From Sabellastarte sp. h YS-2021 (lineage: Eukaryota; Annelida; Polychaeta; Sabellida; Sabellidae): DNA of 64,000 nt. Positions 1 to 64,000 of the stretch are shown one piece after another (the stretch's first letter is position 1; each line of letters opens with the position of its first letter). The notes beneath the pieces are model-generated. The model made no database searches. It worked only from the letters and a program-made list of their open reading frames with translations, and had not been told where the DNA came from. The stretch spans positions 49,946,332 through 50,010,331 of the forward strand of contig OZ024938.1 in assembly GCA_964017235.1 (NCBI GenBank), in the 5' to 3' direction. A program made the translations under genes and the position numbers.

Positions 1-3000
1 GTCCCATTTCTTCATCAGATCGTACAGCTCTGAAACCTGATACACAGTATAAGAGTCATTTTCTATAGCTTTCAAAAGAAAGTCAGGCAAAATTTATATA
101 TGTTATATTGAGAAGGGTAAATGTTAAACCAACTACAATATGTTTATTACATTTATAACCTTCTTTAATTTAAAATTCTCAGTCTAAACCATTTTTCAAA
201 AGATTTAAAACATTCTTTTCATACCTTAGTCTGTCTCTCTGCATTCTCCAGAGCATCTTTTTTCTCCGCAGCCTGGTTGAGTTTCTGGATGAGAGCTGTG
301 ACACGACCTTCCACAAGGTCAATCTGTGAAGGTTCCAGCAGCTTGGTCCTGGCACTTAGAAGAGCGACTGCTCCCTGCATAAAAAAAGGAATAGCAAATC
401 TTTCCCAATATCAAATTTGTTTAAGCATATGAATTTAATTTTTGGCAGTGTTTCTAAGGTTTGATATGACACTGATGTAATATAGGAATAAAAGACGTAT
501 TCTCGTGCTTTTTTTTTTTTTTTTTTTTACACAAAACAAGCTAATTTTATTCAGCGTAAGTCCACCATCATAGTTGCACATAGCTCAATATTATGTTAAA
601 GTATAATCAAAATACAAGAGAGTATTGTATACTGTTGTGTACTCTCAATATCTAGTCAGTTTGATGGGTTCAGTAAATATTCTGAACATGTTCTCCTATA
701 GGGTTTATCTGCATGATGTTCCATAAAGAGACTCCTCTTGTTATGGGTTAATCAAAGCAGCAGTGTTACTAAGTTCTTGTGAGGCAATATTCACACCATG
801 CAGTTTTGTAATTACTCTTATTGTATTTCAGGATCCATAATGTATTTGTATTTGCACCTTCGCGGCCAGTGTTAATACATTAAGTATGCTTTGTTTCTTG
901 AGTTGCTAGATCTGTTGGACAAATAAATGTGTTTTGTTTCTTCTTTGTAATTTTATGACAGGAGGTTTTAGAATTTATTACTGAGCAATGTAGCTAGGTG
1001 GTTATATACATAATAATAATAATTAGATTAATAAACTATCGATTGGCTGAATATTAAAGCCACGAAGGGCTGATTGCTTTAATGCAGCAGATCGATAGTT
1101 TAAAACCATCATAAAGCACGAGAATTTGTCTTTTATTCCTATTCTAAAATGGTTACATTGATATTTTGGTCAAAATAAAGGGATAAGTCTTATGCAAAAA
1201 TCAAAACAAATCCAACACCATGTTGGCTGTTCCATCAATGAAACATACGTGGTGATATGTTGGGTAAAAATTAAGTATTTCTTGCTACTCTATTATCATA
1301 CAATTTATCGAAAATTATTGAGAGATTGTCATTGTAAATGTTTTCAATTTGTTGTGAGCTTTAAAATGATATGTTATTTGTTAAAATCAAGCAAGAAATG
1401 ACAATCTTATGAATATTTAACCACTTATTTTACCGCGAGTCGTTTGTTTACATTTGTACACGAAGGGACGATGCACGTGGAATTCAACAGCGTTGTTTTA
1501 TTTACCGTTCTATGTTCGCGATTCCAGCATTGCGCAAAAGACGTCTCTAAGGTCACTGCGCAGCCTACCATTTTAGAATCAGATATACATGTTATACACG
1601 ATTTTGATATCAAAATATCTGAAAAAAATATAACAGGATTATAACCTGACCTCTCCAAGAATATATTTATTCTTGGTATATAACATGACCATGCAAAACA
1701 TGAATACATATACTTACAATAACACTCTTGTTACTCGTCTCTGCAGTAAGAGCTGACTGAAAAACAGAAAAAGGATAATGTTAATAAACATATAGAGTAA
1801 GAAATCTAAAATTCGCCAGGAATCTAAAATTCACCACCTCTAAAACCTTGGTTAATTTTATGAAGAAAATGATGTTTTTGTCTAAAAATTAGTATTTTTC
1901 AATTCAAAAAGTCTTAATTTACTATACAGTCAACAAATCTCACCAGAATTCATTTATTTTATTAGTATTTTCACATGTGGCGAATTTCAGATATGTGGCA
2001 TATTTTAGATTTCTTACTCTAGACATTTTCCAGCACATAACATAAACATACAATAGCTGCTGCTAAAACTCAGATATCAGTGGAATACCTCCACAAGGAA
2101 TTAGTGTTGAGTCAGAACTATAATTCTTAGCAAGCTACAAATCTGAGATGAGAAGGAAACAAAAATCTTGCTATATATTTTCAAAGTAATTATCTTGTCA
2201 AACTAGCCGACAGATGCCACAAGTGACACATATACATTTCTTCCTGGCAATCAAATAAAATACTTCAACACTCATAACTTTACAACATAAAATTACAAAC
2301 CAGTTTTTCCGGTTGTGTCCCCAACAAAGCTTCCATCCTTTCTAATCTCTGCTCCAGATCAGCCATCTAATTACAAAGAAAGTAACACACATTTATTGGT
2401 GAAATCGAACCTGTGGGACTGCAAAATGCTGGATGACTGAATCTTAAGACAACCAAAACAAAAAAATAAGTTATGCCATCTTCAGATTTCATGACTGCAC
2501 CAGTAGTTCAAAATTTCACTTTTACATTTCAGTACAATGGTTTTGATACCAATATACAAGATCTACCACCTAATCCTAATGTTACAATTGCTTCATGTAA
2601 CTCCCAACAACATTTCAAAGGTTATGTAGCGATTTCCTAGGAATAGTACTGGTTTTATATAAAAGACACCAAATAATTCAAGAAACTAGAAAATGCATGC
2701 CACTTATGTTAAAATTATATAAACTTTTCTGAATAAAAAAAATGAACTTCTGAATCAGGACTAGTGCCAAAAAACCTTAAACAATGGTGAATATTTGGGT
2801 TTCATGAGAACAGACCATTCTACATCAACTTACAAATTAAAAAATTTTAGTAAATAGGCTATATTTAACCAGACTCTTCTTTTCTAACTTCCATACCCTT
2901 TAAGTATTTTTCTCCCATTAGCAGGTACTCGCTGATTTATGTATAAAAGGCATTTTTACCCTTGCGCTATGGCTGAACTTTGCCTGTTCTGGTCGATAGT

Positions 3001-6000
3001 ACAGCTGGTAAGTCACATGATCAGGATCTGTATCAGTAGTACCAGGTTTATCCGTCTTACTGACTGCTGATGCAGGCGGTTTGAAGGCAGCTAATTCTGT
3101 CAATAGTCTCCTGTAAATGTCATCAGCAAATTAGGATTTTCATGTACATTTGTTTATGTGGAATTTGTAAGAAAATGGAGGCCTTCAGTGGCTTAGTAGG
3201 TATGGTATCTAATCACAAGGCGGCAACCTCTGTTTGAGTTTGATTCCTACAAGTGGACTTACCCCAATATGACCCTGGCTGTTTAACGGGATGTAAAACC
3301 TCAACTTCGACCTTTGTCAGACAATGTTAAACGAACCATCAGGGCCATCCTACATTCCACGAAATTCTGCATCTTATTCAGTATTAGCAATAAGGTCCAC
3401 ATATATGGTGACTACAGAACTTCATGAAAGTGAAACTGCTCCCTTTCATTTAAAATCTTTGAAATAAAACAGATCAAAAGCATGCTACTTTTTGCTACCA
3501 CATATATATCATATCAAGACTTTTTAGAATGTGTTTGACTCTTACTTTTGCAAAGCTCCTTGAGGGTCTGAAAGATTGAGTCCAGATGAATCTCCAACAA
3601 GCTTATCAAGGTGAAGGTCAGTCAGCTGTTGTTGTAAGTATTCTACCTGTTTACTTAATGCCACTGGGCTTAGAGTTTCTGTTGATGCTTCAGCTTTGAC
3701 ATTTTCCTGGATAAATAAGCAAAAAAATAAAAAAAAATTCCTGTATAAATAAGCAAAAAAATTCTTTTAGACTGATAATAATGCAAATAATATAGACATT
3801 ACAGAAACATAAAACCATTTTATACTTGGACCTTGATGATACAAAGCTTGTGGTTTAATTACTTATCAGACACAGTTTAAAAGAAGGAAGACACTTTTAC
3901 TTTCCTGCTGAAGAAAAACCTCATGGTAACATACCTGTATTTTATTGACTTCATCTGTTAATTCTCGGATTTCATGCTGTAGTCGCTGGTACTTCTGTTC
4001 TGGTGTTTCTTCACTCCCTGAACCTTGCCCAACCTGTTACACAATTTTATTTGTTTACAATTTAATCTCTCTTAAAAAAGGTAACAAAATTATTTTCAAT
4101 ATATGAATTTTCTTTATCACAAATGTTATGTACTGGAAGCAATATGGGCTGCTATATACACTGTCTTTTGTGTTTCTTGCAAAAGAAGTGTGATACTTAG
4201 AATTCCCAGCTTTATATAGAAGCAAATGTCTAGTTCTTTAGAGTTTCAAACATAAATTTTAAATTAACAAGATTTTTTTTGTCTTTTTAACTACAAACAT
4301 AAATGTGTAAAAATATAAACTTTGTAAATGATGATGTAGATATTCATGAAGCTTAAAAACACAACTTTAATAAAAGTCTGTGATACCTAATCATTGTTAT
4401 AAGTTTTCTTACAATTTCATATTCTGTTCTTGGGGCATCATATCCTGTTCTTTTGTTTTTACTCAATCTGTCTGAAAAATCTGAAAACAAATTATACAAA
4501 GAAAAAGTCAATCCATAAATTCTATAAAAATGCGATATGGTGTATTTCATCAAACTATTAAGGTGGCCCTTGACATTGAAAACCTTTGTCAAGTTACTTG
4601 AAATGAGTTGTAAAACTAAAATATATTTTTTGAAAATGACAATTATTACTTTAACTTTAAAGTTGCAACTATTTATCACAAGTTACTGCAAATAAAAAAA
4701 TTGGCACCATTTTTAAACTAGTTAAAAATCACTGGAAATTATAAATGTACATATTCTATAGAGAATCAACAACCATCTTACCAACAGCACCAACAGCCAG
4801 CTGTTTGTCCTTAAACTTTCCATGTGCTTCATCAGCTGTTAAATTAATCTTTTCTACTGCTTCACTGATCCCTTCATCCTAAATGCAAAGGTAAAACTTT
4901 GTTTTTGTGTCATATTTATATGATAAGGTCACAAGGGAATAAACATTTGTTTCTAATTCCATTAAATGGCCTTGGGTTGGTTTCGTACCCTCAACCACAG
5001 ATGTCAGAGCCATGTAATTATTTGTCAAACTAGATTACCACTAGTCCATTAATGTTCCCATTAGTACATGTAGTGACAGAAAAAAATTGGAAAAAAATTG
5101 AACAGCAATATACATAAAAATTAAAATCTATCTGCAAACTCTTTACTTTCATGGTTTTATACCACTAGCACTGGTTTTTTATGTGATGAGGATTTATTAA
5201 AAATGAAATAATGAAGAAAAACATTCACAGACACTTTTGATTACCAGGCTTTCAGGGAACAATGAGAAGCTTAAGAATACCTACACTTTCAAACTGTCCT
5301 TGCTCACTCTCTGGGAGATCACTTGTTTCATAAATATCTGGCTGATCTCTGTCCTGACAAAATAAACAAAGAGAAAAATTACATCCTCAAACATCATGTG
5401 CAACATATTCAAAAACTTTTTACCACTTGCAAACATTTTATATTGGTTTAAAAGAATAAAGAATGCGAGTGTCAGTGTAAAATAGCAAAAAGGAGGCCAA
5501 TATATGGATGCAAGCATTGAAGAATGAGGCAGTACTCTCAATTAAATACCTTACAACATTTCCACCTGATTTTGGAATGTTGGGGGTAATCTTGGGCTAT
5601 TGGGTGCAACAAACCACAGATCTATTTTACTGTGAACATTATTATACGCCATTCAGCAACACCAATGTCAGAAGCCACTAAAAATAGATACGGGTAGCAC
5701 TCGACTCAATATCTTACTTTGCTAGTCTGTTAACTATGCAGCACACTACTCCTGAGACCATGTTCACAAAAGTAATCAAAACACTGTTGAGCCAAAAATC
5801 AGCTCATGTTGAGTATAAACAGTTTTAAATTTGAGATGATCTTTGGCTCAACTTGAGCTCGATTCCTGCTGTGAATATGGTCTAAGTACTGACTCTACTC
5901 TCAGTCTTACTGACATAACATGCAGTGATGACGCACAAACCTTAAACAAACCTAATCTCACACTGACAGAAGTCATGAACCAATTTTTAAAAACCTACTC

Positions 6001-6888
6001 TCAAGACTTACTGACAGAACAGTCAAGACGAACAAACATAAAACCTAATCATGTCTATATTGTGGCTGTTACATTCCCTCTGAGACTGTCGTGTACTGCC
6101 TTGCCACCAATTATGGTCAGTGTATCAATTATGGTCACCCCCAACCGGTCAAATAAAAGTAAATGCCATGGTGAGGAAAACATAAAGTAATTGTTAACAG
6201 CTAGAGCAATCCTATTCTAAATAACAAAAGATTATTAAAATATATTTTTAAAGGCTAAACATTAAGTTATATTTGCAGAGCACCACAGATCAAACATTAT
6301 TTTCTGTTATATCAGTGGCTAAAATAATGGGGTGACCATAATTGGTATGAAGAAATTCCAGTTGTTTGGGTGATAATAGGGCATTTTTGGTGCAATGTAC
6401 ATGTAGTGGTGGTGGACCAGTTCACGCCCGTGTACCTATTCAAGCCCACCCTCAATTTCCTCAAAGATTTGTGATTTTTCATTGAATAGCTGTCTACCAC
6501 GACATAGATAATTATCAAATTGATCATACACATTGGTAATTTATTGTGTAACTGTGATTGTTTTGGAGAAATTAAGGGGTGGGCGTGAATAGGTACACAG
6601 GCGTGAACTGGTCCACCACCACTACAGAGGAAATTGGTTGTGCTGAAACGAAGGTAAAACTTTGGATTAGTAAAATAAACACACACTAATTAGTATCTGT
6701 AGTGTTATTTTCGTTTATTGAGGCACAGGAATTAATTAATAATCTGAGACTGTCGTGTACGTACAGTACGTATGGATATTTGGCAGTGCAACTACTTACG
6801 GTATTAGTGGTATATACATTCTTACGGTGTACACTCTTTTGATACTCACAATGCCAGGAAGACTTGCGTATTTAGGATCAATAGTCAT
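1..6888 (-). CDS. DCTN2: Dynactin subunit 2 (dynamitin), 11 exons, C-terminus beyond left edge
   Basis: Dynamitin is a shoulder/arm subunit of dynactin, which links cytoplasmic dynein to cargo. Exons in transcript order: 6850-6888, 5285-5353, 4782-4878, 4413-4480, 3935-4033, 3546-3706, 2960-3110, 2301-2366, 1718-1756, 225-374 and 1-36. Together they give 325 in-frame codons, and every junction keeps phase with GT-AG introns. The N-terminus MTIDPKYASLPGI followed by DQPDIYETSDLPE is the family's hallmark start. Further family matches are DFSDRLSKNKRTGYDAP in exon 4, YQLYYRPEQAKFS in exon 7, and coiled-coil-like heptads in exons 5, 8 and 10. Vertebrate dynamitin is about 400 aa, so some 75 residues are missing to the left. 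The exon-8 donor (GTTTGT) is weak. The start ATG at 6888 is the only one that gives the conserved N-terminus. The gene is divergent from EEF1B2. Confidence 0.96.
375..1717. other. DCTN2 intron with a 660-bp inverted-repeat element
   Basis: Intron between exons 1718-1756 and 225-374. It carries the element at 482-1142. The remaining sequence (1143-1717) shows only short chance ORFs on both strands and nothing recognisable. Confidence 0.7.
482..1142. mobile_element. Non-autonomous DNA transposon (MITE), about 660 bp
   Basis: The ends are inverted repeats: ATAGGAATAAAAGAC at 482-496 is repeated inverted at 1128-1142. The next bases, ATTCTCGTGCTTT, are also mirrored on the right. A poly-T run of about 20 follows the left arm. 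A smaller internal palindrome, AACTATCGAT and ATCGATAGTTT, lies near 1034-1102. No coding capacity is seen. The superfamily is not assigned because target duplications are unclear. Confidence 0.75.
1793..2021. mobile_element. MITE family E, copy 1 (TAGAGTAAG ends)
   Basis: About 229 bp with termini TAGAGTAAG and CTTACTCTA. The left arm has AATCTAAAATTCGCCA twice, spaced 18 bp apart; the right arm carries decayed inverted copies. TA at both ends fits a TA target duplication. A second copy is at 26265-26493, so the boundaries are supported by comparison. It lies in the DCTN2 intron upstream of exon 1718-1756. Confidence 0.88.
3180..3330 (+). repeat. Degenerate tRNA-derived SINE
   Basis: Contains an A-box-like stretch near 3190, a B-box-like GAGTTTGATTCCT near 3236, and the tail segment ATATGACCCTGGCTGTT shared with the SINE at 42302-42500. 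No flanking duplication could be seen. It lies in the DCTN2 intron between exons 3546-3706 and 2960-3110. Confidence 0.6.
3707..3766 (-). repeat. Short tandem duplication of a DCTN2 splice acceptor
   Basis: On the minus strand the acceptor TTGCTTATTTATCCAG before exon 3546-3706 is preceded 34 nt upstream by a near copy, TTGCTTATTTATACAG, at 3741-3756. Use of the upstream AG would add 34 nt and shift the frame, so the proximal site is taken as real. Confidence 0.8.
6094..6353. mobile_element. MITE family C, decayed (TACTGCCTTG left end)
   Basis: The left arm starts TACTGCCTTGCCACC and holds CAATTATGGTCA twice at 18-bp spacing, ending in CACCCC at about 6141. The inverse, GGGGTGACCATAATTGGTA, lies at about 6330-6348. 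The outer right terminus is lost. The left tip equals that of MITE family B. An ORF over part of this region (5843-6190) is judged fortuitous. Confidence 0.6.
6404..6624. mobile_element. MITE family D, long near-perfect inverted repeats
   Basis: Termini are TAGTGGTGGTGGACCAG and CTGGTCCACCACCACTA. Each arm continues for about 50 bp with two related motifs, TTCACGCCC and TTCAAGCCC (left) or TTCACGCCC (right), 18 bp apart. TA at both ends. No coding capacity. It lies between the MITE C remnant and the DCTN2 start. Confidence 0.9.
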
Positions 6889-7051
6889 TATCCTGGACTA
6901 ATGGAAAATAATGTGTAAAATTAGTTATTTCCTGAACTGAAAAGTCAACAGACTCAATAAACAAGCCGTCATTTTCTAGCCGCTTTTATTCAACGCCATT
7001 TTATAAAGAAAATTATTATCTGATCTATGTTCACAAGACCCATTAAGTCTC

Positions 7052-7757
7052 CAGGGCTGGGATTCACAAAAGGTCTTAAGTTTAGGCAATTGTTTTGCTT
7101 AGATAAATCTTAAAGTTATGACTTTTGTCTTAGCTAAGATTTCTCTTAAATTGGGATTCACAAAAAGTGCTTAGCAAAATCTTAGCTGAGACAAAATTTG
7201 TGCAAAAATCTTAACTATTTTGAATTCAAATTAACAAATTTTAGTAAAATAAAAAAATTTTCATCAATAAATACACCAAACATGCTCTTTAAAATTATAA
7301 AACAGATTTGTTACTTTTTCTTTGTAAAATTATGTAAAAATAGTAGTAGTTGTGTTTTATTGTGAGTCAGCCATTTTTATGACATTATTTTTACCACAAG
7401 AAGGTAAAATGTGGAAATTTATAAGTAATTAAAGGACGTAAATTTTTATTACAATCCACAGAAATTACTTTTATAGGAAGCACAGATCCTCATAGTATAT
7501 ATTTTGTTGGCATAACAAAGGGTAAAATGTAAATACATGCGATGGAATATTTTAAAATTGTCTTAAGTCTGCCCTGCAGTGGTCTTAAAGTTATGACAAA
7601 TTCTAAGACAAATTTTTGTCTAAGACCTTTTGTGAATCCCATTTTGTCTAAGCAAAAAAAAGTCTTAACTTTGTGACAAAATTCTTGCACAGTTATGACT
7701 TTTCCCCTAAAGTTATGACAATTTTTTGCTTAAGACCTTTTGTGAATCCCGGCCCTG
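7052..7757. mobile_element. MITE, CAGGGC(T/C)GGGATTCACAAAAGG ends, 706 bp
   Basis: The left end CAGGGCTGGGATTCACAAA continuing to CTTAAG is mirrored at 7729-7757 with a single mismatch seen. A second internal copy of GGGATTCACAAAA lies near 7146 and its inverse near 7628, so each arm has the motif twice at about 90-110 bp. No transposase is seen. The tips resemble the MITEs at 49045-49137 and 63504 onward. Confidence 0.85.
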
Positions 7758-8295
7758 AACGACAGAAGAGGTGTTCACATGATGAAAAATCTAGACCCAG
7801 GCAAATTTCAAATGGTGTTAATCTTTCCTTTTCCCATAACACGTATAAGCGTTTTTTGCACAATAACTGGATTGTTTGCTTACATACTTTTGTTTCAGCC
7901 ATTTTTTGCAACATCATTCTGCCAGTTTAACTTTATAAAACAACATTTAGATATGTAGTACTTTATACCAACAAAAAGCTTTAACTAGATTAAATAAAAT
8001 AAAAAAGAAAAACCGAATCTATAAATATTCTGTCAAAATTGGAAGGTAGAAAATAAATGAAAAAAATTAGTGATTTTAATGATTGCATGTGGGGCTCCGT
8101 ACATGTGGAGTTTGGGTCAGTCAATGCAAATTCTGTGACAGGTAAGCCACTCTACTGTGATTTTTCCGTTGTCCAAAAAATATCCACATTAAACAAAATA
8201 TGAGGATTGCAGATATTAAAATTGTACTATAAAGGTGGCAGGTGCCAGGGGGGAATTTGTTTTCAGCGGCTACAATCTAAATAATTTTTACGACA

Positions 8296-8307
8296 CTTCC
8301 CTTTCCG
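8296..8307 (+). promoter_or_regulatory. Candidate 5' terminal oligopyrimidine (TOP) start of EEF1B2
   Basis: CTTCCCTTTCCG, 61 nt before the EEF1B2 ATG. Translation factor mRNAs commonly begin with a C followed by a pyrimidine run, which makes them mTOR-responsive. The position and composition fit, but the transcription start is inferred. Confidence 0.5.
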
Positions 8308-8368
8308 TTTTGTGTACTCTGCACGTTGGTTGGAGTTCGTGTGTTGATCGTTTATATTGCATATGAAA

Positions 8369-11300
8369 ATGGGTTTTGGCGATCTGAAAGCAGACTCTGG
8401 ACTGAAAGTTCTGAACGAATTTTTAGCAGACAAAAGTTACATTGAAGGGTACTGACTTTGGGTATTTGTATCATTAATGCATGGATACGTAACTGTCGTC
8501 CATTGCATTTAAGAGTGTGTATTATCGCCCAAGCCGGTATTCCAAACGCAGTGGTTAAATCGCGTAACTTTCTCGCTAAATGCTGTGAAATGATTTTATT
8601 GGTTGTTTTTTTATTGATAGTTTCTATACTGCCTTGCTACCAATTATCGCCACCGGAAAATAAAACATTCATATTTCAGTTATGGTCACACATTTTGAAA
8701 GCCTTTCATTGTGTTTCTGTTCTATCCGCTGTTGAAATAGTTTTACCATGTTTGCTAGACTTTGGTCAAGTTATGTGTATTTGAATTTTGTCTGGCGATA
8801 ATTGGTACCCGGCGATAATTGGTGGCAGGGCAGTATTGTTAGGAAACCCCAGAGGAAATCGGTGACCTCATATCTTCTCATGAATATTAATAAGTTGAAT
8901 TTTATGGCCATGAGTTTACGACATTACTGATTAGGCATAACTTGGCCATGGACATAAGTTGGCTGCCACTCATTTGAATGTGTCAAACAGACAAATGTGT
9001 GGTTGCACAGGATTTAAAACTGGTACTTATAATAGACCATTCAAGAATGATACAGGCCTGTAGATTTATAGATATTTCAAAATATGATGGCGGCCAACTT
9101 ATGTCCGCGGCCAAGTTATGCCTAGATGCAGTAGTGTGCAGTGTGAGATTCTCGCAAAAGTGATTTCATTCCCCCCTTCTTGCAAGTTGTGTGTGGAGAC
9201 AGGATTGATATCTCTGTTACTTATACTTTGTAGGGGTGTGACGAGTACAAATAATTTGGGTCAGTTGCTCGCAGGCAAAAAACCGACTCGACATCGAGCC
9301 CTCGCGAATTTTAGTATCCACCATTACAGGAAATAACATGCAATATGGCGACTCACTTAAACAACAAAAATATAAAGATAAAAGCTTTGAATTGCGTGAA
9401 TTAGCTGATGTCATCATATAATATACTTAATATTATGTTAAAAATGGTGGATTATGTGATTTAACGCCAGCAAGGTATGTTATTTATATTTTATTTCCTA
9501 AAAAACATAAACGCTTCAATAGGTTGCTATGTGCACACGAGTAGTTGACCCTTAAATTTGGATTGAATTTTTGTTAGATTTGCCTCGCTTGGCGAGTGCC
9601 GACTGCTCGGTCGCACCCCTAATACTTTGTGACAAAATATTTGTACCACTTCATAGACAGTTATAAAATTGATCATACGCATTATGGTAGTAATTTTAGG
9701 GGCCACGGTGGCAGAGTGGTAACACTCTCGCCTCCCACCTCTGAGGTCGGGGTTCCATCCCCGTCATGGCCTTAAGTGGGAAAGCTGGTAGTTGCTTGCC
9801 GTTGGTCGGCAGTTTACAGTACAGAACCCTAATGAACTCTAATGTACTGGTTTCCTCTGCCCTTCCAACTACCCGTCGTGATATGACCTGTACAGTGTTG
9901 AAAGCGACGTTAAAACCCCAAATAAATAAATAAATATAGTAGTAATTTTAAACCATGACTGTCTGATCAATTTAGGGGTGGGAGTGAATTGGAATACCAT
10001 CACTATGTTGTGCAGAATTAAGTGACGGGAATGCTTTATTGTTGAAAACAATCTACATAATATTTTTCCTGCTATTAGTGATTCAAACATGAAAAAGAAA
10101 TTGTGTGCAAGTTGTAAGGTGTGAGTCATTTTTGGTCAAGATTTGCACACATTGAGATACTAAATTTTAATCTCCTGGGTTGTTGCAATACCATGCATTT
10201 CATGATATTGTGTGTCAAAATTCATTAACCCATTTTCTTCATAAATTTACAAGTGGGATTTTGGCAAAATTTTTGACCCAAAGGGTATCTGTGAAGACTA
10301 GCCTTTCCAAGTTTCAACAAATATTTCACTTGCCAAAAATGGCGGCCATTTTTAATTTTCGATTTTTTTTTCAAAAATGCAAAACACAAAAATCCTTGTA
10401 TCTCGAAAAGCGATTTCAACGAAATTTTTGACCCGCAGGGTATCTGTTCTGAGTAGATGACCCAATTTTCAAAAATATTTTGTCCTGCAAAAAATGGCAG
10501 CCATTTTGAATTTTCGAATTTTTCGCAAAAATTGCAAAACACAAAAATGCTTGTATCTCGAAAACTGTGCGAGACAGAGCAATTTCAGCAAAATATTTGA
10601 TCCACAGGGTATCTGGGAAGTCTATCCTTTCCAAGTTTCAGCGAATATTTCACTTCCCAGAAATGGCGGCCATTTTGAATTTTTGAATTTTTTTCAAAAA
10701 ATGCTTGTATCTCCAAAACCGTGTTAGAGCGAATTCGGCAAACTTTTTGACCCACATGGCATCTGTGAAGACTAGCCTTTCCAAGTTTCAATGAATATTT
10801 CACTCGCCAAAAATGGCAGCCATTTCTTTGGGTATGTAAGCAAACTACCCTACCCAATTTCCCCCCAAAATTTCCCCTTCCCAAAAATGGGGGTCATTGT
10901 CAATTTTCAAATTTGTGACAAGAAATGCAAAACAACAAATTCTCTCTCCTTAACCATGCAAGATAGAGCAATTTCATCAATATTTTTCAAACACACTGTA
11001 TCCAAGATAACTACCCTACCCAAGAACTACTTTTCATATATTCTGGCTTTGTTGAGCTATAAGCAGAACTTGTATAGTGCTACATATGCCGGGCCAGCAT
11101 ACTGCTTAAACGAAAGGATGAGTGCTTTTTTCATATATCTATGTAGAGCAAAAAAAAAAAGAAGATGATATGGTATAAATCTGATTGAAGTATGATGAGC
11201 TATAAGCAGAACTTTCTTACATGATTAAGCTGCCATTATTTCTCCTTTTTGGGACGGTTTTTGCCATGCAAAAACAATTGCTTTGCTTTGCAAGTGATCC

Positions 11301-14300
11301 TCTAGTTATTTTTTTTTTTTTTTAGTCTTGTCTAAATGTATTTTGAGCCACCCAGTTTGATTTGATTACTGCCTTTCATATTATTGTGTTAAACTTATTT
11401 TGACATTCATACAATACAAGACAGTTTTTTAAATCTCCTTTGTGACATCGCAATTATTGTAAGTAATCATCACAAGACATGCTTAATAAACTATAGAACA
11501 ATAATTGAACATCAAAATATGGGCAAATAGATTTTAGGTTAGGGCAAGTGAAATCTGAATACCACTTGCCATACTGGCAAGTGCTGTAAAAAGTTAACAT
11601 CCAGCCCTGCCCATGGATATGATTGCCTACTACAGTTCTGATAAATAACCTGGAGCTGCCTCATATTTTAAATGTAATTTTTTTTGTGGACCCTCTTAGT
11701 GTGTGGGTCATTTGCAGACCTAAGTTGTAACTAGTGGTAATTGGAATTTTTCTGTTGTTTCTTCAGGAACTTAAATTAGGAGAAACATTGTGACAGTTCC
11801 TTTGAATAAATATATTCAATACAAAACAATTCTTGACATGGCCTCACCACAAGCTATGGTATGCAAATTCTGCCTCAAAGGAGAAACAAAATATACCTGC
11901 CCAAGATGTAACAGCAGATACTGTTCTACAGACTGCTACAAATGTGAGAAACATGCCGAATGTTCAGAGAGCTTTTATAGAGATTGCTTCATGGAAGGGT
12001 TGAAAGAGATGAAAGGTACTGGTGGAGATCAGGAAAAGGTAAAAGAAATCCTTAAAAGAGTATACAGTGAACAAGATGTGCCTGAAAGTGAAATGACAGA
12101 TCTTGCAGAAAGATTAGATGGCCTTGACTTTGATTGTGACAGTGAAGTCATATGGTCTAAGCTCACAGCCAATGAGAAGTCTGATTTCAAGGCAATGATC
12201 AGAGATGGAAGGATGGGATATCTGATTGAACAGTGGCAACCTTGGTGGACCAGTCATGCAAAAGTGGTTGAGATCAAAGAGGAAGAAAAACACAATGTGA
12301 AAGTGCCACTGGTTTTAGAAGAAATTAAGGATATTAGCAAGTTACTAAAGTTGAAAGAACCTGCTGAGGATATAAAATACAATGTGGTGAATATTCTCTT
12401 TGGATACACTTATCTGTGCAGGTTTTATAATGGAGAAATTTTTGACAATGTGTCAAACTTTGTCAGAGATTTGTATTTATTATGTGGTTCCTTTCAAGCT
12501 GAAATCTATCACTCAACCTCTGAAGCTGTCCAGGCTTGCTTATCTAAAGTGCAACAGAATTCTTCGTTGGTTGTATCACCATCGTTTGCTTTAATAATAA
12601 TAAGGGATACAGGGGAAGTTGTTGGTGGTCCAATGGCCAACTCACTTGATTACATGATGGCTGCCATGTCTGATATATACAGGGCAGTGGATGTTGTTCA
12701 ACAACCATTAAGTGAACTGATAGGTGATACAGGAAGTAGAGAAAATAAAGAATTAAAAAAGAACAGACAGACATTGTTTGCAACAAAGAAAAAAGTTGAA
12801 TTCCTTCTGAGTTGGATTGTAAAATATGGCATAGAATTAAAGATATGCATTGCAGAATTGGAGATGTTGTATTGTGAAATGAGCTCTGAACTGAATATGC
12901 AAAAACAGGCTGAAGTTGTGGCACATAAACTGAAAGAACAAAATAAGGGAAAAACTTGTCCAACAAAGCCGCTAATTGAAGAGTTAAACTAGCATCAACA
13001 AACTCATTCCTTGTCTAAACTTGTTTTTCTTTTTACAAAAGTTCCCGCCCCCACCCTACACCCCCAGCCCAAAAAAAAAAAGATTTCTCAGTTTATATGC
13101 TTTCATGAATAATCACATATATTAATTTTGACCATGTACGTATCATAGGCAAGGTATTCATATTACACCATCAAACAAGTAGATTAGACCCTTGTGGAAT
13201 ATTTACTTCACTATTTATTTTAATGTTATAAAAATAGCAAGTTTGTAATTTGTATATGTGTAACAATTATTGAAGAATATTCTGTAATGTGTACAAAAAG
13301 TAATAAGGCTAATTAAAGAGAACTGTGTTCCCTCCGATTAGTATACACAGGAAGTAGAGTGTTATCTTGATAATCTTGTCATCGTTTCAAAACATTTGGT
13401 CATGGAAAGAATATTTATTACCTAGCCTGTAAATAAGAAACGAATAATGTTGGTTTTTACCCCACAGCCCTTAACGGCAGTCTCGGTATTGTTTTCACCC
13501 ATGGTGTTCTGATGGGCGGCGAGAAAAAATTTGTCAAGGCTGTATCTCAAACTGTAAGCTGCAGTAAGTTGATAGTAGGGACATTGGTTGGGGGTGTAGG
13601 TGTGCAATGTCATGGTTTGAGCTTGATTTGACCTTTGATCTTGCCGTAGTGACCTTAAGTTTCTTGTCCGGGTTATATCTCAGAAACCAGAAGGTGTAGG
13701 AAGTTGATATTTGAGAGGGACATTAATTGGGGGTGTTAGGTGTGTAACATCATGGTGTAAACATGATTTGATCTTGCCGTGGTGATTTTGACCTATAAAA
13801 TCTTGTCCGGGCTATATCTCGGGAAACCGTAAGTTGTAGCAAGTTGATACTTGGTAGGGACATTGCCTAGGAGTTGTAGGTGTGCAACGTCATGGCATGA
13901 TCTTGATTTGACCTTTGACCTTGCCGTAGTGACCTTAACCTGTAAAATCTTATCCGGGCTATATCTCGGAAACCATAAGGTGTAGGAAGTTGATACTGGG
14001 TAGGGACATGGGCTAGTTGACATTTACTCTCTCTTCTAAGATAATAAAAATTAGAAATAGTTATCCCGCGAGTCATCGGATAGTGCAAGTTGCTACCTTG
14101 GCAACTAAATTACTGTACAACCATGAGTTTTAAAATCTTGTCTGGGTCCTTGAATTCCGTAAGTTGTAGAAGGTTGACACTTGGTAGGGACACTGGTTAG
14201 GGAGTGTAAGTGTGCATCATGGATTCATGGTGTGAAGTTTATCCTTGACTCTGCCAAAGTGTGTTCATCTGCCATATTTGAGACATGTTTCTTTTATGAC

Positions 14301-17300
14301 AATGTAATATGGATTGCTGCAACTGATTATTATATGCACTTTTACATAATTGTGCTATTTCCATTGACTTCTATTCACTAGTTAATAAATTTTACAGCAT
14401 CATAATTTGTAGTTTACTGATTAATGCTGTAATATTGCTATTGAATTGTCTTGTTTTAATACTTCATCTTTACATACACATTCTTTCTCTTAGACATTAT
14501 TTTCTCCACCTAAACATTATTAGTACCTTTATATAACTGACACTGCTCTAAAAGTATCCTGATCGTTGTACTTTTTTACTATTTCTATATCTCATGGTGT
14601 TGAAAACTATTTCCCCAGGCTGTGGGGTACTTGCATCTCTGATGCTATTTTTAATACGTGCTGTAGCCTTTATCTTCATGAATACCGTATTCAAAAGTGA
14701 AAGAAGTTCCAAAGTGTGTTGGGTGTACCTCTTGACACAAGTTTATCATTTGAAAGCCATGTAAACCTAAATTCAGATACCAACAAATCTGAATAGGTGA
14801 TAAACACATCAGACTTGTAAACAAAGTAATAGAAGTAATAGAAAAGTAATAGATTGGAGTCAACTTCGATGTAATAGTAATAGATTGAAATTTTTCAAAT
14901 GTAATAGTAATAGTAATAGATTGAAATTCTATCTATTACATCTATTACTTTCTATTATTTTTCTATTACAATTTACCCTTTGCTATTTTTCAGAAGGAGG
15001 TTGTAGAAAAATGATCACTTAACATGGACTTTAATTCTGTAATGAATTAGTTTTCATATAAATTAATACTTTAAATGGACTTTGATACAATAATGAATTA
15101 ATTGTCATAAAATCATCACTTTAAATAAACTTCAAAAGAATAATGAATTGATTTTGTAGCACTCATAAGTCAAATTCATTTTAAACTTTCATACATACAC
15201 TTTTCAAATAATCCACTTGTCATCAAAGAATACTAAATATAACACACAAATGTTAAAATAAATAACTTTGAAATATCAAGGGACCTTTAATTGTCCCTCT
15301 TTGATTGAATGTTCTAAAACAACTGTCTTTGAGGTGGTATTATTAAAGGCTTAAAGAGGCCAATTTAACCTTTGGAAGGATTAACTAAATGTTCCTGAGT
15401 AAGGAGAAACTGTGACACATGAAAGGCAATCACACAGGTCACTATTGTGTATAATAAGGGCAGCATTGTGGCTTGTGTTAGCTGTTTCACTGATTTACAT
15501 AAAATTACCGGAGTTATTATTTTCAAACATAAATGTCACTCTTGAATCATTTTGAGGAGGGCTCTGCATGCAAAGAATTTGAAAGAAAGGGGTTCTTTGA
15601 ATGCAGTGTTTTCTTTTGTAAATACTGCTCATCAAGTATTTCTCATAATAATAAGAGTTTTTCAAATCTAACAACTCATCATAAAGTGAATAAATATGAG
15701 AATTGTTTTACAACAGTGTATTTCCCCCAGATAATATTTACTGATAATAACATATTATTCAGCATTTAAAAAGCTTTGCACGGAATTTGCCAGAAATTTA
15801 CCTCTCATTACAAAATTTACAGCACTTAAGTGGCTTTGTATAGAATTCTCATAAATTCTCCAAGTAGTCAAGTCATTCTTAAAAAGAATAAATACGGGAT
15901 CTATTTATTTAATTGTAAATATACCAAGTGATATATTTGTGATATTTTATCCTTGTATGGCATAATCTGAAGCATTTTCAATAAAATTAGATGTATAAAG
16001 TATCCTGTCAGTTTTATTTCTGTATTAAAATTACCTCTCAAGTTTGCGCCAAATTGTAATAGAATGTAATAGAAAGTAATAGAAGTAATAGATGCAAATG
16101 TAATAGTAATAGTAATAGATTTAAAATTTTGAAATGTAATAGTAATAGTAATAGATTGAATATTTTCAAATGTAATAGTAATAGTAATAGATTGGCTGTA
16201 ATAGATTACAAGTCTGAAAAACATAGCTTGAGTTGATATAAAACACACCAGGAATGATTCTAGAGACTTAAAGTGTCCTCATTATTGTTTAACTGTTCAT
16301 TGAGTTTTTGTGAAAATTTGTCAGATACTATCGGTTGATCAGTTTGCTACAGCTTGGTATTGCTGTGTCTTTGTCCCTGTCATATGGTCCAAGTCAGAAT
16401 TAGTTTCCATGAGTTTTCCAAATATGTTAATTAATCATTACATAAGTGAAAATAAATATGGAATTTTTATTTGTGTGTTTCATACTCCTTTCAAATATCC
16501 AATGTTCAGATTTATTGATTCAATACCAATTTAAAAGTACCTGTTATGTCAAAAGTGTTCCAGTGGTTAGTTAGCTTAGCATCTAATTATACGCTTAGCA
16601 TCTAATTATACGCTTAGCATCTAATTATACGCAAATACTTAGGCCCTGTAACAATGTAACAGTGGCTGTTAATTATTATTCTAATAGCACTTTTATAGCG
16701 CTTAATCTCTGTCAAAAAGACAGACTCTAAGGCACATCACACAAAAACATTGTTCAATATTCATAAGCCAGAGACATTGCAGGGGTCAGCACCATGGAGA
16801 AAGCAGGAGGAGATTGGAAATTTAAGGCGGATATGCTTTTCCAAAGAGGTATGACTTCAGCTTTGACCTGAAGGAGGCAAGAGAGTTTGCAGAACTGACC
16901 TCATCAGGAAGGTCATTCCAAATCATAGGTGCATCATACGCAAAACTGAGTCCAAAATGGGCATAAAACCCTGACATTGACAAACATTGAGATTGCCTGG
17001 TGTTTAACAGTAGAGAAGCAGATTATAAAGATTTGCAAGAAATCTCTCACCTGTGCAGTGTTGGGTTCAGATCCTGTTCATGGCTACATGTTAGATGAAT
17101 TACGAGACTGTCCTAATACATGTACTTATTACCTCAGCTATTGGAAGGGACCCCACTGTGACCTGTGTAAGCAATCTGATTAATGCTTTAAGAAATTAAA
17201 CCTTAGTGATGTTGACAAAGATTTTAATCATAGACCTGCAAGGGGGCTTGGTAGTGGGCTGAAATATTTAAGTATGAAAGATAAAATTGGAAACCGGGGA

Positions 17301-20300
17301 GTTGCCATGATGTGGTTGAGAATAGGAAAATATCTCGGGTGGTACTTATTACAAATTTCATCTGAAGAGTTGACAAATTGGTGCAACCTCCAGGTTGAAA
17401 GCTTGTAAGATGTATTGAATTGTCTTTTGTGATAAAATTTTAAAATATGCTCCATTGCAAAGGGTGCCAGTAAATATAAAACTTTTTAAACTTGATTTCT
17501 CCTTTTCTGCACGGATTTCAAAGATGATGTTTGTTTTGAACCATGGGGTTATCAATTATCAACATGTAACTAGTGCTTCAAAACATTACCAAATATGATT
17601 TTACTGTCAAATTTAAATGTCACCTAGGTAACAAAAATTACTTCAAAACTGTAGTGAGTGAAAAAATATGGTACAAAACCAAAATACTAGTATATATTTA
17701 CAAATTTAGCCAAGTTATTGTTTAGTTTGTGGTAGTTACCCCCTACCTTTCAGGATGTTTCTGCATTATTTTTAGTACTGCAAGTTGACTATTGAAATTC
17801 TCACAAAGTACGTATTTTTCCTTGGTGAAGGTAATGGAGCAAGAAATGCAAAATTTCCCTCAGTACTTGAAATTTGACACTATGGAAGCGGCATTTGTTT
17901 TCAGTGGATTATTGGATATTGTCAGATTTTTTTACAGTGGCAATCGCCTGGGTTATTCTGTCACTGGTTGGGAGTAAGATTATCCCTGCCTCAGCACCGG
18001 TTTGAGATACTACAAATGTCTGCATCTCAGAAACTGTAAAGTGTAGGAAGTTGATACTTGGTAGGGACATTGGTTAGGGGGTGTAGGTGTGCAGTGTCAT
18101 GGTGTGACCTTGATTTGACCTTGCCATAGTGACCTTAACCTATATAATCTTGTCCGGGGTATATCTCGGCAACCGTAAGGTGTAGGAAGCTGATACTTGG
18201 TGGAGATACTGGTTGGGGGCAGTAGGTGTGTAACATAATGGTGTGACGTTGATGTGACCTTTGATCTTGCCGTAGTGACCTTGACCTGTAAACTCTTGTC
18301 TTGTAAACTCTTATCCGGGCTATATCTCGGAAACCGTAAGGTGTAGGAAGTAGATACTTGGGAGGGACATTGGTTAAGATGGGTAGGTGTGCAATGCCAT
18401 GGTGTGACCTTGATTTGACCTTTGATCTTGCCATAGTGACCTTGACCTATAAAATCCTGTCCGGGCTGTATCTCGGAAACGGTAAGGTGTAGGAAGTTGT
18501 TACTTGGTGGGGACATTAGTTAAGAGGTGTAGGTGTGCAATGTCATGGTGTGACCTTGATTTGACCTTGTCATAGTGACCATGAGTTTTAAAATCTTGTC
18601 TGGGTTATTTCTTTGATTCCATAAGGTATAGAAGGTTGACACTTGGTAGGGACATCAGGGGTTGTAGGTGTGCATCATGGTTTGACCTTTTTGCTCTGCC
18701 AAAGTGTGTGCACCTGCCATATTTGCGACATCACTCTCATGACGGAAGATGTATGGATTGCTGCAACTGATTATTAAATTTATTATATGCATTTTTACAA
18801 TATTGTGCTATTTTCATTGACAGCTGTTCTCCAATTATTAAACGTTACAGCTTTATATTTTTTAGTTTGCTGATTAATGCTGTCATCTTGCTATTGAATT
18901 GCCTTGTTTTAGAACATTATACTTACATACAGTTTCTTTCTCTTAGATGTTATTTTCTTTACTAGCTTATTATTATATCCCCAGACGAAAGTCGGGGATA
19001 TATTGGATTCAGGTCCGTCGCACCGCCGCCGCCGTAGAAATTTCCTTGTGTACGCGATAACTCAAAATCGGATTAATATTTTTTTTTCAAACTTGGTACA
19101 CATGTTAAGGATGCCCAAAGGAAGATCCCTATTTTAAGGTGACCTTAAACTCCCAATAATAAAGAACTTATGGCCACCTTAAGGTCAGAAATTGCACTTT
19201 TGGCCACTTAGAGCCCTCTAGGTCACAAACTATGAGGCTTATCTGCCTCAAATTTTACCTGAGAACACATTAATATATTCTTAGTACATGTGCCGAAAAT
19301 CAAGACTTTAAGTTGAGGAGAAAATTGTCTTTGAGGCCCATAAAGACCCCACTTAGGACTTTTTTCCTATATTTTTAACTTATTTTGCCCTATAATTTGG
19401 ACTAGATGTAACTCTTATATGTAATCCTTGTCTGTGAAAAATTTAAAGGCTGTAGGTTTACCTGTTAGGCCGACTTAAGATCTCAAAATTGCCCACAGAG
19501 ACCCAATTTATGGACTTTTTGCCATCTTCAAGCACTGTAGCTTTCAAACTATGTCTCTCATCTAAGTGAAATATCATCTGAGAATATATCAATATGTTTT
19601 TCTTGTATGTACTCCAAAATTTGGGCCTTTAATAGACATTCCTTATTTATATATTTGATTTTATTTTAGTGATAAGATTAACTGAGCTTTTTGTATTTGA
19701 TTACCCCTTTTATATTATAAGTGTTTGTTTACCATTTGTGCTGCAGCACTCCATCTCTTTGTAGTCCCACCCCCCCATCCCCCACCCACCTCTGGGACCT
19801 CCAGCTATTGAGTGACACTAAATAAACAAAGGTAAACAGATCTTCTGTAATAGTGAGAGAGGTGTGGAGAAGGGGAGAGAGGTGGGGTGGGGGTGGGAGG
19901 TGGTGTTTGCTTCATTATCTAATTATCTAAGACAAAGCGAGTCAGAACTGAGATTGTGTCACATATTTAGGTTGCATATATATGGACCACATATATAGGA
20001 ATTGAGGAAATGAATAACTGAAAAACAATGCAAATTCTAAAAATAATATAATAAAATAATAATATAAATAATATATGATTTTTAAATAATATTTTATTTG
20101 TGAACAAATATAGAAACAGAGATACGCTTTTGGAATTATGAATTTAGAATGGACATTCAATCATCAATCATTTAAATACTTTGAAAATAGGTTCAGAGTT
20201 ACCCTTTGCAGGAAGATTAAAAAGTATGATGAGTTGAGTTAAAAATAATATTTTATTTGTCAACAAATATAGAAACAGATATGCTCTTTTGAGATTATTA

Positions 20301-20805
20301 ATTTAGAATGGACATTCAATCATCAATCATTTAAATACTTTGAAAATAGGTTCAGAGTTATCATTGCAGGAAGATTGAAAATGTGATCTGTTGAGTTATG
20401 TATTCGACGTCTGGGGATACACCATCTTCCTTGGGAAGATATAAACTTAGTAGATTGATGTGCTGAAGTTCAAATAAATTTTCCCAATATTTATGGCATA
20501 CAACAAATGGATTAAATAAAAAATTCCCGATCAAAACCTGTGGCGTGAGTGATGACCTGTTTGGGGATATGTTGGCGCCGAGTTGGCCCAATCTAGTTGA
20601 AAAATGCTGTTTATCTTCAAAACTATGTTAGTTGGCCTTTTCTGGTGGATACGTCATGCATCTGGCCACAGATGTGTCCTTGGTCTAGTTCCTAAATGTA
20701 GTAAATTATTTATTTAATTATTGATAACTTCCCTGGAATTACAACTCTGGGGTTTTGTCCATCTCTCTTGAATTATCTCAGGGGTTTTGCCCGAGTAGCT
20801 ATATT

Positions 20806-20836
<31 letters not shown>

Positions 20837-23800
20837 TATTGTCCTCTGGGTTATTGTCCGTTTGCTATACATTGAAAATCCCCAGATATTTGCAAAGCTG
20901 TAGAAAATCCCCAGATGGGGCATTGGAAATCCCCAGGTCAGAAACCCTAAAAGTTAGACCAACAATAGGAATATACAATGCACTTTATCTTCCAAAGTTG
21001 GAGTTCCATAACATTACATACATTCAGGTTAGTTACATTGTAAAAGGAGGATTAGAATTAACATTTTATGTGGTCCCCTTGTCTGTTGAATATTAGACTT
21101 TTAAAATAACTTAAATACCACATTTTTAGAAAACTGCTGGTAACCCTTCCTTTGATAGAATTGGTAGGCTTGAAAGTATTTGCATTCTTTCCATCACATA
21201 AAGGCCTTAAATGTGTTTGAATGGGTTCCAGAGCTTACAATGCCAATGGGTTCCAGAGCTTACAGTGCCAAAATGTAGTGTCAGTCTTTTTATTTTCTTC
21301 CTGAGCAGTTCTAGAAAGAGCCTGCCTACCTCCTTGTAGAATGGGAGGAGTAAAAGCAATTAACAGTCAGGGTGGCACGTACATGTGTCTTAAAGACTAC
21401 ACTTATAAAATAATTCTTCAATCAATAAATTAGAAAAGAAGAGGAGGGTCACATATCAGTTTTTGAAGATTACACAAATTGGAAGCCACATGCATTCTCT
21501 AAAAGTAATTCACAGTGTGCACACTTCAGAGGAAATAACCACATAACCCTGGTACAGGTAGATTAAATAAACATTATTTGGACCTTTATATAACTTTGTA
21601 CTATATCTCCTGGTATTAAATATATTTCCCTAGGCTGTGGGGTATGGGCATCTCTGATGCTTTTTTGACAATATTTCTTGGAGGGTTTTTGATGTTTTTG
21701 ACAGTTGATGTGGCAGTTTAAACCATCGATTTTTGACCAGGTCCATCAAGAACCTACCAGCCCTGTTTTGCTTCATATTTCACTGTAATTGTTTTGCTGT
21801 GGCAAATTTCACAATTCTTGCTCTTTCTACTTGCTGAGTTTTGCAATACAGTTTCAATATTTTTAGATTCCAAGCCTCACAAGCTGATAGTGCTGTGTAT
21901 GCTGCATTGTCTGGTGCACCAAAAGCAGGGTTCCCCCATGCCTTGAGATGGTACAACCACATTAAGTCATTTGACAGAGATAGGTGAGAAGATTCAGGCA
22001 CAGCAATGTGCTGCAGTAAAGTCCTAGAGCTTGTGCTACATTTTCAATGTCATTACAACCATTGTGGTAAAATAATGAATCCATACCAGAAAAAAATCGC
22101 TATATCTGGATAATCTTTGTAAAAATTGAATTGAGCAAACCTGAATATTTTTCAAAGGATACCTAATTCAGCATCACCAGTGAAGATAAGTGCCCAATAA
22201 AAGCCTGAATGGCAAGCAATTTGAAACTAGTTTTCAAAATTTTTTAGAAAAACTGCCTAGTGAATTTCTCATTTCTTTAACATTGCCTTTTAAGTCTGCC
22301 TGGTGTAAAAAAAGATGCTGGTAGCTATGGACCTGGTGGGGATGCGGCAGCAGCTGCACCTGCAGCTGAGGATGACGACAATGATGATGACGACATTGAC
22401 CTGTTTGGTAGTGATGAAGAAGATAAAGAGGAGGCAGAGAGACTCAAACAAGAAAGGTTTCGAGAAATACTTATTAATCTAATTTAATGATATTTTAACA
22501 TATTTTATCTCTGTACTAGTATACTGTAAATTACATCCAAGAAAATTATCCTTGGGGAAGAAGTACTCATTAGCTTGAGGCATATTAAGATGAGGTGGTG
22601 ATTTTGTAATGTTTGAAATGTTATTAAGGAAATCTATTTCAACAAAATTTTCATAAACTCATAACTAAGGGGTAGTAGAGTGAAAAGACTTCTTTTAGTC
22701 AGTGAAATTCAATAGTATGATGACCAAACACTTTTTTGTGTACAATAATAAGTTAATACTCTTTTGTTGGCTAAAGTACCTATTCCGTAGCCACTCCTTT
22801 CTGTGCTCAATGACATGGTGTCTCTTGCATTATTAGCCCTCTGGAAATGAAAACTATTTTTTTTTGTCTTTATTAGTGTTGTTTCTTTAGAGTTGCAGCA
22901 TATCAAGCAAAGAAATCCAAGAAACCCGCTGTCATTGCCAAGTCTAATGTTATATTTGATGTTAAACCATGGGATGATGAAACAGACATGAAACAAATAG
23001 AGGAAAATGTGCGATCCATTGAAATGGATGGTCTTCTATGGGGAGTCAGTAAGTTCTACTATCAACTTTTTGATAGTGTACATAATGCGAAAGTCAAAGT
23101 ACAGGTGGTATTAACTAGATTTGTTGGGATCCAGAATTTGTATAAATTGCCAGTGATAATGCCTAAAATACTAAGGCAAGAACAATTGGCTTATTTTAGT
23201 CACTTAGTAGTTACTTCCATTAACAGTAGACAGACATTCTAACTGTTTCCAGTGTATAGCATGCTTGGAGAGTGGAAATACTGAAAACGTCTGATGTGCC
23301 ATGTAGTGTAGGGTTTGTTTATTTGGGGTTTTACGCCGCTTTCAACACTGTACAGGTCATATCACGACGGGTAGTTGGAAGGGCAGAGGAAACCAGTACA
23401 TTCAGCTAGTTTGCTAGGGTTTTGTACTGTAAACTGCCGACCAACGGCAAGCAACTACCAGCTTTCCCACTTGAGGCCGTGGCGGGGATCGAACCCCGGC
23501 CTCAGAGGTGGGAGGCGAGAGTGTTACCACTCTGCCACCGTGGCCCCCATGTAGTATAGGGATTGAAATGCAATTTCAATATCGATATCAAACTCTATTT
23601 TGGCTTTGCATATCGATCAATATTGAAATATCATTTCACGCTATAAAATCTGTTATTTTGCACCTACTGATTTTTCAGTTATCATAAATCATTTTGCTAA
23701 CATATATACAAAACTGACCATGAATTTAAAACAAACAGAATATAAAAACAATTAAATTTCACGAAAAAACTCACAGTAAGTCTTTTTAATGCATAAATAT

Positions 23801-25906
23801 TGATGATCAAACTACAGGGAACTGATAAATTACAGTACTATTTTGAAATTTCTTCCTGGTGGGTGATGGAAACGATATTGAAATTCCCACTTTTAGTATC
23901 GATATTGAAATTTAGAAAGACATATCGATTGATATTGAAATATCGATATATGATCCCTTCACTAGTGCCATGACATATTGGAATCAATGTGGTGGATCTC
24001 GAGGTGCCAGGAAGTAAAAAAAAAACCCAACAGATTGATGCTTGATTTGCAAATGTCTTTTTATATTACCCCACAGCCCTTAATTACTGTTGGGATATTG
24101 TTTTCGCCCATGGTGTTCGAGCGGGCGGGCAGCTGGAAAAAGTTTGTGCGGGCTTTATCTCATAAACTGTAAGGTGTAGGAAGTTGATACTTTGAAGGAA
24201 CATTGGTTAGGGGGTGTAGGTGTGCAACGTCATAGTGTGACCTTGAGACCAGCTTTCGTATTATTTTGGCATTAGTTACAATATAACTCTGTTAGGTAAA
24301 TTAAGTTCAGGTAGAGAGCAAATATCAGATACTTTGAAGGAATTTTATTACATTTATTTGGTATTTCTGGTTAAAAAGAGTGTTTTCTTTGTCACTTGAG
24401 ATGTAACTTGTCAAATTTGACAATAAACAACTGTATTAAGTAAGTTGCCACTGAGAAAATCTGTTTCTTTGATTTTGAACCTTGTGAAATTCTTGTGAGA
24501 TTAATAACAAGTTTACTTAAATGTGATTGTTCTTACTGTTTGTTGCACAGAAGATTATGTATATTTTACAGGCAGATTATTGCCATTGGCATACGGCATA
24601 AAGAAATTCCAGATAACGTGTGTCATAGAAGATGATAAAGTGTCAACCGAAGTCTTGGAAGAAAAGATTACAGCCTTTGAAGACGTGGTAAGTTGCTTGT
24701 CTTTTACATGTCTAATTGTGTAGCAAAGTTTAGTTGTTTAAGTATTAGAAACTTTCATTGTACGATAAGGAGAAGGGCCACGGTGGCAGAGTGGTAACTC
24801 TCTCGCCTCCCACCTCTAAGCTTAGAGTTCAAATCCCCGCCAGACCTCAAGTGGGAAAGCTGGTAGTTGCTTACAGTTTACAGTACTGAACCTTGACCAA
24901 CTGTATGTACTGGTTTACTCTGCCCATAATACTATCCGTTGTGATATGACCTATACAATGTGTTGAAAGTGACTTTAATAACCAAATAAATATATTGTAA
25001 ATAAATGTACGATAAGGAGATACATTTAGCTTGAGCTTAAAAAGTTTAATATTGATCAGGTAATGGCTTTGGTTTTCGGTTTTCTAAAATAAGATAGCAG
25101 TTAAATAATTTGTGGCATCCCTGTGTTATGGGCTGTTTGAACACCATGCGCATTTTGATCTGGCACACCATAAAAATGTGCCATCTTGACACCACAGACT
25201 AGATTGTAGTACTTAGCATGGGTGTTTTAAATTATTTCTCTCTGCCATTTTATCACGCTGCAGATTACAATATTTAATATTTATTATTTAAAGTATGTTA
25301 CAAGGCATTAAATATTAGCGTTTTCTTAATGTATGGTGCAGTACAATTCAACGTGTTAAAATATTGTAAGGAAACGACAGGGATTCCATGACCTCGTGTA
25401 TTTTTATGCCTACATGAATATTAAAGTGTTTCATGAATTTCATCTAAAAGCAGCTTTTTATTTAAATATTGTAAGAAAAGCTCATAAGATCCCATGGCTT
25501 CATATGTAATCTATCCATACATGAATAATTTTCTTTACTTGAAACTAAGTATTTTGTACTAGCTTACTGAACTTTAACTGGCATTTGAAAAGGCTACACC
25601 AGGTCAACACTGATGTTGATTTTGTTGCCATTCAAATCTCAGGGATGGCTATTTGGACTTGGCACGGATGTTGAATCTGCACCGTACACTTGTATCTGTC
25701 TGCCTTGACAAGTAGTGTTGTAAAAAAATAAAAGAGTGATTTTGTTCTAATGTAGTCATATTGTATAAGATGAATTTGACCAAGGTAGAGTATACTTTAT
25801 TTTGAAAAATTAAATTACTTTTAATCAATGTTAAACAAGAACACAAAAATGTTTTCTTCTGTTTTAGGTTCAGAGTGTAGATATTGCAGCCTTTAACAAG
25901 ATATGA
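8369..25906 (+). CDS. EEF1B2: Elongation factor 1B, nucleotide-exchange subunit (eEF1-beta), complete, 6 exons
   Basis: The product catalyses GDP/GTP exchange on eEF1A in cytoplasmic translation elongation. Exons: 8369-8448, 21867-21983, 22295-22456, 22891-23048, 24572-24687 and 25868-25906; 672 nt, 223 codons plus TGA, all junctions in phase. The N-terminus [18 protein letters not shown] and the segment [11 protein letters not shown] form the GST-C-like domain (residues 1 to about 70). An acidic linker with [18 protein letters not shown] follows. The C-terminal exchange domain includes [27 protein letters not shown] and the terminus DIAAFNKI. Human EEF1B2 is 225 aa. An in-frame ATG at 8363 would add two residues; 8369 gives the conserved start. 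Intron 1 is 13.4 kb and hosts ZNHIT2. Confidence 0.97.
8627..8835. mobile_element. MITE family B, copy 1 (TACTGCCTTG ends)
   Basis: Ends TACTGCCTTGCTACC and GGTGGCAGGGCAGTA with TA at each tip. Arms hold ACCAATTATCGCC; on the right it appears twice at 17-bp spacing. Homologous to 57538-57777. It sits in EEF1B2 intron 1, shortly after exon 1. Confidence 0.88.
8925..9133. mobile_element. MITE family A-prime (TACTGATTAGG / CTAGATGCAGTA ends)
   Basis: The left arm has CATAACTTGGCC and CATAAGTTGGCT 17 bp apart; the right arm has the inverse pair, GGCCAACTTATG and GGCCAAGTTATG, 17 bp apart. TA is at both tips. It is related to family A at 47495 and 55393, but with a diverged tip and unrelated interior. 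Confidence 0.87.
9223..9629. mobile_element. hAT-like MITE with exact 8-bp target duplication
   Basis: ATACTTTG at 9223-9230 is repeated at 9622-9629. Between them the 391-bp element has ends TAGGGGTGTGACGAG and CTCGGTCGCACCCCTA. Eight-base duplications and TAGGG-type ends are typical of hAT elements. No transposase remains. It lies in EEF1B2 intron 1. Confidence 0.9.
9687..9950 (+). repeat. tRNA-derived SINE, full length with 12-bp target duplication
   Basis: The tRNA-related head begins GGCCACGGTGGCAGAGTGG (A box) and has GGTTCCATCCC (B box). The body has GTAGTTGCTTGCCG and the distal segment GACCTGTACAGTGTTGAAAG, then a tail of AAATA units. GTAGTAATTTTA flanks both sides (9687-9698, 9939-9950). 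Copies of the same family are at 23314-23548 and 24774-25005. Confidence 0.9.
10230..11040. repeat. Tandem satellite, irregular units of about 145-170 bp
   Basis: Five degenerate units share AAATGGC(G/A)GCCATTTT (near 10336, 10493, 10663, 10808 and a decayed one near 10884), with CTTGTATCTCGAAAA and TTTGACCC(G/A)CAGGGTATCTG between. Unit spacing is 157, 170 and 145 bp. Short ORFs on both strands here are by-products of the repeat. It lies in EEF1B2 intron 1, upstream of ZNHIT2. Confidence 0.8.
11838..12992 (+). CDS. ZNHIT2: Zinc finger HIT domain-containing protein 2, single exon
   Basis: ZNHIT2 binds the RUVBL1/2 AAA+ ATPases within the R2TP/prefoldin-like system and helps U5 snRNP assembly in other animals. 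The 384-aa product has a HIT-type zinc finger near the N-terminus: C9-x2-C12, C21-x2-C24, C29-x3-C33, with H39 and C42. FYRDCF follows directly, as in vertebrate ZNHIT2 (about 400 aa). A conserved block, LIEQWQPWW, lies near residue 130, and LLSWIVKYG near the C-terminus. The start at 11838 has a good context (GACATGG). The frame is open for 16 more codons upstream but contains no other ATG. A pyrimidine-rich CTTCAG at 11761-11766 could end a 5' UTR intron. The gene is nested in EEF1B2 intron 1 on the same strand and has no introns in its coding region. Confidence 0.93.
   Translation: MASPQAMVCKFCLKGETKYTCPRCNSRYCSTDCYKCEKHAECSESFYRDCFMEGLKEMKGTGGDQEKVKEILKRVYSEQDVPESEMTDLAERLDGLDFDCDSEVIWSKLTANEKSDFKAMIRDGRMGYLIEQWQPWWTSHAKVVEIKEEEKHNVKVPLVLEEIKDISKLLKLKEPAEDIKYNVVNILFGYTYLCRFYNGEIFDNVSNFVRDLYLLCGSFQAEIYHSTSEAVQACLSKVQQNSSLVVSPSFALIIIRDTGEVVGGPMANSLDYMMAAMSDIYRAVDVVQQPLSELIGDTGSRENKELKKNRQTLFATKKKVEFLLSWIVKYGIELKICIAELEMLYCEMSSELNMQKQAEVVAHKLKEQNKGKTCPTKPLIEELN
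13440..14560. repeat. Tandem-repeat element type S1, copy 1
   Basis: Head ACCCCACAGCCCTTAA near 13460, then four to five units of about 135-146 bp marked by AAGTTGATA(C/T) (13566, 13701, 13841, 13987) and TATCTCGGAAACC. The tail begins CATGAGTTTTAAAATCTTG near 14122 and ends in a 400-bp AT-rich segment. Head, units and tail recur at 17990-18980, and the head plus one unit at 24060-24250. No coding function. Confidence 0.82.
14820..16208. mobile_element. Possible inverted-repeat element with TAATAG-rich arms
   Basis: Two arms rich in GTAATAGTAATAG (14820-14985 and 16055-16208) face each other in inverted orientation around 1.05 kb of AT-rich sequence. The left arm has a palindromic tip, and its inner segment matches the right arm after inversion. 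The interior has a degenerate repeat, ACTTTAAAT(G/A)GACTT... with TAATGAATT. Termini and target duplications are not resolved. Confidence 0.5.
16574..16630 (+). repeat. 19-bp tandem repeat, 3 copies
   Basis: GCTTAGCATCTAATTATAC three times without a mismatch. Confidence 0.95.
16631..17989. other. EEF1B2 intron 1 stretch without gene
   Basis: Between the 19-bp repeat and S1 copy 2. At 16680-16970 it resembles an old interspersed repeat (TAGCGCTTAATCTCTGTC, GGAAGGTCATTCCAAATC), but I cannot assign a family. The rest shows nothing recognisable. Confidence 0.5.
17990..18980. repeat. Tandem-repeat element type S1, copy 2
   Basis: Four units marked by GTGTAGGAAG at 18041, 18180, 18341 and 18487 (139, 161 and 146 bp apart), each with TATCTCGG(A/C)AACC and GACCTTGATTTGACC. 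The third interval contains a small local duplication of CTTGTAAACTCTT. The tail from CATGAGTTTTAAAATCTTG matches that of copy 1. Confidence 0.85.
18976..20419. mobile_element. Non-autonomous element with TATCCCCAGACG ends
   Basis: TATCCCCAGACG at 18976-18987 is inverted at 20408-20419 (CGTCTGGGGATA), enclosing 1.44 kb. Just inside the left end is a small hairpin (CCCCAGACGAAAGTCGGGG-like). The interior has gene-free text rich in AAGGTGACCTTAA-like stretches and a 130-bp direct repeat (20083-20215 and 20242-20372). No ORF of note. Confidence 0.7.
20083..20372 (+). repeat. Direct repeat of about 130 bp, 2 copies
   Basis: AATAATATTTTATTTGT through GGTTCAGAGTTA occurs twice with period about 160 bp, differing at a few sites. 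It lies inside the TATCCCCAGACG element. Confidence 0.85.
20808..20836 (+). repeat. Homopolymer run of 29 G
   Basis: Uninterrupted G tract in EEF1B2 intron 1. It could form a quadruplex, but the length may also be a sequencing estimate. Confidence 0.9.
20837..21866. other. EEF1B2 intron 1 end, no gene
   Basis: Contains a two-copy short tandem (TGGGTTCCAGAGCTTAC at about 21221 and 21247) and a 40-bp fragment shared with 14611 (CTGTGGGGTA... CATCTCTGATGCT). Nothing else is recognised. Confidence 0.5.
23301..23561 (-). repeat. tRNA-derived SINE, minus strand, with 13-bp target duplication
   Basis: Reverse-complement copy of the 9699-9938 family: GGCCACGGTGGCAGAGTGG reads from 23548 leftward and the B box is GGTTCGATCCC. 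ATGTAGTGTAGGG (23301-23313) and ATGTAGTATAGGG (23549-23561) flank it, differing by one base. It lies in EEF1B2 intron 4. Confidence 0.88.
23556..23965. mobile_element. Inverted-repeat element rich in ATATCGATATTGAAAT
   Basis: The left end TAGGGATTGAAATGC leads to TTTCAATATCGATATC. The right part mirrors it with GATATTGAAATATCGATA, ending ATGATCCCTTCACTA. The AGGGAT/ATCCCT tips suggest hAT, but no 8-bp duplication is visible. Confidence 0.6.
24060..24250. repeat. S1 element fragment, copy 3 (head plus one unit)
   Basis: ACCCCACAGCCCTTAA head near 24069, CCCATGGTGTTC, then one unit with GTGTAGGAAGTTGATAC and GGGGGTGTAGGTGTGCAACG. It ends abruptly at GTGACCTTGAGACC. It lies in EEF1B2 intron 4. 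Confidence 0.8.
24759..25020 (+). repeat. tRNA-derived SINE with perfect 15-bp target duplication
   Basis: TGTACGATAAGGAGA occurs at 24759-24773 and 25006-25020. The body has GGCCACGGTGGCAGAGTGG, a B box GAGTTCAAATCC and an AAATAAATAT tail. It lies in EEF1B2 intron 5. Confidence 0.93.
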
Positions 25907-25974
25907 AAAGATTTATAGACAATAACACAGAAACATTAATAATTTCAAAAGAATATGCAAAGAGCACACGACTA

Positions 25975-26194
25975 AATAAATAAATGAAACATATCTGTTT
26001 GTTTAATTTGTTGCACAATCTCCCCAAGATGTTTTGCATCTCAACATTGCAAAGATTGTTGTTTAGCTGGGTTATGAGAGTAGTGAACACAGTTTGAATA
26101 AGTGTGAATATATTCCATTGTATAACCAGAGGCCTGATTGGCCATGTATGAAATTTAATTGCTTACATCTTACCTCAATTTAGGTTTGAATAAA
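25975..26194 (+). promoter_or_regulatory. Candidate polyadenylation signals of EEF1B2
   Basis: AATAAA occurs at 25975-25980, 69 nt after the stop codon, and again at 26189-26194. The first gives a short 3' UTR, usual for this gene. Which one is used cannot be told from sequence. Confidence 0.5.
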
Positions 26195-26264
26195 GCTTAT
26201 GGAATCTTGTGCGATTGTTTAGGGCCAGCCCTGAGAAACTGTAAAACTCAGTTAATGGAAGGGT

Positions 26265-26493
26265 TAGAGTAAGAAATCTAAAATTCGCCAGGAATCTAAA
26301 ATTCGCCACCTCTAAAAGCTTAGTTAATTTTATGAAGAAAATGATGTTTTTGTCCAAACATTGGTATTTTTCAGTTCAAAAAGCCTTAATTTACTATACA
26401 GTCAACAAATCTCACCACAATTCATTTATTTATTAGTATTTTTTACATGTGGCGAATTTCAGATATGTGGCGAAATTTAGATTTCTTACTCTA
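26265..26493. mobile_element. MITE family E, copy 2 (TAGAGTAAG ends)
   Basis: TAGAGTAAGAAATC and GATTTCTTACTCTA termini with TA at both tips. The left arm has AATCTAAAATTCGCCA twice at 18-bp spacing; the right arm has GTGGCGAATTTC and GTGGCGAAATTTAG. It aligns end to end with 1793-2021. Confidence 0.9.
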
Positions 26494-27177
26494 CATGTTA
26501 CCAGCTCACCTGTTAGATTGATTAAATTAGATAACCTATTCACTGTCATCCTACAACTTGATTTTGTACATCTGTGAGTTGACCTCCAGGTGACTGTTGA
26601 TTAGTGCTGTGACCATTGTTACAAGTGCCCACTTTGTGATCAGAAGGCATCTTGGAGTTAGTTTTTGTTTACTTGGCGAGCTAATGTGACTAGAACTTTT
26701 GCATACATGCAGTGCATCTTGAGTAAATTGAACACAAGTTCCCAAACTTAGTTGTGGCGGAGTACATTACACCGATATCTCTGTAATAGACCGCTGAATA
26801 CTGTCAAGACGTATCTAATATCCATGTGGATTGTCCACACATTAAATTGTTGGAAAACATAAAAGAAACAAATCACAAGCTTGAGAGTTGAGACTCTCTT
26901 GGTATTTTAGTCCTCTCTTGAGACTTCCCATGAGAACCCTTCAAAAACTATCTCAAGCTGAGACTCTCTTGGTATTTTAGTCCTCTCTTGAGACTTCCCA
27001 TGAGAACCCTTCAAAAACTATGTAAACTTTGTTGACTATAATTCCAGAATAATGATATTTGTGTTCACAATTTCTGTTACAGAATAAAACTGCATGCTTT
27101 TGAAATTGAACATATTATTTGATTAATTTTTATTCAGTGATATCCTGTAAATAAGGCTTGAACCTGTGGGCCTATAA
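26494..27177. other. Intergenic, no gene
   Basis: Only the 70-bp tandem duplication at 26889-27020 stands out. Confidence 0.6.
26889..27020 (+). repeat. 70-bp tandem duplication
   Basis: TGAGACTCTCTTGG through CTTCAAAAACTAT is present twice (26889 and 26959) and looks identical over about 60 bp, which suggests a recent event. Confidence 0.92.
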
Positions 27178-28790
27178 TTGTATCCACCGGATGCCTCCGG
27201 TTGATACTTTGGTTTAGCGTTCACTACGCCGCCACCACCGGGCGAAGAGATATTTTCAGCGTTAACGCTCTAAGAGGAAAACTACATCAGCTAGGTTCAG
27301 CAAATTTGCAGGATATCTTCATTGGAGGGTAAGTTTCGCTTGGTAGGAAATTAGCCTCATTCTGAAAAACAAGATGGTCGCCGCGGGCATTTCTTTGAAA
27401 ATAATCTGTAATTTTCTACTGGCTGTTTCTCATAGGTAGAACGTTGAATGTCGTCATAGGTGATATGTATAACAGATATATATGTCCTCTACAACCTTGC
27501 AGACATTTGACCTTGAAGCTCATAATTCAAGGTCATCCACGGAGTGCCAAAGTAACCCACATAGTGGACTTTAAAAGTGCTTATACCTCCCTTATTATTG
27601 GTCCTAGAGGTTTGGGATGGTAAACCAACTTATAGGAAGTCATGAACTGGGAATCTTCTGGTGTGGTCGGATTTGACTTTGAGTCCCTCCTTCAAGGTCA
27701 AATGAGGATAGCCAAACTGGTGTATTATTGGTCCAAGAGGTTTGGGATGGTAAACCAACCTATAGGAAATCATGGACTGGGAATCTTGTGTGGTCAGATT
27801 TGACCTTGGACCCTTCCTTCAAGGTCAAACGAGGATAGCCAAACTTAAAAGTGCTTATAACTCACGTATTATTGGTCCAAGAGATTTGGGATGGTACACC
27901 AACCCATATGAAATCATGGACTGGGAATCTTGTGGTGTGGTCAGATTTGACCTTGGGCCCCTCCTTCAAGGTAAAACGAGGATAGCCAAGCGTAAACGTG
28001 CTTATAACTCGCTTATTATTGGTCCTAGAGGTTTGGGATGGCAAAGCAACTTACAGGAAATCATGGGCTGGGAATCTTTTGATGTGGTCAGATTTGACCT
28101 TGGACCACTCCTTCAAGGTCATACGAGGATAGCCAAACTTAAAAGTGCTTATAACTCGTGTATTATTGGTCCTAGAGGCTTGGGATGGTAAACCAACCTG
28201 TAGGAAATCATGGGCTGGGAATCTTTTGATGTCAGATTTGACCTTGGACCACTCCTTCAAGGTCATACGAGGATAGCCAAACTTAAAAGTGCTTATAAGT
28301 TGTTTATTATTGGTCCTAGAGGTTTGGGATGGTAAACTAACCTATAGGAAATCATAAGCTGGGAATGTTCTGGTGTGGTCGGATTTGACCTTTGGCCCCT
28401 CTTTCAAGGTCAAACGAGGTTAGCCAAACTTAAAAGTGCTTATAACTTGCTTATTATTGGTCCTAGAGCTTTGCAGTGTGAAACCAACCTATAGGAAATC
28501 ATAAGCTGGGAATGTTCTGGTGTGGTCGGATTTGACCTTGAGCCCCTCCTTCAAGGTCAAACAAAGACAACCAAACTAAAAAGGGTTTAGAACTCGTTTA
28601 TTATTGATCCTAGAGGTTTGCAATGTGAAACCAACTTGCAGGATATTGTGGGCTGGGAATCTTCTGATGTCAGATTTGACCTTTGGCCCCTCCTTCAAGG
28701 TCAAATGATGGTTCACTGGCTTTGGTGAGTTGTCTTTCCGGTGGATACAGATTTGCATCAGTTCTCCGATGCGTAGGTCTAGTTTCAGAT
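27178..28790. repeat. GTATCCACCGG element with 147-bp tandem repeat, copy 1
   Basis: The head, TGTATCCACCGGATGCC, leads to GCGTTAACGCTCTAAG and AACAAGATGG(T/C)CGCC. Then come eight tandem units, marked by GGTCC(T/A)AGAGGTTTGGGATGG, with unit starts at 27601, 27731, 27875, 28022, 28169, 28313, 28460 and 28607. After the first interval the spacing is 144 or 147 bp. The end has TTTCCGGTGGATAC near 28737. ORFs such as 27772-28191 arise because 147 is divisible by three; they are not taken as genes. Confidence 0.85.
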
Positions 28791-28799
28791 GCCTCTGAT

Positions 28800-29850
28800 A
28801 TATTTGTATCCACCGGTTAGCATCCGGTGGATACTATGGATTTGATATTGTTCTGCCACGCCGCTGCCGCTGTGTGTCGAGAGATTTCACCATTACCGCT
28901 CTAACAAAAAAAATGTTACAGCTAGCCTTTTCAAATTTGCAGGATATATTCATAACCATAAAATCTTGCCTGGGAATATTTTTGGCCTCATTTTGAAAAA
29001 CAAGATGGCCACCAGGGACATTTATTCGACTTTAAACAAGGACTTTTGTTTGCCCTCTAGAGCAAAGGGTATTATAGGTAGAGATCTCAAATTCGCAGAA
29101 TATGTTCCTCATTATAAAATCTTGACTGGGAATATTTTTGGCATCATTTTGAAAAACAAGATGGCCGCCACAGGCGTTTCTTTGTCAGTCATGACAAGTG
29201 CTTATATCTCCCTTATTATTGGTCCTAGAGGTTTGGGATGGTAAACCAACCTATAGGAAATCATGGGCTGGGAATTTTTTAGTGTGGTCGGATTTCACCT
29301 TGGACCCCTCTTTCGAGGTCAAATGAGGATAGCCAAATTTAAAAATGCTAAAAACTCGCTTATTATTGGTCCTAGAGGTTTGGGATGGTAAACCAACCTA
29401 TAGGAAATCATTGGCTGGGAATCTTTTGGTGTAGTCGGATTTGACCTTGGTCCCCTCCTTCAAGATCAAACGAGGATAGCCAAACTTAAAAGTCCTTATA
29501 ACTTGCTTATTATTGGTCCTAGAGGTTTGGGATGGTAAACCAACCTATAGGAAATCATGGGCTAGGAATCTTTTGATGTGATCACATTTGACCTTTGGCC
29601 CCTCTTTCAAGGTCAAATGAGGATAGCCAAAATTAACAGTGCTTATATCTCGCTTATTCGTGCTCCTAGAGGTTTGCAGTGTCACACCAACCTATAGGAA
29701 ATCATGGGCTAAGAATCTTTTGATATGGTCAGATTTCACCTTGGGCTTCTCCTTCAAGGTTAAGGGATGTTTGAATGGCTTTGGTGAATTTTCTTTCTGG
29801 TGGATACAATTTGCAATGGTTCGATGCGATAGGTCTAGTTCTATGCTTGA
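28800..29850. repeat. GTATCCACCGG element with 147-bp tandem repeat, copy 2
   Basis: Head TTGTATCCACCGGTTAGC near 28805, AACAAGATGGCC twice (about 28999 and 29155), then units starting at 29222, 29369, 29516 and 29663, each exactly 147 bp apart. The end TTTCTGGTGGATAC lies near 29795. Confidence 0.85.
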
Positions 29851-29989
29851 AGATGAGCTGATTATCCCAAAAATGTAAATTCAGGATTTTTAATATACAC
29901 AACATGGTCTTGATCTTTAAAAAAAAAATTTCACTACCTTTTCTTTTGGTCTGGCCCTACTGACAAAAAATTCATAAAGATACATTATT

Positions 29990-30810
29990 TTATCCACTGG
30001 AGGCACCCGGTGGATTAGTGTTCGAAACACCACCGCTGCGCGTAGAGATTTTCAGCGTTGGCACTCTCAGAGGAAAACTACATCAGCTAGGTTCACCAAA
30101 TTTGCAGGATATCTTTGGGGGGTAAGCTTCTCTGGGACTGAAATTAGCCTCACTTCGAAAAACAAGATGGCTGCCTCAACCATGCAGACATTTCACCTTG
30201 AAGCTCTTAATTCAAGGTCGTCCACAGAGTGCCAAAGTACCTCACATAGCGGACTTTAAAAGTGCCTGTATCGCCCTTATTAATGGTCCTAGAGGTTTGC
30301 AATGTTAAGCCAACTTATAGGAAATCATGGGCTGCAAATCTTTTGATGTGCTCAAATTTGACCTTGAGCCCCTTGTTCAAGGTCAAATGAGGATAGCCAA
30401 ACTAAAAATGCTTATAACTCTCTTATTATTGATCCTAGAGTTTTGGGATGGTAAACCAACTTATAGGAAATCATGGCCTGGGAATATTTTGATGTCACAT
30501 TTGACCTTGGACCTCTCCATCAAGGTCAAGTGAGGATAACCAAACTTAAAAATGCTTATAACTTGCTTATTATTGGTCATGGGCTGGGAACTTCTGATGT
30601 GTTCAGTTTTGACCTTGGGGGCCCCTCCTTCCCCAGCCAAATTTAAAAGTGGTCCTGGAGGTTTGCAGTGTGAAACCAACTTATGGGAAATAATGGGCTG
30701 AGAATATTTTGATGTGGTCACATTTGACCTTGGAACTCTCTCTCGAGGTCAAGTGAGGATAGTCCAACTTGAAAGTGCTTATAACGCTTATTATTGGTCC
30801 TAGACTAAAC
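29990..30810. repeat. GTATCCACCGG element with 147-bp tandem repeat, copy 3, truncated
   Basis: Head TATCCACTGGAGGCACC near 29993, TCAGCGTTGGCACTC, then units starting at 30286, 30432 and 30576 with internal deletions. It runs into the LINE fragment near 30810 without a terminal GGTGGATAC. Confidence 0.75.
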
Positions 30811-32165
30811 AGGCAGCTAGTGGAGTTGCTTCAGAATGGATGTAACATCAGCATACTTTCTATGATTTGTAACAATGCAAGCAAGGGTATTCTGAATACT
30901 TTGCAATTTGTGCTGATTGAAACATGACAAACCCCAAAACAGAGTTGCAGTAGTCTAAACGACTACTAACCAAGGCATTTGCAGCAAGGACAGCCACTTC
31001 TGGAGTAAGAAACTGTCTTATTCTACAAAGGTCGTGCATCTGATTTTGCTAAGTGGTGTAGTATAAAGTGAAAACAGCAATGGACCCAGAACAGCACCTT
31101 GGGGAATGCCATAGATGAGTTTGCTTAATTCAGATAGTGTGGAGCCCATCTTGATGGTCTGGCATCGATCACTCAAGTAGGAAGCAAACCACTTTAGAAC
31201 AGTTCCACCAAGACCAAACCAGGATTTAAGGTAACCGAGGAGAATATTATGATCTATGGTGTCAAACGCGGCTGATAAATCAAGAAGAACTAGAGCCGTA
31301 GGTTCACCGCATGCCAGAGAGAGATGGACCTCATTTTTTATTGACAATAAAGTTGTTTCAGTGGAGTGTCCTGGCTTATAAGCTGACTGATGTGCATTAT
31401 CCAGTTTGTTCTTATTGATGTGTGATGTAAGTTGCTTAGCAACAACTCGTTCCACCAACTTAGACATGAAACAAAGACCAGACACTGGGTGATAATTCTT
31501 AAGGTCGTTTCTTGGCAGAGAAGCCTTTTTAATGAGGGGCTGACAACCGCTTTTTTGAAAGCACTTGGGAAAGAGCCATCAGTGAGAGAGTAATTTACCA
31601 ACTTGGTAATAGACGGGAGGAGTATATCAAGACAATCCTTAAGGAGGAATTTGGTGTGGGGTCCAATGGGCATGATTTAGTAGGAAATTCATTGATGCAC
31701 TTACTGACCTCGTCTTCAGTTACAGGCTTAAAGGTATTGAAAGCAGGGGGCACCGAATCAGGTGCATCACTGAACGAACCAGAAGTAAGAAATGTGTCCC
31801 TGATTTTGCTTATTTTATTGGTGAAGAAAGAAGCAACGTGTCCACAAGGCTTTTTTCTGAGGAATGAGCCAGCAGAACAGTTTCAGAGATGCAATGCAGT
31901 ACCTTCCTCAATGACTGCCAGAGCTTCTTGGGGTCATCACAATTTGCAGTTATAAGATTGGTATAGTAGGAACCCTCGTCTTTATTGGCTAGTCGATTGC
32001 ACTGGGCAATTTGCTTGTGGAGCCTTGACCTGTTCAACTCTGTCTTGTGTTTTCTCCACATTCGTTCAAATTGCCGCCTTAGAGAGCGAGCCAGGCGATC
32101 TGAATCGGACAGCCACTCATCTGACTGCCGTTTTGTCATGCGTGAGATGATAGGAGCATTTAGTT
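30805..32165 (-). pseudogene. CR1/L2-like LINE fragment A, reverse transcriptase with internal deletion
   Basis: Reads on the minus strand from about 32165 to 30805. The first part (about 32139-31810) is the linker before RT, with QCNRLANKDEGSYY. RT fingers and palm follow: HQSAYKPGHSTETTLL, LVLLDLSAAFDTIDH and GIPQGAVLGPLLFSLYT near 31120-31400. The YxDD block is then missing: the sequence jumps from TPLSKI to a distal segment with ANALVSSRLDYCNSVL and TSILKQLH. Frameshifts and stops make it inactive. Confidence 0.85.
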
Positions 32166-32960
32166 TGCACGCGGTACAACATAAGGCATTCTATGTAGTC
32201 TGCCAGAATATGCCTTTTTTGTGTTATAAAGTAGTGAGTTACAGTAATCCAGGCGACTGCTAACCAAGGCATTTGCACCCTTTACAGCTGTTTCATGACT
32301 TAAGTACCTGTGGACCCTTCGTAGTTCCCGGAGATGGTAGTAACTTATGCAATATGGATTAGCCACGTGTCTTTGAATTGAATTTTCAGCATCCAGGATG
32401 ACGCCAAGATTTTTGACCGATTCAGCTGTTTACATGATGTTGCCAAGCAAACTCACTGGAAAAGATGACTTCAAGGAGCTTCTGTTTTGATCATCACCAA
32501 TCACTATGAATTCCGTCTTGTCAGGATTTAAGTTTATTATTTTCCATCCAAGTCTGGATGTCCTCAAGGCAATTTGTCAGTTCAGTGATACTAGAATCGA
32601 AGTTCCTAGAATCAAGTTCCAAGTAAATTTGAGTGTCATCTGCATATAAGTGATTGGTCACATTGAATTTAGATATGACTGAACTGAGAGGGATTGTATA
32701 TAGGGTAAAAAGGAGTGGCCCCAGAACTGAGCCCTGGGGAACCCCCTTAAGGCAGTTGAAAAGCATCTGAAAGATGTCCATTTATTTTGATCCACTGTTT
32801 CCTCGAGGTATGACTGAACCCACTTAAGCCCAACCTCGTCAATGCAGTACCAATGCTGAAGGCAGTTGAATAGGACTGGTTGGTCTATTGTTTCAAAGGC
32901 TGTAAATAAGTCCAGAAGGACTAATCCAACAGCTGCACCCTTGTCCATTAAGGTGGCAAT
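32166..32960 (-). pseudogene. CR1/L2-like LINE fragment B, RT with YADD motif
   Basis: A second copy in the same orientation. It shows GLVLLDLFTAFETIDQ (about 32920), [17 protein letters not shown] and the catalytic [14 protein letters not shown] (about 32650), with frameshifts in between. About 150 bp are lost before the distal LRELRRVHRYLSHETAVKG and ANALVSSRLDYCNSLLYN near 32230-32340. It abuts fragment A near 32165. Inactive. Confidence 0.83.
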
Positions 32961-33533
32961 GTCATTTTATTGTGTTAATACATCCTATGGACAATTGCTA
33001 AACCGGTCGGCGCAGACCGGCCCGCCAAACGCCAGAAAAAGACATCCTGTGTTGCCAGTACTATGGTCCCAGTACTATGCACTCCCCAGATGGCACCTTG
33101 TACTAACTTCCTGTCTAGATAACCTGATGTCATAGCATCTTTTTCATTTGGCACGTGTACTGTGCAGATGTGTTTTCAACAATCTGCAGATATTTGAAGA
33201 AAAAGTGTGGAGTATGACAGACTTTCAACCTCATTTCAGTGTAGAAGTGTTATGCACGGATATACCTCAAGAAATCTGCTGGAAACGCTCCCTATCTGAC
33301 TCAATTTAGTGTTGATGATAGTGCAGTAATCAACGAGAAATATGAAGGCAGCCATTTTACTAGTTTCCTCCCATTCAACTTTTTTGTTGTTAGGGGCAGA
33401 TCGACACTATAAAAAAATACTGGATATACTACTTACAAGGTAATTTTATCTGTGTCTTTTGTTTGAATGTACCTACGGTTCATGAACGAAACGTCAGTCT
33501 TCAAGTATCTACATAGAAGGAATTCCATCAGAA

Positions 33534-34990
33534 GTGCATGGAGTGCATTCTTTTGAACTCACGTCTACTGTGATATCAGTCCCTCCCTTGCGAACCCGCT
33601 TTGTTGTCGGTAGTGGGGGTTGTGGATGGCCAGGTCACTGTTCAAGTTTCCTGGTTTTATCACGAAAGAAAGAAATTCATCTACAGAGCTTCCTACTTCT
33701 TCTGGTACCGACTTCAGACCGGCACCAACCAGAATTTCACCTTCAGAGCACACTTGTACAGACCTCTCTGCTATAAGCATCAGTCAACAAGCCAGCTCAA
33801 AAGAACAACCCCTGACATCATCTCCACCAAGCTGGTCATATGATTCACTGACCAGGAAAGTTGGAAGTGCGTTCTTCAGGAACTCGTGCCTACTGTGATT
33901 CCAGTCCCTGACCTGCAGACCCGGCCTTGTTGTCGGTAGTGGGGTTTTGTGGACAGTCAGAATACTGTAAAGTTGCCGGTTAAGTATCACAATTGCTTCT
34001 AAAAATTGCTCACAAGGGCTTTCCCAGCAATTGTCAAATCTACAAATAAGACGTGCGCTTAAAAGAAATACTTTATTAATGGAGGAAACCTGCAGTAAGC
34101 TGAATTCAACAAAAAAGATAGTTGTAAAATTCCTTCAGCAGCTGGTTACAGAGTGTACGACTGGTACCGGCTACACAGCTTACCCGACCCAACCAGTTAC
34201 AGAGTCATCCGACCCAGTCCATTCAACTCTGTGTTGATTCTGGGCAGGTAGACAGCTAGTATCTACAAGATATGGCTTCAACTGACCGGTTACAGAGCCT
34301 ACTGACTGGGTACCGACTACACAGCCTTGTTCACTTTACCTCACCCTGCCGGTTACAGAGTCTACCTACTTAGTCCAACTTTGTGTACTAACTTTAGTAC
34401 TTAATCAACTTTGTGTTGATTCTGGGTCTTCTTCGGCTGCCCGCTACACAGTCCTTACTACACAGTGCTTCACCCCAACCGGTTACAGAGAATTATTGGT
34501 TTACAGTGAATTACCCGGTATGGAGACCTGGTACTAGACAGAGTTGCCTAAGGTAAATTTGGAATTCTTAGACCAGTCAATGGTCTTGGTGATATAACAG
34601 TGTCCCAGCTACTGCCAGGCAACCTTCCCTTATCACACCTCTCAACAGCCTATTATCGGTACTGGACTTGACTGGAGAGATAATAGATTTCACCCATACA
34701 AACACAGACCTGAATAACCAGCATGAAAAGAAATAGGTCATTTCAAAAGCCAAAAAAAAACTTTGACAGTCAAACAACTTTTTCATCACATCCGGCCACC
34801 AGTCAGCCATCTCACAAATGACAATTACTGTGTAAATGCTGCACCTTGCAGGCTGCTGGCCTGGGACAAAGAGTCTGTAAAATGTAAAAAGTTGTTTCAG
34901 CCCCACCGGACCGGACCAGACCACAACAAGAACAATCTGCCTGTAGGGTCCAGACTTAGGAAGCCTTGGGGGCTGGACCCTAGGTAGTAC
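33534..34990 (+). other. Probable 5' part of the DIRS-like element
   Basis: Upstream of the DIRS-type RT on the same strand. Holds a direct repeat: GTTGTCGGTAGTGGGG in a longer similar block at about 33565-33635 and 33893-33955. A serine/threonine/proline-rich frame lies between them. At 34140-34495 is a spaced array of GGTTACAGAG motifs. It may be a gag-like ORF1 and control region. There is no intact ORF and the left boundary is unknown. Confidence 0.45.
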
Positions 34991-34999
34991 AAATGTTGA

Positions 35000-37790
35000 A
35001 GGAGGGCTACACTCTCCAGTCAAGACCAAGCTTGATAAGGTCACCAAAATTATCAACTGCTATGTACATCCTCACATGAACCTATATTGGTTAGAAGCAT
35101 TACATCAGCTTATGGACAAAGATGCAGTCGAGCAAGTTCAAAATCTCTGGGCTTCTTCAACCTTTCTTGGTTCCAAAACCACACAACCGTTGGAGGTCTA
35201 TTCTAGATCTGAGCAAATCAAACCTTTTGGAGAACACCCTCCAACAAGGGGGGAGGGTTACCTCAATAGATTTCAAGGACGCCTACTTCCATATACCAAT
35301 ACAGGAACAGTCCAGGAAATATCTGAGATTTCATGTCCAGGGTCGGACATACCAGTTCAAAGCACTGCCTTTTGGTCTGTCCACAGCACCCATGGACTTT
35401 ACTGCAGTAGCAAAGCGGTTGAAACTGATGGCCATACACAAGGGTATAAGAATCCACCAGTACCTAGATGACTAGTTGGTGAGAGCCAGATCCCACCAGG
35501 CGTGTCTCCAGAATACTCAAGATCCAGTGAAAATATGCCAAGAACTAGGTTGGCTGGTGAACTTGGAGAAATCAGAACTAGAACACAAGCAAGTCTGCGA
35601 CTTTGTTATCAGTTTGACCTCAGATCAGGTTGGGTCTGACGGACACCGGACCTGTGGCAGAGTCTCCAGGACAAAATACTGAAACTGCTATCCCTAACAG
35701 CCTGTCCGGTCTGGAAGTTTATGTCCTTGATAGGTTTACTAACAGCCACAGAAAAGCAAGTTCACCTAGGCTGGCTGCATATGACACCCATACAGTGGCA
35801 TCTCTAAAACAACTGGAGGGTACCGGAATCACTAGAAAAGGTGATCCCAATTCCCAGGTCCCTGCACCCCCATTTACAATGGTGGCTGAAAGAAGATAAT
35901 GTACTCACAGACCAACCATCACATCCAATAAACATGCTCTGCAAATCTTTACAGCCGCATCAAAAGAAGGGTGGGGTGTTCACCTAAACGAGCCCATTGC
36001 AAGAGGAATCTGGTCTCTTCCGGAAAGCAAGCTGCATATAAACTATCTGGAACTAAAAGAAGTCTTTCTAGCTTTAAAAAGTTCCCAGATCTCTGCTCAG
36101 ACAAGATAATACTTGTAGCACCGACAACACCACAGTGGTGTCATACATAAACAAGGAAGGAGGCATGAGGTCGGGCTCACTTTGTGCCCTGCTATAGAGA
36201 ATCTTGACCTGGTGTACCAGGAAACAAGTGACTCAAAGTTCAACACTTTCCTGGCCGGCTGAATGTGGTAGCAGACAAGCTATCCAGGCTAAGCCAGACC
36301 ATCCAAACGGAGTGGCCTCTCCTTCCAGAGGTCTTCCAAACAATATGCAGCAGATGGCACTGGCCAAAAATAGACCTATTTGCCATGAGGTTCAAGTTGC
36401 CTCTGTTTGTGTCACCGGTACCGGATCCCCTGGCCACTGCAGTGGATGCACTTGGTCTGCCATGTGAGGATCTGGATGCATACGCCTTCCCACCAGCAGC
36501 CATATTGGGCAAAGTGGTGGAAAAGTTGCAGGACTCCCCATGCAAGAGAATCATTCTGATTGCTCCGGGGTGGTCCAACATGCCTTGGTTTTGGGATCAC
36601 ATGGCCATGTCCAGCCAAATCCCACTGAGCCTGCCCATTCTGCCCAACCTGTTGACACAGCACTTCAATCAGATCCCTCACAGAAATCTGACAATCTTAA
36701 TCTCCATGCATGGCTTGTAGAGCCTCAGCAATCAAAGAGCAGGGCTTTTCTGAGGCAGTGGCAGCAAAAATTGAGGCTCCTCAAAGAGGATCAACCAGGT
36801 TAGTCATTGAGGCAAAGTGAGCCATATTTACAAGTGATGCCTCAGTAATTAGATGGCCTTATGTGCCCTTTTTCAGGATAGGAAACTGCAGCCTAGCACC
36901 AGTGAATGGTACTGGTCAGCCATTGCTGATATACTGGGAAACTCACCCATTAACATCAGCAAAGATGAAAATCTCACTCGTCTCCTGGATAGTTTGCACA
37001 GAGACAGACCCCAAGGCCGGAGGGAAATCCCCTCCTGGAACCTGTCTCTGGTCTTGCACCAGCTGACAAAGGCTTCTTTTGAACCAATTAAATAGGCCTC
37101 CTTGAAGCATTTGACCTTCAAGACAGTTTTTCTCTTAGCCCCTAGGTCGGGCAAGCGTAGAAGTGAGATACATGCTTGGCAAAATAGAAAGATTAGACAC
37201 CAATCCTACTGGTCAAAGGTGTTCCTGTATCCATAATCCAGCTCTCTTTCCAAGAAGCAGCTGTCCAAAGAGGGTCCAGACAATGTGGCCCCAGTGGTTA
37301 TACCAGCTCTGGCCCCAACTCTGAATAGGTCCCTCAAGTCTGACGGGTCCCTTTGTCCGGTTAGAGCATTGCGCTATTATTTTGACAGGACCCCAGAATT
37401 TGGCAGAATAAGGAGTTGTTTTTTTGTCTCCTTTAAGAAAGGTTTTGACAAAGACATCTCGCCTGCCACTATCTCCACTTGGTTCAAGCAAATTGTGACC
37501 CTATGCTATGAGCTCTCTGACCAAGAGGCCCACATTTTACATCAGGTTAAAACCCATGATGTCAGGGCCTTTTGTTCATAAGGCATTCCAGTCAGAATTT
37601 TCCTTAGAACAAATCTTATCAGCCTACCACTGAAGTCACATAGTACCTTCACAGAATTCTATCTGAAGGGTGTGGCTTGGGCTGATCCAGAGCTTTATCA
37701 CTTGGGTCCAGTAGTGGCTGCTCAGCAGATCCACAGGTGGCCCTTAGATTGAGGAGATTTGTATATATGTACATAGTGTAAATAGTTCTA
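35000..37790 (+). pseudogene. DIRS-like retrotransposon: RT, RNase H and tyrosine recombinase remnants
   Basis: Tyrosine-recombinase retrotransposons copy through RNA and insert by recombination. RT at about 35120-35475 has FLVPKPHNRWRSILDLS, VTSIDFKDAYFHIPI, FKALPFGLSTAP and a terminal YLDD followed by a stop. RNase H-like sequence follows (SKEGWGVHLNEPIARG, NYLELKEVFLALKS) near 35950-36080, then a conserved linker (ADKLSRLSQTIQTEW, PKIDLFAMRF, RIILIAPGWSNMPWFWD) in one frame at 36265-36720. The recombinase part shows SGKRRSEIHAW near 37150, HDVRAF near 37554 and a candidate nucleophile tyrosine in TEFYLKGVAW near 37660. Many frameshifts and stops, so inactive. Confidence 0.87.
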
Positions 37791-37903
37791 CATGTACATA
37801 GTATATAAAAAATGTGTGACATGCTTCCCTCGGGAGGTTTATTTGCCTTCTGGGAATGAACGCATCCCTCTCTTCCCCTACCTCAGAGCAGGTCTACCAA
37901 AAA

Positions 37904-37919
37904 GGGGGGGGGGGGGGGG
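37904..37919 (+). repeat. Homopolymer run of 16 G
   Basis: G tract just after the DIRS-like remnant, followed by GGGTAACCAGCTGCTGGTAACC-type inverted text that could belong to the element's terminal region. Confidence 0.7.
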
Positions 37920-38109
37920 TATGTTGGTATAGTCCCGGGTAACCAGCTGCTGGTAACCGACCATGGCCTTATAGGGTTTCCTGACCTTAAAGTCAACCCA
38001 GGCCTCGGCCTATAGGTCTCCTGACAAAGTCAGCCTAGACCGTAGGTTAAAATTTACTATCATTTGTGAGTTCACATAAGTCCCTAGTAACTTACCCGCC
38101 AGCCAAGCC

Positions 38110-40530
38110 ATAGTCATTCAGCAATTGTCCATTGGATAGGATGTATTAACATAATAAAGTTGCAAATTTAATTCAATCAGGGCCAAGAGAAATTGATAAG
38201 CTTCCTGAATTTTTGATGGTAAGGCGCAGTATATGAGGTCATCAATGCAGGTCAGGAGTGCATTATGACCATTTATACTCGTAATATATCTTACATCACT
38301 TATCTTACTAAAGAAAAAAAACACCCAATCTGTATCCAAAAGGCAAATATAAGTCAATATACATCTTATCTCTGTGCTGAAGTCCTAATAAGTCCACATC
38401 TTCCGAATCTATCTGGAGATGCCTGGAGGCACGACTTATATTGACTTTGAAAATATTTGCCCATGGGCCTAAAATATTTAAAGTATGTACAATGGTATCC
38501 ACAGTTGGGCAATGCATCTGAAACTTTGTGCCCAGATAAGAATCTTTGAGTACTCCATTATTTACTGAGTAACCTTTTGGAAAGCTCAAATCAAAAACTG
38601 TACGACGATAATCAGAGCTGGATTCATCCCTAGTCATTAGTGGGGAAATATGCAAATCAAAAGGTTTGTCATCCAAAGGTCCTAAGATTACACCATGGAA
38701 TGCTTCCTCCTCCAGATACTTATCTACTTGAGTAGGTTAATTCCTGGCTGAAACATAATTTTGCAAAGTACTTTCTAGTTTCCTGGTTCTATCAAAATCT
38801 AGGGGAAATCCATATTCTATAGTTAAAAAGATATTTTCGCCAAGCCAGTATGTTTAAATTTGTAGCCACTGGAATTCTAAGACCAAGAAAGTTAGAAAGA
38901 CCACTGGCCTTGATCATTGTATGGGCTGTAATAAGATCCGGGTTAACCTTCCAGACTTTAATAGGACCTTGATAAGTCTTGATTGGGGTGAGGGGATGCA
39001 ACCAAACTTAGTATTCCATTGTTGTTGACAAGTCAAAAATTCCTCACAAAGATGTGTCATTAAAGTATCAGTTTGCAGTAAATCAGCTTCACTGTTTTCA
39101 TGAATGACAATATTTGTAGCAAGGTCTTGATCCAATAGGTTATGGTTGTTTAATTTTCCGGAACTATAGAACAATTTGAAGGGTAAGCCACTGTATTTTT
39201 ATTCAGTTTCACCTGCTTCTTACTTCTGGAACAACATTGGTTATCACTTTGCAGGTTACTATCAGTAACATTGCGATATTGTCGACAATTGTCACCAAGC
39301 GACTCTAAGATTGGGAACCTATATTCTGCACAAGTGTGTAGTCATTCGGATCCAACATATTCCCAAGGTGTCCGACATATCCGAAATATTCGGTTTTGGT
39401 TGAGTCATAATTTGAAAACATTTAAACTGCCTACCTTGTGAGTTTGTCAATATTTCTCCACTCCAATGTTGTTTGTTTCCTTGTTTATGAGGTAATTTGG
39501 TACTTTTTGGTAATGACTTTTTTCCCTGTCCCATTGCTTGGCAGAGTAATGATTCAAACATTTAGCACTAGTTTGCAATGTGTTGAAAGATGCACTACAA
39601 TTGAGGACCTGGTTACGAGGAGCAGCTCCTGTGCATATGACCTTTCCCCAAAATGATTGGTACCCCCAAAGCCTTGATCATGGCTAATTTTACCTGTGAC
39701 TTGGATAAGTCTAGTAGTTGGAGTACCTCTCGTGAATGAACTGTCGAATTATAAACATACCTACCGTCCTGGGCATGACTAGGCAAAGTAGTCATGCCCA
39801 AACTTATTCGTTTTTTGTATGATTTTGAAGTTTCTGACATTCTAGTTGTGAATAAGAGAATGACTTACCCTCTTGTGACCAACATGCATGATGAGCAAAT
39901 GTGTTTATAGAGGACACCTTTTGTTTAATGTGTTTGCTTTTACATACAATCGTTACTCCTCACTTTCTTTGGGCTTTATTCTGAGGGCATTTTATCCGAG
40001 GCACCCCACAAGGCCTGAAATAATAAAAACATAGCTGTAATTATGGAGATCCTTAACTACACAAAAACACAGCATATAACAAAGTTGGCTAGACAAAAAC
40101 ACTGGAGTGTGCTGCATATACTTGTTTTGGTGAGGTTTCACTGGTAAGTACACAAGTTTTCTTGTTTTGTATTTCTTTCTTAGCTTCTCCCATAAATCAT
40201 CAAAAATATTAAATGTAGTTCTTGAATCCACATTTATGTTTTCAAATCTTCGAATGTCCGTTATCTTCTCTGCATGTTGTTGTGACAAAATTCCTGCACT
40301 ATAATTTAATGTGTTCCCTTTCCCTTTAGCAGGCTTGTTCCGTGTGTCGTTTACAGCTTTGGTTTTACACACCTGGCAAAGTAATCATATTTATTACAGA
40401 GTCAGCACCTCTTGCAAGTAGTTGGGCAACTTTTATTGCATGCATTGTGAATGGTCTGGCCACGCCTAAAACAAGCTCCTTTAGCCTGTTTAAACATGTC
40501 GCTAGAATTCTTCTTTGGTCTGGGATTATC
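38110..40530 (-). pseudogene. Second retroelement on minus strand: zinc-knuckle gag-like and RT remnants
   Basis: Read from right to left. Near 40380-40500 a degraded frame has cysteine/histidine spacing like zinc knuckles (NKSCPTTCKRC, LCNKYDYFARC), continuing into KTKAVNDTRNKPAKGKG. A middle region of unclear frames follows. The RT lies at about 39000-38120: TNLNILAWRKYLF, FDLHISPLMTRDESSSD, FDLSFPKGYSVNNGV, DSYLGTKFQMH, NIFKVNISRASRHLQID, LPFGYRLG and CIDDLIYC. The usual YxDD tyrosine has become cysteine. The RT style is that of tyrosine-recombinase or related retroelements of marine invertebrates and differs clearly from the one at 35 kb. Inactive. Confidence 0.75.
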
Positions 40531-41528
40531 CACTCTCCCCACTCATGACTCAGGATCTACACTTGTTTACCACTAGATCCCTAACATTTTCTTTCAGATC
40601 TGCACCAATTTTACCGGTGTTTGCCCTTCGTGTCAACCCTGAAACATATTGCGGAATGAACTCTGTTCTGATTTGAGCCATCTGCCTAGGTAGATATCAT
40701 TCATATGGTACATATACAGATGGGGTTGAAATAGCTCTTTAGTTTGTTCATGGTTTTCCATAGTCATCATCAGCACCATTGTTGGGTAAGGTAAGCAGTC
40801 CAGAAGTGTAGCACATGTATTCTAGTTTTTCATCAAACTCACAAACTGGTATCTTTCGCATTGTAGTAAAATTTTGGGAAACTTCCTAAATCTATACATT
40901 GTGTCATAGGAATGGCTGTGCTTTGACCTTCTTTTCATCTTTCATCAGACATCTTAATTCAAAATTTATTTATAAATATTGAGTTAAATACAAGTTTATT
41001 TAATTTAATATTCTGAGCCTAAGATTCTTTAAGTTTTATTATCATCATAGCACTGTAAAGTTTGATTGTTTATGTAATATACTTTAAAGATATTGATGTC
41101 TTTAAAGTCACAGTCCTGGGTACAATACTTCATTTTTCAGATATCCTCTTCACCATCATTCTGAATATTGTACATATAGACTATGTACATAGTTTTACAT
41201 GATAATACACTTACATGATATTTTTAATATACAAATGGCATCATAAGTGTACTAATTGTCCATATTCATTTTAAGTAAACATCCAAGCTATTTCTGTGAC
41301 CTACTATTGTATCTGTCAACGTTACCCCATAAAAATTACAGAAATACTCAACATATACCTATTTTAACTAGAACAATGCACACTATGTCTTAAAAAGAAC
41401 ATATTGCATTCTGTAATATGTAAGTTTGGGGGTATTTAAGCGATTTTCTCTTTCATTCATGGAATATCCCGTCATTTTTCGCTAGCTTTAGAAGTTGTCT
41501 CTTTAGTAAGAATCATAGCTTATTTTTA
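40531..41528. other. Intergenic, no gene
   Basis: AT-rich sequence without recognised genes or repeats. The boundary with the retroelement on the left is not defined. Confidence 0.5.
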
Positions 41529-41995
41529 TAGAAGGAATCGCCGTGACGTCACGCCTCGCTCTCGAAGTAGGTCGGAGGGCAAGAAAGGGACCTTCACCTC
41601 CATGTTTTTCAACAGGAGTTAATGGCGGCGTAAACAACAACACATTTTATTTGCAAAAGCAGTGAAATATGAGGATTGATATTAAGGTAAGAAGATTGCA
41701 GTTGACATAAAGAGTACTCGTAGATCATATCTGGTTATAATAAAAGTGTTGTTAACTGTTAATGTAGAACTGAGACAGTATTTAAGATTGCACAAATTTA
41801 TCAGTAGATCATGTTTCACTGGTTCACAGGGCTATTTTTTTTTCTCTATATTTTTTTAAATCTCTCAAAACATTGTGTCAAACCTATTTACATGTACATG
41901 GTTCTGATGGAGGCATATGTTTTTGTTTTTTTTTGTTGGTTTTTTTTTTTTTTTTTAATAATTTTTGTGTGTGTGTGTGTGTGTACTGTATTGTA
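41529..41995 (+). promoter_or_regulatory. CRE-containing promoter/first-exon-like block P, copy 1 (empty site)
   Basis: Starts TAGAAGGAATCGCC and has a full CRE palindrome, TGACGTCA, at 41544-41551 in a CG-rich stretch. A short potential exon follows: ATG at 41669, six codons, and a strong donor AAG/GTAAGAAG at 41686/41687. Almost the same 300 bp recur at 46492. The left end and tail coincide with a T-rich stretch and a (GT)n run at about 41967-41985. It may be the start of an unidentified transcript or part of a mobile unit. Confidence 0.5.
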
Positions 41996-43680
41996 CAAAA
42001 ATATCTGTGCCAAACATTTGTGAAGTGGGTCAATTTTTCAGTCAAAAATACCTTTCCAAAAATTCATATTTTGACCAAATCAATGTGTTATTGGATTTAT
42101 AATAGTTAAAAGTTCACAAAAAATAATAAATAAAATAAAAATAAAAAATAAATTTATTTTTAATAATTTAAATTATTAAATTTAACAGACATCAAAACAT
42201 GATATCACAATCTGATCTTTTATAATTTAGTATATGTACTGTAAAACTTTTCCATACCTTGCCACTGAAAGAAGCTATATATATTCCATTTATTTAAATG
42301 TGAATATTGCCTTGTCCTTGAGCGTTTTTGTGGCAGGTGATGAACTTCACTAGGGTGACGAAATTCACTGGCCCACCAGTAGTTACTTGCCGCTGCCCGC
42401 TGGTTTACAGTGTGGTGTGCACTGGTTTCCTCCACCTACAAACTACCTGTCGCAATATGACCCTGGCTGTTGAATGCGACGTAAAACAACAAATCAAAAT
42501 CAAAGCAATTACATATGGTCGCCTATGGTGTTTTTGTGTCATTGCAGTTTTCATGCATTTTGTTTTCCATGGGGTTCCAAATAAATTATACTGAAAAATT
42601 CTAGTTTTGCTTCGATTAATATTTCTTTTCACAAACAATTTATGTACAAGTGAACATGTGATAGAAAATCAATTTTACAGAAGACTGCTGCGTGACACAT
42701 TGATTTATTGCTGTGACTTCAGAACAGTCACTGACAGGTCAGAAAATAATCGCTTTCAGAACCGCTAATGAAAACGATTAAGAAATTTACAAATTATTTG
42801 CTTTAAGACCCGTTGTAGACAAAAATGTCCTTCCCCTTCATGTCTGTTATAAAATATATATGTGTTAGTTCAGATTAAATGAAAAATTTTTATGTAAGGT
42901 GCAGTAAATCCTGATTTTGTTATGTGAAGTAATATATGAATTTTGAATGCATGGTAATATTCAAAACATCCAAACCATAATTTGGCCATGCCAGATGTCG
43001 TAGGTAAAGAGTGTCGTAATGTTTAGTTTACAGTAATGCTGTTATCTTGTGTCTTTTTTTTTCTCTCTTTATTTTTAAATTTTTTCAAAATATAGGTTTT
43101 TGGTGAATGCTCTGTTGTTCCAACAATGGATCAATGTTGTAATGTTCTCTAGGTATTTTTGCTACATCTTCAAAATGTGAAATTGGAAAAATGGAAAGGT
43201 TATTGTGCGCAGAGTTTGAAAATGATGATCTTTTTACCATATATTTATACATTTCATAAATGTGAAAGCTCGAGCATCTAAAACTTATAGCATTTATAAT
43301 TTAATTTATAATCTTATAATCAGCCCAGTTATAAAATTCCTTTAAATATGAAGCCCCAATAATCACAAGGGCAGCAAAGATCTAAGTTCAAACCCAAGAC
43401 CCAGAGGTCATATAAAGGTCAATTTCACCAGAATTCCCTATTATCTGCTTATCTATTAGAATTTATACTCTTATAAAGTCTTTCGGGAGGTAATTTAAGA
43501 AGTTATATGCAGATATGAATATTCATGAGCAACATTTTTGTTGACTATATTTCATCCATGTTCATTTAATCCCACTTGAGGTCAGGCCATAGCGACCTTG
43601 ACCTTTCAAATATTGTCTCTGTGTTACTAGAACTTAGAGTTGTGCGCATTTGTTACAGAGCTTGGAGAAATTAAGAACAT
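41996..43680. other. Intergenic, one SINE fragment
   Basis: Contains an AT-only tract near 42118-42186 and the SINE remnant at 42302-42500. Nothing else is recognised. Confidence 0.5.
42302..42500 (+). repeat. SINE body fragment
   Basis: Has GTAGTTACTTGCCGCTGCCC, CACTGGTTTCCTCC and the end ATATGACCCTGGCTGTTGAA with AAATCAAAATCAAA as tail. The tRNA head is lost or diverged. Same body type as 48822-49033 and 3180-3330. Confidence 0.7.
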
Positions 43681-43736
43681 TTTTTGAGATATAAGTCAGT
43701 GGAAATTTTTTATCCTTTTAAAAAAAAATAAGTGCA

Positions 43737-43820
43737 ACCTCAGACTGAGAGGCCTGGGTTTGATTCCCAGTGATGTGTAAATCAAGACATCATAGCTCAA
43801 TGATAGAGCACTTAGTCTGG
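43737..43820 (+). other. Permuted tRNA-like module, copy 1
   Basis: A tRNA-like 3' half (43737-43778) precedes a 5' half (43787-43820), joined by a short linker. The 3' half has an anticodon-stem strand CTGAG, a perfect 5-bp T arm CTGGG-TTTGATT-CCCAG and an acceptor strand TGATGT. The 5' half has ACATCA, which pairs with it, and an A-box-like TAGCTCAATGATAGAGC. Not a functional tRNA in linear order. Confidence 0.7.
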
Positions 43821-45215
43821 GTGTTTGCAATTGCAAGCAAATTAAATATTAGTTAAATCTAGAATGTGCGTCCGTGCGTGCGTCAGTGGGTCATGCAGTG
43901 TTCTCTGAAACTGCTACAGTTACACATTTTTGGTAAATTACAAGTCCTAATGAATTTTTATGCTCTTCAATATTTTTTAGGTTTGGTGATCTTTGGCCTA
44001 CTCTTGAGTGAGTAATAGCTATTTTAGCTAATATAATTATATGGCTTATAACTCTGAAACTATTGCATTTAGAGTATTTTGTTCCAAGATGTTGTTCAGC
44101 TACTTTCTCCACAGCTACAACATGGTCAGTAGTTTGGAAGTGTATCTCCATAGCTAAGTAATAGCTACTTTTTCAAGTTTTAATGATAAGCATAATGAGT
44201 AAATGGCTTATATCTTCAAAAGTATTGCAGCTACACAATTTCTGTCAAATATGTTGTTCATGTACTCTTTTGTGAACTGTAACATATTTAAGTTTCACAA
44301 CTGTTGCTCATTGACAAGTGAGTAATGGCTATTTCATTGCTACTTGTGGTGAAAATGTGAAAAATCACAAATATCTTGCAAACCGTAAGAGATAGAGCAA
44401 TTTACAGTGAATTTTTGATCCTCAGGATAGTACAAGAGTGTCCTGTGCAAAGGGCTAAAATTTGGATTTTCGCCACTTTTGGTAGCCATTTTAGATTTTT
44501 GCGGAAAATGAAATGGTGTGAATAACTCGGAAAAGATATTTCTTCCCCTGTAATGCACGGCGGGAGATAAATACCGCGGCAGTGGTCTTGTTTATTATAA
44601 ATTGACAATACAAAAGTTGTCACCTATTAGTTAGGGAGTGCAGTTGTACAACATCTTGGTATGACTTTGACTTGACCTTTGACCATGCTGCAGTGACCTT
44701 GACCTTTAAAATCATTTCTGAGCCACATATGTAGTTTTACTTAACTGTGCTATTTCTATTATCGTATTTTTCAATGTAACACTTTATACATACAAGATAA
44801 ATGACACAAACACAAGATACAATAAACTTACTTTGACATGAACTGTTTGGGATCTAGACAACTAGTGCTGACAGGCGCAGGAATCTGAAGACACAAGTCA
44901 CAGCAGCCGATTGAATCACTGTCTGCTTAAGGCGTAGGTCCACTTCCTCGAACCTAAAGGTGCGGTCACAATTGCGCGATCGGCAACAGTCACGATACCA
45001 TTGACACATTTGAATACATTGTACATTTGACAACAGTCACGATACCAGTGACACATTTGAATACATTGTACAGCTTCTTGTATTGTCTTGTATTTATGTT
45101 GTGTACATAATCATGATGTAAAAAGCAAGAAAATAGAGCTGTACAATTAATATGGCAAGGTCTAAAGTCAATGTAGATTTAACTTAGTGCTTATTTTGCT
45201 TCCATTTGCATACAC

Positions 45216-45299
45216 CCAGACTGAGTGCTCTATCACTAAGCTATGATGTCTTGATTTACACATCACTGGGAATCGAACCCAGGCCTCTCAGTCTGAGGT
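45216..45299 (-). other. Permuted tRNA-like module, copy 2
   Basis: Inverted relative to copy 1. On the minus strand the 3' half (45299-45258) has T arm CTGGG-TTCGATT-CCCAG, and the 5' half (45249-45216) has ACATCATAGCTTAGTGATAG. The B box GGTTCGATTCCC is canonical, so this is the best preserved copy. Confidence 0.75.
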
Positions 45300-46491
45300 A
45301 ACACTTAATTTTTTATAAGAATAGATAAACAATTTCCAACAAAATAGTTCTGCATCTCAAAAAATATAAAAAACTTTTTTTTCATGCATACCTGCAAAAT
45401 TAAGGCATAATAGATTTACAGTAGTGGGTGTATGTTTCCATCTTATGTTAAAGCAATTTATATATTGAAATCGGACATAAAAAAATTACTCAAAAATCAG
45501 TCATTGAACTTATATCTGCTAATCTTTTATATCTGGAAAGCTTTGGATATGCACTTTCTTGTGGTCTTTATTTGGCCGAAATTGATTGATAAATGCCAAT
45601 GCGGAGCCTAGGTCGGGAACAAGAGTCGGGGAGGGGTCGGGAAAATATCAAACATGTTTCATATTTCACCGACTCTCCTTGACAGGCCAGGGAACTTACA
45701 ACTGACCATGCATGTAAACACAAGTACTACTGGTTGAATCTATATGAAAGAAAAAAAATCCATAAAATTTTGAGACTTATCCGGATCACCACCTGCATAC
45801 AAAAACATTAAAAAAAAAAGTAAAACTCTATCTTGGATAAAATAAGCCCCTTCATGAAATAGGCCTCATGCAGCAGTGTCTTAAATTTATAAAGTGAGAT
45901 TCAGGTACATACAAAGGATATTTCATTTTTGACCAATGTCTTGTTTTGAAGTAATCACAATTAAAAAGGCTTTAAATCACAAATCTTTACTTTTATTTGG
46001 CATTATCAACCTGGTTGCAATACAGGACTGGTCTTCCTTTTGTTCACAGTCTCTGATGTCATTATATTAACATAATGCATTGCATTTGATGACTTTGAAT
46101 ACAACTATAGCTCTAAAATGTACCAGTATAGATTAGGTACACTTGAGGACATTATGAAACCATGTTACTGGGAAAAAAAATCACTTCCTGGTTATCTTTC
46201 TTGTCCACTTCAAAACTTTAACTTGTGATTACGTAGTTATTTCTGCATGAATTTTAATGCAACAAATACGAGCATATTCTGTGTAAAAGTAGCTTTCCAT
46301 TGATGTATAGTACATACCTGTAGGTTACATATTTACGGCAATATCAGTATTTAAAAATCCGCAATTGTTTACATTAATTTAAATTTCGCGCTAAATATAC
46401 ACCACCAATCAAAACAGGAAGTCTTTTTGCCCTCCGGTTTCCACGTTTGTTGTATTTCCTCGACTTTGTTTACAAACACCGTTTCGTTCTA

Positions 46492-47215
46492 TAGAAGGAA
46501 TCGCCGTGACGTCACGCCTCGTTCTCGAAGTAGGTCGGAGGGCAAGAAAGGGACCTTCACCTCCATGTTTTTCAACAGGAGTTAATGGCGGCGTAAACAA
46601 CAACAAATTTTATTTGCAAAAGCAGTGATATATGAGGATTGATATTAAGGTAAGAAGATTGCAGTTGACATAAAGAGTATTTGTAGATCATATCTGGTTA
46701 TAATAAAAGTGTTGTTAACTGTTAATGTAGAACTGACACAGTATTTAAGATTGCACAAATTTATCAGTACAGTAGATCATGTTTCACTGGTTAAAGTAGG
46801 AACTTCACCTGTCCTTTTTTCTTCACCCGTATCCGTGTCCGTTATCGTCCGTACCCGTGATACCCTGGACCATTTGGTATGAAACAGTGAACTCACCCGT
46901 ATCCGTCATTAGGAAGGAAAAAATTCGTTCTTCACGGACACGGACAGCTAGCACACTGTTTTATACCAAAAGATCTAGGGTATCACGGATACGGGCAATA
47001 ACGGACATGGATACGGATGAAGAAAAAAGGACAGGTGTAGTTCCCACTTCACAGGGCTATTTTTTTTTTCTATATTTTTTAAATCTCTCAAAATATTGTG
47101 TCAAACCTATTTACATGTACATGGTTCTGATGGAGGCATATGTTTTTGTTTTTTTTTTGTTGGTTTTTTTTTTTTTTTTTAATAATTTTTTTTTGTGTGT
47201 GTGTGTACTGTATAA
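46492..47215 (+). promoter_or_regulatory. CRE-containing block P, copy 2, interrupted by a MITE
   Basis: Near-identical to 41529-41995: CRE TGACGTCA at 46506-46513, ATG at 46632, donor AAG/GTAAGAAG at 46649/46650. It differs by the insertion at 46793-47049. Joined directly to block Q at TTCTA/TAGAAGG. Confidence 0.5.
46793..47049. mobile_element. MITE with CCGTATCCGT-rich arms, defined by its empty site
   Basis: The inverted arms of more than 60 bp begin AAGT(A/G)GGAACT(T/A)CACCTG and contain CCTTTTTTCTTCA and repeated CCGT(A)TCCGT units. The allele without it is at 41813-41830 (CACTGGTTCACAGGG). The filled site reads GGTT, then 257 extra bp, then CACAGGG. TT could be the target duplication. 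Confidence 0.88.
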
Positions 47216-47475
47216 GCCTAATCGCACTTCCGACTTCTCGCTCTCACGGCTATTCTCGTTGCAGATCTCGAGGTATAAACAAACCAAGGGGTATAATATT
47301 TGCATTCCACTGTAATTTCAGTGGATATTGTACATTAACACATATATATTATTACTGAAAATGGAGGAATAAATTATATAAATTCGTTCTGTATACACTA
47401 TAGAATTTATGAAAATTATATGCTGCAGTTTTAAAATAATATCTCCTATTTTCGCCCAGTGTCAGTTGTCAAATT
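47216..47475. other. Intergenic, no gene
   Basis: A short AT-rich spacer between block P copy 2 and the CCCAGATAGC element. Nothing recognised. Confidence 0.5.
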
Positions 47476-48265
47476 CCCAGATAGCAAGACTCTGTACTGC
47501 TTCTCTTCATAAGTTGGCCGCAGTCATAAGTTGGCCACCCACCACAGCTTCACAGGGCTTTAACATGAGTGGCCTACTACACTCTGAAACCACGTATTAT
47601 TGTTGAACTTATTATATGCAACATTTTTCAGTAGTGTACAATAACCTATTTGTTTTTCTGGAGCCTGTAGATGAGCGACGGCCAACTTATGACTGCGGCC
47701 AACTTATGAAGGGAAGCAGTAGGTGGCATAGCTGTCGGTCCGACATTGGCTGTAGGTGGTGGCCAGCCATTGGCGTGACCGGCTGATAGTCAGTGGTCCA
47801 CCATTGGTAGCTAACAATAAGGTTTTCTGGTGGTCCTTCAATGGCCCACTGTCGACAGCCAATGATAAGCTTTTCTATTGGTCCACCAGTGGACCACCTT
47901 CAGTAACCAACAATGTTGACTGGTGGCTCACTAGTGGCCCACTGTTGGGTGCCTTTTATGGTGGTTCTGTGGTGGCGTCACCAGCTGATAGGCAGTGGTC
48001 CACTGTTGGCAGCCAACAATAAGGTTTACTGGTGGTCCATCAGTGGTCCACTGTTGGCAGCCAATGATAACATTGAATATTGTTAAATATTGTTAAATAA
48101 TATGTCAGAAAACAATAGTTGAGGTTGCTTATGAAGTTATTTATAAGCTTTAAAAATTTTGAAAAAAAATGTAGTCAGTGGTCCAGCTGTGGCTCAGAGG
48201 TGGCCCACTGGCTATATTTTGCCACCCATAGCCAACAGTGGCCCACTAGCGTCTTGCTATCTGGG
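47476..48265. mobile_element. Non-autonomous transposon with CCCAGATAGCAAGAC ends
   Basis: CCCAGATAGCAAGAC at 47476-47490 is inverted at 48251-48265. The interior (47722-48250) is an irregular array of GGCAGTGGTCCACTGTTGG-like and CAGCCAA(C/T)(A/G)ATAA motifs, a subterminal repeat structure. MITE A copy 1 is nested near the left end. No transposase. An 88-codon ORF here is a product of the repeat. Confidence 0.82.
47495..47721. mobile_element. MITE family A, copy 1 (TACTGCTTC ends)
   Basis: Ends TACTGCTTCTCTTCATAAG and CTTATGAAGGGAAGCAGTA with TA at both tips. CATAAGTTGGCC appears twice at 17-bp spacing in each arm, separated by GCAGT. It is inserted in the CCCAGATAGC element. An opposite-orientation relative is at 55393-55621. 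Confidence 0.92.
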
Positions 48266-48649
48266 TTAGTACTATTAACAAGTGCCAATATTTCTTTGAT
48301 ATTTCTGAAACTTACAAATGTGTTGCATACATCAATAGAGAGGTATGTTTACAGAGCTTCTGCTCATTTTTTGCTGCATCAAAATCAAATGACAAATCGC
48401 AGTTTAAAAATTAAGTTTATATATTCATTAATACCTGGGTTAGAACTCAACGGTCACCCATCCAAGGACTAACCAAGCCCAGTGCTGCTTTACTTCAGTG
48501 ATGAGATGGGTACTCATCACACTATGCCAAACAGGGCAGATTTCAAAATATAAGTCAAGGACTTTTTGTGGCACTTAATCTCTACTTAAAAGATGAAGAG
48601 TATGTTAACTGGGTTAGATTTCCTAGGACCAAGGTTTTAACTTTTGCTC
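48266..48649. other. Intergenic, no gene
   Basis: Nothing recognised; low-complexity-free AT-rich sequence leading into segmental duplication copy II. Confidence 0.4.
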
Positions 48650-48735
48650 ACAATTTTAACTGTATTCTTTAAGAACAGTTTTTGAGATATAAAAGTCAGT
48701 GAAAATTTTTATCGTTATTAAAAAAATTAAGTGCA

Positions 48736-48819
48736 ACCTCAAACTGAGAGGCCTGGGTTTGATTCCCAGTGATGTGTGAATCAAGACATCATAGCTCAGT
48801 GATAGAGCGCTCAGTCTGC
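48736..48819 (+). other. Permuted tRNA-like module, copy 3
   Basis: 3' half 48736-48777 with T arm CTGGG-TTTGATT-CCCAG, then 5' half 48786-48819 with ACATCATAGCTCAGTGATAG and a good A box. Directly followed by a SINE. Confidence 0.72.
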
Positions 48820-48821
48820 GT

Positions 48822-49033
48822 TTTATTTATTTATTTGTTGCTTTATGTCACGTTCAACAGGGCAGATATTGCGACGGGTAGTTTACAGATGGAGGAAACC
48901 AGTGCATAATGCACTGTAAACCACCGGGCATTGGCAAGTAACTACCAACTTTCCAACATGAAGCGCCCGGCACAAGATTAGAACCGGTAGCCTCAGAGGT
49001 TGGAGGCGAGAACCGCTACACCACCGAGCCCCC
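48822..49033 (-). repeat. tRNA-derived SINE, minus strand
   Basis: Reverse complement shows a tRNA-like head (GGTGTAGCGGTTCTCGCC), a body with AGTAACTACCAACTT-type sequence inverted, CACTGGTTTCCTCC and a tail that reads TTATTTATTTATTTGTTG on the plus strand. A clear target duplication was not found. Confidence 0.75.
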
Positions 49034-49044
49034 TCACTAAGCCT

Positions 49045-49137
49045 GCTGACTTAGCACATTTTTGACAGAATTTAAGACCAAAGTCTTAAACTTAAGCCCA
49101 AAACCAGGCTTAAGTCCGTTTGTGAAATCGGCCCCTG
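49045..49137. mobile_element. Right-end fragment of a CAGGGGCCG MITE
   Basis: TTAAGTCCGTTTGTGAAATC followed by GGCCCCTG is the mirror of the left end at 63504. The left part is missing, probably cut where the SINE lies. Confidence 0.6.
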
Positions 49138-50269
49138 GCAGTCCTGATTATGGTAGCCATGGTCTGAATAATCCTAGTGATTATGTCTAGGACAAGAAAA
49201 TCATAATGGGATGTGGGTGGTGTGAGCACAATGACTCCATTTGATTGTATTGGCGACCTTGGGTCATTAGGATGTCTTAATAATGTGTCTAGACAACTGA
49301 GTGGATGATTGCAGTGAGCAAACTGTTGATTGTACTAGACTCGCAAATACGACAATTCTCAGTTTAGAATTGCTCAGTCAGACGTGCATGATTGCACTGT
49401 ATTGTTTTTTGAGGTCAGTTCAGGTTGGAATGTCTCAAACCAGCTATTGGCTGCTATAGACCAAATAAATTAAGTAAAATTTGATAAGTTAGTTGATGGA
49501 GTCAAAATTGGCGTCAGTTGGTTGATTTTGTGTTTATCCCAGTTTCTATGTCGACATAATGTGGAAAATAACATGATTTTCCAACAAAATGCCAAAATAG
49601 GGCCCTGGGGATTGGGGTACTTTTACAAAATCATAATTTGGGTTGGGTTTTATATTAGATATATTGTTGAAATCCGAGTATAATATTAATCGCCAAATTT
49701 GCTTTAATATTAGATGATTTTTAAATAAAAAACCAACAAAAAAGTATATGAAGAAAAAAAAAGAAAAGCTGGATCGCTGTCTGGATCATCTGGATCTGCG
49801 CTTGGCAGAGGTCTGCGCTCTCCGAGAGCTCTTGTTTTTAAAAATGCAACAATGTGCAAACAAAATGTTTTTACAACACACCCCTTAAGGGCTGTCAGGA
49901 TATAGTGGGCCACAACTGGGTTACTGCTGGAACACTGACCAATATAAACTTCATAAGCAACCTTGACTATTGTCATGCCACCAGAGAACCACCATGCAGT
50001 ACATTGTACAACATCTTGGTATGACTTTGATTTGACCTTTCACCATGCTGCAGTGGCCTTGACCTTTAAATTTTTTTCTGGGCCACATACGTAGTTTTGC
50101 TTAACTGTGCTATTTCTATTGACACTTATACTTGAATACATTGTATAGCTCCATGTATTGTCTTGTATTTATGTTATGTACATAACCATGATGTAAAAAG
50201 GTATTAATATGGCAAGGTCTAAAGTCAGTGTACAGAACTTAATATTTATTTTGCTTCCATTTGCATACA
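49138..50269. other. Middle part of duplication copy II, no gene
   Basis: No coding evidence. From about 49985 it aligns with copy I from about 44640 (ACAACATCTTGGTATGACTT), and TTGTCTTGTATTTATGTT is shared as well. Confidence 0.55.
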
Positions 50270-50270
50270 C

Positions 50271-50354
50271 CCAGACTGAGTGCTCTATCACTAAGCTATG
50301 ACGTCTTGATTTACACATCACTGGGAATCAAACCCAGGCCTCTCAGTCTGAGGT
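50271..50354 (-). other. Permuted tRNA-like module, copy 4
   Basis: Inverted copy: 3' half 50354-50313 and 5' half 50304-50271 on the minus strand, as in copy 2. The acceptor-stem base change in GACGTC (for GATGTC) weakens one pair. Confidence 0.68.
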
Positions 50355-50455
50355 AACACTTAATTTTTTTGAAAGAACAGAAAAACAATTTCCCCAAAAA
50401 ATAGTTCTGCATCTCAAAAAATATAAACGTTTTTGTTTCATGTATACCTGCAAAG

Positions 50456-51165
50456 GCCGCCATATCACATGTTTAATGACAGGTTATCCTATTAAAAAGG
50501 CCATATATCTGCCCAAATATTGCTCCAAGAGGTTTGGAATTTGAAAACAACTTGTAGGAAGACATGGACAGGGAATCTTTTCCAGGTGTTGAATTTGACC
50601 TTTGACCCCTGCTTCAAGGTTAAATGAGGTCGTCACACTAAAACATCCTTATTTCTCCCTTATTATTGGTGCTATGGCTTCAGAATATAAAGACAGGCCA
50701 TCCAAAGTCCTGCCCTTCAAATGTTTTGCCTCAGAAAAATTTTGCCTTATTTTGAAAAATAAAATGGCCGCCATAGCCAATTATTTAAAAATCATTAAGA
50801 TGCTCTAAAACTTGAAATATTGCAGCTAGCTTCATCAAATATGCGCAAAATACATATGGCTAGGAAAGTTAGCCTGATAGTAATTTAGCCTAGTTTCAAA
50901 AACAAAATGGCCGTCATATCACATGTTACATGGGATTATCCTATTAAAAGGCCTTATATCTCCCTTATCATTGCTACTAGGGGTTCCAAATGTGAAAACA
51001 ACTTATACCAAGTCATGGCCTGAGACTATTTTGAAATTGCTGACTTTTACCTTTGACCCCTTCTTCAATGTCAAGTGGGGTCATCTTACTTCAGAGGCCT
51101 TAAATCTCCTTTAGTTCTCCATTTTACTGATTCTGAGGCGGGAGATAACTGCTGCGGCAGTGGCC
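50456..51165. repeat. Satellite-like insertion related to the 147-bp family
   Basis: Contains AAATGGCCG(C/T)CATA, CTTATTATTGGTGCTATGG, ACCTTTGACCCCTGCTTCAA and TGGACAGGGAATCTTTT, all variants of motifs of the 27-30 kb elements, but with no regular period. Interrupts block Q of copy II. Confidence 0.65.
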
Positions 51166-52651
51166 TTGTTTTTTTTATAAAAATAGATAAACAATTTCCA
51201 ACAAAATAGTTCTGCATCTCAAAAAATATAAAAAACTTTTTTTTCATGCATACCTGCAAAATTAAGGCATAATAGATTTACAGTAGTGGATGTATGTTTC
51301 CATCTTATGTTAAAGCAATTTATATATTGAAATCGGACATAAAAAAATTACTCAAAAATCAGTCATTGAACTTATATCTGCTAATCTTTTATATCTGGAA
51401 AGCTTTGGATATGCACTTTCTTGTGGTCTTTATTTGGCCGAAATTGATTGATAAATGCCAATGCGGAGCCTAGGTCGGGAACAAGAGTTGGGGAGGGGTC
51501 GGGAAAATATCAAACATGTTTCATATTTCACCGACTCTCCTTGACAGGCCAGGGAACTTACAACTGACCGTGCATGTAAACACAAATACTACTGGTTGAA
51601 TCTATATGAAAGAAAAAAAAATCCATAAAATTTTGAGACTTATCCGGATCACCACCTGCATACAAAAACATTAAAAAAAAAAGAGTAAAACTCTATCTTG
51701 GATAAAATAAGCCCCTTCATGAAATAGGCCTCATGCAGCAGTGTCTTAAATTTATAAAGTGAGATTCAGGTACATACAAAGGATATTTCATTTTTGACCA
51801 ATGTCTTGTTTTGAAGTAATCACAATTAAAAAGGCTTTACATCACAAATCTTTACTTTTATTTGGCGTTATCAACCTGGTTGCAATACAGGACTGGTCTT
51901 CCTTTTGTTCACAGTCTCTGATGTCATTATATTAATATAATGCATTGTATCCATTTGATGACTTTTAATACAACTATAGCTCTAAAATGTACCAGTATAG
52001 ATTAGGTACACTTGAGGACATTATGAAACCATGTTACTGGGAAAAAAATCACTTCCTGGTTATCTTTCTTGTCCACTTCAAAACCTTAACTTGTGATTAC
52101 GTAGCTATTTCTGCATGAATTTTAATGCAACAAATAGGAGCATATTCTGTGTAAAAGTAGCTTTCCATTGATGTATAGTACATACCTGTAGGTTACATAT
52201 TTACGGCAATATCAGTATTTAAAAATCCCCAATTGTTTACATTAATTTAAATTTCGCGCTAAATATAGACCACCAATCAAAACAGGAAGTCTTTTTGCCC
52301 TCCGGTTTCCACGTTTATTATTTTTCCTCGACTTTGTTTACAAACACCGTTTCGTTCTATTTATTTATTTTTTTTTGTAGCAGAAAGTAAAATTCGACCT
52401 ATGATAATTTTCTTGCGTTGCCATTTTGGTGGACACATTTATCAAATTAGCAGTCAGAACTGTGTAAATGAATTGTTTAACGAGAAACGTAAAGGAATTA
52501 GCTAGGTTGATATTTTTTGGTTCATATTTAAATAATCTTTTATTATCGCCCAGACATGCCCACTAGGGCAGACTCCCTGCTCAATACTCAGTACTGCTTA
52601 CCAAGTTATTTAGATGTGGTGACCGTGATTCTACTTTACTTGCGTGTAGAA

Positions 52652-53369
52652 CTCCTTCAACAACTGCTAGCCAAACTGAATTCTGTAATGCCATGTCTCG
52701 AGTCAACGTCACCTCTGAACCACCAAGTGGTTATGACACACCCATACCTGAAAATAGAATTTCAGAAGAGACATTAAGGACCCTCAATGCTGTCAGTATT
52801 AAACTGGGACAATCAACTTCCAGACCTGACAACCCCAACAAAAGAAAGAGAGTGGACTCCCCTAACCAAGGTGAAACATCCACTAAGGAGAGATACATAG
52901 ACACCAGGGATCAATACCCACCCCAAGCCAAACCAGTCTACCTTAAACTGAAGGGACTCCATAAGAAAAAGCTGTCTCTAGCCGCCTCCATCAAAGTAAT
53001 GGAAGACAAGCTAGCCAAGAATCAATACCCCACCAGTGTTGACTTTCGATTCAACAGCACCAGGAACCCTATCCTTAAGGATACCTGGGCCAGGGCCATC
53101 AGGACATGCAAAACAGACCTAACCCTGGCACTGATAGATACACTTCAAAAGTGAAGGACATAACCACAGACATATGCAGTTCTCTGTGTTAGAGTGGTGC
53201 ACACCTAAGTTTGAAGCATCCTCCACTTCCAAACGAAGGCGAATTGAGTTGAGCTGGATCTTCAAACTGCACTCTCTACACCCTATTGGCATTAACCAAT
53301 TTGTGTGACTCTGTTTGGCTATAATCCAGACCCTACAGCACTCAGGGGTCCTCCTTTTAATTATCTTAG
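52652..53369 (+). repeat. 718-bp direct repeat, copy 1, with ORF lacking its original start
   Basis: Identical over nearly all of its length to 54560-55277; one difference was noted (CCAGACC versus CCGGACC near 53322). The ORF from Met at 52693 to the stop at 53152-53154 encodes 153 aa, the same frame as the 169-aa ORF of copy 2. The copy-2 start codon lies just outside the repeat and is absent here. Confidence 0.9.
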
Positions 53370-54559
53370 TCTTATATAGCCATTTAGACTCACCAGAATT
53401 CTTTCTAAAAAAGAATTAAAACTCATCTAGTAAAAAATAAACCTTACTAAATATGAATATAAAATTTGTAAAAATTAGCGATTAAACCAAACAATAAACA
53501 GTAATAAGCTAATTAACATGGTTTATTTTATAAGCAATAAAGTAATATAAAACAATCAGAGACATGAAAAATCGCCTACAGATATTTCTAATAAAAATAA
53601 TCAATAAAAATTATTTTTCTGAACTTGGCCATTTTATTACACATAAAGCAGGCCCAAATCGTAAGATTCACCATATGACGAAACAATAGTTATTACGTCA
53701 CACCAATCTTACGAAATAACTAACCTATGACATCACAAAATTAATCACTAAGTTATTTTGTAATCAAATCTTGTAGAAAGCAGGAGTGTTTTTACAATAG
53801 AGTCACCAAGATTTTTATGTGGACTCACCAACCTAGACCACCATACTAGATAATAGTATAAATTAAAGATCAAATGTCCTCCACATAGACACATTTTCTA
53901 TAGTATATTGCCATACCATGTTTATTTTTCAACTGAAAGAAATAAATTGAGCAATAAATAATAAAGTTTATTATAATAAAATAAATAACATAAACCAAAT
54001 AGTTTTTATGACTTCTTAAGTGATCTATATGCAAACAACAAAAGCTATATATACACTTTTAAGCATCTAAAAATAATATTATAATAAATCTACATTCTGC
54101 CTCGATATCTGAAGGAAGGCCTTTAAATAAGCTCAAGAAGAGCCAGGCAATGAGATACCCATACTCACCTTACAGGATATGGTACATATGACAGTTATAA
54201 CACTTATATACAACTATCACTCTATTATGTGAAACAAAAAACACAAAAATAGAACCTCCATAAGTCCATTTCACGAAACCAGGTGAACCTGGTGGGTACC
54301 AGGTACCCCCCACTGAACCGGCTCATAACCGGTTCAGAACCAGGTTCCCATAGGTGGTACCCCCCCAAACCCAAAATAGTACTTCAGGGACCAAGGACTT
54401 AGATTTTTCATAGCCTCTGATGAGACTGCACACATATTAAATCAGTCGAAATACAATTTACACAGTGTGAATTATATCAGGCAAATTATATATACTTTAT
54501 TCATTGCCCAGTTTGTCTATAAGCAGGAAGCAGATTTTCTTTAGTTTTCACTATGAGTG
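53370..54559. other. 1.19-kb spacer between the 718-bp repeats
   Basis: Very AT-rich without ORFs. Near 54280-54365 it holds a cluster of palindromic ACCAGGT/ACCTGGT and GAACCGG/CCGGTTC motifs. Confidence 0.6.
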
Positions 54560-55062
54560 CTCCTTCAACAACTGCTAGCCAAACTGAATTCTGTAATGCC
54601 ATGTCTCGAGTCAACGTCACCTCTGAACCACCAAGTGGTTATGACACACCCATACCTGAAAATAGAATTTCAGAAGAGACATTAAGGACCCTCAATGCTG
54701 TCAGTATTAAACTGGGACAATCAACTTCCAGACCTGACAACCCCAACAAAAGAAAGAGAGTGGACTCCCCTAACCAAGGTGAAACATCCACTAAGGAGAG
54801 ATACATAGACACCAGGGATCAATACCCACCCCAAGCCAAACCAGTCTACCTTAAACTGAAGGGACTCCATAAGAAAAAGCTGTCTCTAGCCGCCTCCATC
54901 AAAGTAATGGAAGACAAGCTAGCCAAGAATCAATACCCCACCAGTGTTGACTTTCGATTCAACAGCACCAGGAACCCTATCCTTAAGGATACCTGGGCCA
55001 GGGCCATCAGGACATGCAAAACAGACCTAACCCTGGCACTGATAGATACACTTCAAAAGTGA
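54553..55062 (+). CDS. Unknown 169-aa lysine-rich protein in a 718-bp repeat
   Basis: Starts MSAPSTTASQTEF at 54553 and ends ALIDTLQK with TGA. Visible features: a low-complexity Ser/Thr-rich N-terminus, a basic patch NKRKRVDSP near residue 70 that looks like a nuclear localisation signal, and a basic helix-prone region (LKLKGLHKKKLSLAASIKVM) followed by WARAIRTCKTDL. No catalytic motif or membrane segment. Conserved exactly in copy 1, and found within repeats, so an ORF1/gag-like protein of a mobile element is the best guess. A host gene with a recent tandem copy is possible. I do not recognise the family. Confidence 0.55.
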   Translation: MSAPSTTASQTEFCNAMSRVNVTSEPPSGYDTPIPENRISEETLRTLNAVSIKLGQSTSRPDNPNKRKRVDSPNQGETSTKERYIDTRDQYPPQAKPVYLKLKGLHKKKLSLAASIKVMEDKLAKNQYPTSVDFRFNSTRNPILKDTWARAIRTCKTDLTLALIDTLQK

Positions 55063-55277
55063 AGGACATAACCACAGACATATGCAGTTCTCTGTGTTAG
55101 AGTGGTGCACACCTAAGTTTGAAGCATCCTCCACTTCCAAACGAAGGCGAATTGAGTTGAGCTGGATCTTCAAACTGCACTCTCTACACCCTATTGGCAT
55201 TAACCAATTTGTGTGACTCTGTTTGGCTATAATCCGGACCCTACAGCACTCAGGGGTCCTCCTTTTAATTATCTTAG
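54560..55277 (+). repeat. 718-bp direct repeat, copy 2
   Basis: Begins CTCCTTCAACAACTGC and ends AATTATCTTAG, as does copy 1. Flanks differ completely. The ends do not show TG...CA, so this is not a standard LTR pair. Confidence 0.9.
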
Positions 55278-55392
55278 AACTGTGGCATGTGTTTACTTGA
55301 TAAATGACTGTACTTTGTTTCATCTGTTTAATATAATATTTATCTATCGGTTATTTATAACTTCAATATTACAGTACTGTACAGTACTCACT

Positions 55393-55621
55393 TACTGCTA
55401 CTCTACATAAGTTGGCTGCAGTCATAAGTTGGCCGCGGCTCATCTACAGGCTCCAGAAAGACAAATAGGTTATTGTACACCAATGAAAAATGTTGCTTAT
55501 AATAAGTTTAACAATAATACATGGTTTCAGAGTGTAGTAGGCCACTCATGTTAAACCCCTGTGAGGCTGTGGTGAGGGTGGCCAACTTATGACTGCGGCC
55601 AACTTATGCAGGGAAGCAGTA
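55393..55621. mobile_element. MITE family A, copy 2 (TACTGCT ends)
   Basis: TACTGCTACTCTACATAAG and CTTATGCAGGGAAGCAGTA tips; the CATAAGTTGGC(C/T) pair in both arms at 17-bp spacing. Inverted relative to copy 1 at 47495. Its right TA (55620-55621) is also the left TA of the next element. Confidence 0.9.
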
Positions 55622-56824
55622 GAGTGAGTGATGTAAATTCGCCAGTTTTTTGGCACTTTTTCTTCTGCTACATCAAATCACAAATTTTTTTTCAATTTTT
55701 TGTTTTAATAAATATGGCCTATCCATGCATTATCCAAACCTGGAAAAAAACTCACTTGGACATAGGTTCATTAGAGAGCTGTTATTATTTCATACAAATA
55801 TATCTCAAGCTTGCAAACTCAGTGATCAGCAGTTGACTTGACTACTTCAATTCCTTACTTTATGGCGTAAGTAAATACAATGTAGCTAAACTCAAAAAGA
55901 TTCAAAATGCCCTTTGTAGAATTGTTTTTAGACTTGATAGAACTAGCCATGTCACTCCCTTTCTTCAAAAACTACACTGGCTCCCTATCACATACCGCAT
56001 CTTGTTTAAGTACAATCTAATTACTTTCAAGGCTATCAAGTTCTGTCAACCCATATACCTATCATCCTTGATCAAAACCAGTTGTTTAACATGTGGAAAT
56101 CGTCTTTCTCTTTCCTCAGTCTCTCACAAAAAGGCCATTATTAGGCAAGGTGGCTTCCCCCACAGAATGGAACAGACTTCCACAATCAGTACGATCACAA
56201 CAAACAATAACTTTATTTGTTTAGACTAGCATATCCTCCACCATAGTACATCTCCCTGGCGGGCGCTAATTTTGGGCCTCACCTGATACGTACGTCCCTG
56301 GACTTTCCCTTTTTGACCTCAAGCACATTAGAGGATGTTACATCAATTTTGCGCTATATAAATGTTTCTATTCTATTCTATCTATTTTTTATGAAAATAG
56401 ATCTAAATTCGCCGTTGTTTGAAAAAACTGTTTTTCAAGCATAATAGTGAGATAATACCTACCATACTGAAAAATTTAAGCTAAATAATTATTTTACATC
56501 TTTTCTAGCCAAAAAGTATTATTAACATAGATGTAACTTTTCAAAAGTTTGTCCCAGAGAAGTTTAAAATGTTGGTTGGTATTTGTTAAAAATTGCATAA
56601 TTTACACTCTCTAAAGTCATTTGCAAAAAATTATTATTCAAAAATATAATACTGTGAAAATATAAAATGTTGGACTATGAAATCTTGTAGGGCAATAGAT
56701 AAGTATTTTTTCTTTGTTTATGCAACAAAATTATGACATGTTTTCCACATTTGTGCTGTAAAATTGACAAAAACCAAAAAGTGGCAAATTTACATCCACT
56801 GGCGAATTTACATCACTTGCTCTA
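55620..56824. mobile_element. Family E-like element (TAGAGTGAG ends) carrying a LINE fragment
   Basis: Ends TAGAGTGAGTGATGTAAATT and AATTTACATCACTTGCTCTA. The arms have GTAAATTCGCCAG and its inverse, with a second GGCAAATTTAC copy on the right. At 1.2 kb it is longer than its relatives because a LINE 3' end (55835-56390) lies inside. Confidence 0.85.
55835..56390 (+). pseudogene. CR1/L2-like LINE 3' end, fragment C
   Basis: Frames give YFNSLLYGVSKYNVAKL, KIQNALCRIVF, TPFLQKLHWLPITYRI and a WNRLPQS-like end near 56165, the standard C-terminus of CR1/L2 RTs. The 3' tail GCGCTATATAAATG with ATTCT repeats is typical. 5' truncated, as is usual for LINE insertions. Confidence 0.85.
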
Positions 56825-57474
56825 ATTGGTAGACCTGTGTTGTTAACTCGGAACACCCGAACACAAAAGGGATAAAAACTTCATAAATATAATTGCACCA
56901 CCAATGTTGCAATCATACACATAACCCCACCAAAATAATATATTTTTTGAATAATTTTTACCATATCATTCCTTAGATGATAGAGTGACACTTTTAAAAT
57001 GCTAGGCAGTGCAGATATACAGTGACGTTTTACTGAAATCAACGTTCCTTAGTCACAATGTATATCCTTGTTAATTTGTGTGATGTTTTGTTTTATATAA
57101 CATAGTATATGTAAAAAAACATCAATGAATACAGGATATAATAAAAATCACTTTAATCTTTGATTTTAGGAAATGGCATATCTTTTAAAAGTGTCCTGAG
57201 TTAAAAATAGAATGAAAATCCCAGGAATACATATTTGTTGTTGTTTATTTGACAAGGAGGCATTTTATACAGGATAATTTTCTGTGACTACTAGACTGCC
57301 ATTGCTCTTCTCATGTGATAAAGGTAAACAGATATTCTGTTATTCTTTGCTGTATATTTATATATACTACATGTTCAAAAAGTGTCCTGAGTTTGCAGCA
57401 CAGGTGTACCAATCAAAGGACACAGCAAACAGGGCTCATCAATTAACCTTATCTACGGGTTATTATGATAACTA
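56825..57474. other. Intergenic, no gene
   Basis: AT-rich; only a short ORF (57284-57493) without recognisable features. Confidence 0.5.
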
Positions 57475-58102
57475 CTCAGAATTAGTGCTGTGAAATCGCT
57501 TCAAATATCGGATTTGATGTTTGGTATCTGTACAAGCTACTGCCTTGCCACCAATTATCGCCAGGTACCAATTATCGCCAGACAGAATTCAAATAGATAT
57601 AACTTCACCAAAAGTAGCATCCCAAGTCTAGCAAATAAGGTAAAACTATTTCCAAAGTGAATGGAAAAAATACACAACAAAAATGCTTTCAAGATATGTG
57701 ACCTTCACTGAAATATGAACGTTTTATTTTCTGGTGGCGATAATTGGTACCCGGCGATAATTGGTAGCAAGGCAGTAGCGAACTTCGGTCTAGTTCAATC
57801 TTCGAAACAATGTTTTCAAAACCAGTTAAAACCCAGAAATCTCACATAAAATCTTGTCACCTTGTCAGCAAAAATATAAAATCCATATATATTTTAAATA
57901 AATTCCACCATATTTTCAACAAAATAAACATGTTTTATAGATGGGCGAAAATAGGATCCATTGGGATGTGGTGTGATGTTGGGGATTTTTAAACGTTTTG
58001 CAAAGTTAGAATTTCAGACGTTTGAAACGAACTCCGAAATCGGGGCAGTAAACGAGCGAACTATCGAACTTCTTCAAACATCGTCGCAGCACTACTCAGA
58101 AT
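57475..58102. mobile_element. hAT-like MITE with 8-bp duplication, containing a nested MITE
   Basis: CTCAGAAT at 57475-57482 and 58095-58102. The element between is 612 bp with tips TAGTGCTGTGA and TCGCAGCACTA. MITE B copy 2 (57538-57777) lies inside, so the hAT insertion is older. Confidence 0.9.
57538..57777. mobile_element. MITE family B, copy 2 (TACTGCCTTG ends)
   Basis: TACTGCCTTGCCACC and GGTAGCAAGGCAGTA tips. ACCAATTATCGCC is present twice at 17-bp spacing in each arm, separated by AGGT on the left. TA at both tips. The most complete copy of the family. Confidence 0.93.
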
Positions 58103-58155
58103 TATGGGTACCCATGTTTTTTTAGTTTATCTCTGTGAAGCTCAAATCATTGTAT

Positions 58156-58400
58156 CCTTCGTGAACCAGAATCCGGTCCATTTCACTTTCCGGTCTAAAT
58201 GGTTTTAAAATCAGACTTATGTATGTTTTTGTGCCAATATATAAACAGAAGTTATATATTATTAAAATAGAATTGTTTTTGGGTATATACACACGATTTT
58301 CTGGAACAAGAAAAGTGCCCTGAAATGTTTCAAATGTTACAGCGAAAAAAGACTTCACAATTTTGGTAATAGACTGGAAATAGGTACAACAATCACAACA
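58156..58400. repeat. Diverged direct repeat R, copy 1
   Basis: TCCTTCGTGAACCAGAATCC through GTAATAGACTGGAAATAGGT, about 240 bp, clearly similar to 61619-61855 with many substitutions. Identity unknown. Confidence 0.75.
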
Positions 58401-59065
58401 TTTTATTTCAGTGGTTATCCAATGGATCTGCCACTATATCAAACAGCTGCTGTATTTCTGAACGTAAAAGTTTTGGTGCCAAAAATTGAGGTTTTTATAA
58501 TTTTATCATGATTATGCTTGCTAGTGAATCAGCAGTTGTTATGCTAATGAAACATATATGATTATTCTAAGGTAATTGTGGAGTCAGTCGTTTTAGAAAT
58601 ATATATGAAAAACTGCTTTCAAATGTATAATCTAAATCTAGCCACATTCAGTTAATTTTGAATGTTACCAGTCTGAAGAAGGAATTTATTTTAAATAGTT
58701 ATTAACTTATTACTCCATTAAAGTGATGATTTACTGATTAAAAAGTTAAAAACACATGCTTTGGTGAATATTAATTGTGTCAAAGTTGTATTTGCAATCT
58801 CATTGTTTATTATTATTCAATCAGATTAAAAGGGATCAATATACTATTGTCCGGATTTTCCTATATCCTATATGTCATCATTGATAATAAATCGTTTCAT
58901 TCCTCAATTATGTTCAAATAGTTTGTCATAAACAAATACATACTTTTGTATATGAAGGACAATTTTTCTACCCTTCAAGTTTAATGATTGACAGTTAGCC
59001 TGGATTCTAACATTGCACCCTCACAGTCACAGTATATTCCATCATTATTATATTTCATTTCATAG

Positions 59066-62000
59066 ATCAGCGAACAAATGTGTTTTGAGCATGGCCTCAG
59101 GTTCTACACACTTAGAGAGAACATCAGGAAGCAGCCGTAGAGAGGTAATGTTAAGTCAATGCGTCATTTCTTAGGGCTAGTAATAACAATAATTTCAGTT
59201 TTATAAATTTGCATTTTTGATATTTGGAAGTAAAATCAATATGCCATTTTTTGTTGCATTGGAATGAAGCTTTAACTTGTGTACTAGGGATGGGTGGGTA
59301 TGGGTAGTATGGCCCTGGTATTTCCATTTCAAGATATGTGTAGTGCTGATTATGTCATTGTTCCTTATAAACAAGAAAAGTATGTATGAAAGACAGTCAG
59401 TATCCAGCAAAGTTTCTGTTATTAACCCCAGCCCATAAAGGCTGGGTTTATAGTCGTCCACTGCGCCATCCGGGCAGCGAGCATGAAGCTTGTTCCACAG
59501 CCTAAACCCCTCACAGATTCTCACCAAAGTTTCAGGGTATCTTTATCCCAAGTGGATCTACAGCTGATTAGGTTTTGGGGGGTATCCAGTGGCAACTGTT
59601 GGCATGGCAACACTTTTAAAATTTTTGGGTCTTAAAGTTCGTTCTAAAATCTTTAACGTTTTCTGTAACCTAAAATATTGCAGCTAGCTTCATCAGATTT
59701 GCACAGAATGCAAATGTATAGGAAAGCTTTCCTGAGAGTAATTGTGTCCTTGTTTTGGAAACAAAATGGCCGCCATATCATATTTTTAATGTCAAATAGG
59801 AGGGTCATCATATCAAAAAGGCCTTATATCTCCCTTATAATTGTTTCTTTGGCTTCAAAATATGAAAACTACTTGTAAGAAATCATGGCCTGTGAATCTT
59901 TTGTAGAACATCTTGTGGGTTCTATATACTTCTTACAACAGAAGTTGTTCCTAAGATTTTCTCAAATCTCAATGTTGTTGGCCATTTAGCTATACCTGCG
60001 GGCTGGGGTTCTTGCCTGCTGATGCTGGCTATTTTCTGAACATGTCATGGAGAATGAGATTTAATTCTGATAACTGGTGGTTCATAACGCGGATGGGACA
60101 TTTTAGTATTTCCTGAATATTTTATGCCCTCAATGTAAAATACTTGTGCTCAGATGATTGGAATTTAGATAACACCAGTTTTACTATGTATGAACAGATA
60201 ACATAAATACACCTGTTATTGCTTTTATTGTTTCCATGAATGTGTTGTATCTTAGTATAGATACCTAGTCTTACTTGTTTTTATGCATATTTATATTACT
60301 GTTTTAGACACAAAGTGATGCGACAGTTCAGGAAATAGCAGATATTTCACCAACTGTTAAAAGACTTGTTCTTCATGTACAGGATGATAACTTCACATTC
60401 AGTCCTGGCCAGTGGTTTGTATAGATTACCAAAAAAGTATGATACTGGACATGATAATACCTTAGATATCAAGGATATTTCTATGTAGTTCATTGATTTT
60501 TGAAGTCAGAAGATCAATACTTCTAGTCCAGTTAAGATTTGTAGTTCTTTAGAGAATGCTTCAGTAACCATGTTTATTTTTTTTTTTCAAAAATTGAAGA
60601 AAGAAACAAAAGAATAAAAAATAATGCTTGCACTTTAAAGTAGCCGCACAACTTCATGATGCAAGTGTTTGAAATAATTTTACATGACACGGTAAAGTCA
60701 TTTTTGTGAGGCTTGTAATTTGAGAGTGCAAAAACCCCTTCCATTTCCTTGATTTGTGGAAGATTCTTTATACATTTGTGATCTCTATGACTACAGTAAG
60801 TTATTGATGAAAAAGTGGTACAAATCTTGAGTACATTGGAACGTCTACTATCCGACCTTCTATTCTATGAACTTTCAATTATCTGACCTCAAACCCACTC
60901 TCCAACTTCATTTAAACCTGTTCTTTTAGTCCTATTATCTGACCTAATTGTTACTTCCCCCAAGAAGGCCGGATAATAGAACTTCTATTCCATTTTGTTT
61001 TACTTTTGAGGTTTACCCCCTCCAGTAGTTAATTTCAAATACTGTACCTAATTTCTCATTTACTGCAACAGATGCCAAGTTCAAGAGTTTACTGTATAAA
61101 ATGTTTACATTTTCTTGTTAATACAGGGTGGATTTCTTTGCTCCGGGGGTTACACGGGTGGGTGGATTCTCCATGTGTTCGAGTCCACACAAGCTGAAAT
61201 CACTGCGACTCTTGGATCTGGCAGTAAAGTACAGCCAGCAGGAGCCGGCATTCTGGGTACATACAAAGGTGGGTTTGTGAATACCGTATTTTTTCAAAAT
61301 ATGGCCCAGGCGTTAATTATTATTGTAATTCAAATGGCATCAGACCAGGCATTAAATTGAACCAGGCGTCCTTTTGAAATACAAAAAACAGTGTTATAAA
61401 TTGTAAACAGTGTGCTTGTTACCAGGCGTTAATTTCAACCAGGCGTTTATTTGAACCTGGGCATTATTTTGGAAATTTACGGTAGATGGTTGAGGGAAAT
61501 CTCTCAGAAACTAAGCAAATATCAAATCATTTACTTTTATGGTGTATAATCTCTGTTCCAGAAGTAGCATTGTTATCTTTCTGAGATCAATACTTGTTTT
61601 CTGGGGTGTGAAAGAACGAATATCCTTCATGAACCAGAATCCGATCTACTCCACATTCCGGTCTAAACGGTTTTAATGTCATACTTTTATTGTGTCAAAA
61701 TATTGATGGAAACTATGTACTCTTAAAATAGATGCTTTGTTTGTTACACACACGATTATGTCGGATAAGAAAAGTGCACTAAAATGCTTCAAATGATACA
61801 GCTATAAAAGACTGTATAGTTTTTGTAATAGACTGGAAATAGGTAACAAAATCATATATAACAGTATGTAGTAGAATAGAGTAATACGTATTCTAGAATG
61901 TAAAAGTGAAAGAAAAGCACCTTTTTGGGGGTTTTAATTTTAATATAATTGTCGATGTTCACCTGCAGATGCTGTAAAAATGAGTCAGTTTCTGATATAT

Positions 62001-63003
62001 TAGTAATATAATATTACACAAAAATATTTGCCAATTTGCCGTTATTTTGTTAAATATTTAATAATATTTAAAATGTTTCTGAGCCCTGCGTTGTGGATAA
62101 ATAAAGATATTTATATCTACCGGTTCTCATCACTTGATAGCGGTTGCCACCGGTATTGCATTAACAAAACTAGTTGTCTATATCTTCCTTGATATAGACT
62201 CTCTGAGCTATTTCTGACCATATTTGTCTTTCAGAAATTGCCCCTACAACCCCAGGCATGGTCACCATGACAGGAAATACTTGGCTGTACAACATTTTCA
62301 CTCGTCTGTGTAAGAATCAGTTAAACATTTTGGTTATAGTTTTTCCTTTAACGCACCTCAAATGTGGAATGATCTACCCAATAACATATGTCATTCCAAC
62401 TCTATTGCCTCCTTCAGGAACGTGCTAAAAACTTGCCTTTTTTAGCAAAAGTTTCTCCGCCTATGCTACCTCACCTCTGGCATATTAGTAGTGTTTGTAC
62501 CCTGGCTGTGTTAATTGATTAACTCTTATTGCACCCGATTTTGGAATGTTGCACCCTAGAATGCATCAAATAATAGAAATTAAGTGCCCTAAAATTCCAT
62601 GTTAGATTAGATGTTGATTGTTGAAAGTTGAACTTGTCCCAGAGGAGAGTTATGATGAAAAAAGTGTTTGCAAAAATTACCACTCTTGCAGTTTCTGCAT
62701 CTTTCTATGTTTTAGTGTGTACCAGGAAGTCAAGTTCAGTTGAGAGTGGGCGGGGACTTTCACTATGACATCACACCTCAGCAGTCACATAACCTCTTAC
62801 TTATTGCTGGAGGGGTGGGAATTAATCCTCTGATGTCAGTACTGTATACAGTTAGTGCATTGGAAACATCTGGAAACACTGGTCAGACTGAGTCAAGAGT
62901 TGTTCTACTCTACAGTGCCAAAAGTCAAGAGGAGCTCATATTTAAGGTATCGGTCTTACTGTGGGCCAATAAACTCACTAATACCCCAGTCACACTACAG
63001 GTG
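59066..63003 (+). CDS. OXNAD1: Oxidoreductase NAD-binding domain protein 1, 5' and 3' incomplete
   Basis: A flavin/NAD-binding reductase-like protein with a mitochondrial leader in vertebrates; its substrate is not established. Exons seen: 59066-59144, 60308-60414, 61127-61268 and 62716-63003, all in phase. Family matches: [13 protein letters not shown] (exon 1 here), [14 protein letters not shown] and [11 protein letters not shown] (the flavin-binding region), [14 protein letters not shown], then RVGGDFHYD and [17 protein letters not shown] (the nucleotide-binding motif) and [19 protein letters not shown] 59091 could start translation, but a good acceptor (TTTCATAG) at 59058-59065 and homology upstream of that Met suggest 59066 is an internal exon, with a leader exon further left. 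About 80-100 C-terminal residues lie beyond the window. The 3' end of the last exon at 63003 (GTG/GTAAGT) is preferred over an earlier donor at 62947. Confidence 0.92.
59424..60010. mobile_element. Possible MITE with AACCCCAGCCC ends
   Basis: AACCCCAGCCC at 59424-59434 is inverted at 60000-60010. The interior includes AAATGGCCGCCATATCATA and CCTTATATCTCCCTTAT, shared with 50456-51165. Only 11 bp of the termini match, so this is moderate. OXNAD1 intron. Confidence 0.5.
60792..61096. mobile_element. Possible pogo-like MITE remnant
   Basis: TACAGTAA at 60792-60799 and TTACTGTA at 61089-61096. Inside are TATCCGACCTTCTATTC and the opposed GGCCGGATAATAGAA, the kind of text found in pogo/Tigger-like ends. 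OXNAD1 intron. Confidence 0.4.
61282..61484. mobile_element. MITE family F (TACCGTA ends)
   Basis: TACCGTA and TACGGTA tips. The arms carry several copies of CCAGGCGTTAATT in opposed orientation (61306 and about 61364 versus 61421 and 61437 onward). TA at both tips. OXNAD1 intron 3. Confidence 0.75.
61619..61855. repeat. Diverged direct repeat R, copy 2
   Basis: TCCTTCATGAACCAGAATCC through GTAATAGACTGGAAATAGGT; see copy 1 at 58156. In OXNAD1 intron 3. Confidence 0.75.
62340..62640 (+). pseudogene. CR1/L2-like LINE 3' end, fragment D
   Basis: A short reading [13 protein letters not shown]... [14 protein letters not shown] at 62350-62445 is the usual last segment of CR1/L2 RTs, followed by a 3' UTR-like stretch. 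Strongly 5' truncated. In OXNAD1 intron 3, close to exon 62716. Confidence 0.7.
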
Positions 63004-63503
63004 GTAAGTCCCTCTGTTAGAGGTATTACTTGGCGGCGGAACTGCCTGCCAGGCCATCTCATACTTTTTGAGATTTGGTGTATCCATCACATTATAGGCA
63101 GTATAATCCGCGGTTATAGGCATTGGCCAAAATGTGCCAGTCCTTCAACTACTGTCTGAGGTTTGTATGCGAAGTTCTGACACATCGGTGAAACATCCAT
63201 TTACCTCCACTTGCCTTCTGTCGCCGTATTACACTGACAGACGACCGAGTCACAACCTTATGTACATCGTGGACTACACCTTCAGTTACTGCAGCAAAAA
63301 TTTCTCAGTGAGGCGGTAATTTTAAATATTTTAAAAATTCCATAGAAAGTGCAAGATATTGGACCTTTTGTTTCAGCCTCTTTTGTTTAACCAAATCTAT
63401 AAGTGGCCCAGTGATTATCAAGTTTTGGCTTCAGTTTTCAACATCTAGAATACAGCACATGTTAGCATGTGGCAAGCAATGACAGCCTCTCCCATTATGA
63501 TTC
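63004..63503. other. OXNAD1 intron, no further exon seen
   Basis: Follows the donor at 63004. Short ORFs here do not resemble the OXNAD1 C-terminus. Confidence 0.6.
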
Positions 63504-64000
63504 CAGGGGCCGGTTTCACGAAGCCTCCTTAAGATAAAGGTCACCCTAAATTCTAGGATTTCCTTGATTTTCTCCCTCCTTTAAAAAATCTCAGTTTCAC
63601 AAAGCCTCCTTCCTTAAAGGAGATCTTGAAAACTCCCTTGAATTTCAAGGAAGCTAAGGACCTACCTTAGATTTAAGGAAGTGTCCTTCAAGGAATGTTT
63701 ATTATCTTTAATGAACATTGAAGGTGAGTCCACCTAAATATATAGAACTTGAAACATTATTGTCAAACCTACATCCACAAACAATGTTTTGCTGTTTATT
63801 TCAAACAATTTGGTTGTTTAATTCTTGAAAAATTGATGTTCAAACTTTTGAAGTGAGAAACATATTCATGGAGTTTCTTTGAACATAAAGGGCCCCTCCC
63901 TTACTTTGGGTAAAAAATTGTCATGTGACCTACTGTATTAATTTGCAAAATATAATCACAACAAATCTGCATTTTACAAAATTTATTAAAATATAATAAA
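63504..64000. mobile_element. MITE left part, CAGGGGCCGGTTTCACGAAG end, cut by window edge
   Basis: CAGGGGCCGGTTTCACGAAG followed by CCTCCTTAAG, with a second motif copy (AGTTTCACAAAGCCTCCTT) near 63590, so the motif is doubled as in the 7052-7757 element. No right end before position 64000. Confidence 0.6.

Follow-up and report, generated by a model that had tools for sequence, protein, structure and literature searches.

TA-tipped elements in the window

We analyzed a 64,000-nt stretch of Sabellastarte DNA (the window), in which an initial annotation had described nine MITEs of families A, A', B, C, D and E. All nine TA-tipped elements (9/9) are present, with TA at both tips of the eight two-ended ones; they are listed in Table 1 together with F, G and H. 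The MITEs are short (203–240 bp) and non-coding, have inverted ends and occur in many copies of uniform length. A Pfam scan of the longest ORF of F gave no match. Domains found in ORFs of the window (10 scanned of 24 long ones) were zf-HIT, EF1_GNE, NAD_binding_1 and RVT_1, four cellular or retroelement domains that would suit an animal.

A second end of G was looked for in the window and not found; a complete copy, at L011:179-397, shows the 18-bp spacing. No empty sites for eight of the elements were found within the window. For G, a repeat relative extends as far as the TA and then stops, on one side only.

Table 1. TA-tipped elements of the window, with positions counted from its first letter
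Element	Position	Strand	Length	Remarks
E1 MITE	1793..2021	.	229 bp	18-bp pair
C MITE	6094..6347 (right limit approximate)	.		left pair at 18 bp; right end degenerate
D MITE	6404..6624	.	221 bp	18-bp pair in each arm
B1 MITE	8627..8835	.		one 17-bp unit lost from left arm, relative to B2
A' MITE	8925..9133	.	209 bp	sister family; interior ~68-70% identical to A
E2 MITE	26265..26493	.	229 bp	93% identical to E1; 18-bp pair
G, single end	42339..42381	-		GTC at nt 23-25; 18-bp pair
A1 MITE	47495..47721	.	227 bp	each arm holds two copies of CATAAGTTGGCC at a 17-bp spacing
A2 MITE	55393..55621	.	229 bp	inverse orientation, 92% identical to A1; insertion at F's TA tip
F, TA-tipped	55620..56824	.	1205 bp	right-end pair at 18 bp; left end has one unit
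B2 MITE	57538..57777	.	240 bp	each arm holds two copies of ACCAATTATCGCC at a 17-bp spacing
H MITE	61282..61484	.	203 bp	TACCG tips; GCC at nt 23-25 of both ends

Element ends carry a unit repeated at 17 or 18 bp

According to the initial annotation, a short motif is repeated at 17 or 18 bp inside the arms of these elements. Indeed, a 12-mer repeated at exactly one of these distances, which gives the two tandem TIR units of ~17 bp expected of doubled pogo/Fot1 ends, was recovered from 16 of the 17 arms. When the first 60 nt of each arm were compared with themselves, the best 12-mer self-match lay at offset 17 in A1L, A1R, A2L, A2R, A'L, A'R, B1R, B2L and B2R, and at offset 18 in C-left, DL, DR, E1L, E1R, E2L and E2R. 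The sole exception was B1L, where the first 60 nt contain no 12-mer self-match. The 17-arm count leaves out the degenerate right end of C, for which the pair was upheld on the left only. With 400 shuffles for each arm, p was below 0.01 over any offset in 14 of the 16 doubled arms; E1R gave 0.035, and DL (9/12 positions matching) gave 0.12 over any offset and 0.0125 at 17/18 alone.

A scan of the window that was blind to the elements and covered offsets 8–60 returned nine places at 17 and six at 18, with five or fewer at any other offset, and 14 of these 15 places were ends of TA-tipped elements. When the layout was searched for from TA tips, 20 sites scored at least 10/13, some being overlapping registers of one end, compared with 0.4 in Markov sequences. 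The spacing, which had been thought constant, is fixed within each family at 17 or 18 bp, but is not universal, since other families of the genome show 15, 16 or 19 bp.

The doubled units are related and end in a fixed register

The motifs of the different families had been regarded as unrelated in sequence. We reject this reading because the units share a triplet register and the first unit is more alike among families than shuffled sequences are. G[C/T]C (GYC), counted from the TA tip, occupies nt 23–25, the end of unit 1, in 15 of 17 arms, the exceptions being A2L, which has GCT, and A'L, where the triplet is shifted by 2 bp. Unit 2 likewise ends in G[C/T]C, at nt 40–42 or 41–43, in 14 of 17 arms (exceptions: A'L, B1L and E1L). 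The occurrence of the same triplet at both unit ends thus indicates that the units are related. Across seven families, one of which (G) had been picked with a GYC filter, unit 1 shows 149 identities out of 273, compared with a null mean of 71, and none of 20000 shuffles scored as high; without the last triplet, 96 identities remain, compared with 61 in shuffles, and 1 of 20000 shuffles reached this value.

The layout recurs, completely or partly, in F, G and H, with differences in detail. In the right end of F, GCC lies at nt 22–24 and 40–42, one base nearer the tip. In the right end of H, units terminate at nt 25, 43 and 60, and the left end contains the first unit only.

Copies and layout across the genome

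The genome searched has 647 contigs that total 1.786 Gb. With any gap from 1 to 30 allowed, the A motif formed 1465 pairs genome-wide and none in a reversed control. The spacing could thus be measured as the initial annotation had proposed: among 100 listed pairs, all from the first contig, 99 stood at exactly 17, and the remaining pair straddles a junction with a second tip. Exact A pairs number 987. All 16 paired A copies from fetched loci were 229 bp long, in a search whose pattern fixed the register within narrow limits. The outer 25-mer of D has 1544 copies (control, 0), and the listed ones, again from the first contig, are mostly pairs 221 bp apart; that of C has 121 copies (control, 0). 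No pairs of the A or B motif were found in the viral contigs searched.

Element-blind scans of other regions gave a mixed picture. The next 100 kb contained six places at offset 18, all of them E-type ends, and other offsets had as many or more. In 50 kb of another contig there was no excess at 17/18, and nothing at these offsets resembled such an end. A motif-blind search of 214 kb for TA-tipped inverted pairs, swamped by a satellite and with a filter that dropped known pairs, gave 10 doubled pairs of 50 (2.9 expected), at offsets of 16, 17, 18, 19 and 26. An element at L010:496-822 with the tip TAGTGGC has a pair at 18 bp.

Passer-like transposases with a similar end layout

Transposases were sought with the DDE_1 domain (PF03184); 150 of 804 candidates were scored, and many had open frames. 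One element, L054, encodes a 481-aa transposase with HTH_Tnp_Tc5 and DDE_1 matches over the cut-off and with BrkDBD (E 0.00047) and HTH_28 matches below it; 35 residues separate the second and third D. It thus shows the DD35D spacing and the Brk and HTH domains of Passer, the Brk match being sub-threshold, and this assignment concerns the transposase, not the MITEs.

The GYC register had been defined on the MITEs before any transposase end was read. The 5' end of L054 has a TACCG tip and GCC at nt 23–25 and 41–43; at +18, 10 of 13 positions match (p 0.02 over offsets 15–19 and 0.066 over all offsets, mononucleotide shuffles). In its 3' end, nt 23–25 are GCA and a second unit cannot be made out clearly (6/13, p 0.93).

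A genome search with the L054 protein gave 93 rows of matches, and 89 of 433 candidates were scored. Among the relatives is a three-exon family with 56–66% identity to L054. In one copy, the 5' end has GCT at nt 23–25 and GCC at 41–43, and the 3' end has GCC at nt 23–25 and GCA at 40–42. Ends of this type were then counted with a pattern that left the end of the second unit free between nt 36 and 56; the second GCC ended at nt 43 in 39 of 39 cases (control, 0). Such an end lies 310–401 bp upstream of 17 of the 24 N-terminal exon matches of this family; for 22 of the 39 ends, no exon was listed within 1 kb. In a 434-aa relative, the tips are TACCG, nt 23–25 are CCC and a second unit is absent. 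Hence two of the three Passer-like families with both ends read carry the register, as GC[C/T/A] at nt 23–25, and the same two have GCC at nt 41–43 on one end. The 476-aa and 399-aa relatives, like L050, L055 and L056, yielded no convincing pair of ends.

For a 459-aa relative, a fitting 5' tip lies 923 bp upstream (reverse complement of L063), with 12/13 matches at +18. A 3' end was sought and none was found, so that the tip may belong to a neighbor, and we set it aside. A stretch of 150 kb with 25822 TA starts contains six tips of this kind, of which five are E ends.

Could unrelated TA-inserting elements have repeatedly evolved tandem sites ~1.5–1.8 helical turns apart? Such convergence would fit the doubling at other distances seen in further families, 16 bp at L006:1306 and L010:821 and 19 bp at L056:336. 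However, the GYC letters and their distance from the tip agree between the MITEs and two Passer-like families, which a mere preference for a certain spacing would not explain. We consider convergence very improbable.

Search for autonomous partners

The initial annotation had proposed a search for full-length elements with the same tips as the MITEs. None was recovered for families A–G: among the listed ends (for A, 100 of 987 and 100 of 1465; for C, 100 of 121; for D, 100 of 1544), which were compared by eye with the partly scored DDE_1 and L054-protein matches, no transposase-bearing element carries an A–G motif. A long A pair at C1:107566263-107568217 was rejected as an autonomous element, since a nested element lies inside it and it has no ORF longer than 106 aa. 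One A MITE lies ~3.4 kb from a DDE_1 match.

The tips of A–G (TACTG, TAGTG or TAGAG) are not identical to the TACCG of Passer-like elements such as L054. H is the only MITE with TACCG, and the element that shares its tip letters, that of the 434-aa relative, lacks the register.

Some Tigger/CENP-B-like elements also double a unit

The MITEs could be of pogo type and yet be moved by the Tigger/CENP-B-like branch rather than by Passer-like enzymes. Tigger-like elements are abundant in this genome, and some of them carry a doubled unit in the 5' end, with a spacing of 15 bp in L053, where the first unit ends in GAC at nt 23–25, and of 17 bp in L044, L045, L049 and L051. L052, with ACC at nt 23–25 and 40–42, also speaks for this branch. 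On the other hand, Tigger-like elements have TACAGT tips, their doubling is mostly one-ended, with a spacing that varies, and they lack GCC at nt 23–25. We consider this origin unlikely.

Origin of the MITEs and a possible mode of mobilization

In our opinion these MITEs are likely to be non-autonomous members of the pogo superfamily that are mobilized in trans, most plausibly by Passer-like transposases. The doubling, the fixed spacing, the occurrence of transposase elements with a like layout and the fungal pogo/Fot1 precedent argue for this assignment. Against it stand the listed ends, among which no transposase-bearing element has an A–G motif, the tips, which mostly differ, the modest match in the 5' end of L054 and its 3' end without a clear second unit, the 434-aa relative without the register, and the second GYC, present in 14 of 17 arms and not in all.

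The initial annotation had envisaged one transposase architecture with two DNA-binding contacts per end, diversified in specificity and of Tc1/mariner-like source. A common architecture agrees with the fixed-spacing layout, the diverse letters and the TA tips that the MITEs have in common with transposase elements; the nature of the two contacts and the source have to be revised. In Tc1/mariner sensu stricto, which is common in animals and whose TA tips fit, a paired domain would contact the two units with its two HTHs. Two different HTHs of one protein are expected to have two different half-sites, whereas the units here have the same sequence; moreover, it was on DDE_1/Tc5 elements, the class searched for, that we saw the layout. 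We regard a Tc1/mariner source as very improbable. The better fit for the source is the pogo superfamily (DDE_1 plus Tc5-type HTH).

With one sequence in both units, a single kind of domain would be expected to read each of them, and hence two transposase copies to sit at each end. In the mechanism that we propose, a Passer-like enzyme would combine DNA-binding domains of the Brk/Tc5-type HTH kind with a DDE_1 catalytic domain. Each end begins with the TA, which a spacer separates from two tandem copies of the unit, ending in GYC at nt 23–25 and again 17/18 bp inward. The N-terminal domain of one transposase copy may read one unit, so that two copies would sit side by side per end; the ends would then be paired, cut and inserted at TA, with duplication of the TA. 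Unit letters would drift with the specificity of the enzyme, while distances set by the protein complex would stay fixed. The distances between cut site and units would thus follow from the protein complex.

A further-reaching and more tentative proposal, which we hold to be possible though rather less than probable, is a radiation of pogo-type MITEs within one genome, in which the transposase complex would lock the end geometry (unit ends at nt 25 and 42/43) and the letters would diversify in each family. Were this so, the genome would offer a natural experiment, since matching ends to enzymes would allow the specificity code of Brk/Tc5-type domains to be deduced. If the pogo/Passer assignment is right, the register (TA tip, GYC at nt 23–25, repeat at +17/18) would detect and class pogo-type MITEs whose sequences otherwise have little in common, and the co-evolution of transposase specificity and element ends at a fixed geometry would become testable.

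Comparison with known systems

The transposase of Drosophila pogo reportedly recognizes a 12-bp sequence in the TIRs, of which each end is said to hold two copies, the outer one ~14 nt in. Its letters differ from those of the MITEs described here.

The MITEs also resemble fungal elements. In the available text of one study, the pogo/Fot1-type elements Trem, Aft1 and Tan1, compared there with Fot1 and Pot2, have two 17-bp direct repeats per TIR, proposed as contact sites, and their transposase contains HTH, CENPB and DDE domains (PMC2836289). The MITEs share with them the doubled TIR units of ~17 bp; the fungal elements, unlike the MITEs, are autonomous and have other letters (PMC2836289). Another fungal study describes, in the part of its text available, TIRs without direct repeats (PMC4188875), and hence the doubling is not universal.

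Passer belongs to the pogo superfamily and is of the DD35D type (PMC9976928, PMC7386202). L054 resembles it in the Tc5 HTH, DDE_1, the 35-residue D–D spacing, the sub-cut-off Brk match and the TA tips; in contrast to the ends read here, Passer is described in the accessible portions of these papers with short TIRs and without a doubled unit (PMC9976928, PMC7386202).

Among the titles and abstract openings searched, a coverage outside which most subscription journals lie, we found no animal pogo-type MITEs with doubled units. Doubled units in pogo-type TIRs are of a kind already known from fungi, as the available text of that study describes them (PMC2836289). The new part is the set of families in one genome, with a fixed register and drifting letters.

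A DDE_1 protein and further doubled end units

The search of the genome for DDE_1, the catalytic domain of pogo-superfamily transposases, in which 150 of 804 candidates were scored, returned a 630-aa ORF (locus L055) in at least three copies. The encoded protein carries HTH_psq and Tc5 HTH domains, and the presumed second catalytic D, a position assigned by eye, is occupied by G. L055 may represent a copy that is no longer active or that the host has adopted. Doubled end units at other spacings were found in further families.

Features of the window and of fetched loci
Feature	Location	Remarks
Doubled unit at 15 bp	L053:252	Tigger-like, TACAGT tip
Doubled unit at 16 bp	L006:1306; L010:821	TACACGGG tip
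Doubled unit at 19 bp	L056:336	TACATGGG tip
147-bp-period repeat	window 27492-30785; 50495-51113; 59816-59903	15 copies of 143-nt family
SINE-like repeat, TAGAGCACTCAGTC...	window 43707-43851; 45191-45329; 48720-48821; 50240-50374	by-eye reading
Local duplication	window 45309-46470 vs 51171-52338	97-100% identity (range for both duplicated pairs)
Local duplication	window 52652-52951 vs 54560-54859	97-100% identity (range for both duplicated pairs)

Arrays and other repeats

Five C-type ends lie on one strand of C1:9266920-9274152, spaced by exactly 1802 bp; this is a tandem array containing a C element. L035-L036 (C19:50070332-50090331) contain an array resembling a satellite, in which TAAAGGTAGTATACACTGCC units, their halves inverted, recur about every 47-50 bp. 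Within the window, the 147-bp-period repeat is both tandem and dispersed, with 13 of the 15 copies of the underlying family inside the array. ARAGORN reported no tRNA for the TAGAGCACTCAGTC repeat, which, inspected by eye, reads like a tRNA-derived SINE.
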